IMG/VR virus record: IMGVR_UViG_3300035211_000089 | Span: 1-46,523 of that record | Direction: 5' to 3' (one strand) | DNA length: 46,523 nt | DNA from: a virus | In this document: positions 1-46,523 of the stretch, one piece after another | How positions within the stretch are numbered: the first letter of the stretch is position 1 | Layout of the letters: each line of letters opens with the position of its first letter | Program-made: the position numbers and the translations under genes | Notes under the pieces: generated by a model | Seen by the model: the letters and a program-made list of their open reading frames with translations, nothing else | What the model was told of the DNA's origin: nothing | Database searches by the model: none

Positions 1-18
1 CGGCCTCTCGACCCTCAA

Positions 19-29
19 TTGCTGAAGTT
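19..29 (+). repeat. Integrase arm-type site (TTGCTGAAGTT), P arm
   Basis: The 11-mer TTGCTGAAGTT occurs here, 47 bp to the left of the tRNA-like core, and three more times (one with a mismatch) on the other side at 250-284. Direct repeats flanking a tRNA core are typical arm-type sites bound by the N-terminal domain of a lambda-family integrase. The same bases hold the stop codon of the TPR gene in the right-hand copy. Confidence 0.72.
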
Positions 30-41
30 TCACGTGAAAAA
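26..41. promoter_or_regulatory. parS-like ParB binding site inside attP
   Basis: A perfect 12-bp palindrome, TTTCACGTGAAA (28-39), sits between the left arm site and the core. The 16-mer at 26-41 matches the bacterial chromosomal parS consensus TGTTTCACGTGAAACA at 14 of 16 positions; only the first base and the C near the right end differ. No ParA or ParB gene is encoded in the window, so any binding would be by host ParB. The match is seen; the function is inferred. Confidence 0.5.
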
Positions 42-73
42 CCGACTAAGTGCCTGTCCTGCAATCCCCCCTG

Positions 74-127
74 TTGGACTGAAAATCCGTGTGTCCGCAG
101 TTCAATTCTGCGGGGCGCCACTTTTTT
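74..127 (+). other. attP core: 3' half of a tRNA-Phe(GAA) gene
   Basis: The segment reads as the 3' half of tRNA-Phe. The anticodon loop CTGAAAA with anticodon GAA is at 79-85, the 3' anticodon stem TCCGT at 86-90, the variable loop at 91-95, the T-arm CGCAG/TTCAATT/CTGCG at 96-112, the 3' acceptor strand GGGCGCC at 113-119, discriminator A at 120, then C and six Ts (122-127). No D-arm or 5' acceptor strand lies upstream, and the 5' anticodon stem (TTGGA) pairs only in part, so identity to the host gene probably begins near 76. This is the expected form of attP for a phage that integrates by the anticodon arm and rebuilds the tRNA gene. CCA is not encoded. It is not a working tRNA gene in this form. 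Confidence 0.88.
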
Positions 128-520
128 CTAACCCCTTGAAACTCCCTAACTTGTTGCTAGAATAGCCCTTTGTCGGGGCGAAAGCCGGTCTTTGGGGCGC
201 GGCTCTATCTTCTCGCTTTTGACCTCTTTTTCTCGCTTTTTACCGTAGTTTGCTGAAGTTTTGCTGAAGTGAATTGCTGAAGTTAGAAGCCAGCGGGGCT
301 CTCCGCGGCAACTCTACCACTTGTCAATGATCGCCAAGATTATCTTGGTCAGAGCATTGAGAATGGCGAGATGCCATCGATAACCCTTTTTCAAAGGTCA
401 TTCCCCCTTTTACAATCGCTGTCAGCAACATCGCCAACAGGAGCCCCGAACCGCGTGGGCCCGTTGTCAACCCTTGTACGGTCAGAGCGAGGGAATAAGA
501 AGCGGAGAAACCCCGCCAGC
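128..520. other. Non-coding attP/integrase spacer
   Basis: No credible gene. Besides the arm sites at 250-284 it holds an 11-bp direct repeat TTCTCGCTTTT at 210-220 and 230-240, two helical turns apart, and a 15-bp perfect palindrome, CCAAGAT-T-ATCTTGG, at 334-348. These could be sites for an excisionase, an IHF-like bender or further arm binding. The integrase gene ends at 521 on the minus strand, so this is also its 3' region, but I see no clear hairpin plus U-tract terminator for it. Confidence 0.6.
250..284 (+). repeat. Cluster of three arm-type sites, P' arm
   Basis: TTGCTGAAGTT at 250-260, TTGCTGAAGTG at 261-271 (one mismatch) and TTGCTGAAGTT at 274-284 lie almost end to end, all in the same orientation as the single site at 19-29. 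One site on one side and three on the other side of the core is an asymmetric attP, as in lambda-type phages, where it directs the intasome. The integrase gene that would use them begins to the right. Confidence 0.75.
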
Positions 521-1645
521 TCAGTATGTCAATTTCGACACTGTATTCTTCAAATGATCCGGCGACAGGTGCGCGTAGATCATGGTCGTTTTGATATCAG
601 AATGTCCCAACAGCTCCTGGACGGCTTTCAGGTCGGCGCCGGCCATGACCAGGTGACTCGCGAAGGTGTGCCGGAAGGTGTGCGGGTGAGCATGACCAAT
701 GGAGCAGCTCTGCAGGATCCTCTCGAGGATATGGTACCATCGGCTGCCGGTCAGCATCGGTTCGTTGTTGCCATTATCGAAGACATACCGGCCGGCCCGG
801 GGCAGAGCCTTCAGGACCTGGCGCAGTTGCGGATTGATCGGAATGTCCCGCTTGCGGCCGCTCTTGGTGTGTCCGACGACGGCGATCTTGTTGCGCTTCA
901 GATCGACAGACTTCCACTTCAGCCCGATCAGCTCGGACAGTCTCATGCCGGTATAGGCCAGGACCTTGAAAAAGGCCACCTGGGTCGGCGGCAGTTCTTT
1001 CTCCATGGTGTTGAACAGTCGCTTCAGCTCGGATTTCGAGAAGTAGCGCACGTCTTTGGTGCTGTGCGAGCGGCGATCGACTTTGAATTCGTCGCGGCCG
1101 GCAAGAAGGTTGGACTGCATGTAGCCGCGGCCTTCGGCCGAACACCACCTGAAGAAAGCCGACAGGATCAGCCGGTGTTTCTCCCAGGTCGCCCGACGGT
1201 TGCCTGGTCGACGGCTCTGGCCGGCGCGGTAGTGATTGGCGCCCGGCTTCAGGTAGTAGAGCTGGTAGTTGCGAAGATCCCGCAACGTGATGTCCGCGGC
1301 CGATCGAATAGAGGTATGTTTGAGTGACCACCGCACGAAGAAGTCCAGGCGATTCTGGTCAGATCGGATCGTGCTCGCTCGCTTCTTCCCTGTGACTTCA
1401 CACCAGGAGAGGTACTCTCGTACCTGGTCGACCAGCGGAGGCCTCTCAGCGGCGCCCAGGGAGTTCTGAGCCCCACTGTAGATAACATCATCGATGAATT
1501 GCTGACAGGCCAGGAGGGCGCCGGAGGAACCGCCGTATTGATCGTCGGGAAATCGTTTCTGAAAGCGCCGGCCGTCGAGCATCTTCAGCACCTGCCAGCC
1601 GGTACGGTTTCCGGAAGTGTATCTCCTGGGCTCAGCTCGTTTCAT
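521..1645 (-). CDS. int: Tyrosine-recombinase integrase
   Basis: Site-specific recombinase that would join attP to the host tRNA-Phe attB site. The 374-residue protein carries the full catalytic set: R235 (in TGMRLSEL), K261 (HTKSGRKRD), H322 and R325 (HTFRHTF), H348 (LLGHSD) and nucleophile Y357 (TTMIYAHL). The N-terminal 60 or so residues are an arm-binding-type segment, followed by a core-binding helical domain at about 70-170. The ATG at 1645 overlaps the TGA of the upstream lipoprotein gene (ATGA), so translation is probably coupled. The gene is the last of a repressor-lipoprotein-integrase operon, which is unusual because it would place integrase under the lysogenic promoter. It reads toward the attP arms. 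Confidence 0.96.
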   Translation of the reverse strand: MKRAEPRRYTSGNRTGWQVLKMLDGRRFQKRFPDDQYGGSSGALLACQQFIDDVIYSGAQNSLGAAERPPLVDQVREYLSWCEVTGKKRASTIRSDQNRLDFFVRWSLKHTSIRSAADITLRDLRNYQLYYLKPGANHYRAGQSRRPGNRRATWEKHRLILSAFFRWCSAEGRGYMQSNLLAGRDEFKVDRRSHSTKDVRYFSKSELKRLFNTMEKELPPTQVAFFKVLAYTGMRLSELIGLKWKSVDLKRNKIAVVGHTKSGRKRDIPINPQLRQVLKALPRAGRYVFDNGNNEPMLTGSRWYHILERILQSCSIGHAHPHTFRHTFASHLVMAGADLKAVQELLGHSDIKTTMIYAHLSPDHLKNTVSKLTY

Positions 1646-2067
1646 TGGCTTTCGAAAAAGACCTTAACCTGGCCACTTGAGAGGGTGTCATAGCTGGTAG
1701 TAGCAATTCGGACGTAGAGCCAGGTTTCGCCGGGGAACGGAATCTCCGCTTGGAAGGTGATAGAGCCGGAGACGTCGCAAAAGGCAGAGCCCCAACTTGG
1801 GGTGCTGCCAAATCGGTAGAGATTTACTGTCTGTGCCGGCAGATCTTTCGGATAGGCAACTGTCACAAGAAAAGGCTCGTCTACGGTCAGGGTATCGCCT
1901 TGACCAGGTGCTATGATTCGGAGGGGAGTCGACCAGTCGGGCCAGGTCGAATCACTGTTGCAATCCCCACTGACTATCACGTCGGGACAGTCGCAGTCTT
2001 CGCTGCAACCTGGAATCAGACAGGCGGCCAGAGCCAAGATAATTAGAGTTGAGACCTTTGAGTTCAT
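1642..2067 (-). CDS. Predicted lipoprotein in the lysogeny operon
   Basis: A 141-residue protein with a lipoprotein signal: short basic start (MNSK), hydrophobic stretch, lipobox LIPGC with the lipid-bearing Cys at 21, then a Cys/Asp-rich linker (SEDCDCPD). The rest (about 45-140) is beta-rich and resembles a single Ig-like domain. The start at 2067 has a GGGGGGA ribosome-binding site; the frame stays open upstream but runs into the repressor gene. It starts 16 bp after the repressor stop and overlaps the integrase start, so it should be made in the lysogen. Lipoproteins in this position in other temperate phages (for example Ltp of TP-J34) exclude superinfecting phages; that role is an inference from position. 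I recognise no specific family. Confidence 0.85.
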   Translation of the reverse strand: MNSKVSTLIILALAACLIPGCSEDCDCPDVIVSGDCNSDSTWPDWSTPLRIIAPGQGDTLTVDEPFLVTVAYPKDLPAQTVNLYRFGSTPSWGSAFCDVSGSITFQAEIPFPGETWLYVRIATTSYDTLSSGQVKVFFESQ

Positions 2068-2083
2068 AGTCCCCCCGATTTGC

Positions 2084-2461
2084 TTACTTCTTTTGTTTTG
2101 AGGCGCTTTCCCTGGCCTCGGGATCCTCAATGCCGAGTATGTCGAGGATGGTTCGTCGTTTATGGTGATCGGGCGGCAGATCGGCGATGGCCTCGAATAT
2201 TCGCCGATCGTGGTCGGAGGCTTTGGCCAGGAGCGCTTCGAGGTCCTTGAAGGCCGGGTCGCCGGTCAGCTCTGAGATGGACGTTTTCAGAGCTCTCGCC
2301 AGGGCCTGCAATTTCAGGAAGCCGATGCCATCCGAGTCGCGCTCACCCTTGAGGATACGGTACATGTGCTGCTTACTGATTTTAGCTTTAGCCGCCAATG
2401 TTGCACCGTTCAGCCCAAGCTCGGCCATACGACGCTGAATATTGTTCTGAAGTCTGCTCAT
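2084..2461 (-). CDS. XRE-family repressor, probably leaderless
   Basis: Likely master lysogeny repressor. The N-terminal 65 or so residues form an XRE/Cro-C1 helix-turn-helix (LNGATLAAKAKISKQHMYRI), followed by a short helical C-terminus; there is no LexA-type peptidase domain. An in-frame ATG at 2470 would add three residues but lies inside the -10 box of the only good promoter and has no Shine-Dalgarno. From that promoter the transcript should begin within a base or two of the ATG at 2461, giving a leaderless mRNA like lambda cI from PRM. First gene of the repressor-lipoprotein-integrase operon. Without a self-cleavage domain, induction must act by another route. Confidence 0.88.
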   Translation of the reverse strand: MSRLQNNIQRRMAELGLNGATLAAKAKISKQHMYRILKGERDSDGIGFLKLQALARALKTSISELTGDPAFKDLEALLAKASDHDRRIFEAIADLPPDHHKRRTILDILGIEDPEARESASKQKK

Positions 2462-2468
2462 CGACAAC

Positions 2469-2497
2469 ATTATATAAAGGAATCACGAAAAAGTGAA
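2469..2497 (-). promoter_or_regulatory. Leftward lysogeny promoter (PRM-like)
   Basis: On the minus strand there is TTCACT (-35, 2497-2492), a 17-bp spacer and a perfect TATAAT (-10, 2474-2469). Transcription should start near 2462, immediately before the ATG at 2461. It drives repressor, lipoprotein and integrase. Confidence 0.72.
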
Positions 2498-2527
2498 AAG
2501 GTTTTAGAAAAAAAGAGTAAAAAGTTG

Positions 2528-2556
2528 TTGACAAAGAGTCGCCAGAAGGCTACTAT
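2528..2556 (+). promoter_or_regulatory. Rightward early promoter (PR-like)
   Basis: Perfect -35 TTGACA (2528-2533), 17-bp spacer, -10 TACTAT (2551-2556). It would drive the HTH gene at 2634 and the long early operon. The operator copy at 2536-2555 covers the spacer and nearly all of the -10, so a bound repressor would block polymerase. Confidence 0.75.
2536..2555. promoter_or_regulatory. Operator O1 (dyad AGTnGCCnnnnGGCnACT)
   Basis: The dyad AGT-C-GCC-AGAA-GGC-T-ACT lies inside the rightward promoter. The same dyad recurs at 2599-2618 with a different 4-bp centre (TATT), so the half-sites are conserved while the middle is not, as expected for a dimeric HTH repressor operator. Centre-to-centre spacing of the two copies is 63 bp, six helical turns. 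Confidence 0.74.
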
Positions 2557-2565
2557 TACCGATAG

Positions 2566-2591
2566 AGAGAGTAAGGAGTGCTCTCTTTTTT
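2566..2591 (+). terminator. Short hairpin with U-tract between the operators
   Basis: AGAGAG (2566-2571), a 9-base loop and CTCTCT (2581-2586), then a run of Ts to 2591. The stem is only 6 bp, so it would be a weak terminator or attenuator. It lies downstream of the rightward promoter and upstream of the first early gene, where it could lower basal transcription or be an antitermination point. Confidence 0.45.
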
Positions 2592-2598
2592 GGGTACG

Positions 2599-2618
2599 GA
2601 GTCGCCTATTGGCTACTC
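2599..2618. promoter_or_regulatory. Operator O2 (second copy of the dyad)
   Basis: GAGT-C-GCC-TATT-GGC-T-ACTC, a perfect match to the O1 half-sites with one extra base pair of symmetry at each end. It sits in the leader of the early transcript just upstream of the ribosome-binding site (AAGGAG, 2623-2628) of the gene at 2634. Being on the same face of the helix as O1, it could support cooperative binding or a small loop. Confidence 0.74.
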
Positions 2619-2633
2619 TTACAAGGAGATACG

Positions 2634-2918
2634 ATGAAAGCAAGAACGCACACCCTCAAGCGGACCAGGAGCGGGGAGTTCAAGGAGGCGCCCCTGTTCC
2701 TGGATAGCCAGTGTTACAGCCCGGAGCAGATTGCGGAAATCGCCGGCATTTCGGTCAGGTCGGTCTACAACCGCCGGCATCGTCTACTCCGAAGCATCTT
2801 TGCCCCGAAGAGGATCCCGAAATATCTGCCGGGCGCCTGGGTCAAGTGGATGCTCCGCAACACCACGGTGCCGGAAGGGGATGAACTCAAACGGATGAAG
2901 GCGGTCGCGGCCGCATAG
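2634..2918 (+). CDS. Small helix-turn-helix protein, first early gene
   Basis: A 94-residue basic protein with a helix-turn-helix at about 32-55 (SPEQIAEIAGISVRSVYNRR) that resembles the DNA-binding part of recombinase- or excisionase-like regulators. Start chosen by AAGGAG 5 bp upstream. Being the first gene under the repressed rightward promoter, it fits a Cro-like, CII-like or excisionase role; the sequence does not say which. The rest of the protein (KRIPKYLPGAWVKWML) shows no other domain I recognise. Confidence 0.8.
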   Translation: MKARTHTLKRTRSGEFKEAPLFLDSQCYSPEQIAEIAGISVRSVYNRRHRLLRSIFAPKRIPKYLPGAWVKWMLRNTTVPEGDELKRMKAVAAA

Positions 2919-2931
2919 GGGGGATGGAGAA

Positions 2932-3063
2932 ATGAGGCATCAGTTTTTGTCACTGTGCGACTGGCTGTTCGACGAGAAGCGGTCAGCCAGGTTCGGCCGG
3001 TGGCTTATCGGAATCACGGTTTTGTATTTCGGCCTGCACATAGCGTGCTGGGCCATAAAATGA
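2932..3063 (+). CDS. 43-residue small membrane protein
   Basis: A short open frame between two early genes that fills an otherwise empty gap. It starts with ATG behind a GGAGA motif and ends with TGA at 3061-3063, directly ahead of the next gene's ribosome-binding site. The product has a charged N-terminal half (CDWLFDEKRSARFGRW) and one hydrophobic segment near the C-terminus (LIGITVLYFGLHIACWAI), so it is probably a single-pass inner-membrane peptide. Small membrane proteins in early phage operons can be host-takeover or exclusion factors; no specific function is recognisable. Confidence 0.55.
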   Translation: MRHQFLSLCDWLFDEKRSARFGRWLIGITVLYFGLHIACWAIK

Positions 3064-3074
3064 AGGAGGCTCCC

Positions 3075-3809
3075 ATGCCAACTGTAACGATCGAATCAGA
3101 TGGTCGCACCGACCACCTGGACGGGCCGGACGCTGAGGCCCTGCTTGAATCCCTGCGAAAAGACTACGGGATCGATGTCGAATCAGAGGCGACGCTCAAT
3201 GTTGGGACGGCGCCCGAGACGGTTCGATGCCACCGTGGCCACGAATCCGACCGGCGGCTCTGGAATTGCCCGGTCTGCACCGACCACCATATCGAGGTTA
3301 TCGCGGAGCTGATACAGTCCGTGGAAGGGCAGGGCGTAGCTATTGACGAGTTGTTCAAGGAGCTCGGACGTAAGAGCGTGGCCGATTGGAGTATCGTAAA
3401 CTCGAACTTGGTTGACGCGAACAAGGCTATCGCAAAGGCCAAGCGCCTCAGAGACGCGAGCGAGTACGAGCCCGAGGGCCGGTACGTGGTCGAAATGTCG
3501 TCCGAGTACAACGCGGGCGGTCCGATCATCGCCATTGAGGGCTCGCATCCGATTGCCGTCATGTTCGTCGATTGGGACTGTGTAAACGATGAAACCAGGG
3601 CTGCAGTGGTCGCCGAAGCTCAGTTCCTGGCGACGTCTGGGAACATCTACAAAGGGGAGAAGCCGAAACCCGAGGCTCTGGCCTGGCTGAAGAAGACCTG
3701 CCCGATCTGTGGCGAGACCTTCGACTACCGAGAAGACTACGAGCCGAAGACCTGCAACAAGTCGGAGTGTCAGCGTCAGTTCCTGCACGGCAGGAAGGGG
3801 ATAGTGTGA
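3075..3809 (+). CDS. Hypothetical early protein with two Cys clusters
   Basis: A 244-residue protein. The frame is open from 2955, but the ATG at 3075 follows a perfect AAGGAGG at 3063-3069, so that start is used. One cysteine/histidine group lies in the first third (CHRGH...CPVC) and a second at the C-terminus (CPIC, then CNKSEC), each of which could bind zinc. The middle contains a helical stretch rich in Lys and Arg. I do not recognise the family. The stop overlaps the next ATG by one base, so it is part of the early operon. Confidence 0.72.
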   Translation: MPTVTIESDGRTDHLDGPDAEALLESLRKDYGIDVESEATLNVGTAPETVRCHRGHESDRRLWNCPVCTDHHIEVIAELIQSVEGQGVAIDELFKELGRKSVADWSIVNSNLVDANKAIAKAKRLRDASEYEPEGRYVVEMSSEYNAGGPIIAIEGSHPIAVMFVDWDCVNDETRAAVVAEAQFLATSGNIYKGEKPKPEALAWLKKTCPICGETFDYREDYEPKTCNKSECQRQFLHGRKGIV

Positions 3810-4060
3810 TGGGTTGGATAGACTACTACAGGCTGTACGTGAAGTACAACGGAGATTTGTCCAAAGCCACCAAATCTGAGATGGGAGAAGCGGCCAGGGC
3901 CAACCCGAACGATCCTCCATCCGCAAGGGCTCTCGCTAAGAAAAAGTGGGACGAGTATCAGGCTGAGGCCGATGCTGCTGACGAGCTCGCTAACCGCGAA
4001 ATGTACGGCGATGAATGCGACTATCCCGGCATCGACTTCAGCGAAATCGGGAACAAATGA
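3809..4060 (+). CDS. Hypothetical acidic early protein
   Basis: An 83-residue protein starting at the ATG that shares a base with the previous stop. Helical and charged, with an acidic C-terminus (YGDECDYPGIDFSEIG). The ribosome-binding site AGGAAGGGG is 8-16 bp upstream. No domain recognised. It ends in an ATGA overlap with the next gene, so the genes are packed in one operon. Confidence 0.65.
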   Translation: MGWIDYYRLYVKYNGDLSKATKSEMGEAARANPNDPPSARALAKKKWDEYQAEADAADELANREMYGDECDYPGIDFSEIGNK

Positions 4061-4254
4061 GGGGCAAGAGAATCCGATCACTCAGGAGGCTTTGCCGAGC
4101 CGCGACTCAGAAGCGCTCGGTGGTATGCCCGCTGTCACATGGGCGCCCGTTGCCTGCGGCATTCGTGCAAAACCTTCAGGGGCATCTAATTGATCGGCTC
4201 ATAAGGGCCGGTCTGTATCTGTATGAGCGAAAACAAGCAAATGAAGGGAAGTGA
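4057..4254 (+). CDS. Hypothetical basic early protein
   Basis: A 65-residue, strongly basic protein (RGKRIRSLRRLCRAATQKR at the N-terminus). The start at 4057 overlaps the previous stop as ATGA, and the gene ends 4 bp before the YqaJ start. No family recognised. Base composition and tight packing favour a real gene; the lack of a clear ribosome-binding site is compatible with translational coupling. Confidence 0.5.
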   Translation: MRGKRIRSLRRLCRAATQKRSVVCPLSHGRPLPAAFVQNLQGHLIDRLIRAGLYLYERKQANEGK

Positions 4255-4258
4255 AACC

Positions 4259-5260
4259 ATGCAAGCAGTATCAGCACAAGAATTGTTGGTCCAAAGCGCC
4301 ACCGAACAGGCGCAAAAGACCATTGAGGAACGAAAGAAGTTCCTCGAGGAAAGGAAGTCCGGTCTCGGCGGGACCGATGCTGGCGCCGTCTGTGGGCTCT
4401 CCCGCTGGAAGTCGCCCATGGACATATACCTGGAAAAGACCGGCGTAGTCGAGGACATCACGCCCTCAGAGGCAATGATATGGGGAACGATCCAGGAGGA
4501 AATCATCGCCCGGCACTATGCCAACGTCACCGGCCGGAAGCTCCGGCGCCCGACCGGCTGTTTCCGTCACAAGGACTATCCGTGGATGATCGCTCACCTG
4601 GACCGGATCATCCTCAACGAAAACCGGGGCCTCGAAGTGAAAACTTCCAGTCAGTTCATGGCCGACGAGTGGGGCGAGTCAGGGACTGACGAGGTTCCGG
4701 AGTATTACCGCGCCCAGGTCATGCACTACATGGCGATCAAGGGCTATCCATCGATGGACCTGGCGGTCCTGATCGGTGGTAACGACTTCCGTATCTACAC
4801 GATCGAGCGGGACCTTACCTACATCGCCAACCTGGTCGAGCTCGAGCGGGACTTCTGGCAGGAACACGTTCTTTCGAGAATACCGCCCGATGTCGATGCC
4901 TCAAAGGCCTGCTCGAACGCCCTGGCCAAACTCTACGACCGTCCGGAAGGTATCGAGGTCCTGGCCACTCCCGAGATCGACGAAATCGCACAGCGTCTTC
5001 GCCAGGTGAAGGCGCTCATGAAGCAGAACGAAGAAGACAAGCGGCTGCTCGAGAACAGCATCAAGAAGTTCATGGGCAACGCCGAGAAGCTGATCGGCGC
5101 CGACTGGCATATCACCTGGAAGGTCGGCAGCCGGCGCCAGTTCGACGTCAAGGCTTTCCGTGCGGCCGAGCCCGAGCTGGCCGAGCAGTATACCAACGTG
5201 ACCGAAACCAGGACGTTTCGGCCTAACTTCAGCAAAAAGGAAGGGGAGAAAAGGAATTGA
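4259..5260 (+). CDS. YqaJ-family recombination exonuclease
   Basis: Lambda-exonuclease-like nuclease that would resect dsDNA ends 5'-to-3' and hand the single strand to the RecT annealase encoded nearby. In the 333-residue protein, GGTDAGAVCGLS (37-48) is the family's N-terminal motif, E80 follows IWGTIQ, D115 lies in AHLDR, E126 and K128 in LEVKTS, and Q153 in YYRAQVMHY; together these form the PD-(D/E)XK core. A helical C-terminus (about 215-275) follows. The ATG at 4259 is chosen over 4223 because GGGAAG precedes it and the previous gene ends at 4254. The stop overlaps the TTG start of the next gene. Confidence 0.92.
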   Translation: MQAVSAQELLVQSATEQAQKTIEERKKFLEERKSGLGGTDAGAVCGLSRWKSPMDIYLEKTGVVEDITPSEAMIWGTIQEEIIARHYANVTGRKLRRPTGCFRHKDYPWMIAHLDRIILNENRGLEVKTSSQFMADEWGESGTDEVPEYYRAQVMHYMAIKGYPSMDLAVLIGGNDFRIYTIERDLTYIANLVELERDFWQEHVLSRIPPDVDASKACSNALAKLYDRPEGIEVLATPEIDEIAQRLRQVKALMKQNEEDKRLLENSIKKFMGNAEKLIGADWHITWKVGSRRQFDVKAFRAAEPELAEQYTNVTETRTFRPNFSKKEGEKRN

Positions 5261-5985
5261 TTCCTCACAAAGTCTGCTATTTCGATTTGGAAACGGGTGG
5301 TCTCGACCCTCAGAAGCATGGAGTCGTACAGATCGCCATGCTGGTCGAGGTCCGCGGCCAAGTTGTCGGCGAGAAGATGTGGTACGTCAACCCGTACTCA
5401 GGCGACCGGATAGAACCGGACGCTCTGGCCGTCAACAAGCTGAGCCTCGAGCAGGTGCGGTCGTTTCCCAAGGCCCAGGCCGTACTCGGCCAGGTCAAGG
5501 AGTTCCTGGCACAGTACGTCGATCGCTACAACACTTTTGACAAGTTCACGCCGGCCGGTTACAATGTGCAGTTCGACCTGAATTTCCTGAAGCAGTTCTT
5601 CCTCAAAGGGGGAGATTCGTTCTTCGGGGCCTGGTTCAACTACCGGATGGTGGATCCGATGCAGTTTCTGTACTGGCTCCGCCTGGCCGGCGAGATCGAC
5701 TTGCCCAACTACAAGCTCGAGACTGTCTGCGCTCACTTCGACATTCCGCTCGGAGAGGCGGCGCACGACGCCCTGGCCGACATTAAGGCCACCCGTGACC
5801 TGATAAGACACCTGCACAATCTGTATCTGAAAGGAGACGATGATAGCGATGGCGAACAATGTCAATCCCAACGAGAAGGCGGTCGCAAAGAGGCCGATGG
5901 ACAACCTGAAGGGGTTGTTGGAGAAGGCCAGGCCGGCCCTGGCTCAGGCGCTCCCGCGGCATCTGACACCCGATCGGCTGATTAA
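5257..5985 (+). CDS. DEDDh 3'-5' exonuclease (DnaQ-like)
   Basis: A 242-residue protein with all DEDDh motifs: D10 and E12 (YFDLETGG), D107 (QFDLNF), H170 and D175 (HDALADIKATRD). Such enzymes remove nucleotides from 3' ends, as in proofreading or recombination. It starts at TTG overlapping the YqaJ stop (TTGA), with AAAAGGAA just upstream. The nuclease fold ends near residue 195. The remaining 50 residues (Gly/Asp/Glu-rich, low complexity) are read from the same DNA as the RecT N-terminus, a 146-bp overlap. The position between exonuclease and annealase suggests a three-part recombination set. Confidence 0.9.
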   Translation: MIPHKVCYFDLETGGLDPQKHGVVQIAMLVEVRGQVVGEKMWYVNPYSGDRIEPDALAVNKLSLEQVRSFPKAQAVLGQVKEFLAQYVDRYNTFDKFTPAGYNVQFDLNFLKQFFLKGGDSFFGAWFNYRMVDPMQFLYWLRLAGEIDLPNYKLETVCAHFDIPLGEAAHDALADIKATRDLIRHLHNLYLKGDDDSDGEQCQSQREGGRKEADGQPEGVVGEGQAGPGSGAPAASDTRSAD

Positions 5986-7036
5986 GATCGCCCTGACCGC
6001 GGCGACACGAAACCCGGTCCTGCTCCAGGCCGACCAGAAATCGCTTTTGCGGTCGATCATGCAGTCGGCTCAGCTCGGGCTCGAGCCTGATACTCCGCTC
6101 GGTGAGAGCTATCTGGTGCCGTTCCGCAACAACAAGCGGGGCTGTATGGAGGTCCAGATGATTCCGGGGTACCGCGGCCTTATCAAGCTGGCCCGGCAAT
6201 CGGAGGAAATCAGCGGAGTTGACGCCCAGGTCGTCTACGAAAAGGACGACTTCGAGCTGGAGTTTGGTCTTCAGCAGAAGCTCGTCCACAAGCCCTACCT
6301 GGACGGCGAACGGGGGAAAACGCGGCTGTTCTACGCAATCGTCAGGTCGAAGACCCTGGAAGCCGAGCCGATCATCGAGCTCATGACTCTGGATCAGATC
6401 GACGCTATTCGCAAGCGGTCAAAGGCTGGGCAAAACGGGCCCTGGGTCACCGACTACGAAGAAATGGGGCGCAAGACTGTTATCAAGCGGGCCCTGAAGC
6501 GGGCGCCGATGTCGACGGAGCTCTGGACGGCTATCAGCTTGGACAATCAGGCCGAAGACGGCGAGCCGCAGACGATCGACATTGATCCGGAGATCCTCGG
6601 CGACGAGAAGACGGCCGACGAGACCGAGGCCACGGCCACCGAAAAGGCGGGCAAGCAGATCGAGAACAAGGTCAACGGCAACGGTGACCCTGAAGCCAGG
6701 CAGCGGGTGCGCGAGACGAAGATGCAGCAGCTTTTGAGCCTCAAGCGCGACGAGCTGAACCAGATGGCGATAACGGCGGTGGGTGAGGTCTTCGGTGATG
6801 ATCTGCCGGCCGCTGACAACTTCCTCGAGTCCTGCAGTCAGACCAAGGACGAATCCGGTGTCGAGATTCTGGCCGACGCCGAGATCACTTCAGGCAAGAA
6901 CAACAAGGGGAATATCGTGCGGTTACTGCTGAAGCTCGAGGATCTGAAGACAGATTCCGGCGGCCAGGAGGAACCGGATCCCGAGCTCAACCTGGGCGAG
7001 GGTAAGCCGGAACCGGCGGAGGCCACGGCATCATGA
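5840..7036 (+). CDS. recT: RecT-family single-strand annealing protein
   Basis: Annealase that coats the single strand made by the YqaJ nuclease and pairs it with complementary DNA. Residues about 15-225 match the RecT core (LRSIMQSAQLGLEPDTPLGE, then MIPGYRGLIKLARQS and KTVIKRALKRAP). The C-terminal 170 residues are acidic and low in complexity, a possible protein-binding tail. Start: the ATG at 5840 is 3 bp from AAGGAG; an ATG at 5849 is the alternative, with a 12-bp gap. The first 49 codons overlap the end of the exonuclease gene in another frame. The stop overlaps the next gene (ATGA). Confidence 0.93.
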   Translation: MIAMANNVNPNEKAVAKRPMDNLKGLLEKARPALAQALPRHLTPDRLIKIALTAATRNPVLLQADQKSLLRSIMQSAQLGLEPDTPLGESYLVPFRNNKRGCMEVQMIPGYRGLIKLARQSEEISGVDAQVVYEKDDFELEFGLQQKLVHKPYLDGERGKTRLFYAIVRSKTLEAEPIIELMTLDQIDAIRKRSKAGQNGPWVTDYEEMGRKTVIKRALKRAPMSTELWTAISLDNQAEDGEPQTIDIDPEILGDEKTADETEATATEKAGKQIENKVNGNGDPEARQRVRETKMQQLLSLKRDELNQMAITAVGEVFGDDLPAADNFLESCSQTKDESGVEILADAEITSGKNNKGNIVRLLLKLEDLKTDSGGQEEPDPELNLGEGKPEPAEATAS

Positions 7037-7335
7037 GGCTGCGATATTATCAGGTAAAGGAATGGGCCTGTCGGGTTTTTACTGTCTGTCTTTGCCTTCT
7101 CGGGCTGACAATGGCGGTTCTTCTGACCGCCACGCTTGGCGTCTTGCTCTCCGAGGAAATAGACAAGGCGGAGCGGGCCCGGCAGGAGCGGGCTGCTCAG
7201 AAGATGGAGATAGCGGTCCGCTCGCAACGTCTCTATCACGCCTTTGTAATCGCGGCAGACAGCGCCAGTAAGGTCGAGGCGGCCAACGCCTACAACGGCT
7301 TCATTGATAGCCTTCGGGCTGAGATAGATGATTAA
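7033..7335 (+). CDS. Small single-pass membrane protein
   Basis: A 100-residue protein with one membrane span at about 14-38 (VFTVCLCLLGLTMAVLLTA) and a charged helical tail (KAERARQERAAQKMEIAVRS) that could form a coiled coil. The start overlaps the recT stop. It is unlikely to be the lysis holin, as it sits in the recombination operon and a better holin lies at 44046. Function unknown. Confidence 0.65.
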   Translation: MRLRYYQVKEWACRVFTVCLCLLGLTMAVLLTATLGVLLSEEIDKAERARQERAAQKMEIAVRSQRLYHAFVIAADSASKVEAANAYNGFIDSLRAEIDD

Positions 7336-7508
7336 CCGGCGGGCGCCCTTTCTCAGCGCTTCTGGTGTACGTAACAGAGCGCGGTTAACCTGTGGCCCCG
7401 GGGCGCTCGCCACAATATAGAACAGTCAGGTCCGGCCGGGGCGGTAGATCTCTAACCCCCCCCCGCTATCGTCCCGGTTCGGCGCCTGGCTTTACATGGA
7501 GGTAGTAC

Positions 7509-7961
7509 ATGCCCATTACCAAGAACCTGCTCAAGCAGGAGCTTACAGCACACTCACAGGAAGGTGTGACTGTAGTTTTCAAGCTGGAGGCGCCGGTCAG
7601 TCGGCGATTGGCTAAGGACAAAACGGTCCGGAAGATCGTCGAATTCTCGAAATGGATGGACGCTCCCGATCAGCAGCATCTCGACCTTACGGTGGAGGAA
7701 CAGGTAGTCTGCCGGAAGGTGACTTTCCGGATGGATAAACCGGGCCGGAACGCCAAACAGATTAGCTGTGGTTTCACGGCGGAGAAGCTCTCCGAGGAAG
7801 ACAAGTCCACTCTCTACAACCTGTTCCAGGGCAACAAGCCGGTGGAAGTGATCGTTCGGGAGAAGCCGGAGCCGAGGAAGCGCGAGACCTCGCCGGAGAA
7901 ATCCGCCGAGGATAAGAAACCTGCCCCTGCTGCGAGGCAGGAGCAGACAACCGCGGCGTAA
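7509..7961 (+). CDS. Hypothetical early protein with Lys/Pro-rich tail
   Basis: A 150-residue protein. The first 110 residues look like a compact alpha/beta domain (VVFKLEAPVSRRLAKDKTVR, then LTVEEQVVCRKVTFRM); the last 35 are a Lys/Glu/Pro/Ala-rich disordered tail. Start by GGAGG 6-10 bp upstream. The gene follows a 173-bp GC-rich gap that could separate two transcription blocks. Position after recT suggests a DNA-metabolism accessory role, but no motif shows it. Confidence 0.7.
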   Translation: MPITKNLLKQELTAHSQEGVTVVFKLEAPVSRRLAKDKTVRKIVEFSKWMDAPDQQHLDLTVEEQVVCRKVTFRMDKPGRNAKQISCGFTAEKLSEEDKSTLYNLFQGNKPVEVIVREKPEPRKRETSPEKSAEDKKPAPAARQEQTTAA

Positions 7962-8039
7962 GAGCCGCATTCTTCATGGGAGCCGCCGGGCCCGGGTGAA
8001 GTGATTCCGCTCGGGTCCGGCACAGATAGGAGGAAGCGG

Positions 8040-8318
8040 GTGCTTGACAAGCAAATGCTCGAGGCGATGCCACCTGGTACGCTGTTCGCGACCGGCACGG
8101 AGACTGACGTCCATGATGGTCTGCACATGGCAAACACCGGCCGTGAGCTCCGCTGGGTTGCTGTTCGAAGGCATGGCCCTGGTTGGTGTATCTACTGTCA
8201 CTTCGCCAGCCAGGATATCGAATGGATCCGCCGGCACGGTGATAAGGTCTGCTTCAAGGATCATATTCGAAAGCTGGTGCCGTGTGACGACGACGCCTTC
8301 AAACTATATGAATACTGA
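8040..8318 (+). CDS. Small conserved-type phage protein
   Basis: A 92-residue protein starting at GTG 8040, chosen because AGGAGG lies 5-6 bp upstream; an in-frame GTG at 8001 has no such site. The sequence (MPPGTLFATGTETD, then RELRWVAVRRHGPGWCIY) resembles small phage proteins of unknown function with the pattern PGTxFATG...WVAVR...W.IY. That resemblance is from memory and gives no role. Confidence 0.7.
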   Translation: MLDKQMLEAMPPGTLFATGTETDVHDGLHMANTGRELRWVAVRRHGPGWCIYCHFASQDIEWIRRHGDKVCFKDHIRKLVPCDDDAFKLYEY

Positions 8319-8334
8319 GAGGGTGGGTAAAGCG

Positions 8335-8763
8335 ATGAACAGCAAGTTTGGTGAAATAGCGGTAACGCTCCTGGCTATCTTCTTGACGGTGTTTTTGACC
8401 CGGGGTTGTTTCGATGATCCTGAGCAGAAGGAGCGTCCCGGGCGGTCGATCGGGACCTGTGACAGGTCGAGCCTGGTGACGTTCACCACCGACGATGGAC
8501 GCTCGATTCTACTGTCGCGTGAGAGGATCAACGCCGTTGTGCCGCGGGACAGTGGCGCCACGATCATTTCCTGGTTCGGGTACGCGCGGTTTGATAACGT
8601 CCGCGAGTCGGTTCCCGAGATCCAGGAACTTCTAAAGCCAGAGCCTACCGGGGATCCTTTTTTCGATTCCCTGGGTGAGGCTATTCTGTGGGATTACTTC
8701 TGGAGATCATACGAACCGGAGCTCGTTGATAGCGTTCCGGAGCCCGGGAGGAATATAATATGA
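8335..8763 (+). CDS. Membrane-anchored hypothetical protein
   Basis: A 142-residue protein whose N-terminus is a hydrophobic segment (IAVTLLAIFLTVFLTRGC) followed by a charged, soluble domain. It could be a signal anchor or, less likely, a lipoprotein (the residues before Cys are not a good lipobox). An in-frame ATG at 8308 is an alternative start. The stop overlaps the next start (ATGA). No family recognised. Confidence 0.65.
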   Translation: MNSKFGEIAVTLLAIFLTVFLTRGCFDDPEQKERPGRSIGTCDRSSLVTFTTDDGRSILLSRERINAVVPRDSGATIISWFGYARFDNVRESVPEIQELLKPEPTGDPFFDSLGEAILWDYFWRSYEPELVDSVPEPGRNII

Positions 8764-9239
8764 GCAACCAACAGAAGCTGGCCGCGGCCAACGCCAGGAT
8801 AGCGGCCCTGGAGGAACAGAACGAGCGGCTCCGCAAGGAGCGGGATGATCTAAAATCCGGGTTTGGTTTTTGCAAAGACATTGCCGCCCGCCTGAACGCC
8901 AAGCCGCAGGGGGGGGATATTGGGCGGCTTGGTGACTCATTCACATATCGTAAGGGTGATGACGGAGGTTGGCAGATATTAACGGAGATTGGAACGATCT
9001 TTTTGCGAACGCATGGCTTCGTAACCGAAAAAGAGATCGCCGAGGCGACCGCCCGCCTGAACGCCAAGCCGCAGTACAGCAGGGAGGATGCGGAGAAAAT
9101 GCTGGCCGTCGTTTATGATTCTGGCGCAATCGAAGGTGGAGACGAGAGGACGTTCCTTAATGTATTCGCGCCCAAGGTCCTCGCCGCGCTGAAAGGAAAT
9201 GACCATAAACCCACAGAGAAGGAGACGAGAAATGACTAA
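8760..9239 (+). CDS. Coiled-coil protein with an internal duplication
   Basis: A 159-residue protein. Residues 5-32 (AAANARIAALEEQNERLRKE) form a clear coiled coil. The peptide ARLNAKPQ appears twice, encoded by a perfect 26-bp direct repeat at 8884-8909 and 9049-9074, exactly 55 codons apart. The segment after the second copy (YSREDAEKML) resembles segments of the gene at 9399. Function unknown. Confidence 0.65.
   Translation: MSNQQKLAAANARIAALEEQNERLRKERDDLKSGFGFCKDIAARLNAKPQGGDIGRLGDSFTYRKGDDGGWQILTEIGTIFLRTHGFVTEKEIAEATARLNAKPQYSREDAEKMLAVVYDSGAIEGGDERTFLNVFAPKVLAALKGNDHKPTEKETRND
8884..9074 (+). repeat. 26-bp perfect direct repeat within the coiled-coil gene
   Basis: Copies at 8884-8909 and 9049-9074 are identical and 165 bp apart, so loss of one copy by recombination would remove 55 codons and leave the frame intact. 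The neighbouring gene at 9399 shares further short matches (GGGATGATCTAAA and TACAGCAGGGA). Confidence 0.85.
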
Positions 9240-9381
9240 GCAGAATTACTACCGATGCACGGAATGCGGCTACGAATGGTCGCAGATTCAAGGCGGTGAA
9301 CAGTGCCCCGAATGTGACGCTAAAGAAATCGTTGGTGTGACGGCATCGGAACTGTCATCTGACGACGTGGACGAGAGGTAA
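9232..9381 (+). CDS. 49-residue zinc-ribbon protein
   Basis: Two CxxC pairs, CTEC at 9-12 and CPEC at 27-30, form a rubredoxin-like zinc ribbon; the tail is acidic (SELSSDDVDER). The frame is open from 9199, but ATG 9232 has GGAGA upstream and overlaps the previous stop by 8 bp. Small zinc ribbons of this kind in phages often bind nucleic acid or host polymerase; here that is only a possibility. Confidence 0.68.
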   Translation: MTKQNYYRCTECGYEWSQIQGGEQCPECDAKEIVGVTASELSSDDVDER

Positions 9382-9398
9382 CTCACTGGAGGCCCCGC

Positions 9399-9731
9399 AT
9401 GAATGACGCTGAGTTGAAAGAGAAGGTCAAGGAACTACTGGAGGGATCATGTGATGACTGGCTTAAGTACCAAGAGATGAGAACGCAAGAGCGTGCTATC
9501 TTCCCCACCCTCGCCCGCGCCTACCTGGACAAGTGCGAAGAGGTGGAGAGGCTGACCGCCCGCGTCAAGGAGTGGGATGATCTAAAGTACAGCAGGGAAG
9601 CTGCAGAGAGTGTGATCGATGCCCTTACTGAGGCTGAGCTTGCCAGGTTTGAGATATACAGCCGCCAAGATGTGGAGAGGGTCATTGACGTTATCCTGGA
9701 GGGGTTAGGCCGGGAGTCTAAAGATGGGTAA
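9399..9731 (+). CDS. Helical hypothetical protein with repeated YSR motif
   Basis: A 110-residue, almost all-helical acidic protein. It contains YSREAAESVIDAL and then YSRQDVERVIDVIL, two copies of a short helical unit that also appears once in the protein encoded at 8760 (YSREDAEKML). Start by TGGAGG. Function unknown; the shared units suggest the two genes exchanged or duplicated segments. Confidence 0.62.
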   Translation: MNDAELKEKVKELLEGSCDDWLKYQEMRTQERAIFPTLARAYLDKCEEVERLTARVKEWDDLKYSREAAESVIDALTEAELARFEIYSRQDVERVIDVILEGLGRESKDG

Positions 9732-9927
9732 GTTCAGCCTCGACTACCAGGATATCGCCCAGGTTCGCGGCAAAATGTACGCCATGGTCACCGGCTTGGA
9801 TCTGACCAGGCAATTTGACCAAGGATATACAATCGGCCATCAGGGCAACCTCGAGCTGCCGGATGGCCGGGTTGTGCTTATTGACTACAAAATCACGATC
9901 AAGAACGCGCAGGAAGGTCCTGTATAA
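9724..9927 (+). CDS. Hypothetical 67-residue protein
   Basis: Starts inside the last codons of the previous gene. A short alpha/beta protein (SLDYQDIAQVRGKMYAMVTG, then GRVVLIDYKITI). No family recognised; kept because it fits the operon tiling and has natural composition. Confidence 0.55.
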   Translation: MGKFSLDYQDIAQVRGKMYAMVTGLDLTRQFDQGYTIGHQGNLELPDGRVVLIDYKITIKNAQEGPV

Positions 9928-9929
9928 CT

Positions 9930-10139
9930 ATGTGCAGGGTAACAAAGAAGGCTTATGAACGAGTGCTTCAGCTACTTGAGGATGAGCTCTCAAAGCTGAT
10001 GAGGGAGAAAGCCAGGCGAGCTTGGCAGATTAGTTGCATGGTTGACGAACAGAAGATCGCCAAGAAAGAGATTCACGCGCTACACCAAATGATACGGGAA
10101 GTTGAGGGGAAACCGATCCATGGAAGGACGGAAGATTGA
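9930..10139 (+). CDS. Hypothetical 69-residue helical protein
   Basis: Highly charged, likely helical hairpin (YERVLQLLEDELSKLMREKA, then DEQKIAKKEIHALHQMIREV). It follows the previous stop by 2 bp; AGGAAGG is about 15 bp upstream. No family recognised. Confidence 0.55.
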   Translation: MCRVTKKAYERVLQLLEDELSKLMREKARRAWQISCMVDEQKIAKKEIHALHQMIREVEGKPIHGRTED

Positions 10140-10332
10140 GCCGCGGGGGAAGAAACCAGATCTGATCAGGGGCCATCATTTTCATACCTGCCCGGCCTGT
10201 CAGGAGCGCCGGGTCTCGGGTGTCGGGCAGTCGCTTTGTCCTGCGTGTGCTCGCCTGGTGGATCCTCTCTCAGAAACGCCGCCCGTGACCCAGGCCCGGC
10301 TTCGAATCAACCAGGGAGAGGGCATCGGGTGA
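10120..10332 (+). CDS. 70-residue zinc-finger-like protein
   Basis: Two CPAC motifs (HTCPACQERR and LCPACARLV) about 20 residues apart form a probable zinc ribbon. ATG 10120 is preferred over 10102 because TTGAGGGGA precedes it. It overlaps the end of the upstream gene, and its stop overlaps the GTG start of the replication gene (GTGA). A DNA-binding accessory to replication is possible but unproven. Confidence 0.58.
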   Translation: MEGRKIEPRGKKPDLIRGHHFHTCPACQERRVSGVGQSLCPACARLVDPLSETPPVTQARLRINQGEGIG

Positions 10333-10964
10333 GAATCAGACAGGTAAAACCGGACTTCTGGTCAAACAAGAAACTGGCCAAATTGGAGCCACACGCCCGG
10401 CTTCTATTCATCGGGCTGTGGAACATGGCGGACCGGGAGGGGCGCCTAAAGGACATCGTTAGTACCATACATGCGAGCATTTTTCCCTTCGAAGGGACAC
10501 TAAACGTACACAAAATGCTAACAGGACTGCAACGGTTTCGTTTCATCAGGCGCTACAGCGTGCGCGGGGTTAGGTACATCGAAGTCGTTAAATTCACAAA
10601 ACACCAATCTTGTCATGTTAATGAAGCTCAGTCGATTATACCACCACCGCGAAAAAAGAAAGCACCAGGTAGAGCACCGTGCTCAGCACCAGAGTCTGCA
10701 CCGTGCTCAGCACCCCCAAAGGCAGTGCAGAGCCCGCCGACTTCTTCTTCTACTTCTACTTCTACTTCTACTGATACTTCTTCTTCCCGGCCCGGGGCCG
10801 GAGAAGACGGTTTCACAAAAAAAAGGGAAGAAGCTGCTTTCGCAAATGTTCCGAAGGAGGTTGTCGAGCGAATCCGGAACGAGACCAACTCCCAAGAAGA
10901 ATTCACCGAGATTTTACTGAAAGAATATCACAGGCGGCATCCGGAGGGAGAAGGTGGGGGCTAA
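10329..10964 (+). CDS. Replication initiator-like protein (phage replisome organiser type)
   Basis: A 211-residue protein starting at GTG 10329 behind AGGGAGAGGG. The N-terminal 100 residues (VKPDFWSNKKLAKLEPHARL, LLFIGLWNMADREGRLKD) match the winged-helix domain found at the N-terminus of many phage replication proteins. A Pro/Ser/Thr linker (about 110-160) follows, then a short charged C-terminus (VPKEVVERIRNETNSQEEF). It is shorter than typical initiators and lacks an obvious helicase-loader domain. The linker DNA holds iteron-like repeats, so the origin may lie inside the gene, as in lambda O. Confidence 0.78.
   Translation: MRIRQVKPDFWSNKKLAKLEPHARLLFIGLWNMADREGRLKDIVSTIHASIFPFEGTLNVHKMLTGLQRFRFIRRYSVRGVRYIEVVKFTKHQSCHVNEAQSIIPPPRKKKAPGRAPCSAPESAPCSAPPKAVQSPPTSSSTSTSTSTDTSSSRPGAGEDGFTKKREEAAFANVPKEVVERIRNETNSQEEFTEILLKEYHRRHPEGEGGG
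10674..10714. repeat. Iteron-like repeats, candidate replication origin
   Basis: The 17-mer GCACCGTGCTCAGCACC occurs at 10674-10690 and 10698-10714, 24 bp apart. Each copy contains the palindrome GTGCT-C-AGCAC. Degraded parts of the unit lie on either side (AGCACC at 10661, GTGCAGAGC at 10727). They fall in the linker of the replication-initiator gene, next to a strand-biased pyrimidine tract. Lambda and related phages carry their origin iterons inside the initiator gene in this way. Confidence 0.5.
10741..10787 (+). repeat. Pyrimidine triplet microsatellite
   Basis: A run of CTT/CTA triplets encoding Ser and Thr in the linker of the replication gene. The unit is three bases long, so slippage would change linker length without breaking the frame. 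All pyrimidine on one strand apart from scattered As, it could ease strand opening beside the iteron-like repeats. Confidence 0.7.
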
Positions 10965-11280
10965 TGCCAAAAAACGATTCTGTAAGTACCCGGGCTGCAC
11001 AAACCAGGTCGGCCCACGAAAACACTTCTGCAGTAAATGTCTACCATTACACAAGAGAGACTGGCGCCAGGAAGATTATGAGCGCCACAAAAGCTCCGAC
11101 AGAGAAGACCGGACACGACGCCGCGAGCACGCTCGTCGACAAGAACAGAAACAACTGGAAAAGCTCGGCATGGAGAGAAATACGAGGATCACAGCCTACA
11201 GCCTGCAACGACTACCACCGGAGCAGTTCGTGGTCGTGGCGAATCGGATCATCAAGGGTGAGACGAAACTGATCTTATAG
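10954..11280 (+). CDS. Zinc-finger, arginine-rich hypothetical protein
   Basis: A 108-residue basic protein. An N-terminal cysteine pair set (FCKYPGCTNQ, then HFCSKC) resembles a small zinc knuckle, followed by a very charged helix (YERHKSSDREDRTRRREHAR). GTG 10954 with GGAGGGAGAAG upstream is chosen. An ATG at 10964 opens another frame but gives an unnatural protein. Its place between replication and RusA genes suggests a nucleic-acid-binding role, inferred from composition only. Confidence 0.62.
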   Translation: MGANAKKRFCKYPGCTNQVGPRKHFCSKCLPLHKRDWRQEDYERHKSSDREDRTRRREHARRQEQKQLEKLGMERNTRITAYSLQRLPPEQFVVVANRIIKGETKLIL

Positions 11281-11304
11281 CACAAACCAGGAGGTCAAAA
11301 GGCC

Positions 11305-11877
11305 ATGGACGGCCTACATCAAATCAGAATCTACGGCGAACCACAGCCGTTTCCAAAAAAAGAGACGGCGATAGTCCAAACGAAACATGGTAAGCCGAGA
11401 CTTATCCCGGTCGATCGAGATTACCGCACGCGCACGGATCCCGAGACCGGCCGTAAGGTCAAGTACGATCGAGGTCACAAACGGGCCTGGATGGATCACG
11501 TTGCCAAGTCAGTGCTGGCCTATATGGCCGAAAAGGGACTCGATGAGTTTCCACAACATCATCCGGTGGCTATAGGAACGCTGTTTTTCGTGACCCAGGC
11601 CAACGGCAACAAGCTACCGCTGCCGGCTCAGAAACCGGATGAAGACAACCTGGACTATGCGATCAAGAACGCTCTGAGCGCACAGAAAGACCGGCCGGGT
11701 CTGTATCACGACGATTGCCAGGTGGTTATGCGGCTAATGCCGTCGGGTATGATCTGGGCCACGAAAGAAGAACCGCCCGGTGTGCTCATCACCTTCGCCG
11801 ACTTCTACGACGTCCATGACCAGCTCGGCGAGTTCGATCCACTGAAAGAGTTTTCGAAACAGGAGGAATTGATCTAA
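11305..11877 (+). CDS. rusA: RusA-family Holliday junction resolvase
   Basis: Cleaves four-way junctions formed during recombination and replication, clearing branched DNA before packaging. The 190-residue protein has the family signature: conserved acidic motif [15 protein letters not shown] (110-124, with D112 and D114) and the paired Asp DD at 136-137 followed by QVV. It is about 70 residues longer than E. coli RusA, with an insert near 25-60 and an acidic C-terminus. Start by AGGAGG. The stop overlaps the next ATG (TAATG). Confidence 0.88.
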
Positions 11878-12635
11878 TGCCAGGTAAGTACTGGGACGCG
11901 ACCTGGAACCCGGTCACTGGCTGTACGCCGGTGTCGAAAGGGTGTGATAACTGCTGGGCCCGATCGATGGCCCGCCGATTCAAGCAGGACTTCTCGGTGA
12001 CGATGCACCCTGATCGGCTGAAGAAGATCCCAGGCGGAAAGCCGAAGCGGATATTCGTCTGTAACACCGGCGATTTATTCCATGAATCAGTCACGTTCCC
12101 GGTTATCGACCACCTGTTTTGTGAGATGTTAAAGGCGCCAGGAAGCCACCGGTTCTTAATCCTAACCAAACGAGCCGAACGCATGGCCGAGTATTTCCAA
12201 TGCCGGGACCTGACCAAGAATCGGAAGTTCTGGTTCGGTGTCTCAGTTGAGGATCAGCAGACAGCCAATGGTCGGATCCCTTGGTTGCTGGATATGCCGG
12301 TGGCCGTGCGGTGGGTCTCGATCGAGCCGATGCTGGGGCCGGTCGATCTGAGCGGGGTCGACTGCTCTGCTTGGGAGACGAGGACGTTTGTTGATCCGCT
12401 TCGTGGGGAGATAATCGCGGACTCCGACCTGGAGATGGTAGGGCAACCGTGTGAGGGCATTGACTGGATCGTTCTCGGCGGCGAATCCGGCATAAAGGCC
12501 AGGCCGATGAAAGCGGATTGGGCTCGCAAAGTCAGGGACGACTGTAAAGCGGCCGGGGTGCCGTTCTGGATGAAACAAATGGCCAGGGGGGAGCTGATAC
12601 CGGAAGACTTGAGGGTTAGGGAGCTGCCGGGGTGA
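11877..12635 (+). CDS. Phage Gp37/Gp68 (DUF5131) family protein
   Basis: A 252-residue protein whose N-terminus ([12 protein letters not shown], then C23 and C26 in KGCDNCWA) is the hallmark of the Gp37/Gp68 family common in phages and mobile elements. The C16-x6-C23-x2-C26 cluster looks like an iron-sulfur or zinc site, and the family has been compared with radical-SAM enzymes, but its reaction is not known. Later motifs ([36 protein letters not shown]) are also typical. Tandem with rusA and overlapping the next start (GTGA). Confidence 0.87.
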
Positions 12636-12844
12636 ACGGCGAGCAGGTGACATACGAATTCCTGGCCAGGCATGCGAACCAGTGGCTCTCGACCAGCGAT
12701 ATGCTCAGAGGCACCGGATTGCACCGGTTCAGCGAGTATATCCGACGGCTCAGGCGTAAAGGTCACGATATCACGACAGTCAGGCATGGAAAGTTGAGCT
12801 ATTACAAGCTGGTCTCCACGGGCCAGGCCGAATTAAACCTGTAA
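12632..12844 (+). CDS. Small winged-helix DNA-binding protein
   Basis: A 70-residue protein starting at GTG within the previous stop. The pattern [30 protein letters not shown], then a two-strand wing ([12 protein letters not shown]) is a compact winged helix. Last gene of the tightly packed early operon, so it may be an early-to-late regulator, though position is the only support. Confidence 0.65.
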
Positions 12845-12985
12845 CACCGAGGGGGTGATACCATTGGATTAGGATAAAACGCCAAAAGCAGAGAATTAAC
12901 CATCACTCGTCGAATTGACGGAGACGCTATCCAAGCTCGGCCGGCACAAGGTCGGCCGGGCGAAAAATTTAAGGAGTTAATTACT

Positions 12986-13138
12986 ATGACAGTCGAGGAA
13001 GTTACCCGCGTGGATTGTAATCGGGCCGTCATGGCGTTAGCTGAAGCCGGATATTTAGTTGATAAACATCAGTTGCCACCCGAGACGGAGCCGGCGACGG
13101 ACATTGTACTGAAAGCTATCAAGGCAGGCAGACCCTAA
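12986..13138 (+). CDS. 50-residue hypothetical protein ahead of terminase
   Basis: A short frame with a good ribosome-binding site (AAGGAG, 12971-12976, 9 bp from the ATG). The product is a single helical domain with acidic and Pro-rich middle (LPPETEPATDIVL). It lies in an otherwise empty 353-bp stretch between the early operon and the small terminase gene. Upstream, a 6-bp CGGCCG stem (12938-12943 with 12953-12958) could fold in RNA but has no U-tract. I see no convincing promoter in the gap. Confidence 0.58.
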   Translation: MTVEEVTRVDCNRAVMALAEAGYLVDKHQLPPETEPATDIVLKAIKAGRP

Positions 13139-13197
13139 CCCAGCAGAAGGCGAAAAATCACAGACAGCGAAAAATTCCAGAATTTGTATAGTTACCT

Positions 13198-13713
13198 ATG
13201 TCGCGAGATGTCGCTGTTCGCAGCAAAGGAAAGCCTGATCGTAATGAGCCGGATGCCCGAAAGTGGTGGGTTTATATCCAGTGGATTACCGGCGTCCGCA
13301 CAGCAGAGCTGGCGGCGCAACTAAAGGTCAACCAGAGGACTATTCAGCGATGGATCGATCAAGTCAAGATGCAGCTCGAGGCCGTGCCGGAATTCGATCG
13401 AGCCCAGGACTACATGGAGGATATGGTCAAGCCGGCCATGCAGGTGTATCGGATGCACCTGGCCAAGGGCAACTGGCGAGTGGCGACGAAGATCCTCGAG
13501 CGGTTCGGCCTGGCCGGCCAAGTTCAGGACCGGGGCGACTCCATGTACCGAAAGACCGATATCGAGCTCCTGGTGGAGGTACTGACGCTTGTCCAACAAT
13601 CAGGTGACAGCCGAGCTCTTGGAGAAGTTAGGAGACTTCTCGTTAAGTCTTCCACGACAAGTGAGGCGCGTACTCCAGCGAAACACAGTCGAGCTAAAAA
13701 GAAGAAGACGTGA
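13198..13713 (+). CDS. terS: Terminase small subunit (TerS)
   Basis: Recognises the packaging site on phage DNA and loads it onto TerL. The 171-residue protein has an N-terminal helix-turn-helix (ITGVRTAELAAQLKVNQRTI), a helical middle for ring assembly and a Lys-rich C-terminus. No Shine-Dalgarno precedes ATG 13198; a TATAGT hexamer at 13187-13192 would put a transcript start near the ATG, but its -35 is poor. The last 125 bp overlap the start of terL in another frame. Confidence 0.82.
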   Translation: MSRDVAVRSKGKPDRNEPDARKWWVYIQWITGVRTAELAAQLKVNQRTIQRWIDQVKMQLEAVPEFDRAQDYMEDMVKPAMQVYRMHLAKGNWRVATKILERFGLAGQVQDRGDSMYRKTDIELLVEVLTLVQQSGDSRALGEVRRLLVKSSTTSEARTPAKHSRAKKKKT

Positions 13714-15166
13714 AGAACGGATTCGATATTGGAGACCGACCGAGCCACCGTTCAATGACCAGAAGGCCGCTTATGAGTGCACGCGGAAGTTTCAATATGT
13801 TGGAGGCGGTAACCGATCAGGGAAGACCGAATTAGGATGGGCAAAGGCATACGATTTCTGCATGGGGCGCCACCCGACGCTTTCCCCAGACCGACCGCCA
13901 CCGGTGTTCGGTCGATATTGCGGTACCACCTGGGAAGACGGCATCAAAGAAGTAATCCTCAAGAAGGCCCAGAGCATGACCAGGCGTGCAGACCTATACG
14001 GGGGATCCTGGGACACGGCTTGGAGCGAGAAGTCACGCACGCTGACCTTCTGCCTGGACGGAGACATCCGAGTCAGGGGCTCACAGATTCGGTTCTACAC
14101 GTACGAGCAGAAGCTCTCCACCTACGGGGGCGACGATCTGGACTTCGTGATAATGGACGAGCACGGCATAAAGGCCTACTTCAACGAGAACATCGCCCGT
14201 CTGGTCGATCGAGACGGCTGGATTCTACTGACCGAGACGCCAGAGTGCGGCATCACCTGGGAAGACGAGGAAATCCTGCAGCGAGCGATCGACATGGACC
14301 CGGACTACGGGGTGTGGATATTCGACTCGGAGCTCAATCCGCATCTGAGCAAGAAAGGACTTCAGGCTCTCATAAAAACGGTCGGCAAAGATTCGGAGCT
14401 CTACAAGGCGAAGATCAAAGGGCAGATGGTCGCGCTACAGGGATTGGTGTACCCGATGTTTAAGGAACAGACTCACGTAATCCAGGAGTTCGAGATCCCG
14501 ACGTCAAAACGCTGGCATCGCCAGTGCATCATGGACGCCCACAAGAAGAAGGGGTGTATGCTGCTGTGGTTGGCCTGGAGCCCCGATCGGAGCCACGTCT
14601 ACGCCTATCGGGAGGCAACCTGGAAACCAAACAAAGGAGGCATCGAGGACCTGGCTGCTTTCATCCGGGCAAAGTGTGCTGGCGAGAAAATCAACGATTG
14701 GATTATGGATGAGTCCCTGGGCGGGACACCAAAGCCAGGGGAGTATGACATCTTCGGGCTCGAGGGTGTCATCGATCAACTAAACGACCTGGGCCTGCCT
14801 TTTGTCGGCACGAACGTCAATTCCGATAAGGCAGTCGAGGCTGGCATCATAAAGGTTAAGCAGTTCCTGCGTGTGGATCCGGTCACGGGTGATACCAGGC
14901 TGAAAATCTTCCAATGCTGCACCACGCTGATTAAGCAACTACAGATTTATCAGTACCGAAAAGAGAAGCCGGCCGACGAAGAAGTCTATCGGGAGCTGAT
15001 AAAAAAGATCAAAGATGATTTTCCGGACGATCTTCGATATGGCATTATGGCTGAACCATCGCCATTGATGCCCGAGCCACAGAAGATGGACTATGACCTT
15101 GATACGGGAGCGCCGTTATATCCGCAGGATCCTGACGGCGGCCCGGAGTTTGATTTGGAAGTATAG
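13589..15166 (+). CDS. terL: Terminase large subunit (TerL)
   Basis: Packaging motor ATPase and nuclease. In the 525-residue protein GGGNRSGKT (72-80) is the Walker A motif and LDFVIMDE (184-191) the Walker B with catalytic Glu; the RNase H-like nuclease domain follows from about 310. The start is TTG 13589, with GGTGGAGG 9 bp upstream, so its N-terminal 40 residues are encoded over the end of terS. No ATG occurs before the Walker A. Headful (pac) packaging would fit the circular assembly, but the sequence does not prove it. Confidence 0.93.
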   Translation: MSNNQVTAELLEKLGDFSLSLPRQVRRVLQRNTVELKRRRREERIRYWRPTEPPFNDQKAAYECTRKFQYVGGGNRSGKTELGWAKAYDFCMGRHPTLSPDRPPPVFGRYCGTTWEDGIKEVILKKAQSMTRRADLYGGSWDTAWSEKSRTLTFCLDGDIRVRGSQIRFYTYEQKLSTYGGDDLDFVIMDEHGIKAYFNENIARLVDRDGWILLTETPECGITWEDEEILQRAIDMDPDYGVWIFDSELNPHLSKKGLQALIKTVGKDSELYKAKIKGQMVALQGLVYPMFKEQTHVIQEFEIPTSKRWHRQCIMDAHKKKGCMLLWLAWSPDRSHVYAYREATWKPNKGGIEDLAAFIRAKCAGEKINDWIMDESLGGTPKPGEYDIFGLEGVIDQLNDLGLPFVGTNVNSDKAVEAGIIKVKQFLRVDPVTGDTRLKIFQCCTTLIKQLQIYQYRKEKPADEEVYRELIKKIKDDFPDDLRYGIMAEPSPLMPEPQKMDYDLDTGAPLYPQDPDGGPEFDLEV

Positions 15167-15174
15167 GAGGAACA

Positions 15175-15912
15175 ATGAATTGGATTGAGGCTACTTATTA
15201 CCTCGAGGCGGTGGATCATCCGGAGTCAGAGGCCTTCTTTGGCAGGCGAGCGATCACTTTACCGCACATCAACAATAAGGACGCTCGAGTAATGATGAGT
15301 GAAGAAGGCAAGGCTTGCTGGTTTGCCTATAAAGAGGCGCCGGCTGGTACTCCTGTCTCGTTAGTTGAGCGAGCGCGAGATGATTGGAGGCCCTACACCG
15401 ATAGGGCCTCAGCTCATCAACCCGGCCAGAAGATTCCAGTATTGCACCCCAACTACAAGGGCCCGACCAAAAACCTCAGCTACCGGGAGGCCCTGGCCGC
15501 CCTCGATCGACTGCCGCCCGGGAGCTACGCGGCCAGGCTGCCGGAGTACGAAGATCATTGTTGCATGATCCTAAGCAAGAGCGATGCGAATGAGAGCAAG
15601 GGTCTTTACATGGATCACAATTTTGCGAAGGATGAACCGCCACCGGCCACCAAGCCGCGGCCGCCGATCTCCGTTATTCCGATCCCACGGCACGAACAGG
15701 AGCGCCACGATTGGATGGTGTTCAAGGTGGACAAATACTGGCCGCCCAGGAACAGGCGGGAGGAAGCGGTTCAACTCATGGTGGACGCGAGGAACATTCT
15801 GAACGAGCTCGAGATCGAGAAAGGCGAAGATGTCCGAGCTCAGGTCGGCTGGCTTACCCAGGCGATCTACTACATACCACCACCGAAAAAGGAGGAAACG
15901 GACCATGCGTAG
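15175..15912 (+). CDS. Hypothetical protein downstream of terL
   Basis: A 245-residue protein with a strong ribosome-binding site (AGGAGG). It contains a Pro-rich linker (DEPPPATKPRPPISVIPI) between two probable domains and ends PPPKKEETDHA. The start of the next gene overlaps its last codons. No family recognised; the place between terminase and capsid genes is variable in phages. Confidence 0.68.
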   Translation: MNWIEATYYLEAVDHPESEAFFGRRAITLPHINNKDARVMMSEEGKACWFAYKEAPAGTPVSLVERARDDWRPYTDRASAHQPGQKIPVLHPNYKGPTKNLSYREALAALDRLPPGSYAARLPEYEDHCCMILSKSDANESKGLYMDHNFAKDEPPPATKPRPPISVIPIPRHEQERHDWMVFKVDKYWPPRNRREEAVQLMVDARNILNELEIEKGEDVRAQVGWLTQAIYYIPPPKKEETDHA

Positions 15913-16150
15913 CTACAGAAAGCGACCGATCGTGGTCGAGGCTGAGTTGTTCGATCCCGGCTGTCTCGACGGTTGGTCAACACCCGTCTATAAAGACAAC
16001 GATTGGCCTACTGGTTGGGCGGTCGATACGCTCCACGGGCCGGTGTCGGTCGCTCCAGGCGATTATGTCGTGATGGAACCTGACGGCAAACACGCTTATC
16101 CGGTGGCGCCAGATATTTTCAAGGCCACCTACGACCCGGTGGAGGAGTAG
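15905..16150 (+). CDS. Small conserved-type phage protein
   Basis: An 81-residue protein (RSYRKRPIVVEAELFDPG, then APGDYVVMEPDGKHAYPV and FKATYDPVEE). The pattern YRKxPVVxEA...PGDYVV...G..YPV.PDIF..TY is shared by many small phage proteins of unknown role. ATG 15905 is chosen by AAAGGAGG upstream. Confidence 0.72.
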   Translation: MRSYRKRPIVVEAELFDPGCLDGWSTPVYKDNDWPTGWAVDTLHGPVSVAPGDYVVMEPDGKHAYPVAPDIFKATYDPVEE

Positions 16151-16161
16151 GGAGTGGGAGG

Positions 16162-16269
16162 GTGATAGTTGTACCGTCGTATATTTACGAACTTGTGGCG
16201 AAACACTATCCACACTTATTGCCGAGTTTGGTTGAATACACGTCAGACCCGGTGGAGGATCAGGCATGA
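16162..16269 (+). CDS. 35-residue hypothetical protein
   Basis: Starts at GTG behind GGAGTGGGAGG and ends in an ATGA overlap with the next gene, which fits the tiling style of this phage. Its end (YTSDPVEDQA) echoes the end of the preceding protein (TYDPVEE), and the two share the 14-mer GACCCGGTGGAGGA (16133-16146 and 16246-16259), a sign of local duplication. Confidence 0.5.
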   Translation: MIVVPSYIYELVAKHYPHLLPSLVEYTSDPVEDQA

Positions 16270-16475
16270 AGCTCATTGACCGACGTATTTGCAAGCCCAT
16301 CGCTCTCAAAAACTTCAATGGGCTCTTAGCCCCCGGCGACGTTGGGGTCCATCGCGATAAGCAGGGCCGGTTCATAGAGTTTGTAGTATTTGAGGACGAC
16401 ACGTCGGCAGTTGCTCTGATCGATGAGAACGACGCCCTGCACTACGCCGAAGTGATGAGAGGGAATTATGGTTAA
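16266..16475 (+). CDS. Hypothetical 69-residue protein
   Basis: A small alpha/beta protein (GDVGVHRDKQGRFIEFVVFE, then AVALIDENDALHYAEVMRG). Starts at the ATGA overlap and its last codons overlap the next gene. The final codons lie in the 31-bp repeat found again at 16851-16881. No family recognised. Confidence 0.58.
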   Translation: MKLIDRRICKPIALKNFNGLLAPGDVGVHRDKQGRFIEFVVFEDDTSAVALIDENDALHYAEVMRGNYG

Positions 16476-16881
16476 ATCAGAATTGAAACAGGCTCTCCGG
16501 CTGGACCCACGGCGCCAGAGAGGTCGGAAGTGTTGGGACTGCCTTCACCTTCTCGATTACTACCCAAAGTCGACCTGGCCGATCAGTTGCGGGCGCCAGG
16601 TTGACGATGATACTAATTGCCGACCTGACGGCACCGCCGACCCTTCCGTTCTGGCTCAGCAGTTTCCCGAAGGCAAGATCCGCGAAGACGCGGACTGCCC
16701 GTACTTCGAGGGTGATTACGACGTTGGGTATAGCACCTTCCGCATAGAGGCGGCGGCCAGAGAGGGAGTTATACCGTCGCACTACAAGAACAGGCCCTCG
16801 ATGCTGCTTCGGAACACCACTGACTACAACGAAGTGGCGATGATGAGGCCGCCGAAGTGATGAGAGGGAACTATGGTTAAA
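16446..16881 (+). repeat. 31-bp direct repeat flanking one small gene
   Basis: Positions 16446-16476 and 16851-16881 match at 30 of 31 bases. Each copy includes a ribosome-binding site (GAGAGGGAA), an ATG and the codons for MVK, so two genes start with the same leader and first residues. Recombination between the copies would delete exactly one gene. Confidence 0.85.
16468..16860 (+). CDS. Cysteine-containing hypothetical protein
   Basis: A 130-residue protein with four Cys (CWDC, then SCGRQ, then NCRPDG and DCPYF) that could hold a metal. Ribosome-binding site GAGAGGGAA. Both the upstream leader and the sequence after the stop are copies of the same 31-bp repeat, so the whole gene is framed by the repeat like a cassette. 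Function unknown. Confidence 0.62.
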   Translation: MVKSELKQALRLDPRRQRGRKCWDCLHLLDYYPKSTWPISCGRQVDDDTNCRPDGTADPSVLAQQFPEGKIREDADCPYFEGDYDVGYSTFRIEAAAREGVIPSHYKNRPSMLLRNTTDYNEVAMMRPPK

Positions 16882-17178
16882 CCCAGACCGATGAGCCCCT
16901 TGGAGCGGGTCTCCGGCCGAACGATCAAAGGATTCAAGGAGCTTCTCTGTGATATTGAGTGGCCGAAGATTCTATTGGATTTCACCTGGCGCGGTCGTCG
17001 TTATGTTTTGCTGTTCGGAAGGCATCGACCCGGTGTCTACTTGGGCCGGACAGGACATAGGTTAGGCTTCGCTTTCGAATGGATAAGTTTCGACCTGGAC
17101 CTCTGGTGGTGGTGGCTTTCGCTGCATACGCACACGCTTCGTTATTTAACGCGCTGCCGCCGACAGGCACCAAAATGA
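16873..17178 (+). CDS. Hypothetical Trp/Arg-rich protein
   Basis: A 101-residue basic protein with a Trp cluster (FDLDLWWWWLSLHTHTLRYL) that could touch a membrane. Shares its leader with the gene at 16468. It ends in an ATGA overlap with the next frame. Composition is slightly odd but the overlaps support it. Confidence 0.55.
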   Translation: MVKPRPMSPLERVSGRTIKGFKELLCDIEWPKILLDFTWRGRRYVLLFGRHRPGVYLGRTGHRLGFAFEWISFDLDLWWWWLSLHTHTLRYLTRCRRQAPK

Positions 17179-17402
17179 TAAGTTTCTTCGACATGCCGGA
17201 GCACCACGCCAGGATAACCGGTATCTACGATCCGGTCCTTCCCGCCAACTGGCTCGAGGCTCTGCTTGACTGCCTGGCGCCCCGCAAGATCGGTGACTTC
17301 CAGGGTATCGGCTTCTTTGTGGATCCGCTGTTGGAGGCAAATACGTTCGAGATCCGCGACAGCCGGGGTGTCGTCGTCGGTCGCTTCAAAGTGAAAGGCT
17401 GA
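17175..17402 (+). CDS. Hypothetical 75-residue protein
   Basis: Starts at the ATG that overlaps the previous stop. Small alpha/beta protein (FFDMPEHHARITGIYDPV, ending SRGVVVGRFKVKG). The frame is open upstream to 17079, but that would overlap the previous gene by 100 bp. No family recognised. Confidence 0.58.
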   Translation: MISFFDMPEHHARITGIYDPVLPANWLEALLDCLAPRKIGDFQGIGFFVDPLLEANTFEIRDSRGVVVGRFKVKG

Positions 17403-17403
17403 T

Positions 17404-17784
17404 ATGACCTTCAACTACGACGAGGGATATGTCCCGCCGCCTCAGAACGTCCACTACTACGCCATGGACATTGTGCTGCATGCGATGGTTATGCAAGTGA
17501 TTGTCAAGGCGGTAGAGTATTGTATGGGCAAGGACAGACCGAAGGACCCGGGCCCGTCTATGCTAAATCCTGTCTTCACGCCCGATCGTGTATGGCTGCC
17601 GTGGCCCGCCTATCTCAGGATGCGGCAGGAGATGGCTCAAATGAAGCCGACGGAGGAAATCAACCTGTACGGCCCGGAATCCATCGACTTTGAGGATCTG
17701 GCCGTCCTCGAGGTTGTGGCCTACGTTCCAGAACCAAAGTTCCACAATAAGATGCTGTTAATGTCGACCAAACCGGTTTTCTAA
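17404..17784 (+). CDS. Hypothetical 126-residue protein
   Basis: Begins one base after the previous stop. Met-rich helix near the N-terminus (AMDIVLHAMVMQVIVKAVEY), Pro-rich middle and an acidic beta-rich C-terminus (VLEVVAYVPEPKF). It lies directly before the GroES gene and may belong to the same head-assembly unit; no family recognised. Confidence 0.62.
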   Translation: MTFNYDEGYVPPPQNVHYYAMDIVLHAMVMQVIVKAVEYCMGKDRPKDPGPSMLNPVFTPDRVWLPWPAYLRMRQEMAQMKPTEEINLYGPESIDFEDLAVLEVVAYVPEPKFHNKMLLMSTKPVF

Positions 17785-17803
17785 CTTCAAGGAGGAATTG
17801 ACG

Positions 17804-18103
17804 ATGAAGATCAAACCCCTGAGCGAGTACATAGTCGCAAAGGTTCTGGACGCACCCAGGATGACCCAGGGCGGACTGCATCTGCCGGACAGCGCCCAGG
17901 CCAGGGAACAGACGAGAGCTGAAGTCCTCGAGGTTGGTCCCGGCCGCATGAACGAGCAGGGCGACGAGCTGCCGATGCGCGTCAAGAAAGGCGATCAGAT
18001 CATCTTCGGCGACCTGGCTGCGGCCAAAGTGACCCTGGACGGCGAGGAATATCTGATTCTCAGAGAAGCTAACGTCATGGCCGTTGTCGGCGGAAGGGAG
18101 TAG
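17804..18103 (+). CDS. groES: Phage-encoded GroES co-chaperonin
   Basis: Caps the host GroEL chamber. The 99-residue protein matches GroES along its length: MKIKPLSEYIVAKV (strand 1), mobile loop with GGLHL at 23-27 (GGIVL in E. coli), GEVLxVGPG equivalent (AEVLEVGPGR), the roof loop region, KKGDQIIFGD, and the C-terminal DGEEYLILREANVMAVV. Start by AAGGAGG 8 bp upstream. No GroEL gene is present, as in T4, whose gp31 replaces host GroES to fold the capsid protein. Its place between terminase and portal fits a role in folding capsid or another large virion protein. Confidence 0.9.
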   Translation: MKIKPLSEYIVAKVLDAPRMTQGGLHLPDSAQAREQTRAEVLEVGPGRMNEQGDELPMRVKKGDQIIFGDLAAAKVTLDGEEYLILREANVMAVVGGRE

Positions 18104-18107
18104 CTCT

Positions 18108-18467
18108 ATGTGTAGCAACAGTGAAGAACCCCTGCCGACACCCCCGCATGTTCTAAAGAAGTTCGGGCTGGATGTGGTTGACGACGACAATCGCCTGCAC
18201 AGGGTCAGAGTTGGGGAGAATCAAGAAAACGGTAGGTATGCCATCCTGGACCCTCGGCTACCATCTGATCGTCGCGAGTATCTCTATCGGGTCATTCCTC
18301 TACCAACTGCCAGGCTATTCTGGATAGAGCGAGTGATGCAAGAATGTGAGGACGTCCAGGAATATCTGTCCAGATTATACAACGCGACAATCGCCGTGGA
18401 AGACGCCCAGGATCTTGAATGGACCGATCCGATGAACCCGAAAAATCCCCCCCTTGACGAATCCTGA
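18108..18467 (+). CDS. Hypothetical acidic protein after groES
   Basis: A 119-residue acidic protein starting 4 bp after the groES stop behind AAGGGAG. No domain recognised. Its last codons (NPKNPPLDES) contain the first copy of the 19-bp repeat with a TTGACG -35-like box, so the 3' end also carries regulatory DNA. Confidence 0.62.
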   Translation: MCSNSEEPLPTPPHVLKKFGLDVVDDDNRLHRVRVGENQENGRYAILDPRLPSDRREYLYRVIPLPTARLFWIERVMQECEDVQEYLSRLYNATIAVEDAQDLEWTDPMNPKNPPLDES

Positions 18468-18481
18468 TCCTATCGTATCGT
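18454..18481 (+). promoter_or_regulatory. Candidate promoter, first repeat copy
   Basis: TTGACG (18454-18459), 16-bp spacer, TATCGT (18476-18481). It fires toward the terminator at 18534-18580, so it would make only a short RNA unless terminated transcription is overridden. Confidence 0.42.
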
Positions 18482-18533
18482 CTGGTGTCGATCGGGTGAA
18501 ATTCCTCATCCGCTGTTGACACTGATGCTGCAT

Positions 18534-18580
18534 GGCCCTGGTGGTTTTGCCCTTCTTTTTTCCACTAGGGCCTTATTTTT
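18534..18580 (+). terminator. Strong intrinsic terminator
   Basis: GGCCCTGGTGG (18534-18544) pairs with CCACTAGGGCC (18562-18572) as an 11-bp stem with a single G-U pair and a 17-base loop, followed by TTATTTTT. It ends the terminase-groES transcript before the structural block. Confidence 0.85.
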
Positions 18581-18604
18581 GCCTAAATCTGAAAAATCCC
18601 CCCC

Positions 18605-18632
18605 TTGACAGATTCTCAGATTGTGTTATAGA
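18605..18632 (+). promoter_or_regulatory. Structural-gene promoter
   Basis: Perfect -35 TTGACA (18605-18610), 16-bp spacer, TATAGA (18627-18632), within the second copy of the 19-bp repeat and after the terminator. It would drive the portal gene and the structural operon. The leader then holds AGAGCAGCCT twice before the portal ATG. Confidence 0.68.
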
Positions 18633-18682
18633 CCGATCAGAGCAGCCTCAGTGTCGCCAGAGCAGCCTAAGGACTTGCGACT

Positions 18683-20584
18683 ATGGCGACTGAAGTATCT
18701 ACAGGCCCCACCAATCGGACAGTCAGAGACTGGCTGCAAATCAAGCAGGAACCCGAGAAAGTTATTCGGGCTCGCTACGAAATGTCGAAGCGGGCTCTCT
18801 CCGAGCGTCACGCCCGATGGCGCAAGATCAGAAACGCCTACCATGGCTACGTGGCCGACACGGCCAAGCAGAAGGGCCGGGCCAATTTCCATTATCACAA
18901 GATATTTCCGCTGATCGAGATGGAAGCGGCCCGCTTCATGCTCAATTACTTCCGCCATGATCCGTTTGTCACCGTCACCCCGACCAATTCAGAGACAGTC
19001 GAATCGGCCCAACGCCATGAAGAAGTGATCCAGCACTACCTCGAACACTGCCCGAGCTGGTACCTCGAGAAGCTCCGCCTGGTCAAATATACCGGGCTCT
19101 ACGGCTGCGGCTTCGAAATGCCGAGCTGGCGGACGACCAAGCGGAAGGTCCGCAAGAACGTCAATATCACCATGGCCGGCACCGTGGTCGGGACCGACCA
19201 GGTTGAAGTCGAGGACGTCGTATATGACGGTCTGTGGTTCAAGACGATATCGCCGACCGATGTTTTCCCGTACCCCTATGCCGCCAACATTTCGACCGTG
19301 CCGTGGGTGGTGGTGGTCGAATTCGTGCATATCCAGGACATTCTCGATCGCGCTCAGCAGGGGATATTCGACGAGGCCCAGGTCAACAAGATCCCGCTGA
19401 ACGGACATCTGCAGGAAGAATGGGAATTCCGGCGCCACTACAGCGACCTGGGGCATTCGACGCCCGACAGCGACGAGGAATTGATCTGCCTGCAGCACAT
19501 GTTCACGCGCGATCGGTTTCAGACCCTGGCCAACGACAAAGTAGTCATTCGCGACGAGCCCAACATCTTCTGGCATGGCGAGATTCCCATGGTCCAGGGC
19601 GTCAAGACCCTCGATCCCGACAGCTTCTGGCCGATCGGCTCGGGCTGGCCCAAGATGCCCAATCAGAAGATGCTCAGCCTGTTCATGAATACCATGATCG
19701 ACAACGTGCTCTCGAGCCAGTGGCAGTCCTGGAAGTACAAGGCCGGTCGGGTCAACCCCAATTATCTCCTGTCCATGCCGAATCACCGGATCCCGGTCAA
19801 GGAGATGGACGACGTTGAAGTTATCCAGCCACCGGAGATGAAGCAGGATATTGCCCTGCTGAAAACCATGGTCGAGGCCGGCGACGATGAGCTTATGGGC
19901 TATTTCGGGGCTCAAAAGGGCTACTCGCAGCAGAGGCAGACGGCCACCAGCGACGCCATATTCCAGTCCGAAGGCAACCAGCGGATTCAGTACGACGTGA
20001 TGACCCTCGAGAACCTGACCTTGATTCCCGAGGCCAGAATGATATCGAAGCTCGTCCAGCAATTCATGCCGGAGGAAATGGACGTCCGGATCAACGGACC
20101 GGGCGGGTATCAATTCCACCGGCTCAGCGCCGACCAGGTGCGCGGCGAATTCGATTTCAAGGCCCAGGGATCCTCAGAAGCCCTCAACCGGGCTGTCGTG
20201 CAGCAGCAGTTGATCGAGCTGTACGAGACTTCCAAGGATGCCGTTCAGCACGTCCAGATGGGCGACGGCACCATCGTTCCGGTCCCGGTCCTCGATGCCT
20301 ACCAGGCACTCAAGGAGCTCTACGAGGGCTACGGCCGGCGCAACACCGACAAGCTGCTGTATCGTCCGGAGGTCTTCGGTCTCCCTCTCAACAACGAGCT
20401 GCTTAACAGCTACGGTCTGCCGTCGATCCCGGGTCTCGATCAGCTTCAGCGCAATCCGCAGACCGGCGCCCTTAGAAATCAGCAGAGCGGCGGTACTCCG
20501 CTGCAGAACATGGGCCGCTCGACCAACGTGACGGACATCACCAGGCGTGCGAACGCTCAACCAATGATAGCGAGTGCGATCTAA
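18683..20584 (+). CDS. Portal protein
   Basis: Forms the dodecameric ring at one capsid vertex through which DNA enters and leaves. The 633-residue length and motifs (IFPLIEMEAARFMLNYFRHD, ATSDAIFQSEGNQRIQYDVM, LTLIPEARMISKLVQQF) fit the portals of podoviruses. The C-terminal 60 residues are Gln/Asn/Gly-rich and probably flexible. It comes directly before two small genes, the scaffold and the capsid protein, the usual order. Ribosome-binding site is weak (TAAGGA). Confidence 0.88.
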   Translation: MATEVSTGPTNRTVRDWLQIKQEPEKVIRARYEMSKRALSERHARWRKIRNAYHGYVADTAKQKGRANFHYHKIFPLIEMEAARFMLNYFRHDPFVTVTPTNSETVESAQRHEEVIQHYLEHCPSWYLEKLRLVKYTGLYGCGFEMPSWRTTKRKVRKNVNITMAGTVVGTDQVEVEDVVYDGLWFKTISPTDVFPYPYAANISTVPWVVVVEFVHIQDILDRAQQGIFDEAQVNKIPLNGHLQEEWEFRRHYSDLGHSTPDSDEELICLQHMFTRDRFQTLANDKVVIRDEPNIFWHGEIPMVQGVKTLDPDSFWPIGSGWPKMPNQKMLSLFMNTMIDNVLSSQWQSWKYKAGRVNPNYLLSMPNHRIPVKEMDDVEVIQPPEMKQDIALLKTMVEAGDDELMGYFGAQKGYSQQRQTATSDAIFQSEGNQRIQYDVMTLENLTLIPEARMISKLVQQFMPEEMDVRINGPGGYQFHRLSADQVRGEFDFKAQGSSEALNRAVVQQQLIELYETSKDAVQHVQMGDGTIVPVPVLDAYQALKELYEGYGRRNTDKLLYRPEVFGLPLNNELLNSYGLPSIPGLDQLQRNPQTGALRNQQSGGTPLQNMGRSTNVTDITRRANAQPMIASAI

Positions 20585-20790
20585 TGGCCAAGAAGGGGAA
20601 GAGAAATTGGGCGATGCAGGAATTCGCCAAGGTGATGCCGCCGGTGAACGTCAGCCAGGAAGAATGGGACCGGATCTTTCCCCCTGAGCGTCGAGCTCCT
20701 GGCCCAACGAAAGAGCAGTTTGACTCTGTGCTGGGACTAAGCGGCAGGCCGCCACTGATCGATATACTCGAGGGAGCTCCCCTGTCATGA
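20584..20790 (+). CDS. Small hypothetical protein in the head operon
   Basis: 68 residues, basic N-terminus (AKKGKRNWAMQEFAKVMPPV), Pro-rich C-terminus. Its start shares a base with the portal stop and its end overlaps the next gene. Possibly a head decoration or assembly factor; no family recognised. Confidence 0.62.
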   Translation: MAKKGKRNWAMQEFAKVMPPVNVSQEEWDRIFPPERRAPGPTKEQFDSVLGLSGRPPLIDILEGAPLS

Positions 20791-21212
20791 AGCGCCCATT
20801 TATCAGATACCTCGAGGGTGACGGCGACACCAAGTATTTTCGGTGGATAGACGCCTACCCCGAGACGATCGTCCAGCCGGATGATTCCAAGGAAGTGCAG
20901 CTCCAGAAGCTGCGCCGAAAACTGGCGATCATGTCCTCTGTCTCTCAACTGCTGACCTATGAGCCCTGGCTGGTTCTGCAGGAGCTTTGCTTGGCCACGC
21001 TCGCCACCAACGAAATCGAGCTGCACGACGCCCTGGACCGTGGGGATAAAGCCACGGAACTGAGATTAAGAGCAGAATTTAGGGGCATCACGGGCCATTT
21101 CCAGATGGTCAATGGTGTCACCGAGACAATGGAAAAGATTCAACAAGAAATCTCTGACATCGAGACTGGGATCGACCCTCAGTCTGAAATACAGGAGAAC
21201 ACGAAAGTATGA
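20787..21212 (+). CDS. Hypothetical helical head-operon protein
   Basis: A 141-residue protein, mainly helical (KEVQLQKLRRKLAIMSSVSQ, then a coiled-coil-like C-terminus METMEKIQQEISDIET-type). Overlaps both neighbours by 4 bp. It may help assembly with the scaffold encoded next; no family recognised. Confidence 0.62.
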   Translation: MKRPFIRYLEGDGDTKYFRWIDAYPETIVQPDDSKEVQLQKLRRKLAIMSSVSQLLTYEPWLVLQELCLATLATNEIELHDALDRGDKATELRLRAEFRGITGHFQMVNGVTETMEKIQQEISDIETGIDPQSEIQENTKV

Positions 21213-22198
21213 TCTTTCGACTATTCCACCCAGGCGACGGCTCCGGTTCGTCCGAAGCCACCGACCCGAATGAGCCAGGATCAGGATCCGCAGCCGGAAG
21301 CGATTCTGAATCTCTTGACTATTTCGGTCTTGGTGATGATGGCGAAGCGGCCGACCCGTCGTCGGCGGAGGACGGCTCTAAACCGCCGGAATCGGCCGAC
21401 CCGCCGAAAGAGCCCCCTGACGGCAAGGATGGGACGACCTCTGAAGACGGCTCCGAGAAGGATGGTGACAAAGGCCAAGAGCCGAAGAAGCTCGCCGGGA
21501 AGTACGACACTCTCGAAGCTCTCGAGGCCGGCTATGGCAAGTTGTTGGCGCACTCCAAGGGTCTTGAGTCTGAAAACAAGACCTATCGGGAGCAGCTCGC
21601 CGATCTGACTGCCAAAGTCCAGGAGATCGAGAAGAATGCGGGAGCAGACCCGGGGCGGACCCCCCAGGCGCCGGAACTCTCCGACGAAGCCAAGGCGGCT
21701 CGCCAGGAACTTGAACAGGTCCTCGGTGACGATGGCATGAATGCCCTGGACAAGTTTCTGAAGGCAGTAACACCAAGAACCGACACCACCGAACTTGAGG
21801 AAATCCGCAACAAGCTGGCCAAGGCCGAGAGCCGGGACTTCGAACGTGAACTTGCCGAAAGGCGTCCGGACTCCACTGACAGCGATGTTCAGGCAGAAAT
21901 GCAGAAGATCGCTAAGGAGATGGAGGACCCGAAGAACGCTGAGGATCACTACTACACTTCCGGCCTCATTGTCGATGCTGCCAAGGGCCGCATGCTCGAT
22001 CGTCTGATCGATCGAGGTGTTGCTTCCAAGCTGAAGACGCTCTCCAAAGAGGAAAAGGCCAAGCTGCTCGCGGGTAACCTTATGCTCGGTGCCAATGCCG
22101 GAGGCAAAGGCGGAGGCGGAGACAAAGCTCCCGACCCAAAGAGGAAAGAGCAGCAAGAGGCATTCTTCGACGATCAAAAGCAGTTGATGCCCCTGTAG
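21209..22198 (+). CDS. Capsid scaffolding protein
   Basis: A 329-residue, highly charged protein with no cysteine. The first 90 residues are disordered and rich in Ser/Asp/Gly/Glu/Pro. Then comes KLAGKYDTLEALEAGYGKLL, common in scaffold proteins, a coiled coil (ENKTYREQLADLTAKVQEI) and a basic C-terminus (DPKRKEQQEAF) that may bind the capsid shell. Placed immediately before the capsid gene. A long open frame on the opposite strand here is a codon-bias shadow. Confidence 0.85.
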   Translation: MIFRLFHPGDGSGSSEATDPNEPGSGSAAGSDSESLDYFGLGDDGEAADPSSAEDGSKPPESADPPKEPPDGKDGTTSEDGSEKDGDKGQEPKKLAGKYDTLEALEAGYGKLLAHSKGLESENKTYREQLADLTAKVQEIEKNAGADPGRTPQAPELSDEAKAARQELEQVLGDDGMNALDKFLKAVTPRTDTTELEEIRNKLAKAESRDFERELAERRPDSTDSDVQAEMQKIAKEMEDPKNAEDHYYTSGLIVDAAKGRMLDRLIDRGVASKLKTLSKEEKAKLLAGNLMLGANAGGKGGGGDKAPDPKRKEQQEAFFDDQKQLMPL

Positions 22199-22240
22199 TC
22201 TCGGCTTCCTTCTGAGCTGCCGGCTTAGGAGGTACAGCCT

Positions 22241-23449
22241 GTGCCCGACTATCTTCAGGGACGGCAAACCACCGTCCATATCAACCAGGCCGAGCGCGAG
22301 GTTGATATACCGCGAGAACTGGAGTGGTTGCGGCCTGACAACGCTCCCCTGGTCAAACTGACCAAGGGTGGCGGGGCCAAGGGCAAACTCCCGATAAAGA
22401 AAGACGTCACGATGAATCCGGAATTCAAGTGTCTTGAGAAAGAGCCACATGGAGTCTGGACGGCGATCAACAATGGCACCGGCTATACGGCCGGTGACAC
22501 CGACTTCATCCTGGATGCGGTCGCCCATTTGATCGTCGGTGACGTTCTTCAGATCATCGGGGGTGAGGTAGTCCAGATCACGGCCATTACGACCACTACG
22601 AGCACCGTCACGGTGACCCGTAGTATCGGACCGACCGCGGCTGGTTCTATCACCGACAATACACCCGTCTACACTATCGGCCACGCTTCGGAGGAAAACT
22701 CCGATATCCCGACCATTAACAAGGTCAAGAACCGTGACCGGACGAACTATACGCAGATTTTCCGCGAACCGTTCGGGCTGTCCCGCACGCTGGCCAAATC
22801 GGCCCTCTATCAGGGCAAGAAACGGCCGGAGATGCGGCGCGAGGCCTTCCTCGAGCACGAACGAGACCAGGAACGTGCGTTTCTGTTCAGTGAACCGGCA
22901 GAAGATACCACCGGCGGTCCCAATGGCGAAGTGATTCGCTATACCGGTGGCGTCAACTACTGGATCACGTCAGGCGGGGGTTACACGATGACGGCAACCA
23001 CGACGTTCACCAAAACAGACTGGACGACTTTCTGTCAGAATGCCTTCGAGTACGGCAGCGAGACGAAAGTCTTCGTCTGTGCGCCTCTGCTTATCTCCAT
23101 GTTCGACTACTGGAAGGACAACAAGCTGGAGATGAAGCCGAGTGAGTACACGTATGGGATAAAGGTCGCGACCTGGGAGAGCGGCCATGGGACCGTCCTC
23201 ATCATACGTGATCGTGAGTTGAGAAACTCGCCGGCCGGTGATGGCTCTGGCTACGGCGGAACCGGATTCATGCTCGATACCGAGAACATCGGTTATCGCT
23301 ATCTGACTGATTCTGATACCAAGCTCCGCGAGAATATCATAATCAACGGTAAAGATGGCTGGACCGATGAGTATCTGACCGAGTGTGGTCTGTTCCTGTC
23401 GCTCCCGGAGACCCATTCCAAGTTAGCGGGGATCGCGACTTACAGTTGA
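22241..23449 (+). CDS. Major capsid protein, SU10/DUF5309 type
   Basis: A 402-residue HK97-fold shell protein. It starts at GTG 22241 behind TAGGAGG. A beta-rich inserted segment at about 92-148 (AHLIVGDVLQIIGGEVVQIT, with Thr-rich strands) and the helix with MRREAFLEHERDQERAFLF are typical of the SU10-like family used by some podoviruses. A strong hairpin follows the gene, suggesting transcript control for high expression. This is the likely client of the phage GroES. Confidence 0.88.
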   Translation: MPDYLQGRQTTVHINQAEREVDIPRELEWLRPDNAPLVKLTKGGGAKGKLPIKKDVTMNPEFKCLEKEPHGVWTAINNGTGYTAGDTDFILDAVAHLIVGDVLQIIGGEVVQITAITTTTSTVTVTRSIGPTAAGSITDNTPVYTIGHASEENSDIPTINKVKNRDRTNYTQIFREPFGLSRTLAKSALYQGKKRPEMRREAFLEHERDQERAFLFSEPAEDTTGGPNGEVIRYTGGVNYWITSGGGYTMTATTTFTKTDWTTFCQNAFEYGSETKVFVCAPLLISMFDYWKDNKLEMKPSEYTYGIKVATWESGHGTVLIIRDRELRNSPAGDGSGYGGTGFMLDTENIGYRYLTDSDTKLRENIIINGKDGWTDEYLTECGLFLSLPETHSKLAGIATYS

Positions 23450-23459
23450 TCTGACCTAA

Positions 23460-23486
23460 AGGCGCCTGGGGTAATCCCGGGCGCCT
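23460..23486 (+). terminator. Hairpin after the capsid gene
   Basis: AGGCGCC (23460-23466) pairs with GGCGCCT (23480-23486), with an inner GGG/CCC stem around a TAAT loop. The run after it (CTCTTAAAGG) has few Ts, so it is likely a partial terminator or an mRNA-protecting hairpin that lets the capsid gene be expressed above its downstream neighbours. Confidence 0.6.
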
Positions 23487-23503
23487 CTCTTAAAGGAGAT
23501 GAC

Positions 23504-23935
23504 ATGGCGAAGAAAATCTACTGCTCAAAAGACCGCAGGATGGATATCGTGCGGAAGCAAACTGACAAGCACGGCAACGAGGTTCCTCTGCCCCCGTTCA
23601 CGTTCCGTGACTACAAGCTCGAGCTCGAGGACGAGGATCTGCAGAAAGAGCTCGAGGGACTGACCGGTAGCGACGGAAAAGAGCTACTCGGCAAACTGTA
23701 TTTCGAGGTCGAGGTCCCGCCCCAGGTGCAGACGACCGAATACACCCAGGGGCCGGCAACTACGGCCAGCGTCAAGACTGCCGGCATGACAGCCAAGGAA
23801 AAGCAGGCCCTGACGCGGGCGAAGAAGAAACAGCAGGAGGGCAAGGAGCTCACCGAGACCGAAGCGGCCGCGGTCAAGAAGGCCGAGGCCTCGATGCCCG
23901 AGGACATCAACGAGGCGAGCCACGATGGGGAGTAA
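23504..23935 (+). CDS. Hypothetical head-region protein
   Basis: A 143-residue protein with a small N-terminal domain (FTFRDYKLELEDEDLQKELE) and a Lys/Ala/Glu-rich C-terminal helix (AKEKQALTRAKKKQQEGKEL). AAAGGAG ribosome-binding site. It may be a capsid-associated or head-completion protein; no family recognised. Its end overlaps the glycosyltransferase start. Confidence 0.62.
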   Translation: MAKKIYCSKDRRMDIVRKQTDKHGNEVPLPPFTFRDYKLELEDEDLQKELEGLTGSDGKELLGKLYFEVEVPPQVQTTEYTQGPATTASVKTAGMTAKEKQALTRAKKKQQEGKELTETEAAAVKKAEASMPEDINEASHDGE

Positions 23936-24881
23936 GATTGTCGGATTGGACGGTCGGCCGGTTGCAAAGCCGAAGACCGTCCTTATCTGCATCCCTTATC
24001 GAGACCACATGGGGGAGACTGCCGTTATGCTCATTGAGCAGCTCCAGGCAATCGGCATCCCGGGCTATCGCACGATCATGCGGAAGAACAACTCGACCGT
24101 GATTGTCCTGACCCGCAACGACATGATTGTCGACGCCCCGAATATCAACTATGACTTCCTCTTTTTCATCGACGACGACGTTGGCTTTCCCCTGGACGAG
24201 ATGAACACGATGTATGAGGTCGAGGGGCCCAACGATCGTATCATCGCGGTTCCGAAGATGATCTATCTTATCAAGCGGATCCTCGACCACAACAAGGATA
24301 TCTGCGCCGGTTACTATTGCGGCCGAAGCCGCCCCCACCTGCCGATGGTATTCAAGTTCGATCGCGGCTCGGACACGCTGTATGAGCATATCCTCGAGCC
24401 GCCCGAAAGCGGTCTGCATGAGGTCGATTCCGTGGCTACCGGGTTCCTCTGTATCAAGAAGAAGGTCTTCGAGAAGTTCCGCGAGCAGTTCGAGACCAGG
24501 GTCAAAGCCGGAAGGCAATTCGAACAGTGGAAGGAAGCTAACGGGCTGAAAAAGCTGCCGAAACCGGTGCGCGAGTATATCGAGGCATCTAGGCTTAATA
24601 TCTTCCAACCGTTCTGGCTCGACTATGTGTACGATCCGTTCTACGATCAGTGGCGTCACATGGGCGAGGACACCTTTTTCTGCCGGGAAGCGAAACGCCT
24701 GGGCTTCAAGATATGGGTCGATTTCGACGTGAATGTCGGTCACCAATACGAGCGGTTCATCACGGCCGATCAGTATCGGTATGCCTACATGAACGAGGCC
24801 AAGGGACAGAAGGCCAAGGAAATCGAGGAACAGAAGGCGAGGCTGAAGCAAAAGCAGGAGGCGAAAGCGAAGAATGGCTGA
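23925..24881 (+). CDS. GT-A fold glycosyltransferase
   Basis: A 318-residue enzyme with a nucleotide-sugar fold: TVLICIPYRDHMGETAV (strand 1 and binding loop), the metal-binding DDD of FIDDDVGFP (83-85) and a later GEDTFFCREAKRLGFKIWVD acceptor-site region. The last 30 residues are a Lys/Glu/Gln coiled tail. The gene is embedded between capsid and connector genes and overlaps the next gene by 8 bp, so it is expressed with virion proteins. It may modify capsid or tail proteins, or host surface sugars; the target cannot be read from sequence. Confidence 0.83.
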   Translation: MGSKIVGLDGRPVAKPKTVLICIPYRDHMGETAVMLIEQLQAIGIPGYRTIMRKNNSTVIVLTRNDMIVDAPNINYDFLFFIDDDVGFPLDEMNTMYEVEGPNDRIIAVPKMIYLIKRILDHNKDICAGYYCGRSRPHLPMVFKFDRGSDTLYEHILEPPESGLHEVDSVATGFLCIKKKVFEKFREQFETRVKAGRQFEQWKEANGLKKLPKPVREYIEASRLNIFQPFWLDYVYDPFYDQWRHMGEDTFFCREAKRLGFKIWVDFDVNVGHQYERFITADQYRYAYMNEAKGQKAKEIEEQKARLKQKQEAKAKNG

Positions 24882-25554
24882 GAAGGACGATCTGATTCAG
24901 ATTATTCAGATGAAGGTCCAGGACCTGAGCTCTGAGTACATTCCGCACATCGAGACGGCGCTGAAGCTCGTCTGGGCCACGGTGGCGAGCTATTCCGACT
25001 GGTGGTTCATGCGATCGCCCGAGCCGCAGCCGATCAGCCTGACGGCCGGCGAGGACACCTACGTCGTCGACAACACGGATATCGGCAAGATGCTGCATAT
25101 CGCGAATGATGCGAACCGCAAGCTGTGGATCTATAAGGGGCGCCAGGCCTTCGACGCCTACCGGGAAGGAACCTCGGACAGCTCAACCGGGAACACTCAA
25201 GTCTTCACGGACTTGGGACTCAAGAGAAAGAAGCGGGTTATTCAGATATACCAGCCGCCCTCGGCTGTCTCGACGGTCTATCTGCATTATCAGCGCAAGG
25301 GAACGATCGACAATTTGAACCTCATGCCGGACGAATGGGCTTTTGTCCTGGTCCATGGTGTTATGTCGCTGATTGCGCCACCCCAGGAAGTCAACCAGGC
25401 CTTCTGGAAAGCTCTCTGCTACAAAGAGAGCAAGATGTTCGAGGGCTGGCTAATGGAGATGAAGCGCCTGGTCGAGCCGGCATCGGATGAGGAAGAAGAA
25501 CTGATCCTCGACAGCCTCACGAAAGACCGGCTCCAGGAGATCGATGACCTATGA
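24874..25554 (+). CDS. Head-tail connector (adaptor-like) protein
   Basis: A 226-residue protein without a signal peptide. LSLTAGEDTYVV-type strand, an early helical segment (IETALKLVWATVASYSDWWF) and a long C-terminal helix match small podoviral adaptor proteins that attach below the portal. Identification rests on pattern and position; the family is not certain. ATGA overlap with the next gene. Confidence 0.6.
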   Translation: MAEKDDLIQIIQMKVQDLSSEYIPHIETALKLVWATVASYSDWWFMRSPEPQPISLTAGEDTYVVDNTDIGKMLHIANDANRKLWIYKGRQAFDAYREGTSDSSTGNTQVFTDLGLKRKKRVIQIYQPPSAVSTVYLHYQRKGTIDNLNLMPDEWAFVLVHGVMSLIAPPQEVNQAFWKALCYKESKMFEGWLMEMKRLVEPASDEEEELILDSLTKDRLQEIDDL

Positions 25555-26219
25555 ACAGACTCCTATTCATTATCCTGTTGCCGCTGATCCTGCTTGGCGG
25601 CGCCAAGGCCGAATCACTCGGTCAGGTGATCCAATCGGTCTACAACCGCGGCGTCTACTTCGACCAGGACCGCTTCGATACCGTGGTCATTATGGACTTT
25701 GCCAATGACACACAGGAGCTCATCGCTACGATCGGGAAGACCAACCAGGCCGAGACAACGATCGTCCTGGGAGACGATCTGTCGTATGCCTTGCCGTCCG
25801 ATTTCTATTTAATTCACTCGGTCATTATCAACGCTGACCCAACGCTCGATTCGGATAGTCCCAGGCGGAGGCGGAAGTCCTTGAAGTACGTTCCGTATGA
25901 GGATTTTGGAAACAGCTACGCAGTCGGCTCCGATCGACCGGCCGATTACTCGATCTGGGCCGACAGCGTGAAGTTACACAAAGGATCGGACACCGGCGAA
26001 GACAGCCTGTTTGTAGGATATTTCCGGCATGCAACGGCTATGACCGACACCGCGGACGCCGTGGATCTGCCCCAGGCTTATATCGCGATGCTCAAGGATA
26101 TCGTTATTCAAATGTGCCTGAACCGGATCACCTTTCCGAACCAGAGCCCCAAAGAAGAAGCCTTAACTCTGACCGCGATGGTTACCGAGGCCTTGCTGGG
26201 CCGGAGGGGGGATCAGTGA
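25551..26219 (+). CDS. Connector-like protein with a Sec signal peptide
   Basis: A 222-residue protein. Residues 1-20 are a textbook Sec signal (basic NR, hydrophobic LLFIILLPLILLGG, then AKA cleavage site before ES). The mature part (YALPSDFYLIHSVI, VPYEDFGNSYAVGSDRPADY, FVGYFRHATAMTDTADAVDL) resembles podoviral adaptor/tail completion proteins. ATG 25551 is supported by AGGAG and the ATGA overlap, and the next ATG lies near residue 49. An exported connector protein is highly unusual. Confidence 0.7.
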   Translation: MNRLLFIILLPLILLGGAKAESLGQVIQSVYNRGVYFDQDRFDTVVIMDFANDTQELIATIGKTNQAETTIVLGDDLSYALPSDFYLIHSVIINADPTLDSDSPRRRRKSLKYVPYEDFGNSYAVGSDRPADYSIWADSVKLHKGSDTGEDSLFVGYFRHATAMTDTADAVDLPQAYIAMLKDIVIQMCLNRITFPNQSPKEEALTLTAMVTEALLGRRGDQ

Positions 26220-28666
26220 AGCTCGTCCTGACTACCCTGGTCATTACGGCAGTCGTCACCACGGCTGCAATACCATCGCTCGCGCAGGGAAGAACCCCGG
26301 GGAGTCTATACGACTTCTCGGGGGGAATGAATACCAGCTCGGACTGGTCACTGGTGGCCGACAACGAGGCGTATCAGTGCCGCAATATACTCCTGGACGT
26401 GGTGATCGGGGGAATGAAGCTCAGAAACGGCTTCCATGCCGTAACCGACAGCCTGGCTAATTACACACGCATCTGGTCACTCCACACGCACAAGTTCATC
26501 GATCGACAAGGCTTTCTGTTCCAGGTGGTCGAAAGGGACACGGTAACGCAGCTTTGCGATCTATTTGTGTCTGCACCTTTTGGACTGGATATAACCGATT
26601 CTCTCGGGTCCTATCTGTATCCGACCGGCGGGGGCTGGCTGAGCTGGCTCGACGCTCAGTATTATTTCAACGGCAAGAATCGATCGAAAGTGGTGGCCGG
26701 CGGTCCGGAAGACTTCACGCTCTACGACATGGTGCCCCTGGCACCGGGCCAGCCGGACGCCTTTCCGATAGCTGAATCGGGCAATCTCGAGGGTGAGTAC
26801 ATCTATGGAATCATCACCGAGATTCCATGCAGTACCGACGTTATGGCCTCGAGACCCGGTACCCTGTCTGAGCCGATTGTCGCCAAGGGAGAGAAGATCG
26901 GCATCCGGAATTTCTATCCGATCACTCCCGACAGTACCTGTTCCAATCCTGGGGCAACGATCTGGTTCTGGATTGTTCGAACGAAAGCCAACCGGGTAGA
27001 TTTCGACGACGACAGCCTCTGGATTGTCGACTCGATTCTCAGGCCGAACACCGAGACTGACAGCATCTTGTACGTCGACAATGTTGCTGACGGCTCTCTG
27101 GGCCCGCTCTGGGGCGAGATGCACGATCTCCGCGGCGACGGTTCCGGCGACAACCGGTGGGCCTACTATTACTGGTCGTATTATGCTCGTCACAATCAGG
27201 CCCATGCGCCGGGCAGCATGACATTTCTCGCCGGCGACACCATAATATCATCGCCGGGACACTATGTGCTTGGAACCGACACCGCTTTTGGAGAGTACGA
27301 CCACGAATTCAACCTCTATACCTGGACGCTCCTGAACGAAAAGACTGGAGCGCAGTCTGACACCGCGGCCGTGCTGGTCCTCTATCAGCCAGGCGCACCG
27401 GCCAACGACTCGACCTACGAAAACATCACCCTGGGCATCCCCGCGGCGCCTTCGGAAGACTTCGCCAGGATCATCTACCGAGCACATTATATCGCCGGTT
27501 ATTCTCCGGATGAATTTGAGGATCAGAACAACAAGTACCGGCGCTGGCAGCTCCAGACGTTCTACCCGCTCGACACGATACGAGCTGAGAATTGGGACAC
27601 CACGATCTTTGTGGACACGACACCGCCGGCGACGCTCGAGACGAACCGGTCAGGATACGAGAGGAAGATCCCGCCCGGCATTTTTAAGGGAGCTATTATC
27701 CATGAATCAAGAATGTTCGCCTGGAACGATTACCGGTTGTATGTCAGCGACGCCGACACCGCTGCGGCCTTCCCCTATTTCAATAACGTCGAATTTGACC
27801 TTGACGACGGCGATCGAATTATTTCATGCGCTTCCTTTGAGGGGTACGTTGTTGTTTACAAAACGAATTCCATCTGGCTGCTCTACACCAGCGACGGCAC
27901 CGTCTACGATCGCGTGAAAGCGAGCTTCGGGGTCGGCATGGTCTCGGCCAGGAGCTTCTCGAGGTACCACGGCGACAACATCTACCTGGGCCTCGATGGC
28001 ATCAATTTCGAATCGGACAGCCGGTACCGATCGCAGAAGGCCGATCGAACCTTCCTTTCCGACCCGATCAGGAACATTCTCTTGCGGGATCCGGAGAATA
28101 TGATTGATGCCGCCGGACTGGTCGTTGGTGACCGTTATTGGCTGTCATACCCAGGTAGTGACAGTTGCTGGACTTTCTTCTTCAAGACCGGCGCCTGGGG
28201 GCTGTCTGATTTCGACTTCTACCAGGGCATCTTGTACGATACGCTGGACCGGGACGAGTACACGACCTATCGCGACTTTTTGTTCATAAAGGATGATGAT
28301 GAGAGGATCTTCCATTTTTCGGAAACCGATTCGACGGACGACGGCGCCAGTTTTGTCGGCGTCTGGGAAAAGAGGCATGTCGCCCGTAACCCGTGGGAAC
28401 AGCAGACGATCAGCTCGATGGTTTTACAGCAAACCTCGAACGTGCCGGCTACCGATTCCGTCCTGGTTTATTTGACCGACGAGAACGGCGACAGCCTGGC
28501 GGTTGTGACGATCGACTCTCTCGATCAGATATACCGAAAAAAGCGAATCCTTTCGGCCGACAACGGGACTTTTCATCATCTCAACCTGAAGATAGAGGCC
28601 TTGAACAGGCCGGACATGGTGATAAACGCACTGGATCTTGATATCAGGCCAGCAGGGCTGGATTAG
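26216..28666 (+). CDS. Large tail protein with a signal peptide
   Basis: An 816-residue protein starting at GTG 26216 with GGAGGGGGG and a GTGA overlap. Residues 1-23 form a signal peptide (hydrophobic LTTLVITAVVTTAAI, cleavage after SLAQ). The mature start (YDFSGGMNTSSDWSLVADNE, then NILLDVVIGGMKLRNGF) is the pattern of phage tail or nozzle proteins that list DNA-ejection components. The rest is beta-rich and aromatic, fit for a tail hub or nozzle. No enzymatic motif seen. Confidence 0.72.
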   Translation: MKLVLTTLVITAVVTTAAIPSLAQGRTPGSLYDFSGGMNTSSDWSLVADNEAYQCRNILLDVVIGGMKLRNGFHAVTDSLANYTRIWSLHTHKFIDRQGFLFQVVERDTVTQLCDLFVSAPFGLDITDSLGSYLYPTGGGWLSWLDAQYYFNGKNRSKVVAGGPEDFTLYDMVPLAPGQPDAFPIAESGNLEGEYIYGIITEIPCSTDVMASRPGTLSEPIVAKGEKIGIRNFYPITPDSTCSNPGATIWFWIVRTKANRVDFDDDSLWIVDSILRPNTETDSILYVDNVADGSLGPLWGEMHDLRGDGSGDNRWAYYYWSYYARHNQAHAPGSMTFLAGDTIISSPGHYVLGTDTAFGEYDHEFNLYTWTLLNEKTGAQSDTAAVLVLYQPGAPANDSTYENITLGIPAAPSEDFARIIYRAHYIAGYSPDEFEDQNNKYRRWQLQTFYPLDTIRAENWDTTIFVDTTPPATLETNRSGYERKIPPGIFKGAIIHESRMFAWNDYRLYVSDADTAAAFPYFNNVEFDLDDGDRIISCASFEGYVVVYKTNSIWLLYTSDGTVYDRVKASFGVGMVSARSFSRYHGDNIYLGLDGINFESDSRYRSQKADRTFLSDPIRNILLRDPENMIDAAGLVVGDRYWLSYPGSDSCWTFFFKTGAWGLSDFDFYQGILYDTLDRDEYTTYRDFLFIKDDDERIFHFSETDSTDDGASFVGVWEKRHVARNPWEQQTISSMVLQQTSNVPATDSVLVYLTDENGDSLAVVTIDSLDQIYRKKRILSADNGTFHHLNLKIEALNRPDMVINALDLDIRPAGLD

Positions 28667-28681
28667 CAGGAGGATATAGTC

Positions 28682-29137
28682 ATGGCAGCTCCGGAAAAGA
28701 AAAAATCATGGTGGGAGAAGGCTGGAGATTTCGTCAGTAATCCGATCGTTTCAGGTGTCACTGGCGCTGTCGGCGGTGCTCTTTTCGGCGATCGCCAGAG
28801 AGATTGGGAGGAAACGAACCGGGCCGCCATGAAGACCTACGGTAAGGGGTTGCGGCGAGGCATCACCGAGGCTGACGTTATGCGAATGCTGCCGATCTTT
28901 CGGAAAGCCATGGCGCCATACATTCGTGGTGCGGCCGGCTCCGCCTCGGCCAAGTTCGGGTCTCGCTCCAGCTATGCACAGGGAGCAGCAATCAACGCGG
29001 CCAACCAGGCGATCAGCCCTTACGTGGCCAGCTCATTCCAGGACCGGCTGAGAAACAACCAGGCTAATCTGAGGCTGCTATTCTCAGAGAGTTCAAGGCA
29101 TGCCACCGAAAGAGGCGGCTCAGGGTTGGGGATCTAA
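28682..29137 (+). CDS. Small probable internal virion protein
   Basis: A 151-residue protein with a basic N-terminus, a Gly/Ala/Val segment (SNPIVSGVTGAVGGALFG) able to insert into a membrane, and an Ala/Ser/Arg-rich helical remainder. Such composition is common in ejection proteins of podoviruses. AGGAGG ribosome-binding site. Placed between tail protein and the giant ejected protein. Confidence 0.6.
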   Translation: MAAPEKKKSWWEKAGDFVSNPIVSGVTGAVGGALFGDRQRDWEETNRAAMKTYGKGLRRGITEADVMRMLPIFRKAMAPYIRGAAGSASAKFGSRSSYAQGAAINAANQAISPYVASSFQDRLRNNQANLRLLFSESSRHATERGGSGLGI

Positions 29138-29140
29138 ACC

Positions 29141-30208
29141 ATGGGACTGAATAAGCAGGACTTCGGTCGAATTCTGATCGGCATCTCGAAGGGGGCGGAC
29201 GAGCTCAGGCGCATCCGACGTGAAGACGAAAAGGAAGCCGAGCGGATAGCCCTCGAGGAAAAACGGTACCAGCGCAACCTGGCCGATCGGCGCGAGGATA
29301 TCCGCGATCAGCGCGACTTCCGGATGGACCTGCGCCGGATGGACCTCGAGGCCGAGCGAATCGAAAAAGAGAAGCAGCGGCGAGCGAATCTCAAGGCGGC
29401 CGATATCGAATCCCGCCGTCGAGCCGGGGTCGTAGACGCTGCTCGCCTGAAAGAGCAGCGCGAAAAGCTGGAAGACCCGAATCACCTGGCGTTACTTTAC
29501 TCACAGGGTCGCTATACACCGCAAACGGCCAAAGAACGGAGCTTGCTCGACGGAATCCTGCGAACCAAGACCGGCAACCAGGGCGGCGACGATAAAGGCA
29601 AGGTCATGACGGACGCCGAGTTCTACACCTTCTGGATGACCAAGAACGGACAATTCCCGCGGAACCAGCAGAAGGACTTCAAGAAGGCCCTCGAGGAATA
29701 CCGAAAGCATGTGGGAGAGCCGGCGACCGATCAATCAACAGGGCAGGGCAACGATGGCGCCGATATGTTCAAGGGAATAGGTACGGCCACGGAGTTTCCG
29801 GTTTCGGCCGGTGGCGCCCCCCTGACCGGCGGACAAGAAGCCTTCCAGGTGCCGCAGACCGGGAACGCTGGCCTGGACTATTACAATTATCAGGTCACTT
29901 CTCCGCGGCCTGGAATTCAGTCCCGGATCCGATCTCAGTCTCTGCCCCCGCAGCAGATGAGCGAATCGCAGATGTTGACGTCCGACGGTCGACCGATGTA
30001 TGACGGTCACGGTGGCCGTGATGGTGACGAGACTATCGAGATTGGACCACTGGTCGACCCGAACATTCTCACCGAGTCAGAGCAGGAGGCCGATAGCCTC
30101 TTGACCAGGTGGAGCTCGGGGCAACCGCTTTCTGATCAGGACATGGCCCTGCTGTTTCAGTTTCTGCAGGAGAATTACGATTGGCAACCACCCGACGTGA
30201 TGAATTAG
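29141..30208 (+). CDS. Probable ejected virion protein, coiled coil
   Basis: A 355-residue protein. Residues 20-110 are a very long charged coiled coil (RRIRREDEKEAERIALEEKR and on), then a disordered Gly/Gln/Pro-rich region and an acidic C-terminus. No enzymatic motif. Position before the polyvalent protein, with a 28-bp overlap, suggests both are packaged and ejected together. Confidence 0.62.
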   Translation: MGLNKQDFGRILIGISKGADELRRIRREDEKEAERIALEEKRYQRNLADRREDIRDQRDFRMDLRRMDLEAERIEKEKQRRANLKAADIESRRRAGVVDAARLKEQREKLEDPNHLALLYSQGRYTPQTAKERSLLDGILRTKTGNQGGDDKGKVMTDAEFYTFWMTKNGQFPRNQQKDFKKALEEYRKHVGEPATDQSTGQGNDGADMFKGIGTATEFPVSAGGAPLTGGQEAFQVPQTGNAGLDYYNYQVTSPRPGIQSRIRSQSLPPQQMSESQMLTSDGRPMYDGHGGRDGDETIEIGPLVDPNILTESEQEADSLLTRWSSGQPLSDQDMALLFQFLQENYDWQPPDVMN

Positions 30209-33200
30209 ACGCGAAGGCGAAGACCTTCATGCAGCAGGCAGAGACGAATCCGCCTCTGTTAGGGAAGCGGACTGCCCTGGACGCTAAGGTGATGGCATTC
30301 ATGTTTCACGCCGAAAAGGTCGCCAAACTCCAGAATGAGCAGACGATGGGCGAGCTGCAGGAAATGGCTGAAGCCGGCCAGGTGCCTCAGCCGAGCCAGG
30401 CGGACGCCACGGCGGTCAGGACGATGATTGAACAACCCGCTTTCGGTAATGTCGAGATGGATCCCGATCTGCTGAAGTTTACTGAAGAACCAGCCCCTGC
30501 TCAGAGTACCGGCACCGGCAGCCTGCTCCAAAAACTCCAGGCCCAGGGCGCATCGTATGAGGAAATCGATCGCATGATGCCGCAGTTGACGCGATCGCTC
30601 AAATCGCGCCGGCTCTCAGTCTCGGAACGTCTCTCCGATGTAGGGACCGGCCTGGCTGACTTCACCAAGAGCGCGGTCGACGAGCTGACACCCAATTTCG
30701 TGAAGGGTGCTTACAATCGCTCTCTGACAGGGGTCGCTCACGAAATAGCCTTTGGACAACCGGCTTTCGATCTATCCGGATGGGAGCCGAACGTCATCGA
30801 GGATATCGCGGCGACCGTCCTCTCTTTCATCATGCCCTTGGACGTGGCCACGCTGGGCGCCGGTTCGGCCATGGGCAAGGGTATGGTCAGAGTGGTTAAA
30901 TCGGGTCTGGTGCGACGCCTGGTCAATTACGGAGTGCGAAAAGAAGTGGCTGAGCGGGCGGTTGAAAAGGCAAGCGAGACGGCTCTCGGCCGGATGGTCT
31001 CCAGCGGAGCGACAACGGCGCAGACACTTGGAACGTATGAGGCCGCTTTCCCGGCTATCTCCGGCGAAGACTTGGAAGTGATCGGCAAGAGTTATGCTCG
31101 GGGTTCTGCTCTCGGCTTTATCCTGGGCGGGACCACGGGCTTGACGGCGCGATGGGGTAGGTCCATTCGAAGATTGTCAAATGGCGGCTATGTCTATCAG
31201 CAGTCGCTGCCCGGCAAGGCTGCTCAGGTCGGTGCTGAAATCGGGGCCTTTGCGGCCGGCGGGCCACAGGTTGAATCGATGTTCGAGGGTGAAGGCAACC
31301 TGGTGATGCCGACGCTCGAGGACCTGACGCATGCGACCGGCATCGTGATCGGCCTGAAACTGCAGGGTCTGGCTTCCAACTGGACGAAAAGCAAGGTCCA
31401 GGAGCATCTTTACAGCATCGTAGCTGAAAAGGGCAGGTCACTCGGAGAGGCTGTCCAGGAGTTGCTGCGAGACCCGAAAATCCTCGAGAGCATCCTGCAG
31501 AGGGAGCCGGAACAGGCGGCCGAGAATGTCGAGACGGCCAGGAAGAAGATTCTCGAGGGCGGTCAGCCGGAAATGCCGAAAGACCTTGATCCGGAGCTCA
31601 GGCAGATATGGGATCAGGCCCAGGCCGGCGATGAGCGGCTCGATCAGAGACTGCAGGAAGCCGGTTACTCCCCCGAAGATATATCGATCATGGAACCGGC
31701 GGAGAAGGCTTATTGGGCGTCCGGTGGTCAGATCGGATGGTTGAAGCAGGCGGAGCAGGGGGAGAGTTGGGCGAAAGAGCCGTGGGAGATGACGAGGCAG
31801 GAATATACTGAAGCCAACATGCCTTCACAGTCAATGGGGGGCGGGGTATCGGAGCACATTCTCGCAAGACATCATGCCATTGAAGTTCAAAAAGCTCTGG
31901 CGGAAGGGAAACGACCCACAAGTGATATAGTTCTACAGTCCGATGAGATCCTGGGCAAAGACTCTGAGTACCCAGCCGAAGTGCTCGCCGACTACCCCGA
32001 CCTCGCGAAGAAGCATCAGACCACAAAGACAGGAGCTGAAGATGCCAAAGGGTTACGAGAAGATGAGGGACAAGTTCCACCGCGAGGGTCGGACGTTGAA
32101 GGCGGCAAAGACACTGGCGGCAAAGATCTGGAACAGCAAACACCCGAGAAACCCGGTGACCAGAAAACACCGGAAGTAGTCAAGCCAAAGGCCGCCGAGA
32201 ATTTCCGCGATCTGCCCGAATCGAACGACGAATTCCTCGACATGAACATCGGCAAGTATCATGAGCGGTTCGATGAAGTCACCGGGGTCATGGAGAAGGC
32301 CCAGGCCGACGCCAAGGAGAAGGCTGAGCCGCTCTGGCAGGAGCTCGAGGACCTGAAGGGCAAGGGTCGCAAGAAAGCGATCGTCGAGCGCCGCAAAGAG
32401 CTCAAACAGCAGATTGCCGAAATCCACGAAGAAGCTCGCCAGCTCGAGCAGTTCCGGGAGGAACAATGGATTGCCGAGAACGAGCGGCTACTCGATGTTG
32501 TCCAGGAGATAGCGAAGAAGGACAAGAGACTTCCGAAAGACGTCGATATCGAGAGCTTGGCCATGGAGCTCGCCGAGATGGCCCTGGAGGACCGCTGGCG
32601 AGATGCTTACCGGACCGACCGGAAGACTTTCCGCGAGCTGTACGAGCAGATCGTCCAGGAGGAATTGGAGGAAGCGCCGGGCGAACCGCCGAAAGAAAAG
32701 GTCGATGTAAACTCCGAGGAATTCGAGCAGCAGATTGACCGGGAGATCGAGGAACTCGGAACCAGAGAGGTTGGACTGCCGGCCAACCTAAAACCGCTGA
32801 AAGACAAGAAGCGATACCTTCAGAAGTTGCTCGATGTCGAAGCCGCTGAGCTCGAGGATCAGGACCGGTCGCTCAAGTCATATCGCGAATACCGAAAACG
32901 AATCGCCAGCGAGGGCGACATAATCGGCGACGATGGCTACAAGCTGTCTGTGAATCTGGATCTGATAAAGAACCACATTACGTATCATGGTGGCGTCCTG
33001 GAGGCTATTGAGAAAGAGGTCCAACGAGTCCGCAAGGAGATCGAAACGGGCAAGAAACAACCCAGGACTAAACCCAAGACCAAAAAGCCGACAACTCGGA
33101 AACCCGAGAAGCCGACCGAACCGCCGAAGGACGTCGAAACGCCAGAGACAGCCACCGAAGACATCATCGAGGGCAAGCGCGAGTCGAAGCTGGGCATGAA

Positions 33201-36200
33201 AGAATTCAAAAAGCGGATGGTTGCCGAGTTGGATAAAGCGATCAAAAAATCCAGTGAGCGACCTGAAGGATTAACCTGGCTTGCAGAACGTGTTCTTAAG
33301 CTTGAGAAAAACTATGCCGCAGCTCGGAACGATGCTCGTAGGGAAACTGTACGAGAAGACCTGCGAATAGCGAAAAACGCTTTGGAGGAAGCCCGCAAGA
33401 AGCATGGTGTTGGGTTCGTCAATATACACATACCGGGCGACGGCGATTTTACGATCGAGAATACGAGACAGTCGCTGGAGGCGGTCCGAAAGAAGGTCCG
33501 CGGGCTACCGGCGACTATCGGGCCGAAACCCGAGAAACCACCGACCGAGCCAGGTGCCGGCAAGACGCCACACGAAACCAAGTATGTTGCTATCCTACCC
33601 GACACGGAGGTCGAAGGCGGTAAATATACTTCGCCGGTTCCGGCTTCACCCCGGCCTCTGAAAAAACCGCCCGAGAGCGTCAAATTCAAAAAACCCGGCA
33701 TTCCGCTGTGGGAGATGGGGGGGCACTTCGCCGTACTCAAAAGCGCCATGAAGCCGCCGATGAAGCCGCGGTATGACGAAACGCGACCGCCCTTTGATCC
33801 GAAAAACGGCAAGGGGATTATCAAAGACGCCATCCAGGCAGAGAACCTGCAGCCGCTGGAGGAAGTGGCCCGCCTGCACCTGAACGATGCCCCTACCATG
33901 GCCGTTTTCTACGATGGAAAAAGAAAGCACTTCTTCAGCGCCGACTATATCGACTACTTCCATCGGCATATTAAAGACTTTGGTCTTTGGTCAGATAAGA
34001 ACCCAGCTTCGGCTGCCGTCATGGTATCGGGAAAGAAGAAAGTTGGAATTCTTATGCCGATGCGGGGTGGCGATGTCGGCGACAAGCTACGGATCAAGCT
34101 CAAAGAGTCGGAAGGCGTCGAGAAGAAAAGCGCCACTCCCAAGGGCGCCGACGCCATGCCGATCGTCCGCGGCCACGTCGACGCCTACTCCGAATATCTC
34201 AAGAAAGAGATGGAGGGGCGGATTTCGAAACGCCGGATCGGGCCCAGGGAGATCACCGACTACCTTTCCAAGGCTTTCTCCACCCCGATCCGAAGCGGTC
34301 GAACCGGCAGAGCCGCCGGCCTGCACTACCCCGACTGGAATATGACCAGGGTCAAGGACCTGCGGGACCTGCCGGTCACGTCGCACGAAGTTGCCCACCG
34401 GATCGACAAGATGTTCGACCTTCGCCATACCCTATTCAAGGGAGATAGCGAGCTCGCGGATCTCGACTACAATCAGAATGCCCGCCGCACGAAAGAAGGC
34501 TTCGCCGAGTACATGCGCCACTGGCTCACCGAGTCGATGGACGTGACCAAGGTTGCTCCGAAATTCACCGAGAAGTGGAACACCTGGCTGAAGGATCATC
34601 CGGAGATTAAGGAAAAGCTGGAGACCGCCCGTGATATGATCCGAGAGTGGCGGAAGCAGGGCGCTGACAACCGCGTCCTGAGCCAGATCGATATCAAAAA
34701 CAAAGGTCTGCCGCTACCTTTGAAAGAGAAGCTGACCCGTAAGCTCAGACGTGCCGGCTACCTGGGCGTCGATGACCTTTTGGTCCTCGAGCATGCCGAG
34801 CGTGAAATTCGGGGCATGAAGCCAGGCGACAAGCTGGACCCGAAGAAGATCCCACCACAGAGCAGCCCGACCATGATCGCCCGAGACGTGGCCAAGAAGG
34901 CCTACGCCAAGGCCCGGCAGATGGTGATCGACGGCACGTTCGACTTCTCGGGCAAGAGGACCGGTATCAGCCTGAGAGCCGTCCTCGAGCCAGTGGCCGA
35001 TCATCTCAACGAATTTCTCGTCTATGGGTACGCCAAGCGTGGTATCGAGCTGCACGAACGGGGCAAGAATCCCGGTATCGATTACGGTGACGCCAAGTAC
35101 ATCGTCAACAAGTACGAAAGCCCCGATCATCCGCTACGGGAGAATTTCATTAAGTCGCTGGGCGAGCTGACCGGATTTGCCGATCGTGTACTCCAGTACG
35201 TAGTGGACGCCGGGGTTTTGTCGCCGGCCGAAGCCAAGCACATGCGCGAGCTGAACCAGTATTACATCCCGCTGAAGCGCGTAATGGACGATGGCGTCTG
35301 GACCGGTCCCAGAACCGGAGGGCGCCGACTGTCCAATTTGGGGCAACCGGTGAAGCGGCTGAAAGGATCCGGTCGGGCAATCGTCAATCCGCTCGAGTCG
35401 ATTGTCAAGCAGACCGCCGAAATGATCTCGATCGCGGACAAGGTGCGGGTAGGACGTGCCCTGGTGGAGCTGGCCGAGAAACACAATTTCTCCGGAAAGT
35501 GGGTCTTTAAGGTCAAGACGCCGCAGCGGAGAGTCAGAATCGATCCGGTCAAGGCGATCAAGCAGATGCTGGACAAGGGGATGATTGACATCGATGACAT
35601 TCCCGAGATGAACACCCAGGGGCGGATGCTTGACTTCTACATCAACCAGGCTCAGTACATGGGGCATGAGAATATCGTTTCGTTCTGGATCAATGGGGAG
35701 CGCAAATTCTACGAGCTCGATGCTGACCTGCACGGCGCCATGAAGGGACTCGACACCTATTTTGCGCCACCGGTGGTGGACGTCCTGTTCGGCAAGCCGG
35801 CCAGGATGGTCAGGCTCGGGGCCACCGGTGTTAACCTGGGCTTCACCCTGATAACGAACCCGATCCGCGATGCCATGACGCTATCGCTGCAGACCGACTA
35901 CATCAAAAGCTATCGGCTTCTGGACAGCCTGATGCGAGGTTTCTGGACCCGCACACCATGGGGCACCGAATCGCAAGAGAACATGAAAAGGCTCTGGCTC
36001 CGTTCGGGTGGTGACATGGCGAACCTGCTCGGACTCGATCGCAAGACGTTCCAGCGGACGGTCAACGAGGCATTGGCCAGCAAGAAGACCAGAAAGGCGA
36101 TGAACATCCTGGGACATCCGATCGATGCCCTGCGTGAAGTTCTGTCGGTGTCTGAAGCTGGTCCCAGGCTGGCCGAATTCGAAGCCGCCTACAAGGCCGG

Positions 36201-37197
36201 GGAGAAGCTGTACGGCAAGGGCAGTGTTTCGGCAAGGATCATGGCAGCCAACGCTGCCGCCGACGTGACGATTAACTTCTCGCGCATGGGTAAATACGGC
36301 GCAGTCCTGAATCAGATCATTCCGTTTTTCAATGCCAACGTGCAGGGTATGGCCCGGTTCTACCGCATGGGCAGGCAGCATCCGGTGAGAGCTGCTGTCA
36401 AGGGAATCGGTATGCTGACTATACCGACCCTGGTGCTGTGGGATGAGCACAAGGACGAAAAGTGGTACCAGGACCTGCCCGATTGGGACAAGTACGGCTT
36501 CTGGCATTTCAACCTGGGCAAGACCAGCGACCAGGAGGACGTGATTCTCCGGCTGCCGCGGCCGTTCGAGTGGGGGGTCGGTTTCGCCTCGATGCCCGAG
36601 GCCGTGATGAATTACTGGTACAATAAGGAGCCGGATGCCTTCAAGTCCGCCATGAAAGAGATGTTCGGCCAGCTCCTGCCGCCGATCATGCCGACCACGG
36701 TGCGGACACCGGTCGAGGTCTGGGCCAACTACGATTTCTTCCGCGATCGGCCGATCGATCCGCATTGGGAAGTTGAGTACACCAAAGCCAGTCCCGACCT
36801 TCGATACAGCGAATGGACCACGGAGACGGCGAAGTTCATCGGCAAGACGTTCCGCATGTCACCGCGGAAGATCGAGCACACGATCGAGGGGTTGACCGGT
36901 GGCCTGGGTGAAGACGTTATCAGGTTTGCTGAGACAGGATACAAGCGGATTGAGGGCCAGCAGGATTTATTTGCATTCGAACACCCGGCCGATATTCCGG
37001 TCGGCGGACGACTGTTCAGTCGAACCAAGACAACCGAGGAGTCGGAGGCTCGCATTGAGGCCGAGTACAGGAGAACCAAAGGGGAAATCAATCGTCTCGA
37101 TCGCCTCGCAGAAGATGAAAACCGGCCTGAGTTGCGGGAGCGGGCCGACAAGCTGATCGAAGAATGGAACAAAAAGCATCCGGACTGGCCGATATGA
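30181..37197 (+). CDS. Giant polyvalent virion protein with metallopeptidase motif and LPD38-like domain
   Basis: A 2338-residue protein, probably packaged and injected with the DNA to protect it or act on the new host. It starts at TTG 30181 behind AGGAG. Early region: hydrophobic Gly/Ala segment at about 205-310 (ATVLSFIMPLDVATLGAGSA). Middle: long charged coiled coils (about 690-1010). Residues 1402-1406 are HEVAH, a gluzincin-type HExxH, followed by EGFAEY (1439-1444) supplying the third zinc ligand, so an active metallopeptidase is plausible. About 1880-2250 matches the LPD38-like domain of large polyvalent proteins (NLGFTLITNPIRDAM, IIPFFNANVQGMARFYRM). Polyvalent proteins are a known theme of phage-host conflict; this one's substrates are unknown. 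Confidence 0.85.
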   Translation: MATTRRDELDAKAKTFMQQAETNPPLLGKRTALDAKVMAFMFHAEKVAKLQNEQTMGELQEMAEAGQVPQPSQADATAVRTMIEQPAFGNVEMDPDLLKFTEEPAPAQSTGTGSLLQKLQAQGASYEEIDRMMPQLTRSLKSRRLSVSERLSDVGTGLADFTKSAVDELTPNFVKGAYNRSLTGVAHEIAFGQPAFDLSGWEPNVIEDIAATVLSFIMPLDVATLGAGSAMGKGMVRVVKSGLVRRLVNYGVRKEVAERAVEKASETALGRMVSSGATTAQTLGTYEAAFPAISGEDLEVIGKSYARGSALGFILGGTTGLTARWGRSIRRLSNGGYVYQQSLPGKAAQVGAEIGAFAAGGPQVESMFEGEGNLVMPTLEDLTHATGIVIGLKLQGLASNWTKSKVQEHLYSIVAEKGRSLGEAVQELLRDPKILESILQREPEQAAENVETARKKILEGGQPEMPKDLDPELRQIWDQAQAGDERLDQRLQEAGYSPEDISIMEPAEKAYWASGGQIGWLKQAEQGESWAKEPWEMTRQEYTEANMPSQSMGGGVSEHILARHHAIEVQKALAEGKRPTSDIVLQSDEILGKDSEYPAEVLADYPDLAKKHQTTKTGAEDAKGLREDEGQVPPRGSDVEGGKDTGGKDLEQQTPEKPGDQKTPEVVKPKAAENFRDLPESNDEFLDMNIGKYHERFDEVTGVMEKAQADAKEKAEPLWQELEDLKGKGRKKAIVERRKELKQQIAEIHEEARQLEQFREEQWIAENERLLDVVQEIAKKDKRLPKDVDIESLAMELAEMALEDRWRDAYRTDRKTFRELYEQIVQEELEEAPGEPPKEKVDVNSEEFEQQIDREIEELGTREVGLPANLKPLKDKKRYLQKLLDVEAAELEDQDRSLKSYREYRKRIASEGDIIGDDGYKLSVNLDLIKNHITYHGGVLEAIEKEVQRVRKEIETGKKQPRTKPKTKKPTTRKPEKPTEPPKDVETPETATEDIIEGKRESKLGMKEFKKRMVAELDKAIKKSSERPEGLTWLAERVLKLEKNYAAARNDARRETVREDLRIAKNALEEARKKHGVGFVNIHIPGDGDFTIENTRQSLEAVRKKVRGLPATIGPKPEKPPTEPGAGKTPHETKYVAILPDTEVEGGKYTSPVPASPRPLKKPPESVKFKKPGIPLWEMGGHFAVLKSAMKPPMKPRYDETRPPFDPKNGKGIIKDAIQAENLQPLEEVARLHLNDAPTMAVFYDGKRKHFFSADYIDYFHRHIKDFGLWSDKNPASAAVMVSGKKKVGILMPMRGGDVGDKLRIKLKESEGVEKKSATPKGADAMPIVRGHVDAYSEYLKKEMEGRISKRRIGPREITDYLSKAFSTPIRSGRTGRAAGLHYPDWNMTRVKDLRDLPVTSHEVAHRIDKMFDLRHTLFKGDSELADLDYNQNARRTKEGFAEYMRHWLTESMDVTKVAPKFTEKWNTWLKDHPEIKEKLETARDMIREWRKQGADNRVLSQIDIKNKGLPLPLKEKLTRKLRRAGYLGVDDLLVLEHAEREIRGMKPGDKLDPKKIPPQSSPTMIARDVAKKAYAKARQMVIDGTFDFSGKRTGISLRAVLEPVADHLNEFLVYGYAKRGIELHERGKNPGIDYGDAKYIVNKYESPDHPLRENFIKSLGELTGFADRVLQYVVDAGVLSPAEAKHMRELNQYYIPLKRVMDDGVWTGPRTGGRRLSNLGQPVKRLKGSGRAIVNPLESIVKQTAEMISIADKVRVGRALVELAEKHNFSGKWVFKVKTPQRRVRIDPVKAIKQMLDKGMIDIDDIPEMNTQGRMLDFYINQAQYMGHENIVSFWINGERKFYELDADLHGAMKGLDTYFAPPVVDVLFGKPARMVRLGATGVNLGFTLITNPIRDAMTLSLQTDYIKSYRLLDSLMRGFWTRTPWGTESQENMKRLWLRSGGDMANLLGLDRKTFQRTVNEALASKKTRKAMNILGHPIDALREVLSVSEAGPRLAEFEAAYKAGEKLYGKGSVSARIMAANAAADVTINFSRMGKYGAVLNQIIPFFNANVQGMARFYRMGRQHPVRAAVKGIGMLTIPTLVLWDEHKDEKWYQDLPDWDKYGFWHFNLGKTSDQEDVILRLPRPFEWGVGFASMPEAVMNYWYNKEPDAFKSAMKEMFGQLLPPIMPTTVRTPVEVWANYDFFRDRPIDPHWEVEYTKASPDLRYSEWTTETAKFIGKTFRMSPRKIEHTIEGLTGGLGEDVIRFAETGYKRIEGQQDLFAFEHPADIPVGGRLFSRTKTTEESEARIEAEYRRTKGEINRLDRLAEDENRPELRERADKLIEEWNKKHPDWPI
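32042..32179 (+). CDS. Nested 45-residue gene inside the polyvalent gene
   Basis: In a different frame of the giant gene lies a 45-residue basic protein (MPKGYEKMRDKFHREG, then KAAKTLAAKIWNSKHP) that looks like the small basic proteins with GYxxMRDxF...KAAKIWN found on their own in many tailed phages. It has AGGAG about 8 bp before its ATG. The host frame at this place encodes a disordered linker (GKDTGGKDLEQQTPEKPGD), which would tolerate a second code. Whether it is translated is inferred. Confidence 0.55.
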   Translation: MPKGYEKMRDKFHREGRTLKAAKTLAAKIWNSKHPRNPVTRKHRK

Positions 37198-37236
37198 TGT
37201 ACCACTTTGGCATTACATACCGAGAGGGGGTTACCG

Positions 37237-37491
37237 ATGGGACTTGCTAACGGCTCACGATTCGTCACAAAGGACCGCCTGATCTACATACTCCTGGCAA
37301 TAATCGCGTTCATGGCGAGCTTTACCATCTATGAGAAAGTGGCTGCCATTCAGCGAAATACGGACGATATCTCTGTGCTCAAGGCTCAATTTGCAGAGGT
37401 CCAGTCAGAGCTCAGTCACATAAGAGAGGCGGTCGATGAGATCAAATCGGCGGTAAAGGATGACAAGAAGAAGACTGAGGACGGAAGATAA
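37237..37491 (+). CDS. Membrane-anchored coiled-coil protein
   Basis: An 84-residue protein with one N-terminal membrane span (LIYILLAIIAFMASFTIYEK) and a C-terminal coiled coil (ISVLKAQFAEVQSELSHIRE), ending in a Lys-rich tail. The topology fits an inner-membrane spanin (Rz-like) or an anchor for ejection proteins; no outer-membrane partner gene is obvious nearby. ATG 37237 chosen by GAGAGGGGG. Confidence 0.6.
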   Translation: MGLANGSRFVTKDRLIYILLAIIAFMASFTIYEKVAAIQRNTDDISVLKAQFAEVQSELSHIREAVDEIKSAVKDDKKKTEDGR

Positions 37492-37574
37492 AATTACAGA
37501 CAGCGCGGCTTGAAGGGGCCGCTTATATTGCTGTTGAGTCAGCATCGGTGTCGTCGACTACAGGAGGCGACACA

Positions 37575-40112
37575 ATGTCAAGTAAAGCTACTCTCAGGCG
37601 AATTCTCTTCCTGGCGATCGCCCTGAGTATATTGGTCGGCCACAACTACATGCAGGCCGGCGTCACCTATCCCGGCACGAAAAAAGCCAATTCGGGCGTA
37701 CAGTCCCGACCGGTGGATATCTACAGGTGGATCAGCGCCGAGCTGACCGACACTTCGACCTGGACCTGGGATACTATTGCCGGCTACATAGAAGCGCTCG
37801 GCCTGGATATCGACACTACCGACATGCCGCCGATGCTGGCGGGGTATATCGGAGATCGGGCCGGAGGGAGTGACAGCGCGACGGTTTTGTCGTGGATGGG
37901 CGGTCATGTGAGCGATACAGCCGGGGCTGTCAGGACTGACCTAGCCGACACCGCGAGCGACCTTCGGACGGACCTCATGTCAAAAGGGGGAGGGACGTTC
38001 TCGGGTGATGTTACCTTCAGTGCAGCCGATCTGAACATGGGATCGAGCAACCGTCTGAAGTTCACCGATTCCTTGCGCTTTGACTGGGCCAATCACCCTG
38101 GCGTCTACGACTACTTCTTCAAGGTGTGGCAAGACACGATCGGGTTCGTAATATGGACCACCGGAAATGGTTATGACCCTGTTTTCAAATTTTACTCTAA
38201 CAAGATAGAAGGAACGGCGGTCTACGCCAGTACGCCGGAAATCACCGGCGACGTGAATTGGACCGGCAACGAAATCACGGACGCGTATCTTTCTGACGCC
38301 CTGACCTGCAACGAAGCCGACGATGTTGATACGGCCGGGACGAAGATCGCGGCGGCCCTGCTTGATCGACTGACCTCCCAGGGAGCCTACACTATGCCCG
38401 GAGTTGATGCGGCCGGGAGCTGGTACCATCTTGCCTACGATGCGTCTGGCGATACAGCTTTGTGGGTATGGCCGTATGCCTATCGCGGTTACGACGATTC
38501 CTGTGTTTATATCCGGCTACTCGACGACGTTACCAACGACTTCGAATTCAGGATCCCAAGCACCGGCGCCGTTCCCGGTTTTGCCACGGATGCCTGGTGG
38601 CTGCGCTCCAATCTGCCAATCTCAATCGCAAATGGCAACGGCCTGGCTCTGGGCTTTGAGATTGACATTCTCCGCGGTTCTGACTCCACCAAAAGCTGGG
38701 CGCTCAGAAACGACTCTATAATTGCGGAGAACGCTTCGACCAATTATATCGGAAATCTCTTGAAGGTCGAGACTGACTCCCTTTCAGCAGACTATATCGT
38801 AACAACCGGATCCGGTTCTGGTCAGGTCGTTATGGAGGGAGCTACCTCTGGATCGGGTGGTTTCGGAGTTCAGGACGTTGCCGGTTCCCCGGCTCTCCTG
38901 CTTCTACCTATCACGGACGGCAGCAACGGCGACCAGTTGACGACGGACGGTGCTGGTAATCTCTCATGGGCCGCGGCAGGCGGCGCGGGCGGCTCTCAAG
39001 ATACGGTGATGATCCACAACGACGCTGACACCGACTCGATCTTTGCGATCGACAACCGGATCAGCCTCAAGTGGAGTACGGGAATTGATGTCGCTATCGT
39101 GGGTGACACCGCGACGGTTTCGGTGGACAAGACGGAGATCTCGCTGAATTTCTCTGACCTGGCGGGATCCGTAGCTGACGGACAAATCGCCAATGATGCC
39201 GTGGACGGCGGGACCGACGGGGAGATTCAGGACGGCACAATCACCGCGGCCGATATGAGCTGGACCTCGACACCTGGATCGGGCGAGGACAACTACGTTG
39301 TAACCTACAACTACGCGGCCAACAACTTTACGGCCGTTGCCGGCGGGGGTGGTGGAACCTCGGATTCGATTGGATATGCTACTGATGCCGTAGGAACGGG
39401 AGTAGATGCCTGGCTCTATCCCGCTTTCTTCTTTGAGGGTGATGGTATCGGCTTCACGATCACGGGAGAGGATTCGCTGTCGATCTACCTGGACACCAAC
39501 GGTGTTGACATTCAGGCGGCCTTAACGAATCACGACGCCTTATATGACGACTTCTCGGAGTTGTCGGGAAGCCTCGACTCCAGCATGGTCACAGACGGCG
39601 ATCTGTCTATTGATGATATAGCCTGGCGTACCGAGTGGATGGAACTCACGGAGCTTTACGGTTGGTGTCGCGCCCTGGCCGATTCGATTACGGCGTATGA
39701 GGGCTATTGGGATGCCGATAATAGTCGAGCCTGGAAGGTCCTCGATGTGGCCGGGAATATCACCACTGGCGACCGCGATACTCTGGTCCTGGCTGTCACC
39801 GTTCCTTACGCCTGTACGATCGACAGCTTTATAGTCACGACCTTTGCAACCGGCGACTCCGGTATTGTTAAGTACGATTTCAGGGGGCCGGACGTTTCCA
39901 ACAGCGACGACGTTGTTCTCGACTCATCTTACCAGACGGCATCGGTCGAGTGGGGCACCGGGACCAGGGCTGACCCACTCGAAAGCAGGGTAGACCTGAC
40001 CAATAACATCACGGCCGCTGCCGGAGATAAGTACGGCCTCATGGTAATAACCGACTTCCGGGCAGACAACGACTCGACCGGATATACGATAAGACTGAGG
40101 TTGACAAAATGA
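37575..40112 (+). CDS. Large tail fibre-like protein with signal peptide
   Basis: An 845-residue protein. ATG 37575 is chosen by CAGGAGGCG upstream. The N-terminus has basic residues (SSKATLRR), a hydrophobic core (ILFLAIALSILVG) and a possible cleavage near MQAG. The mature part is a repetitive beta-rich chain full of Asp, Thr, Ser and Gly (DGQIANDAVDGGTDGEIQDG), typical of tail fibres. A GCTTATATTG motif lies in the leader at 37521-37530. A fibre with an export signal is unexpected, since phage fibres normally assemble in the cytoplasm. Confidence 0.72.
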   Translation: MSSKATLRRILFLAIALSILVGHNYMQAGVTYPGTKKANSGVQSRPVDIYRWISAELTDTSTWTWDTIAGYIEALGLDIDTTDMPPMLAGYIGDRAGGSDSATVLSWMGGHVSDTAGAVRTDLADTASDLRTDLMSKGGGTFSGDVTFSAADLNMGSSNRLKFTDSLRFDWANHPGVYDYFFKVWQDTIGFVIWTTGNGYDPVFKFYSNKIEGTAVYASTPEITGDVNWTGNEITDAYLSDALTCNEADDVDTAGTKIAAALLDRLTSQGAYTMPGVDAAGSWYHLAYDASGDTALWVWPYAYRGYDDSCVYIRLLDDVTNDFEFRIPSTGAVPGFATDAWWLRSNLPISIANGNGLALGFEIDILRGSDSTKSWALRNDSIIAENASTNYIGNLLKVETDSLSADYIVTTGSGSGQVVMEGATSGSGGFGVQDVAGSPALLLLPITDGSNGDQLTTDGAGNLSWAAAGGAGGSQDTVMIHNDADTDSIFAIDNRISLKWSTGIDVAIVGDTATVSVDKTEISLNFSDLAGSVADGQIANDAVDGGTDGEIQDGTITAADMSWTSTPGSGEDNYVVTYNYAANNFTAVAGGGGGTSDSIGYATDAVGTGVDAWLYPAFFFEGDGIGFTITGEDSLSIYLDTNGVDIQAALTNHDALYDDFSELSGSLDSSMVTDGDLSIDDIAWRTEWMELTELYGWCRALADSITAYEGYWDADNSRAWKVLDVAGNITTGDRDTLVLAVTVPYACTIDSFIVTTFATGDSGIVKYDFRGPDVSNSDDVVLDSSYQTASVEWGTGTRADPLESRVDLTNNITAAAGDKYGLMVITDFRADNDSTGYTIRLRLTK

Positions 40113-40744
40113 GGATTCTAACCTGTTTGCTCATCTTCTTGGTTCTGGCCGGATCGGTCGGAGCCGTCGAGGTCGGCAACGCCGACACCGCGACCGGGCG
40201 ACTCGATAAGTACATGGAAGATGTTATCGTCATCTCGGAGATTCTTGGCTCTGAGATTACGGAGAATCTGACCACCGACTCAGCCTATGTCTACTGTGAA
40301 GGGTTGGCGTCCGGCTTCTTCAAGATCGTCCTTTATGACGATAACTCCGGTGCTCCCGGCGATACCATCCTTACAACGTCCGAAATCGGATCAGACGGTA
40401 CGAGCCGCAAATGGTACGTCGAACCGATCACGGCGTCCCTGACCTCTGGAAACTCCTATTGGGTCGGGGTTGTCGGCAGCAAAGCCTCGAACGCATCCAA
40501 AACGACCAGGGGGGAGAGTTACGGTGAGTGGACGGATAATACAGGAACCTTTGAGGCCGTTCCTGCTGACGGCAGCGGCGCAGTCGCAAGCACCGACGAG
40601 GACACTTTGAAAGCTGTCTGCGTTTACATCGTTGCCCATACGGCATCCGGAGAGACGGTTTACATCGGCATTGAGAAGCAATCGGCTTCTGGAGCTAGAC
40701 TACTACAATCTGAAAGCGGAGCGTCAGCTATCCATGAACCATAA
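40109..40744 (+). CDS. Secreted beta-rich protein of the fibre cluster
   Basis: A 211-residue protein with a clear Sec signal (RILTCLLIFLVLAGSVG, cleaved at VGA before VE). The mature part is a beta-sandwich-like chain (SGFFKIVLYDDNSGAPGD, then SLTSGNSYWVGVVG). The ATG overlaps the fibre stop (ATGA). It could be a fibre tip or chaperone; no family recognised. Confidence 0.68.
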   Translation: MRILTCLLIFLVLAGSVGAVEVGNADTATGRLDKYMEDVIVISEILGSEITENLTTDSAYVYCEGLASGFFKIVLYDDNSGAPGDTILTTSEIGSDGTSRKWYVEPITASLTSGNSYWVGVVGSKASNASKTTRGESYGEWTDNTGTFEAVPADGSGAVASTDEDTLKAVCVYIVAHTASGETVYIGIEKQSASGARLLQSESGASAIHEP

Positions 40745-42602
40745 GCTACTAACAGTCATCCTCTGGCTGCTCCTGGTAGCCGCGGCTCAGGGAGCGCGGA
40801 ACCTCGTTACTCTTGACTCCGGAGACCTGCCTTATACGGCCAGCTCGAACGACAGCATTGTTATCAACGGGACTCACATTACGAGCGACGGCAGCGGGAT
40901 CTACGTTCCGGATTACGTCGACTCGGTTTATTTCGATTTCGGTACCGACACGCTTGAGTTCGGCGCCAACAGCGGAGACCAGGAGTACGGGATCCGGTTC
41001 AACCGGGCTACCGATTGCATTATCAACGGCGGCACGATCATGCGAAGCATCGGACCCGGCCCGACTGATGGCTCGGACAACCGCTGCCTCTATTTCACCA
41101 GCTATACCGCCAGGATTACTTTCAACAACACCGACCTGATTATCGACGGTCACGACGCTCACGCCGTGCTTATCTACGGGCCGGTGACCGACCTGGTGTT
41201 CAACGGCGGTACCTGGCGAAGCGATTCGCAGAGCTTCACCAGTCGGCACAACTACGACGGCGCGGTCGCCTGGTTTGGGACACCGTATTCCGGCGGGCCA
41301 AGCGGCCAGTACGACTATTCGCTTTACGGGGTTACAATCGAGAACGGCCCGGCCCAGGGGGCGATCTTTATCAATGCCAAGGTCAATGTCGATAGCTGTA
41401 ACTTCAGCACCGATCATATCAACATTGGAGTTCCGACTCAGAACGCGAACCAGTACCTGATCCTGCTTGCCAAGTGCAAGGCCGGGACGCGGATCGTCAA
41501 CAACACCCTGACCAGTGGCAGCAGCCGAGGCGGCAGCCGGGGTATAATGATCGAGAACTCCAACGGCTCGAGCGGCAGTCACATCCTGGTCAGAAACAAC
41601 ACATTGGACGTTCATAACGGACCGGACGCTGAAGCTGCGCCGGGATCTCTGCGGGCGATTCGACTGCGCTCAATCGACGGTAACACCGTTAGCTGGGTCG
41701 ACATCTTCTCTAACACCGTCTACACCACGGCCGACACCAACGACGCCACCACTCATATCGGCGAGGAAGCGATTGGCCTGGATATAAAGATGTTCTCGAG
41801 CACCAGCTCGCCGGCGCATCATATTCGAGTAGACTCCAACACCGTCTATGCCCGTTGTCTCTCTCAGGGAACGCTCTCGAAAGCGGCCTCGCCGATCACC
41901 TACGGAACGGTTGACACTTCGGGGCTGTCCTTCAGCCACAACGACCTTTACTTCTGCGACCACGGTTTGCACCTGTCGGACGAGGGCAACGGTATCGCCA
42001 GCCGTGATATGCTGTATGACTCCAACACCGTAACTGTAATGGACACCACGGTAGCGACCGGCAACGACAGCCTGGTCCTCGACAGCGATATTGAGACTTG
42101 GCATATTGGCGTGTCGGGCGGCGACCAGCTCCCAACCGCCACCGGCAACGTGGCTCTGGACAATACCTACACCAACGGCGCAGCGGCCAACGATATTACC
42201 TTCAACCCAGGGGCTCCCGGGCCTGGGGATCTCACCGTCAAGCACACCCTGACCGTTTTAGTAAAGGACAGCGACAGCCTGGCTATCCCTTCAGCCGATG
42301 TTTGGGCCATTAACAACTACGGCGATACGGTTCTCACGGGACAGACCGACGGCAACGGCAAAATCGCCGGCGCCGTGACCTGGTGGTATGACCATTCGAC
42401 CGGAACAGACTCGACCGCCTTTAACGACTTCACGTTGAAAACAAGGAAGCTGACCGACAGTACCTCGACAACCGAAACGATCAACGACTCCACGCCTGAC
42501 ATTATTCTCATACTCGCGGCCTCGGAGGGTGAAGCAACTCCACCCACCCCCGGCGTTTCTCAGAAAGTCATAGTTAGCGGAAAGACACGGGTGAAACGAT
42601 GA
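40734..42602 (+). CDS. Beta-helix spike/depolymerase-like protein with signal peptide
   Basis: A 622-residue protein. Signal peptide NHKLLTVILWLLLVAAAQG, cleavage before AR. The mature chain has many short turns of Asn/Asp-Gly-Ile-Val (TDCIINGGTIMRSIGPG, VNVDSCNFSTDHINIG), the pattern of a right-handed parallel beta-helix as in tailspikes and polysaccharide lyases. A C-terminal domain (about 510-620) looks like an Ig-like or carbohydrate-binding fold. No catalytic triad can be assigned by eye. It overlaps the previous gene by 11 bp. Confidence 0.72.
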   Translation: MNHKLLTVILWLLLVAAAQGARNLVTLDSGDLPYTASSNDSIVINGTHITSDGSGIYVPDYVDSVYFDFGTDTLEFGANSGDQEYGIRFNRATDCIINGGTIMRSIGPGPTDGSDNRCLYFTSYTARITFNNTDLIIDGHDAHAVLIYGPVTDLVFNGGTWRSDSQSFTSRHNYDGAVAWFGTPYSGGPSGQYDYSLYGVTIENGPAQGAIFINAKVNVDSCNFSTDHINIGVPTQNANQYLILLAKCKAGTRIVNNTLTSGSSRGGSRGIMIENSNGSSGSHILVRNNTLDVHNGPDAEAAPGSLRAIRLRSIDGNTVSWVDIFSNTVYTTADTNDATTHIGEEAIGLDIKMFSSTSSPAHHIRVDSNTVYARCLSQGTLSKAASPITYGTVDTSGLSFSHNDLYFCDHGLHLSDEGNGIASRDMLYDSNTVTVMDTTVATGNDSLVLDSDIETWHIGVSGGDQLPTATGNVALDNTYTNGAAANDITFNPGAPGPGDLTVKHTLTVLVKDSDSLAIPSADVWAINNYGDTVLTGQTDGNGKIAGAVTWWYDHSTGTDSTAFNDFTLKTRKLTDSTSTTETINDSTPDIILILAASEGEATPPTPGVSQKVIVSGKTRVKR

Positions 42603-43516
42603 AGCAAAACGGAATCGACGGTTGGAAAGAGTACCTCTTGGGAGTGGTTCTGCTGCTCCTGCTCCTGCTGGTTTTGCACCTTATGCTCTCCGATGACGCA
42701 GCCGGCGCAGTGGGTGGAACTGATTTAAGGATCTACGACGTTTTCGAGACGGCCGACAGCGTTCATCTGGAGCACTTTCGCGACGGCACGGCCAGCGATC
42801 ATTACTGGATCGACACCAACCAGGTCGATACGACGATACCGGAAGCCAACTTGGACACGGCGCTTCATATCGTCTATGTCCAGCTAAAGATCGACGCGGG
42901 CTCAGAATGGCTGACGAGCAAGGCCTATGTTTATCCGAACTTGACCGGTGGAGACATTGATAGCATACCGGTTGACATTCGATACATGGAAGCTGATTCG
43001 ACCATGTTGATTGTAACCGTCTCGAGCAGCTCAGACACGGCCCACTACGGAGCAAATTCCTCAGTGGATACGACGCTAACCGGGGTCCTCGACTCGCTCT
43101 ACACGATCACGGTTGTAAATCAGTACGACACCGACTGGCAGGGGGCTTTCGAGTTGATCGTCGACAACCGGCCCGGGGGGGACGGCACAATCACACCACC
43201 GGGATCAGTGGACCAGGCGACTGTCTTCGTCTATTACTACCGGAACGGAGAGCCACAAAAGGGCGCCAGGCTGTCGGCCCGGTTCGACCAGGTGGCCACG
43301 GATTCGGTCACCGGCACGACGATCGGACCTTTCACGGATTGGGAGAAGACAGACACGGCCGGCTACGCGGGGCTGGTTATTCCGAAGTCCTACATCTTCA
43401 ACGACTCATCCAACGCTCTCTACGACATCATTCTGCGATTCGCCGGTAAGACTGTCGGATCCTGGTACGATTACTTCGTGCCTGATCAGGACACAGTAAG
43501 GCTGGAGATGGAGTAG
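42599..43516 (+). CDS. Membrane-anchored fibre-cluster protein
   Basis: A 305-residue protein with an N-terminal membrane anchor (GVVLLLLLLLVLHLMLS) after a short charged start; it lacks a clear signal peptidase site, so it may remain anchored. The rest is beta-rich, with DRPGGDGTITPPG linking two domains; the last resembles a carboxypeptidase-regulatory or Ig-like fold (VFVYYYRNGEPQKGARLSAR). Same operon as the fibres (ATGA overlap). Confidence 0.66.
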   Translation: MKQNGIDGWKEYLLGVVLLLLLLLVLHLMLSDDAAGAVGGTDLRIYDVFETADSVHLEHFRDGTASDHYWIDTNQVDTTIPEANLDTALHIVYVQLKIDAGSEWLTSKAYVYPNLTGGDIDSIPVDIRYMEADSTMLIVTVSSSSDTAHYGANSSVDTTLTGVLDSLYTITVVNQYDTDWQGAFELIVDNRPGGDGTITPPGSVDQATVFVYYYRNGEPQKGARLSARFDQVATDSVTGTTIGPFTDWEKTDTAGYAGLVIPKSYIFNDSSNALYDIILRFAGKTVGSWYDYFVPDQDTVRLEME

Positions 43517-43521
43517 GATCC

Positions 43522-44034
43522 ATGTTCTTTGATGACTATCTGATACCGCCGAACTTGGCCGAGCTGGGCCTTCCCAGGCGAGGCGATCACATACAGGCGG
43601 ATCTGGAAACGATCTGGGAGACGCCCTACCCAGTCATTACCAGTTATCAGCGCACCATGGCGGCCATGGGGATTGTGCCGTTCGGTGGCGGTACCAGAGA
43701 GCGCCAGGGCGAGAGGCGAGAAGGCTATATCCTGTCAGGTTATCGCGATGCAATTCTCAACGGGAACCGAAATTCGCCACATCGGTACGCCTTCGCGGTT
43801 GATCTTCAGGCCAAACGAGACCGTCAGATCGAGATAGGCCGCAAGGCCCTGACTTGCGGCTTCAGTCGAGTAGGTCTCTATGCGCAACGTGGTTTTCTGC
43901 ATCTGGACGTGGCACCGTCGAATTGGATCGCCGTCTATCATAAGGTGCGGTTCTGGGTCCAGCTCGACGGCAAGTATCATTTCTTCAGGACCTATGAGGA
44001 AGCGGCTCGATTCGCTGCTGACGTTAAATTATAG
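43522..44034 (+). CDS. M15-family peptidase endolysin
   Basis: Cuts the peptide part of the host cell wall at lysis. In the 170-residue protein SGYR (72-75), H87 and D94 (HRYAFAVD, an H-x6-D pair) and H127 with D129 (FLHLDV) are the zinc-ligand signature of the M15 D-Ala-D-Ala peptidase family. No signal peptide, so it needs the holin encoded next to reach the wall. The C-terminus (YHFFRTYEEAARFAADV) may help bind the wall. Confidence 0.86.
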   Translation: MFFDDYLIPPNLAELGLPRRGDHIQADLETIWETPYPVITSYQRTMAAMGIVPFGGGTRERQGERREGYILSGYRDAILNGNRNSPHRYAFAVDLQAKRDRQIEIGRKALTCGFSRVGLYAQRGFLHLDVAPSNWIAVYHKVRFWVQLDGKYHFFRTYEEAARFAADVKL

Positions 44035-44045
44035 GAGGACAGAGT

Positions 44046-44276
44046 ATGGAGAAGAAAGAGCTGTGGGGCGTCGGGAACACGTTCATCCTGAGCGCTCTGG
44101 CCTTGGTGCTCACGTTTATCGGCGTCATGGCCGGGAAGTTCGAGCCCAGCATGTTTACCTGGGCGATGGGCGTGGCGCTCCCGTCGTATACGGCCAAATC
44201 TATCGGTCACGCGGTGAGCAACCGTAACAATCACAGCCAGCCGCCCACTGGCGCAAACGCGAGGATCAGACAATGA
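44046..44276 (+). CDS. Holin-like two-span membrane protein
   Basis: A 76-residue protein with two hydrophobic segments (FILSALALVLTFIGVMAG and MFTWAMGVALPSYTA) and a hydrophilic tail, typical of class II holins. It follows the endolysin by 11 bp behind AGGAGG. This gives a compact endolysin-holin cassette. Confidence 0.8.
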   Translation: MEKKELWGVGNTFILSALALVLTFIGVMAGKFEPSMFTWAMGVALPSYTAKSIGHAVSNRNNHSQPPTGANARIRQ

Positions 44277-44797
44277 GGTTAGTTACAGTCACATTGTGCG
44301 TGCTGCTCTTGGCTGCGGCCGCCTTCGGCCAAGAAGCGCCACAGAAGGCTCCACTGTCAGGCGTGGTCGCGGGATCCGCGGTCGCGGCCAACGAGTTTTC
44401 GAATTGGGCGGGCGCGGTCCAGGTCGGCATTATCACGCCGATCGATCAGAGCAAAGGCGTTTCGGCCCGAACCCTCTACACCAAGGCTTCGTTCGGCCAC
44501 GACGAGTACATTGAATCGCTTCGTCTCACCGGGCTGTTGAGCTGGCATATCGGCAAAGGATGGGAATTTTATGTTCCGCTGGGCGCCGATTTCTATACCG
44601 GTGGAGCAGAAGGCGGGGTAGATGCTTTCGGTGGGCTCGGCACGATGGTCAGATTGCACACGGCGCACAACCAAGACTACCTGGTGCCGTTTTCGATAGA
44701 CGTGTTCGCAGAAGCCGAATTCTCAGATGTCGACGAGGCCAAAGACAATCTTGCCCACCTGACGTTCGGGCTCATTTTCGCCAAGCCGGTTAAGTGA
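44273..44797 (+). CDS. Small outer-membrane barrel-like protein
   Basis: A 174-residue protein with a signal peptide (TVTLCVLLLAAAAFG, cleavage before QEAP) and alternating hydrophobic strands rich in aromatics and Gly (WEFYVPLGADFYTGGAEG, PFSIDVFAEAEFSDV), ending in a strand (LTFGLIFAKPVK). It resembles a small beta-barrel of the outer membrane. The ATG overlaps the holin stop (ATGA). Roles to consider are the outer-membrane step of lysis, or receptor masking; position supports lysis. Confidence 0.62.
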   Translation: MRLVTVTLCVLLLAAAAFGQEAPQKAPLSGVVAGSAVAANEFSNWAGAVQVGIITPIDQSKGVSARTLYTKASFGHDEYIESLRLTGLLSWHIGKGWEFYVPLGADFYTGGAEGGVDAFGGLGTMVRLHTAHNQDYLVPFSIDVFAEAEFSDVDEAKDNLAHLTFGLIFAKPVK

Positions 44798-45000
44798 ATG
44801 CACAGAATTCGTGCACTCCCTGGGCTGAAAAGGGCAGATTTTCTCAAAAATAGGCAGTTTTCCACTGCCGCGAATTGACAGTAACCGGGCTTATATTGGC
44901 TCTGAAAGGTATCGTGACGTTCCTATGACGGGCCGCTCATGATGTTCAGGGTCGCTGACGATAATGTCAGTAGGGCCCACAACTCATGAGGAGGCTTGTT
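44798..45000. other. Intergenic region before the peptide-TPR pair
   Basis: Holds an imperfect palindrome TGCAC-A-GAATTC-GTGCA at about 44800, a GGCAGT/ACTGCC hairpin (44853-44869) with TATTTTT on its minus-strand side (a possible leftward terminator), and a candidate promoter: TTGACA (44875-44880) with TATATT at 44892-44897, an unusually short 11-bp spacer. The motif GCTTATATTG (44889-44898) also precedes the fibre gene at 37521-37530. Confidence 0.45.
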
Positions 45001-45249
45001 ATGGGACGCAATTCTCAACTTAGAGCCGGGTCACGCGGGAAAGTACTTGTCTTTCTACTCGCCCTGACGTTAATTGCCTGCACGATGTTCATCGGGACGC
45101 CCCAGGAGGCCGCCGCCGATGGAGGGGGGCACAACGACACACTTGCGATCAGAGACACCTTTCCCGAATTGCCGCCCCCCGGTGGGAGCCCCAGCGCGAT
45201 CCTGGACGTCGCACAGATGCTATGCGTATTCATGCTGACACTGCTGTAG
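45001..45249 (+). CDS. Small exported protein beside attP
   Basis: An 82-residue protein. ATG 45001 is chosen because AGGAGG (44989-44994) lies 6 bp upstream. Basic N-terminus (RNSQLRAGSRGK), a hydrophobic segment (VLVFLLALTLIACTMFIG), likely cleavage after EAAA, then a short hydrophilic, Pro-rich region (DTFPELPPPGGSPS) and a hydrophobic C-terminus (VAQMLCVFMLTLL). The last 28 bp overlap the TPR gene. It looks like a peptide precursor or a small secreted effector; no family recognised. Confidence 0.6.
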   Translation: MGRNSQLRAGSRGKVLVFLLALTLIACTMFIGTPQEAAADGGGHNDTLAIRDTFPELPPPGGSPSAILDVAQMLCVFMLTLL

Positions 45250-46421
45250 AGCAGGTCATTCACCGTGCCGACCTGCTCATCAAGAAGGCGGACTACCCTG
45301 GAGCGCTACGTGCGCTCCGGGGTGTTTCATTCAAGCATCTCCCGTCTCAATATAGATCACTGCTCAAATTGCTGCAGGGGATGGAGCTTTCGGGCTCGGG
45401 ACAATTTAGCAGGGCGATCCAGGAATTCCTCGAAGCGGCTGTCGGCTTTCAATCGCTCGGTGACGTCCGCGAGGCCGCAGCGATCGACGCCATGGCTTAT
45501 GCTCAATCGCAGATGGGGGAGTTTAACGCTGCCGAGAGAAATTACCTCAAAGCGATCGGAGTCTACCGAACCGCCGGCGATAGAGAACGGGAAGCAAGGG
45601 TTGCACACAATCTGGCGTATTTCTACCTGGAGAAAGGAAGCCTCGAGATGGCGCTCGATACCTACGCCGGTTACCCCCTTAGCCGTGCTGACGTAGGCGC
45701 TCCCATTTTCAACAACTATTGCCTGAATCTCTCGATCGGTTACTTGATGCAAGGGAGAATCTACTCCGCCGGACAGACGCTTACCGAGTGCGTTCCGAAT
45801 GTTGAAGGCGACACCCGCGAGCAGTGCCTCTATAACCGGATCGGCGGTCAAATTTCCCTCGCGACCGGTCATACAGAAAAGGCAATCAAGTTATTGCAGT
45901 TGGCCTGTCATATTTCTGAGCACATATCAGGCAGCCGCGACCTGTTACCGGGCTGCTACCGATGGCTGGCCGAAGCGCTCGTTCAACAGGCAATCGAAAT
46001 TCCGGCCGCAAATGATCGCTGGCTGCAGGATGCTCGAACATCTGCCTTGACAGGCCTGCGGGTAGCCATAACTCAGGCTGACCGTTGGGAAATCGGCGCC
46101 GGCAAGCGCGTCCTGGCAGTCATCGCATCCAGGCGGGGAGAGATCCGGACAGGGAAACGACTGTTCGAAGAAGCCCTGAGCCTTTTCAAGCGGCGAGGCT
46201 TTCGCTATGAGCTCGCCATGACTCAGTTCGCGGCCGCGAGATCGGGGTTGTTTTCGAATGTTGTGGCTGACGCCATGCTGATACAGGCCGAGCAATACTG
46301 CGCCCAGGAAGATGTCCAGTTTGTTCGCTCCCGTATTCACCGCATGACGTGCCTGCTTCGGGAGATTGCCGAAAGCCCTGCGGGGCTGAAAGACGTCGGC
46401 CTCTCGACCCTCAATTGCTGA
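45222..46421 (+). CDS. TPR-repeat protein beside attP
   Basis: A 399-residue cytoplasmic protein made almost wholly of TPR-like helical pairs (GDVREAAAIDAMAYAQSQMG, ERNYLKAIGVYRTAGDRERE, ARVAHNLAYFYLEKG). It has no helix-turn-helix, signal or membrane span. TPR proteins without a DNA-binding domain, such as Rap receptors, can bind small peptides. No ribosome-binding site precedes the ATG, so translation may be coupled to the overlapping exported-protein gene. Its stop lies within the integrase arm site at attP. The cargo position at the end of the genome suggests a lysogen-expressed accessory gene. Confidence 0.75.
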   Translation: MRIHADTAVEQVIHRADLLIKKADYPGALRALRGVSFKHLPSQYRSLLKLLQGMELSGSGQFSRAIQEFLEAAVGFQSLGDVREAAAIDAMAYAQSQMGEFNAAERNYLKAIGVYRTAGDREREARVAHNLAYFYLEKGSLEMALDTYAGYPLSRADVGAPIFNNYCLNLSIGYLMQGRIYSAGQTLTECVPNVEGDTREQCLYNRIGGQISLATGHTEKAIKLLQLACHISEHISGSRDLLPGCYRWLAEALVQQAIEIPAANDRWLQDARTSALTGLRVAITQADRWEIGAGKRVLAVIASRRGEIRTGKRLFEEALSLFKRRGFRYELAMTQFAAARSGLFSNVVADAMLIQAEQYCAQEDVQFVRSRIHRMTCLLREIAESPAGLKDVGLSTLNC

Positions 46422-46523
46422 AGTTTCACGTGAAAAACCGACTAAGTGCCTGTCCTGCAATCCCCCCTGTTGGACTGAAAATCCGTGTGTCCGCAGTTCA
46501 ATTCTGCGGGGCGCCACTTTTTT
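46397..46523. repeat. Right copy of the 127-bp terminal direct repeat
   Basis: Exact duplicate of bases 1-127. The last 25 bases of the TPR gene (stop at 46419-46421) run into it, so the end of that gene and the attP arm site overlap. Joining the ends here gives a 46,396-bp circle in which the TPR gene, attP and the integrase gene follow one another without a break. Confidence 0.93.

Follow-up and report, generated by a model that had tools for sequence, protein, structure and literature searches.

Two putative operators with identical half-sites, placed six helical turns apart between a repressor gene and a divergent early operon, raise the question of whether their spacing is part of the way in which the repressor works. 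They are found in the IMG/VR record IMGVR_UViG_3300035211_000089, a virus record of 46,523 bases that was analysed at its full length (hereafter the window).

The phage and its likely host

The window has an exact 127-bp terminal repeat (1-127 and 46397-46523), so the genome is probably circular. The repeat contains the 3' end of a tRNA-Phe gene, and the record probably represents the circular genome or the excised prophage of a Zixibacteria phage. The genes and sites at the left end are:

76..126, plus strand: attP-like core, 3' part of tRNA-Phe(GAA), identical to Zixibacteria tRNA-Phe
521..1645, minus strand: tyrosine integrase
1642-2064, minus strand: lipoprotein-like gene, flanked by the repressor and integrase genes, same strand as the repressor
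2084..2461, minus strand: repressor, 125 aa from ATG 2461, Cro/C1-type HTH, no Shine-Dalgarno motif
2623..2628, plus strand: Shine-Dalgarno motif AAGGAG of the first early gene
2634..2918, plus strand: first early gene, 94-aa putative HTH protein

The order of integrase, lipoprotein-like gene and HTH repressor (all on the minus strand), followed by a rightward early operon encoding the 94-aa putative HTH protein, RecE, an exonuclease and RecT, is the usual one for a temperate phage. Integrase, HTH repressor, divergent RecE/exonuclease/RecT genes and a tRNA-Phe attachment core together identify a temperate phage immunity region. The lipoprotein-like gene has no Pfam match and is a candidate lysogenic gene; some streptococcal phages carry a superinfection-exclusion lipoprotein at the equivalent place, between repressor and integrase.

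Identity with host tRNA genes sets in precisely at the anticodon stem; in several cases it extends into the T tract behind the tRNA, as would be expected of an attachment core. A degenerate tRNA-Phe pattern matched 46 stretches in genome_contigs, all of them in host-side records titled MAG. Of these, 33 were titled Zixibacteria or Zixiibacteriota, and the other 13 GN15 (1), Eisenbacteria (2), Calditrichota (1), UBP14 (1), FCB group (1) or only "bacterium" (7). Because the attP-like core is a tRNA-Phe 3' end matching that phylum, it points to a host in the candidate phylum Zixibacteria. The switch belongs to a phage whose likely hosts are represented by metagenome assemblies only. In locus L032 the tRNA-Phe 3' end occurs twice (5349-5393 and 6066-6110, 717 bp apart), with only the first copy within a complete tRNA gene; this duplication is what an integrated element has left behind.

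The phage is remote from the isolates compared, with no phage record exceeding about 28% identity to its large terminase subunit (13589-15166). No relatives of the terminase were found in viral_contigs, and the first 25 kb of the window have no near match in phages. RecE has one remote relative and matches in 3 of 132 Zixibacteria genomes, none of them with a twin-operator switch.

The repressor matches HTH_26 with 28.2 bits against a cut-off of 22, which places it among the Cro/C1-type HTH proteins, and related repressors match HTH_3 and HTH_26 above cut-off. The lambda repressor carries a C-terminal protease-like domain, its cI transcript starts at its AUG, and its dimers cooperate. In the 128-aa repressor frame of the window no Pfam match lies past the N-terminal HTH, and the C-terminal S24 protease-like domain of a lambda-type CI was not found. 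Direct searches returned no relatives of the repressor in viral_contigs, genome_contigs or phages, and no solved structure was matched. Single-sequence AlphaFold models were poor (pLDDT 58 for the repressor, 55 for the first early protein), the former too poor to reveal a tetramer surface. The best Pfam match of the first early protein, Sigma70_r4_2, is below cut-off; no relatives of it were found in viral_contigs, and a relative adjoins the switch of the Zixibacteria locus L144 (31% identity over 55 aa). No anti-repressor was recognised among the neighbouring genes.

Divergent promoters and the predicted repressor start

The region between the repressor and the early operon contains:

2469..2497, minus strand: repressor promoter, TTCACT-17-TATAAT, 10/12
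2490..2525, plus strand: A-tract-rich stretch, 78% AT, just upstream of the PR -35 box; UP-element-like by resemblance only
2528..2556, plus strand: early promoter PR, TTGACA (2528-2533)-17-TACTAT (2551-2556), 10/12; +1 expected near 2562-2564
2537..2554, no strand: putative operator O1, AGTCGCCAGAAGGCTACT, within the early promoter, 18 bp from the start of the -35 box to the operator centre
2600..2617, no strand: putative operator O2, AGTCGCCTATTGGCTACT, within the leader of the early transcript, 63 bp from O1 centre to centre

Six promoter-like sites scoring at least 10/12 occur on the two strands of the whole 46.5-kb window, and two of them sit here back to back, facing their genes; the two sites in the locally scanned region compare with 1.2 expected and are not above chance. 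The most AT-rich 70-mer of the window begins at 2466. From the position of its promoter, the early transcript is predicted to start near 2562-2564.

On the minus strand, the sequence-only reading had used a perfect TATAAT to place the repressor start at the ATG itself, and the promoter position agrees with this. ATG 2461 lies 8 bases after TATAAT without a Shine-Dalgarno-like motif, and the position of the box predicts a transcript start at 2461-2462, i.e. at the ATG. Most early and structural frames of the phage have a Shine-Dalgarno motif, unlike the repressor. Promoter position and absent Shine-Dalgarno motif thus agree on a leaderless-looking transcript. We infer the start at 2461, since the longest repressor frame opens at ATG 2470, which overlaps the -10 box.

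Twin dyads

The window has just two copies of the dyad AGTCGCC-N4-GGCTACT, at 2537-2554 and 2600-2617. O1 and O2 agree in all 14 arm bases and differ in the central four; both dyads are as first described, with identical half-sites, different centres and 63 bp between them. O1 lies in the spacer of the early promoter and covers the first four bases of its -10 box. A scan of the window found no further site with one mismatch and a single site with two. When twin dyads were sought with 7-bp arms, at most one mismatch and at most 200 bp between copies, the real window gave one match and 40 whole-window shuffles gave none; within the 163-bp intergenic region, 1 of 20,000 shuffles contained a pair. 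Judged from this locus alone, however, the reading of 63 bp as six turns is not significant.

In the right operator (OR) of lambda, three adjacent operators are present, one of them placed to activate and to shut the repressor's own promoter. Such an arrangement was not found here: 2401-2718 contains just two sites with fewer than five mismatches to the operator, and none of this quality overlaps the repressor promoter. Autoregulation is therefore not readable from the sequence. The description of the locus as a full, compact switch stands as regards the paired operators and the leaderless-looking repressor gene, but goes beyond the evidence in that the repressor promoter lacks an operator, binding by the repressor and both transcript starts are predictions, and the hairpin is not conserved as such.

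Related loci in Zixibacteria

The 132 Zixibacteria genomes were searched with the integrase, with the first early protein and then with a profile (A3) of five repressors, which yielded four informative loci. The integrase search gave 126 matches, and the surroundings of 70 were taken, with preference for longer frames and lower E-values. Of the loci covered by a repressor-profile scan, only the window, L144, L146 and L051 (G082) gave close repressors, and the last of them has no twin dyad. The operators of the four informative loci are:

L144, interval from repressor to early genes: TAATGAATTCATTA and TAAGGAATTCCTTA, 63 bp apart; TTGACA-16-TATATT has the first of them in its spacer
L146: ATATAACAGATGTTATAT and ATATAACAGGTGTAATAT, 61 bp apart; the first within TTGACA-17-TATATT
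L228/L260: TAACGAGTTCGTTA and TAACGAATTCGTTA, 63 bp apart
L227/L259: AACGAGTTCGTT and AACGAAGTCGTT, 62 bp apart

It had been proposed to look for the dyad in relatives. The exact double operator is absent from viral_contigs and from all 132 Zixibacteria genomes, whereas the geometry recurs with changed operators. A TAACGA-type double operator was likewise absent from viral_contigs, none of six viral loci with distant repressors and other hosts has twin dyads, and alignment A4 gave no matches in 20 genomes of G044's phylum.

The gene order of the window recurs in L144, with an integrase, HTH repressors and the relative of the first early protein, and tRNA-Leu genes lie near the integrases of L144 and L146. 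By eye, L259 adjoins a type I modification-like gene and L260 lies near a serine-recombinase-like gene. In these two non-phage loci the gene divergent from the repressor (6215-6862 in L259, 5646-6323 in L260) encodes homologous exported-looking proteins, 39% identical and without Pfam match. Because this divergent gene is not phage-like, the geometry seems to be the repressor's own. A Shine-Dalgarno motif of the repressor is absent in four of the five loci; in L146 the sequence GGAG precedes the start, which is hence not leaderless.

Conserved spacing between diverged operators

In all five loci 17-18 bp separate the start of the -35 box from the centre of O1, and the centre of O2 follows 61-63 bp further on, at about +43 to +46. 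The spacing corresponds to 5.8-6.0 turns at 10.5 bp per turn, which places both operators on the same face of the DNA. The window statistics and this common geometry bear out the earlier placement of one operator over the rightward promoter and of the other in the early leader. By eye, the next start codon follows O2 at a variable distance. The operator sequences are of three kinds, and the DNA between the operators has 8-21 identical bases of 43-45 in pairwise comparison of the five loci.

The best twin dyad was recorded, regardless of spacing, in 12 upstream regions of the family. In the window, L144, L146 and L260 the twin dyads (63, 63, 61 and 63 bp apart) were each beaten by none of 300 shuffles; L259 (G089) is under the palindrome threshold and is counted only since its operators match those of L260 (G029). 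The remaining seven regions have no twin dyad (the second and third repressors of L144, G066, two in G095, G082 and G078). Two of these repressors are second in an operon or distant; the third repressor of L144 and two others are straightforward negatives.

A scan of 1.66 Mb for a promoter-embedded dyad repeated 20-200 bp downstream gave 11 distinct matches, four of them at 61-63 bp and the other seven at 21, 42, 84, 99, 99, 116 and 132 bp. The reversed control gave six matches, one of which is L050 itself, which recurs because palindromes survive reversal. For four uniform distances (20-200 bp) to fall within a 3-bp span, P is about 1e-5, with the loci treated as independent though they are homologous. 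The first threshold of the scan missed L144, which loosened versions recover; the looser scan gave 20 matches, compared with 24 in the reversed sequence and 8-15 in local shuffles, so that its total is not above background and only its ranking and spacing are informative. A motif search for the L260-type pair in the 132 genomes, allowing 48-78 bp, returned nothing beyond the two copies already known, with spacings of 62 and 63 bp.

The spacing could have been inherited within one family instead of being kept by selection. All five repressors are homologous and from one phylum, as would be expected if the spacing were a non-functional relic of the common descent of one regulatory cassette. Yet in some pairs of loci the operators and the intervening 43-45 bp have near-random identity by now (8/43 to 11/45), while the length has changed by no more than 2 bp, and we regard a relic as quite improbable.

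The more alike two operators are, the more alike are the recognition-helix regions of their repressors (Spearman 0.86 for 10 pairs that are not independent). For this reason the repressor, rather than the first early protein, is taken to be what binds the dyads. As a putative HTH protein with a relative in L144, the 94-aa first early protein might itself bind them in the manner of a Cro or an excisionase. This is very improbable: L259 and L260 share the geometry and a homologous repressor, yet their divergent gene encodes an exported-looking protein, and the operators track the recognition region of the repressor.

The early leader

Two elements lie between the operators:

2564..2588, plus strand: hairpin with which the early transcript would begin, 10-bp stem, -11.1 kcal/mol, z -3.0
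2586..2591, plus strand: T6 tract

The short hairpin with U-tract described by the sequence-only reading is therefore present, but it was not listed by the terminator scan and is not conserved as a hairpin, being by eye not evident in the leaders of L144 and L260. A purine run followed by a T tract after the promoter is found in L144 (twice) and L146 and is absent in L260. Hairpin and T tract may serve as a bend, an early terminator or a stabiliser of the 5' end.

If O2 and the hairpin worked in RNA, by termination or by translational control through leader structure, the dyad would be incidental. The leader does fold into two hairpins, the first with its z of -3.0 and U tract, and T tracts recur in L144 and L146. 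The z for the whole leader, however, is just -1.44, and Rfam gave nothing credible and no match above chance. Moreover, O1 lies upstream of the expected start and is not transcribed, and yet has the same arms, including a C/T mismatch that weakens an RNA stem. We hold a role in RNA to be highly unlikely.

Four early promoters have the purine run and T tract where their transcripts are expected to begin, namely at 2560-2591 in the window, at 5154-5123 and about 2643-2615 on the minus strand of L144, and at about 6258-6283 in L146. The second L144 promoter with these elements has no clear twin dyad. A search for the leader pattern gave matches in 7 of the 132 genomes, among them G013 and G092.

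Proposed mechanism

The region as a whole probably controls lysis and lysogeny in a temperate phage of Zixibacteria, by means of a repressor made from a leaderless transcript whose dimers on O1 and O2 touch across six turns. The repressor transcript would start at or beside its own AUG, and the 125-aa product would bind as dimers to the two identical-armed operators. A dimer on O1 would sit in the early promoter, with the -35 box on one side and the -10 box on the other, and exclude RNA polymerase. A second dimer on O2, six turns downstream on the same face, would contact the first over a short bent or looped stretch. The pair would hold tighter than either dimer alone and would also obstruct elongation. 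A naked loop of 63 bp is stiff, and bending would be needed.

The two operators might also act independently, with O1 blocking initiation and O2 serving as a roadblock to the elongating polymerase, the dimers not being in contact. The centre of O2 at about +43 to +46 in five loci is a place where a bound protein could hinder elongation, and such sites (stoperators) are mentioned for mycobacteriophage L5 in a report on phage BPs (PMC4557955). A roadblock needs no fixed helical phase; the spacing nonetheless stays at 61-63 bp while operators and intervening DNA change, and independent action is in our view unlikely.

All parts of the proposed switch, with dimers in contact across six turns, are of known kinds, and what goes beyond the ordinary is the conserved ruler across diverged operators. 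The chances seem to us slightly short of even that the five loci represent a family of Zixibacteria phage and island repressors with a fixed operator ruler (core promoter plus about six turns downstream), kept through complete turnover of operators and regulated genes. The purine run and T tract may there act as a bend, an early pause or a terminator.

Comparison with known switches

The locus resembles lambda OR in its divergent repressor and early promoters with an operator over the early promoter, and it may share with it a repressor start at the AUG and cooperating dimers. It differs in having two sites six turns apart, a short repressor and no operator at the repressor promoter. Cooperation of dimers over helical turns has mostly been approached with engineered lambda and lac constructs. 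Hochschild and Ptashne in 1986 reportedly found that lambda repressor cooperates on operators five or six turns apart in an engineered arrangement; the spacing is an integral number of turns in both cases, and here the arrangement is natural and conserved, and cooperation would follow by analogy.

Three further systems are compared. RcoLS20 of the Bacillus plasmid pLS20 is a proven tetramer; its two operators, each with several binding motifs, lie 75 bp apart, and a phase-dependent loop forms across a bent spacer (PMC4207663). It is likewise an HTH repressor, and of its operators one is found where the promoters diverge and the other beyond the main promoter (PMC4207663), whereas the present locus belongs to a phage and has single dyads 61-63 bp apart. 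The repressor gp33 of mycobacteriophage BPs is also short and has an operator that, like O1 here, is flanked by the -35 and -10 boxes of its early promoter, and a second operator in the same intergenic region (PMC4557955). In BPs, however, the second operator is beside the repressor promoter, the half-site design is asymmetric and immunity is integration-dependent (PMC4557955). In PY54 a leaderless repressor mRNA was mapped by RACE, a likeness that is here predicted from promoter position; PY54 differs in that cro is leaderless as well and in having a single operator (PMC4488713). A literature search, with most subscription journals outside its reach, found neither a natural phage switch whose two operators stand at a conserved distance of six turns nor a paper on the regulation of Zixibacteria phages.

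If the proposed mechanism is true, five natural repressor variants with diverged operators and one spacing are a ready experiment on dimer cooperation across six turns, and recognition rules could be read from the five repressor-operator pairs. As a minor observation, L144 encodes three related HTH repressors within 3.3 kb (2759-3112, 5239-5646 and 5674-6012), two of them in tandem.

Follow-up and report, generated by a model that had tools for sequence, protein, structure and literature searches.

Tailed phages are taken to build both head and tail in the cytoplasm. Virion proteins with Sec signals are familiar from the filamentous phages, whose coat proteins carry them and whose particles are assembled at the membrane. 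Unlike the phage described here, however, filamentous phages are non-tailed, are extruded, and lack a capsid-portal-tail architecture. Spanins, SAR endolysins, lipoproteins and Lom-type barrels are further signal-bearing phage proteins, none of them structural. The Spackle protein of T4 (gp61.3) has a cleaved 22-residue signal peptide and is exported to the periplasm (PMC7650644). It resembles the neck proteins considered below in being a phage protein with a signal peptide, but it is a single immunity/lysozyme-inhibitor protein and not a component of the virion neck. No report of signal peptides on phage neck proteins was found in the open-licence literature searched.

The closest described particles are those of SU10 (PDB 7z47) and GP4 (8jov), with the T7-P22 type of neck formed by portal, adaptor and nozzle. 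The window, by which we mean the whole stretch of 46,523 nucleotides analysed here (IMG/VR record IMGVR_UViG_3300035211_000089), is a complete, circularly assembled phage genome, as its terminal repeat and the record type indicate ( Table 1 ). It has the same capsid, portal, adaptor and nozzle families in the same gene order, but differs in containing two adaptor genes and in the presence of signal peptides on the second adaptor and the nozzle, both of which are free of signals in the known SU10-like members checked. Pfam and PHROGs also identified RecE/RecT-type genes, TerL (13589), the M15-type endolysin and the LPD38 ejection protein. Capsid, portal and adaptor match PF17236, PF23899 and PF24175, respectively; the nozzle is matched at 5e-17 by a profile of relatives built without the window protein, and the nozzle-family profile matches the GP4 portal-tail chain 8jov_A at 4.5e-13. 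Judged by its genes alone, this is an SU10-like podophage by all family tests, bar the export signals on its tail proteins. Structural proteins without export signals are found in all homologues examined, although this is not a formal criterion of the family.

Table 1. Features of the window, with the basis of each assignment. A vertical break in a signal sequence, given as a slash, marks the predicted cleavage site.
Feature	Position	Strand	Basis or remark
Exact direct terminal repeat, 127 bp	1..127 and 46397-46523	.	Repeat comparison
Portal protein, no signal peptide	18683..20584	+	Pfam SU10_portal 2.1e-15; signal absent in both relatives too
Probable scaffold protein, no signal peptide	21209..22198	+	Precedes capsid gene; homologues in both relatives
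Major capsid protein, no signal peptide	22241..23449	+	Pfam SU10_MCP 2.4e-30; signal absent in window, G001 and L169
Head-tail adaptor 1, no signal peptide	24874..25554	+	AlphaFold model matches solved podophage adaptors
Head-tail adaptor 2, Sec preprotein	25551..26219	+	Pfam SU10_adaptor 9.5e-10, from residue 24
Adaptor 2 signal peptide, MNRLLFIILLPLILLGGAKA/E	25551..25610	+	Detector
Nozzle / tail-hub protein, Sec preprotein	26216..28666	+	PHROG virion structural protein; profile matches
Nozzle signal peptide, MKLVLTTLVITAVVTTAAIPSLA/Q	26216..26284	+	Detector
Two probable internal virion/ejection proteins, no signal	28682..30208 (28682-29137, 29141-30208)	+	Position; weak G001 homologues
Giant internal virion/ejection protein, LPD38 domain, no signal	30181..37197	+	Pfam LPD38 3.4e-33
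Fibre-like protein with signal peptide (37575-37658, ...HNYMQA/G)	37575..40112	+	Detector
Fibre-associated domain protein with signal peptide (40109-40165, ...SVGA/V)	40109..40744	+	Detector
Beta-helix-like spike protein with signal peptide (40734-40793, ...AAQG/A)	40734..42602	+	Function from sequence character only
Fibre-type protein, hydrophobic N-terminus (anchor or signal)	42599..43516	+	Sequence character; C-terminal domain matches a G001 protein
Probable lysis genes: M15-type endolysin without signal (43522-44034), holin-like small membrane protein (44046-44276)	43522..44276	+	
Exported small protein with signal peptide	44273..44797	+	Signal-bearing homologue in G001 (43%)

Signal peptides were called with a rule-based detector that scores a basic n-region, a hydrophobic h-region and small residues at −3/−1. 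It picked up all 12 of the known E. coli signal peptides used as a check and flagged one of 177 non-gene ORFs of the window; its background among all genes in related loci is about 3%. An earlier note on this sequence had proposed Sec signal peptides on the genes at 25551, 26216, 37575, 40109, 40734 and 44273, and all six are present at those starts as Sec/SPase I-type signals. The note was also right that the starts of 25551 (ATGA) and 26216 (GTGA) are fixed by overlap with the preceding stop codon. Among genes of at least 100 aa downstream of the capsid gene, signals occur in 6 of 15 in the window versus 13 of 792 in 146 related loci (binomial P about 9e-8). The tail-side gene set itself was picked post hoc, and a Fisher test on it is descriptive only. 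Within the window, signals are found on the second adaptor, the nozzle and the fibres, and on none of the portal, capsid, scaffold, first adaptor and ejection proteins. The only signal-bearing gene off the tail side is the envelope-type gene 44273.

The placement of 25551 and 26216 in the head-tail block agrees with Pfam, profile and structure-model evidence, which identifies them as adaptor and nozzle homologues. A Spackle-like immunity protein, small, non-virion and binding tail lysozyme, is ruled out for both genes by this homology. The model of adaptor 2 matches the solved adaptors of SU10, KHP30, P1, GP4, crAss001 and N4 (fold match to the SU10 tail 7z47, 6.9e-06), and its residues 1–17 are of low confidence and unstructured. 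In both adaptor 2 and the nozzle, the known domain begins directly after the predicted cleavage site. Only one nozzle gene is found in the window genome, with no signal-less copy, so an exported nozzle would have to serve the virion. Its next possible start is codon 38, which lies inside the conserved DFSGGM motif; therefore no signal-less nozzle can arise from a later start.

Two distant relatives share the signals. The first, G001 (IMGVR_UViG_3300031539_000104, locus L212), was found by pair alignment and has a capsid protein 62% identical to that of the window; the second, L169 (QZIW01000022.1, capsid 50% identical), was found by a genome-contig scan. IMG/VR single-protein scans with the window nozzle and capsid protein, a portal pair scan, and tblastn of the window adaptor and nozzle against known phages gave no matches. 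The three phages have a common gene order of capsid, small protein (poorly resolved in L169), glycosyltransferase-like protein, adaptor 1, adaptor 2 and nozzle. The signals should recur in the same genes of related genomes if the earlier note is correct, and they do: G001 and L169 have signal peptides on adaptor 2 and nozzle, whereas their adaptor 1, portal and capsid proteins are signal-free. The adaptor 1 homologue of L169 matches SU10_adaptor at 4.4e-9, above the cut-off, and adaptor 1 lacks a signal in all three phages. It is probably a head-side ring, and gene order suggests contact with the portal. In G001, the fibre-region gene 23605 and the 44273 homologue are also signal-bearing, while head, ejection and early genes are without signals; the DNRLRE-domain protein 22893 appears signal-like by eye and was missed by the detector.

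The signals and the mature proteins of these phages have diverged differently. The mature parts of adaptor 2 and nozzle are 37–47% identical across the three phages, and tblastn matches to both relatives start at residue 16–22 of the window proteins, which is the cleavage region. Against shuffled sequence, the signal regions align at P 0.05–0.23 in four of five pairs and at 0.002 in one nozzle pair. The n-region, h-region and −3/−1 residues of a Sec/SPase I signal are nonetheless present in all three phages, kept while the sequence diverges; the nozzle cleavage boundary A/Q is aligned in all of them, and in adaptor 2 the residue at the corresponding position is small in each case. Signals that are intact but barely alignable, on conserved mature parts, argue for selection on the export signal rather than for chance or a wrong start codon. 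In addition, window and G001 share four of six cysteines in the nozzle and none or one in portal, capsid and adaptors, which would be weakly consistent with an oxidising compartment.

Outside this clade, 57 adaptor and 95 nozzle homologues from phage loci and a further 16 adaptors and 20 nozzles from bacterial genomes contain no credible signal (73 and 115 in total, some loci being near-duplicates and the counts thus not all independent). In these proteins the domain starts with the first residue or close to it. Four low-scoring detector matches (adaptor L157; nozzles L098, L081 and L023; scores 1.7–3.5) have no hydrophobic core by eye. The L222 nozzle, a close homologue, begins MPADQSVGLRYNPIYDFSGGM, without a signal. 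The mature nozzle of the window has the N-terminus QGRTPGSLYDFSGG, compared with MSNRQYITFMDFSGG for the L027 nozzle and MPADQSVGLRYNPIYDFSGG for that of L222; cleavage would therefore restore the ordinary length. These nozzle offsets were judged from HMM matches and close pairs, as MAFFT misplaced the N-terminus at large length differences. Homologues that share the mature part but lack the signal, which the earlier note had named as the finding that would speak against it, thus exist outside the clade but not inside it (G001, L169). Since they lie only outside, the signal is best regarded as an added, clade-specific trait, and the proposal is not refuted.

Several loci deserve separate mention. 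In another lineage, the major capsid protein of L032:9827-11131 (IMGVR_UViG_3300005518_000020, G003) has an N-terminal extension of roughly 57 residues that contains two hydrophobic stretches; its gene offers no alternative start. Signal peptides are present on fibre genes 12999, 18313 and 19768 of this phage. A model in which heads stay inside would not fit there, should the capsid extension serve for export. Locus L004 (MW495066.1, “Microcystis phage MaAM05”) has many bacterial housekeeping genes, among them aspS, lepA, proS, ftsH and kimA, around its phage neck block, and the record resembles a prophage-containing bacterial contig. Two tandem adaptor-fold genes (24874-26219 in the window) are unusual, most podophages having one; in Manatee Spring phage ctxSa4, two adaptor matches lie within a single reading frame. 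The glycosyltransferase-like gene (phrog_1574; 23925-24881) between the capsid and adaptor genes is kept in both relatives.

The remaining signal-bearing genes lie in the fibre and lysis region. The earlier note had called 42599 membrane-anchored; the long hydrophobic N-terminus is there, but an anchor and a signal peptide both fit, and the C-terminal domain shares 50% identity with the end of a G001 protein that carries a signal. Homologues of 40109 in L049 and L051 are without a signal. The view of the signal-bearing set as virion proteins holds for the adaptor, the nozzle and the fibre- and spike-like proteins but not for 44273, which is probably an envelope protein with an outer-membrane-type barrel rather than a virion part, and would belong with the non-structural exported phage proteins. 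Single signal-bearing fibre-like proteins are found in otherwise ordinary SU10-like phages (L157:16866-18272, L160:12270-13976 and L150:12552-13517), and signals confined to fibres may occur more widely. Window positions 45001-45249 encode a small protein with a lipobox-like N-terminus and a C-terminal hydrophobic stretch, overlapping a TPR-repeat gene (45222-46421).

The observation behind the earlier note is thus confirmed, and its suggested interpretation, export of part of the particle with assembly at the envelope, is partly supported. Its alternative suggestion, a coat of these proteins on the host surface, is possible. From sequence, there is strong support for the view that virion parts carry real export signals. 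Assembly at the envelope would be the best fit, because only tail-side parts are signal-bearing and there is a single nozzle gene. We consider the chances somewhat better than even that a small SU10-like clade makes its tail-side half as Sec preproteins and its head-side half in the cytoplasm, with the tail built outside and joined at lysis. Adaptor 2, nozzle and fibre/receptor-binding proteins would be exported via Sec and their signal peptides cleaved, while portal, capsid, scaffold, adaptor 1 and ejection proteins would remain cytoplasmic. The tail half would be built beyond the cytoplasmic membrane, either in the periplasm or in the wall space. Heads already filled with DNA, possibly closed by adaptor 1, would attach to it at lysis, after the holin has opened the membrane. 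Lacking a signal, the endolysin would likewise have to await the holin. Heads and tails of other phages can join spontaneously in vitro. On the other hand, we know of no mechanism by which heads could meet exported tails before lysis, and two-compartment assembly of this kind, with heads filled in the cytoplasm, tails built outside and the halves joining across the opened membrane, is given slightly less than an even chance. If true, the rule of cytoplasmic assembly for tailed phages would be broken by a clade exporting its tail half via Sec; head and tail would be joined at lysis, and assembly of the phage would be tied to the host export machinery.

Other explanations can be offered for the same signals. 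Were the signals inefficient, a cytoplasmic fraction could build ordinary virions while the exported fraction served a second role, such as receptor blocking or cell shielding. Tails could then meet heads without a new assembly route, but we regard this as unlikely: the h-region of adaptor 2 is strongly hydrophobic (mean 3.44), of a type usually exported during translation; cytoplasmic copies would retain a greasy N-terminal extension absent in all homologues; and the nozzle has no signal-less start. It is also possible, though distinctly improbable, that the segments are uncleaved anchors, tethering neck and fibre proteins to the inner membrane for tail building or entering the membrane of the next host at DNA delivery. 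Gene 42599 does resemble an anchor, and in the separate phage L032/G003 even the capsid protein has an N-terminus that is hydrophobic. However, the conserved cleavage sites of nozzle and adaptor 2 argue otherwise, it is the mature domains without the extensions that match the length of signal-less homologues, and a basic/hydrophobic/AxA N-terminus puts the mature part outside.

A role outside the virion, with the exported adaptor and nozzle acting as decoys or surface proteins that stop superinfection, has a precedent in T4 Spackle, a phage-exported, signal-bearing protein that acts against incoming particles (PMC7650644). The lack of a second, signal-less nozzle gene in the window and the working-neck gene order in all three phages make this very doubtful. 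An artefact of chance hydrophobic N-termini or wrong start codons is scarcely credible, given the start overlaps, the enrichment downstream of the capsid gene, the rarity of detector hits among non-gene ORFs and the conservation of the signals in three divergent phages.

The preferred reading, export of the tail half, leaves a choice of compartment, periplasm or wall space, and the hosts of the window phage and L169 may differ. The barrel resemblance of 44273 is weak (OmpA, E=1.2), hinting at a two-membrane host. Omp85 was not detected in the MAG holding L169, so this host may have just one membrane, and exported parts could then be lost. In the CRISPR array of this MAG, an Ammonifex MAG, spacer 80 (L226, G002:C5) agrees with the scaffold gene of L169 in 28 of 36 positions, compared with a best of 23/34 in a shuffled-spacer control. 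The differences are mostly at third codon positions, the spacer encoding KKLYAGKYETVE against KKLYAGKYETPE, which suggests that the lineage of this Ammonifex MAG is infected by phages of the present group.
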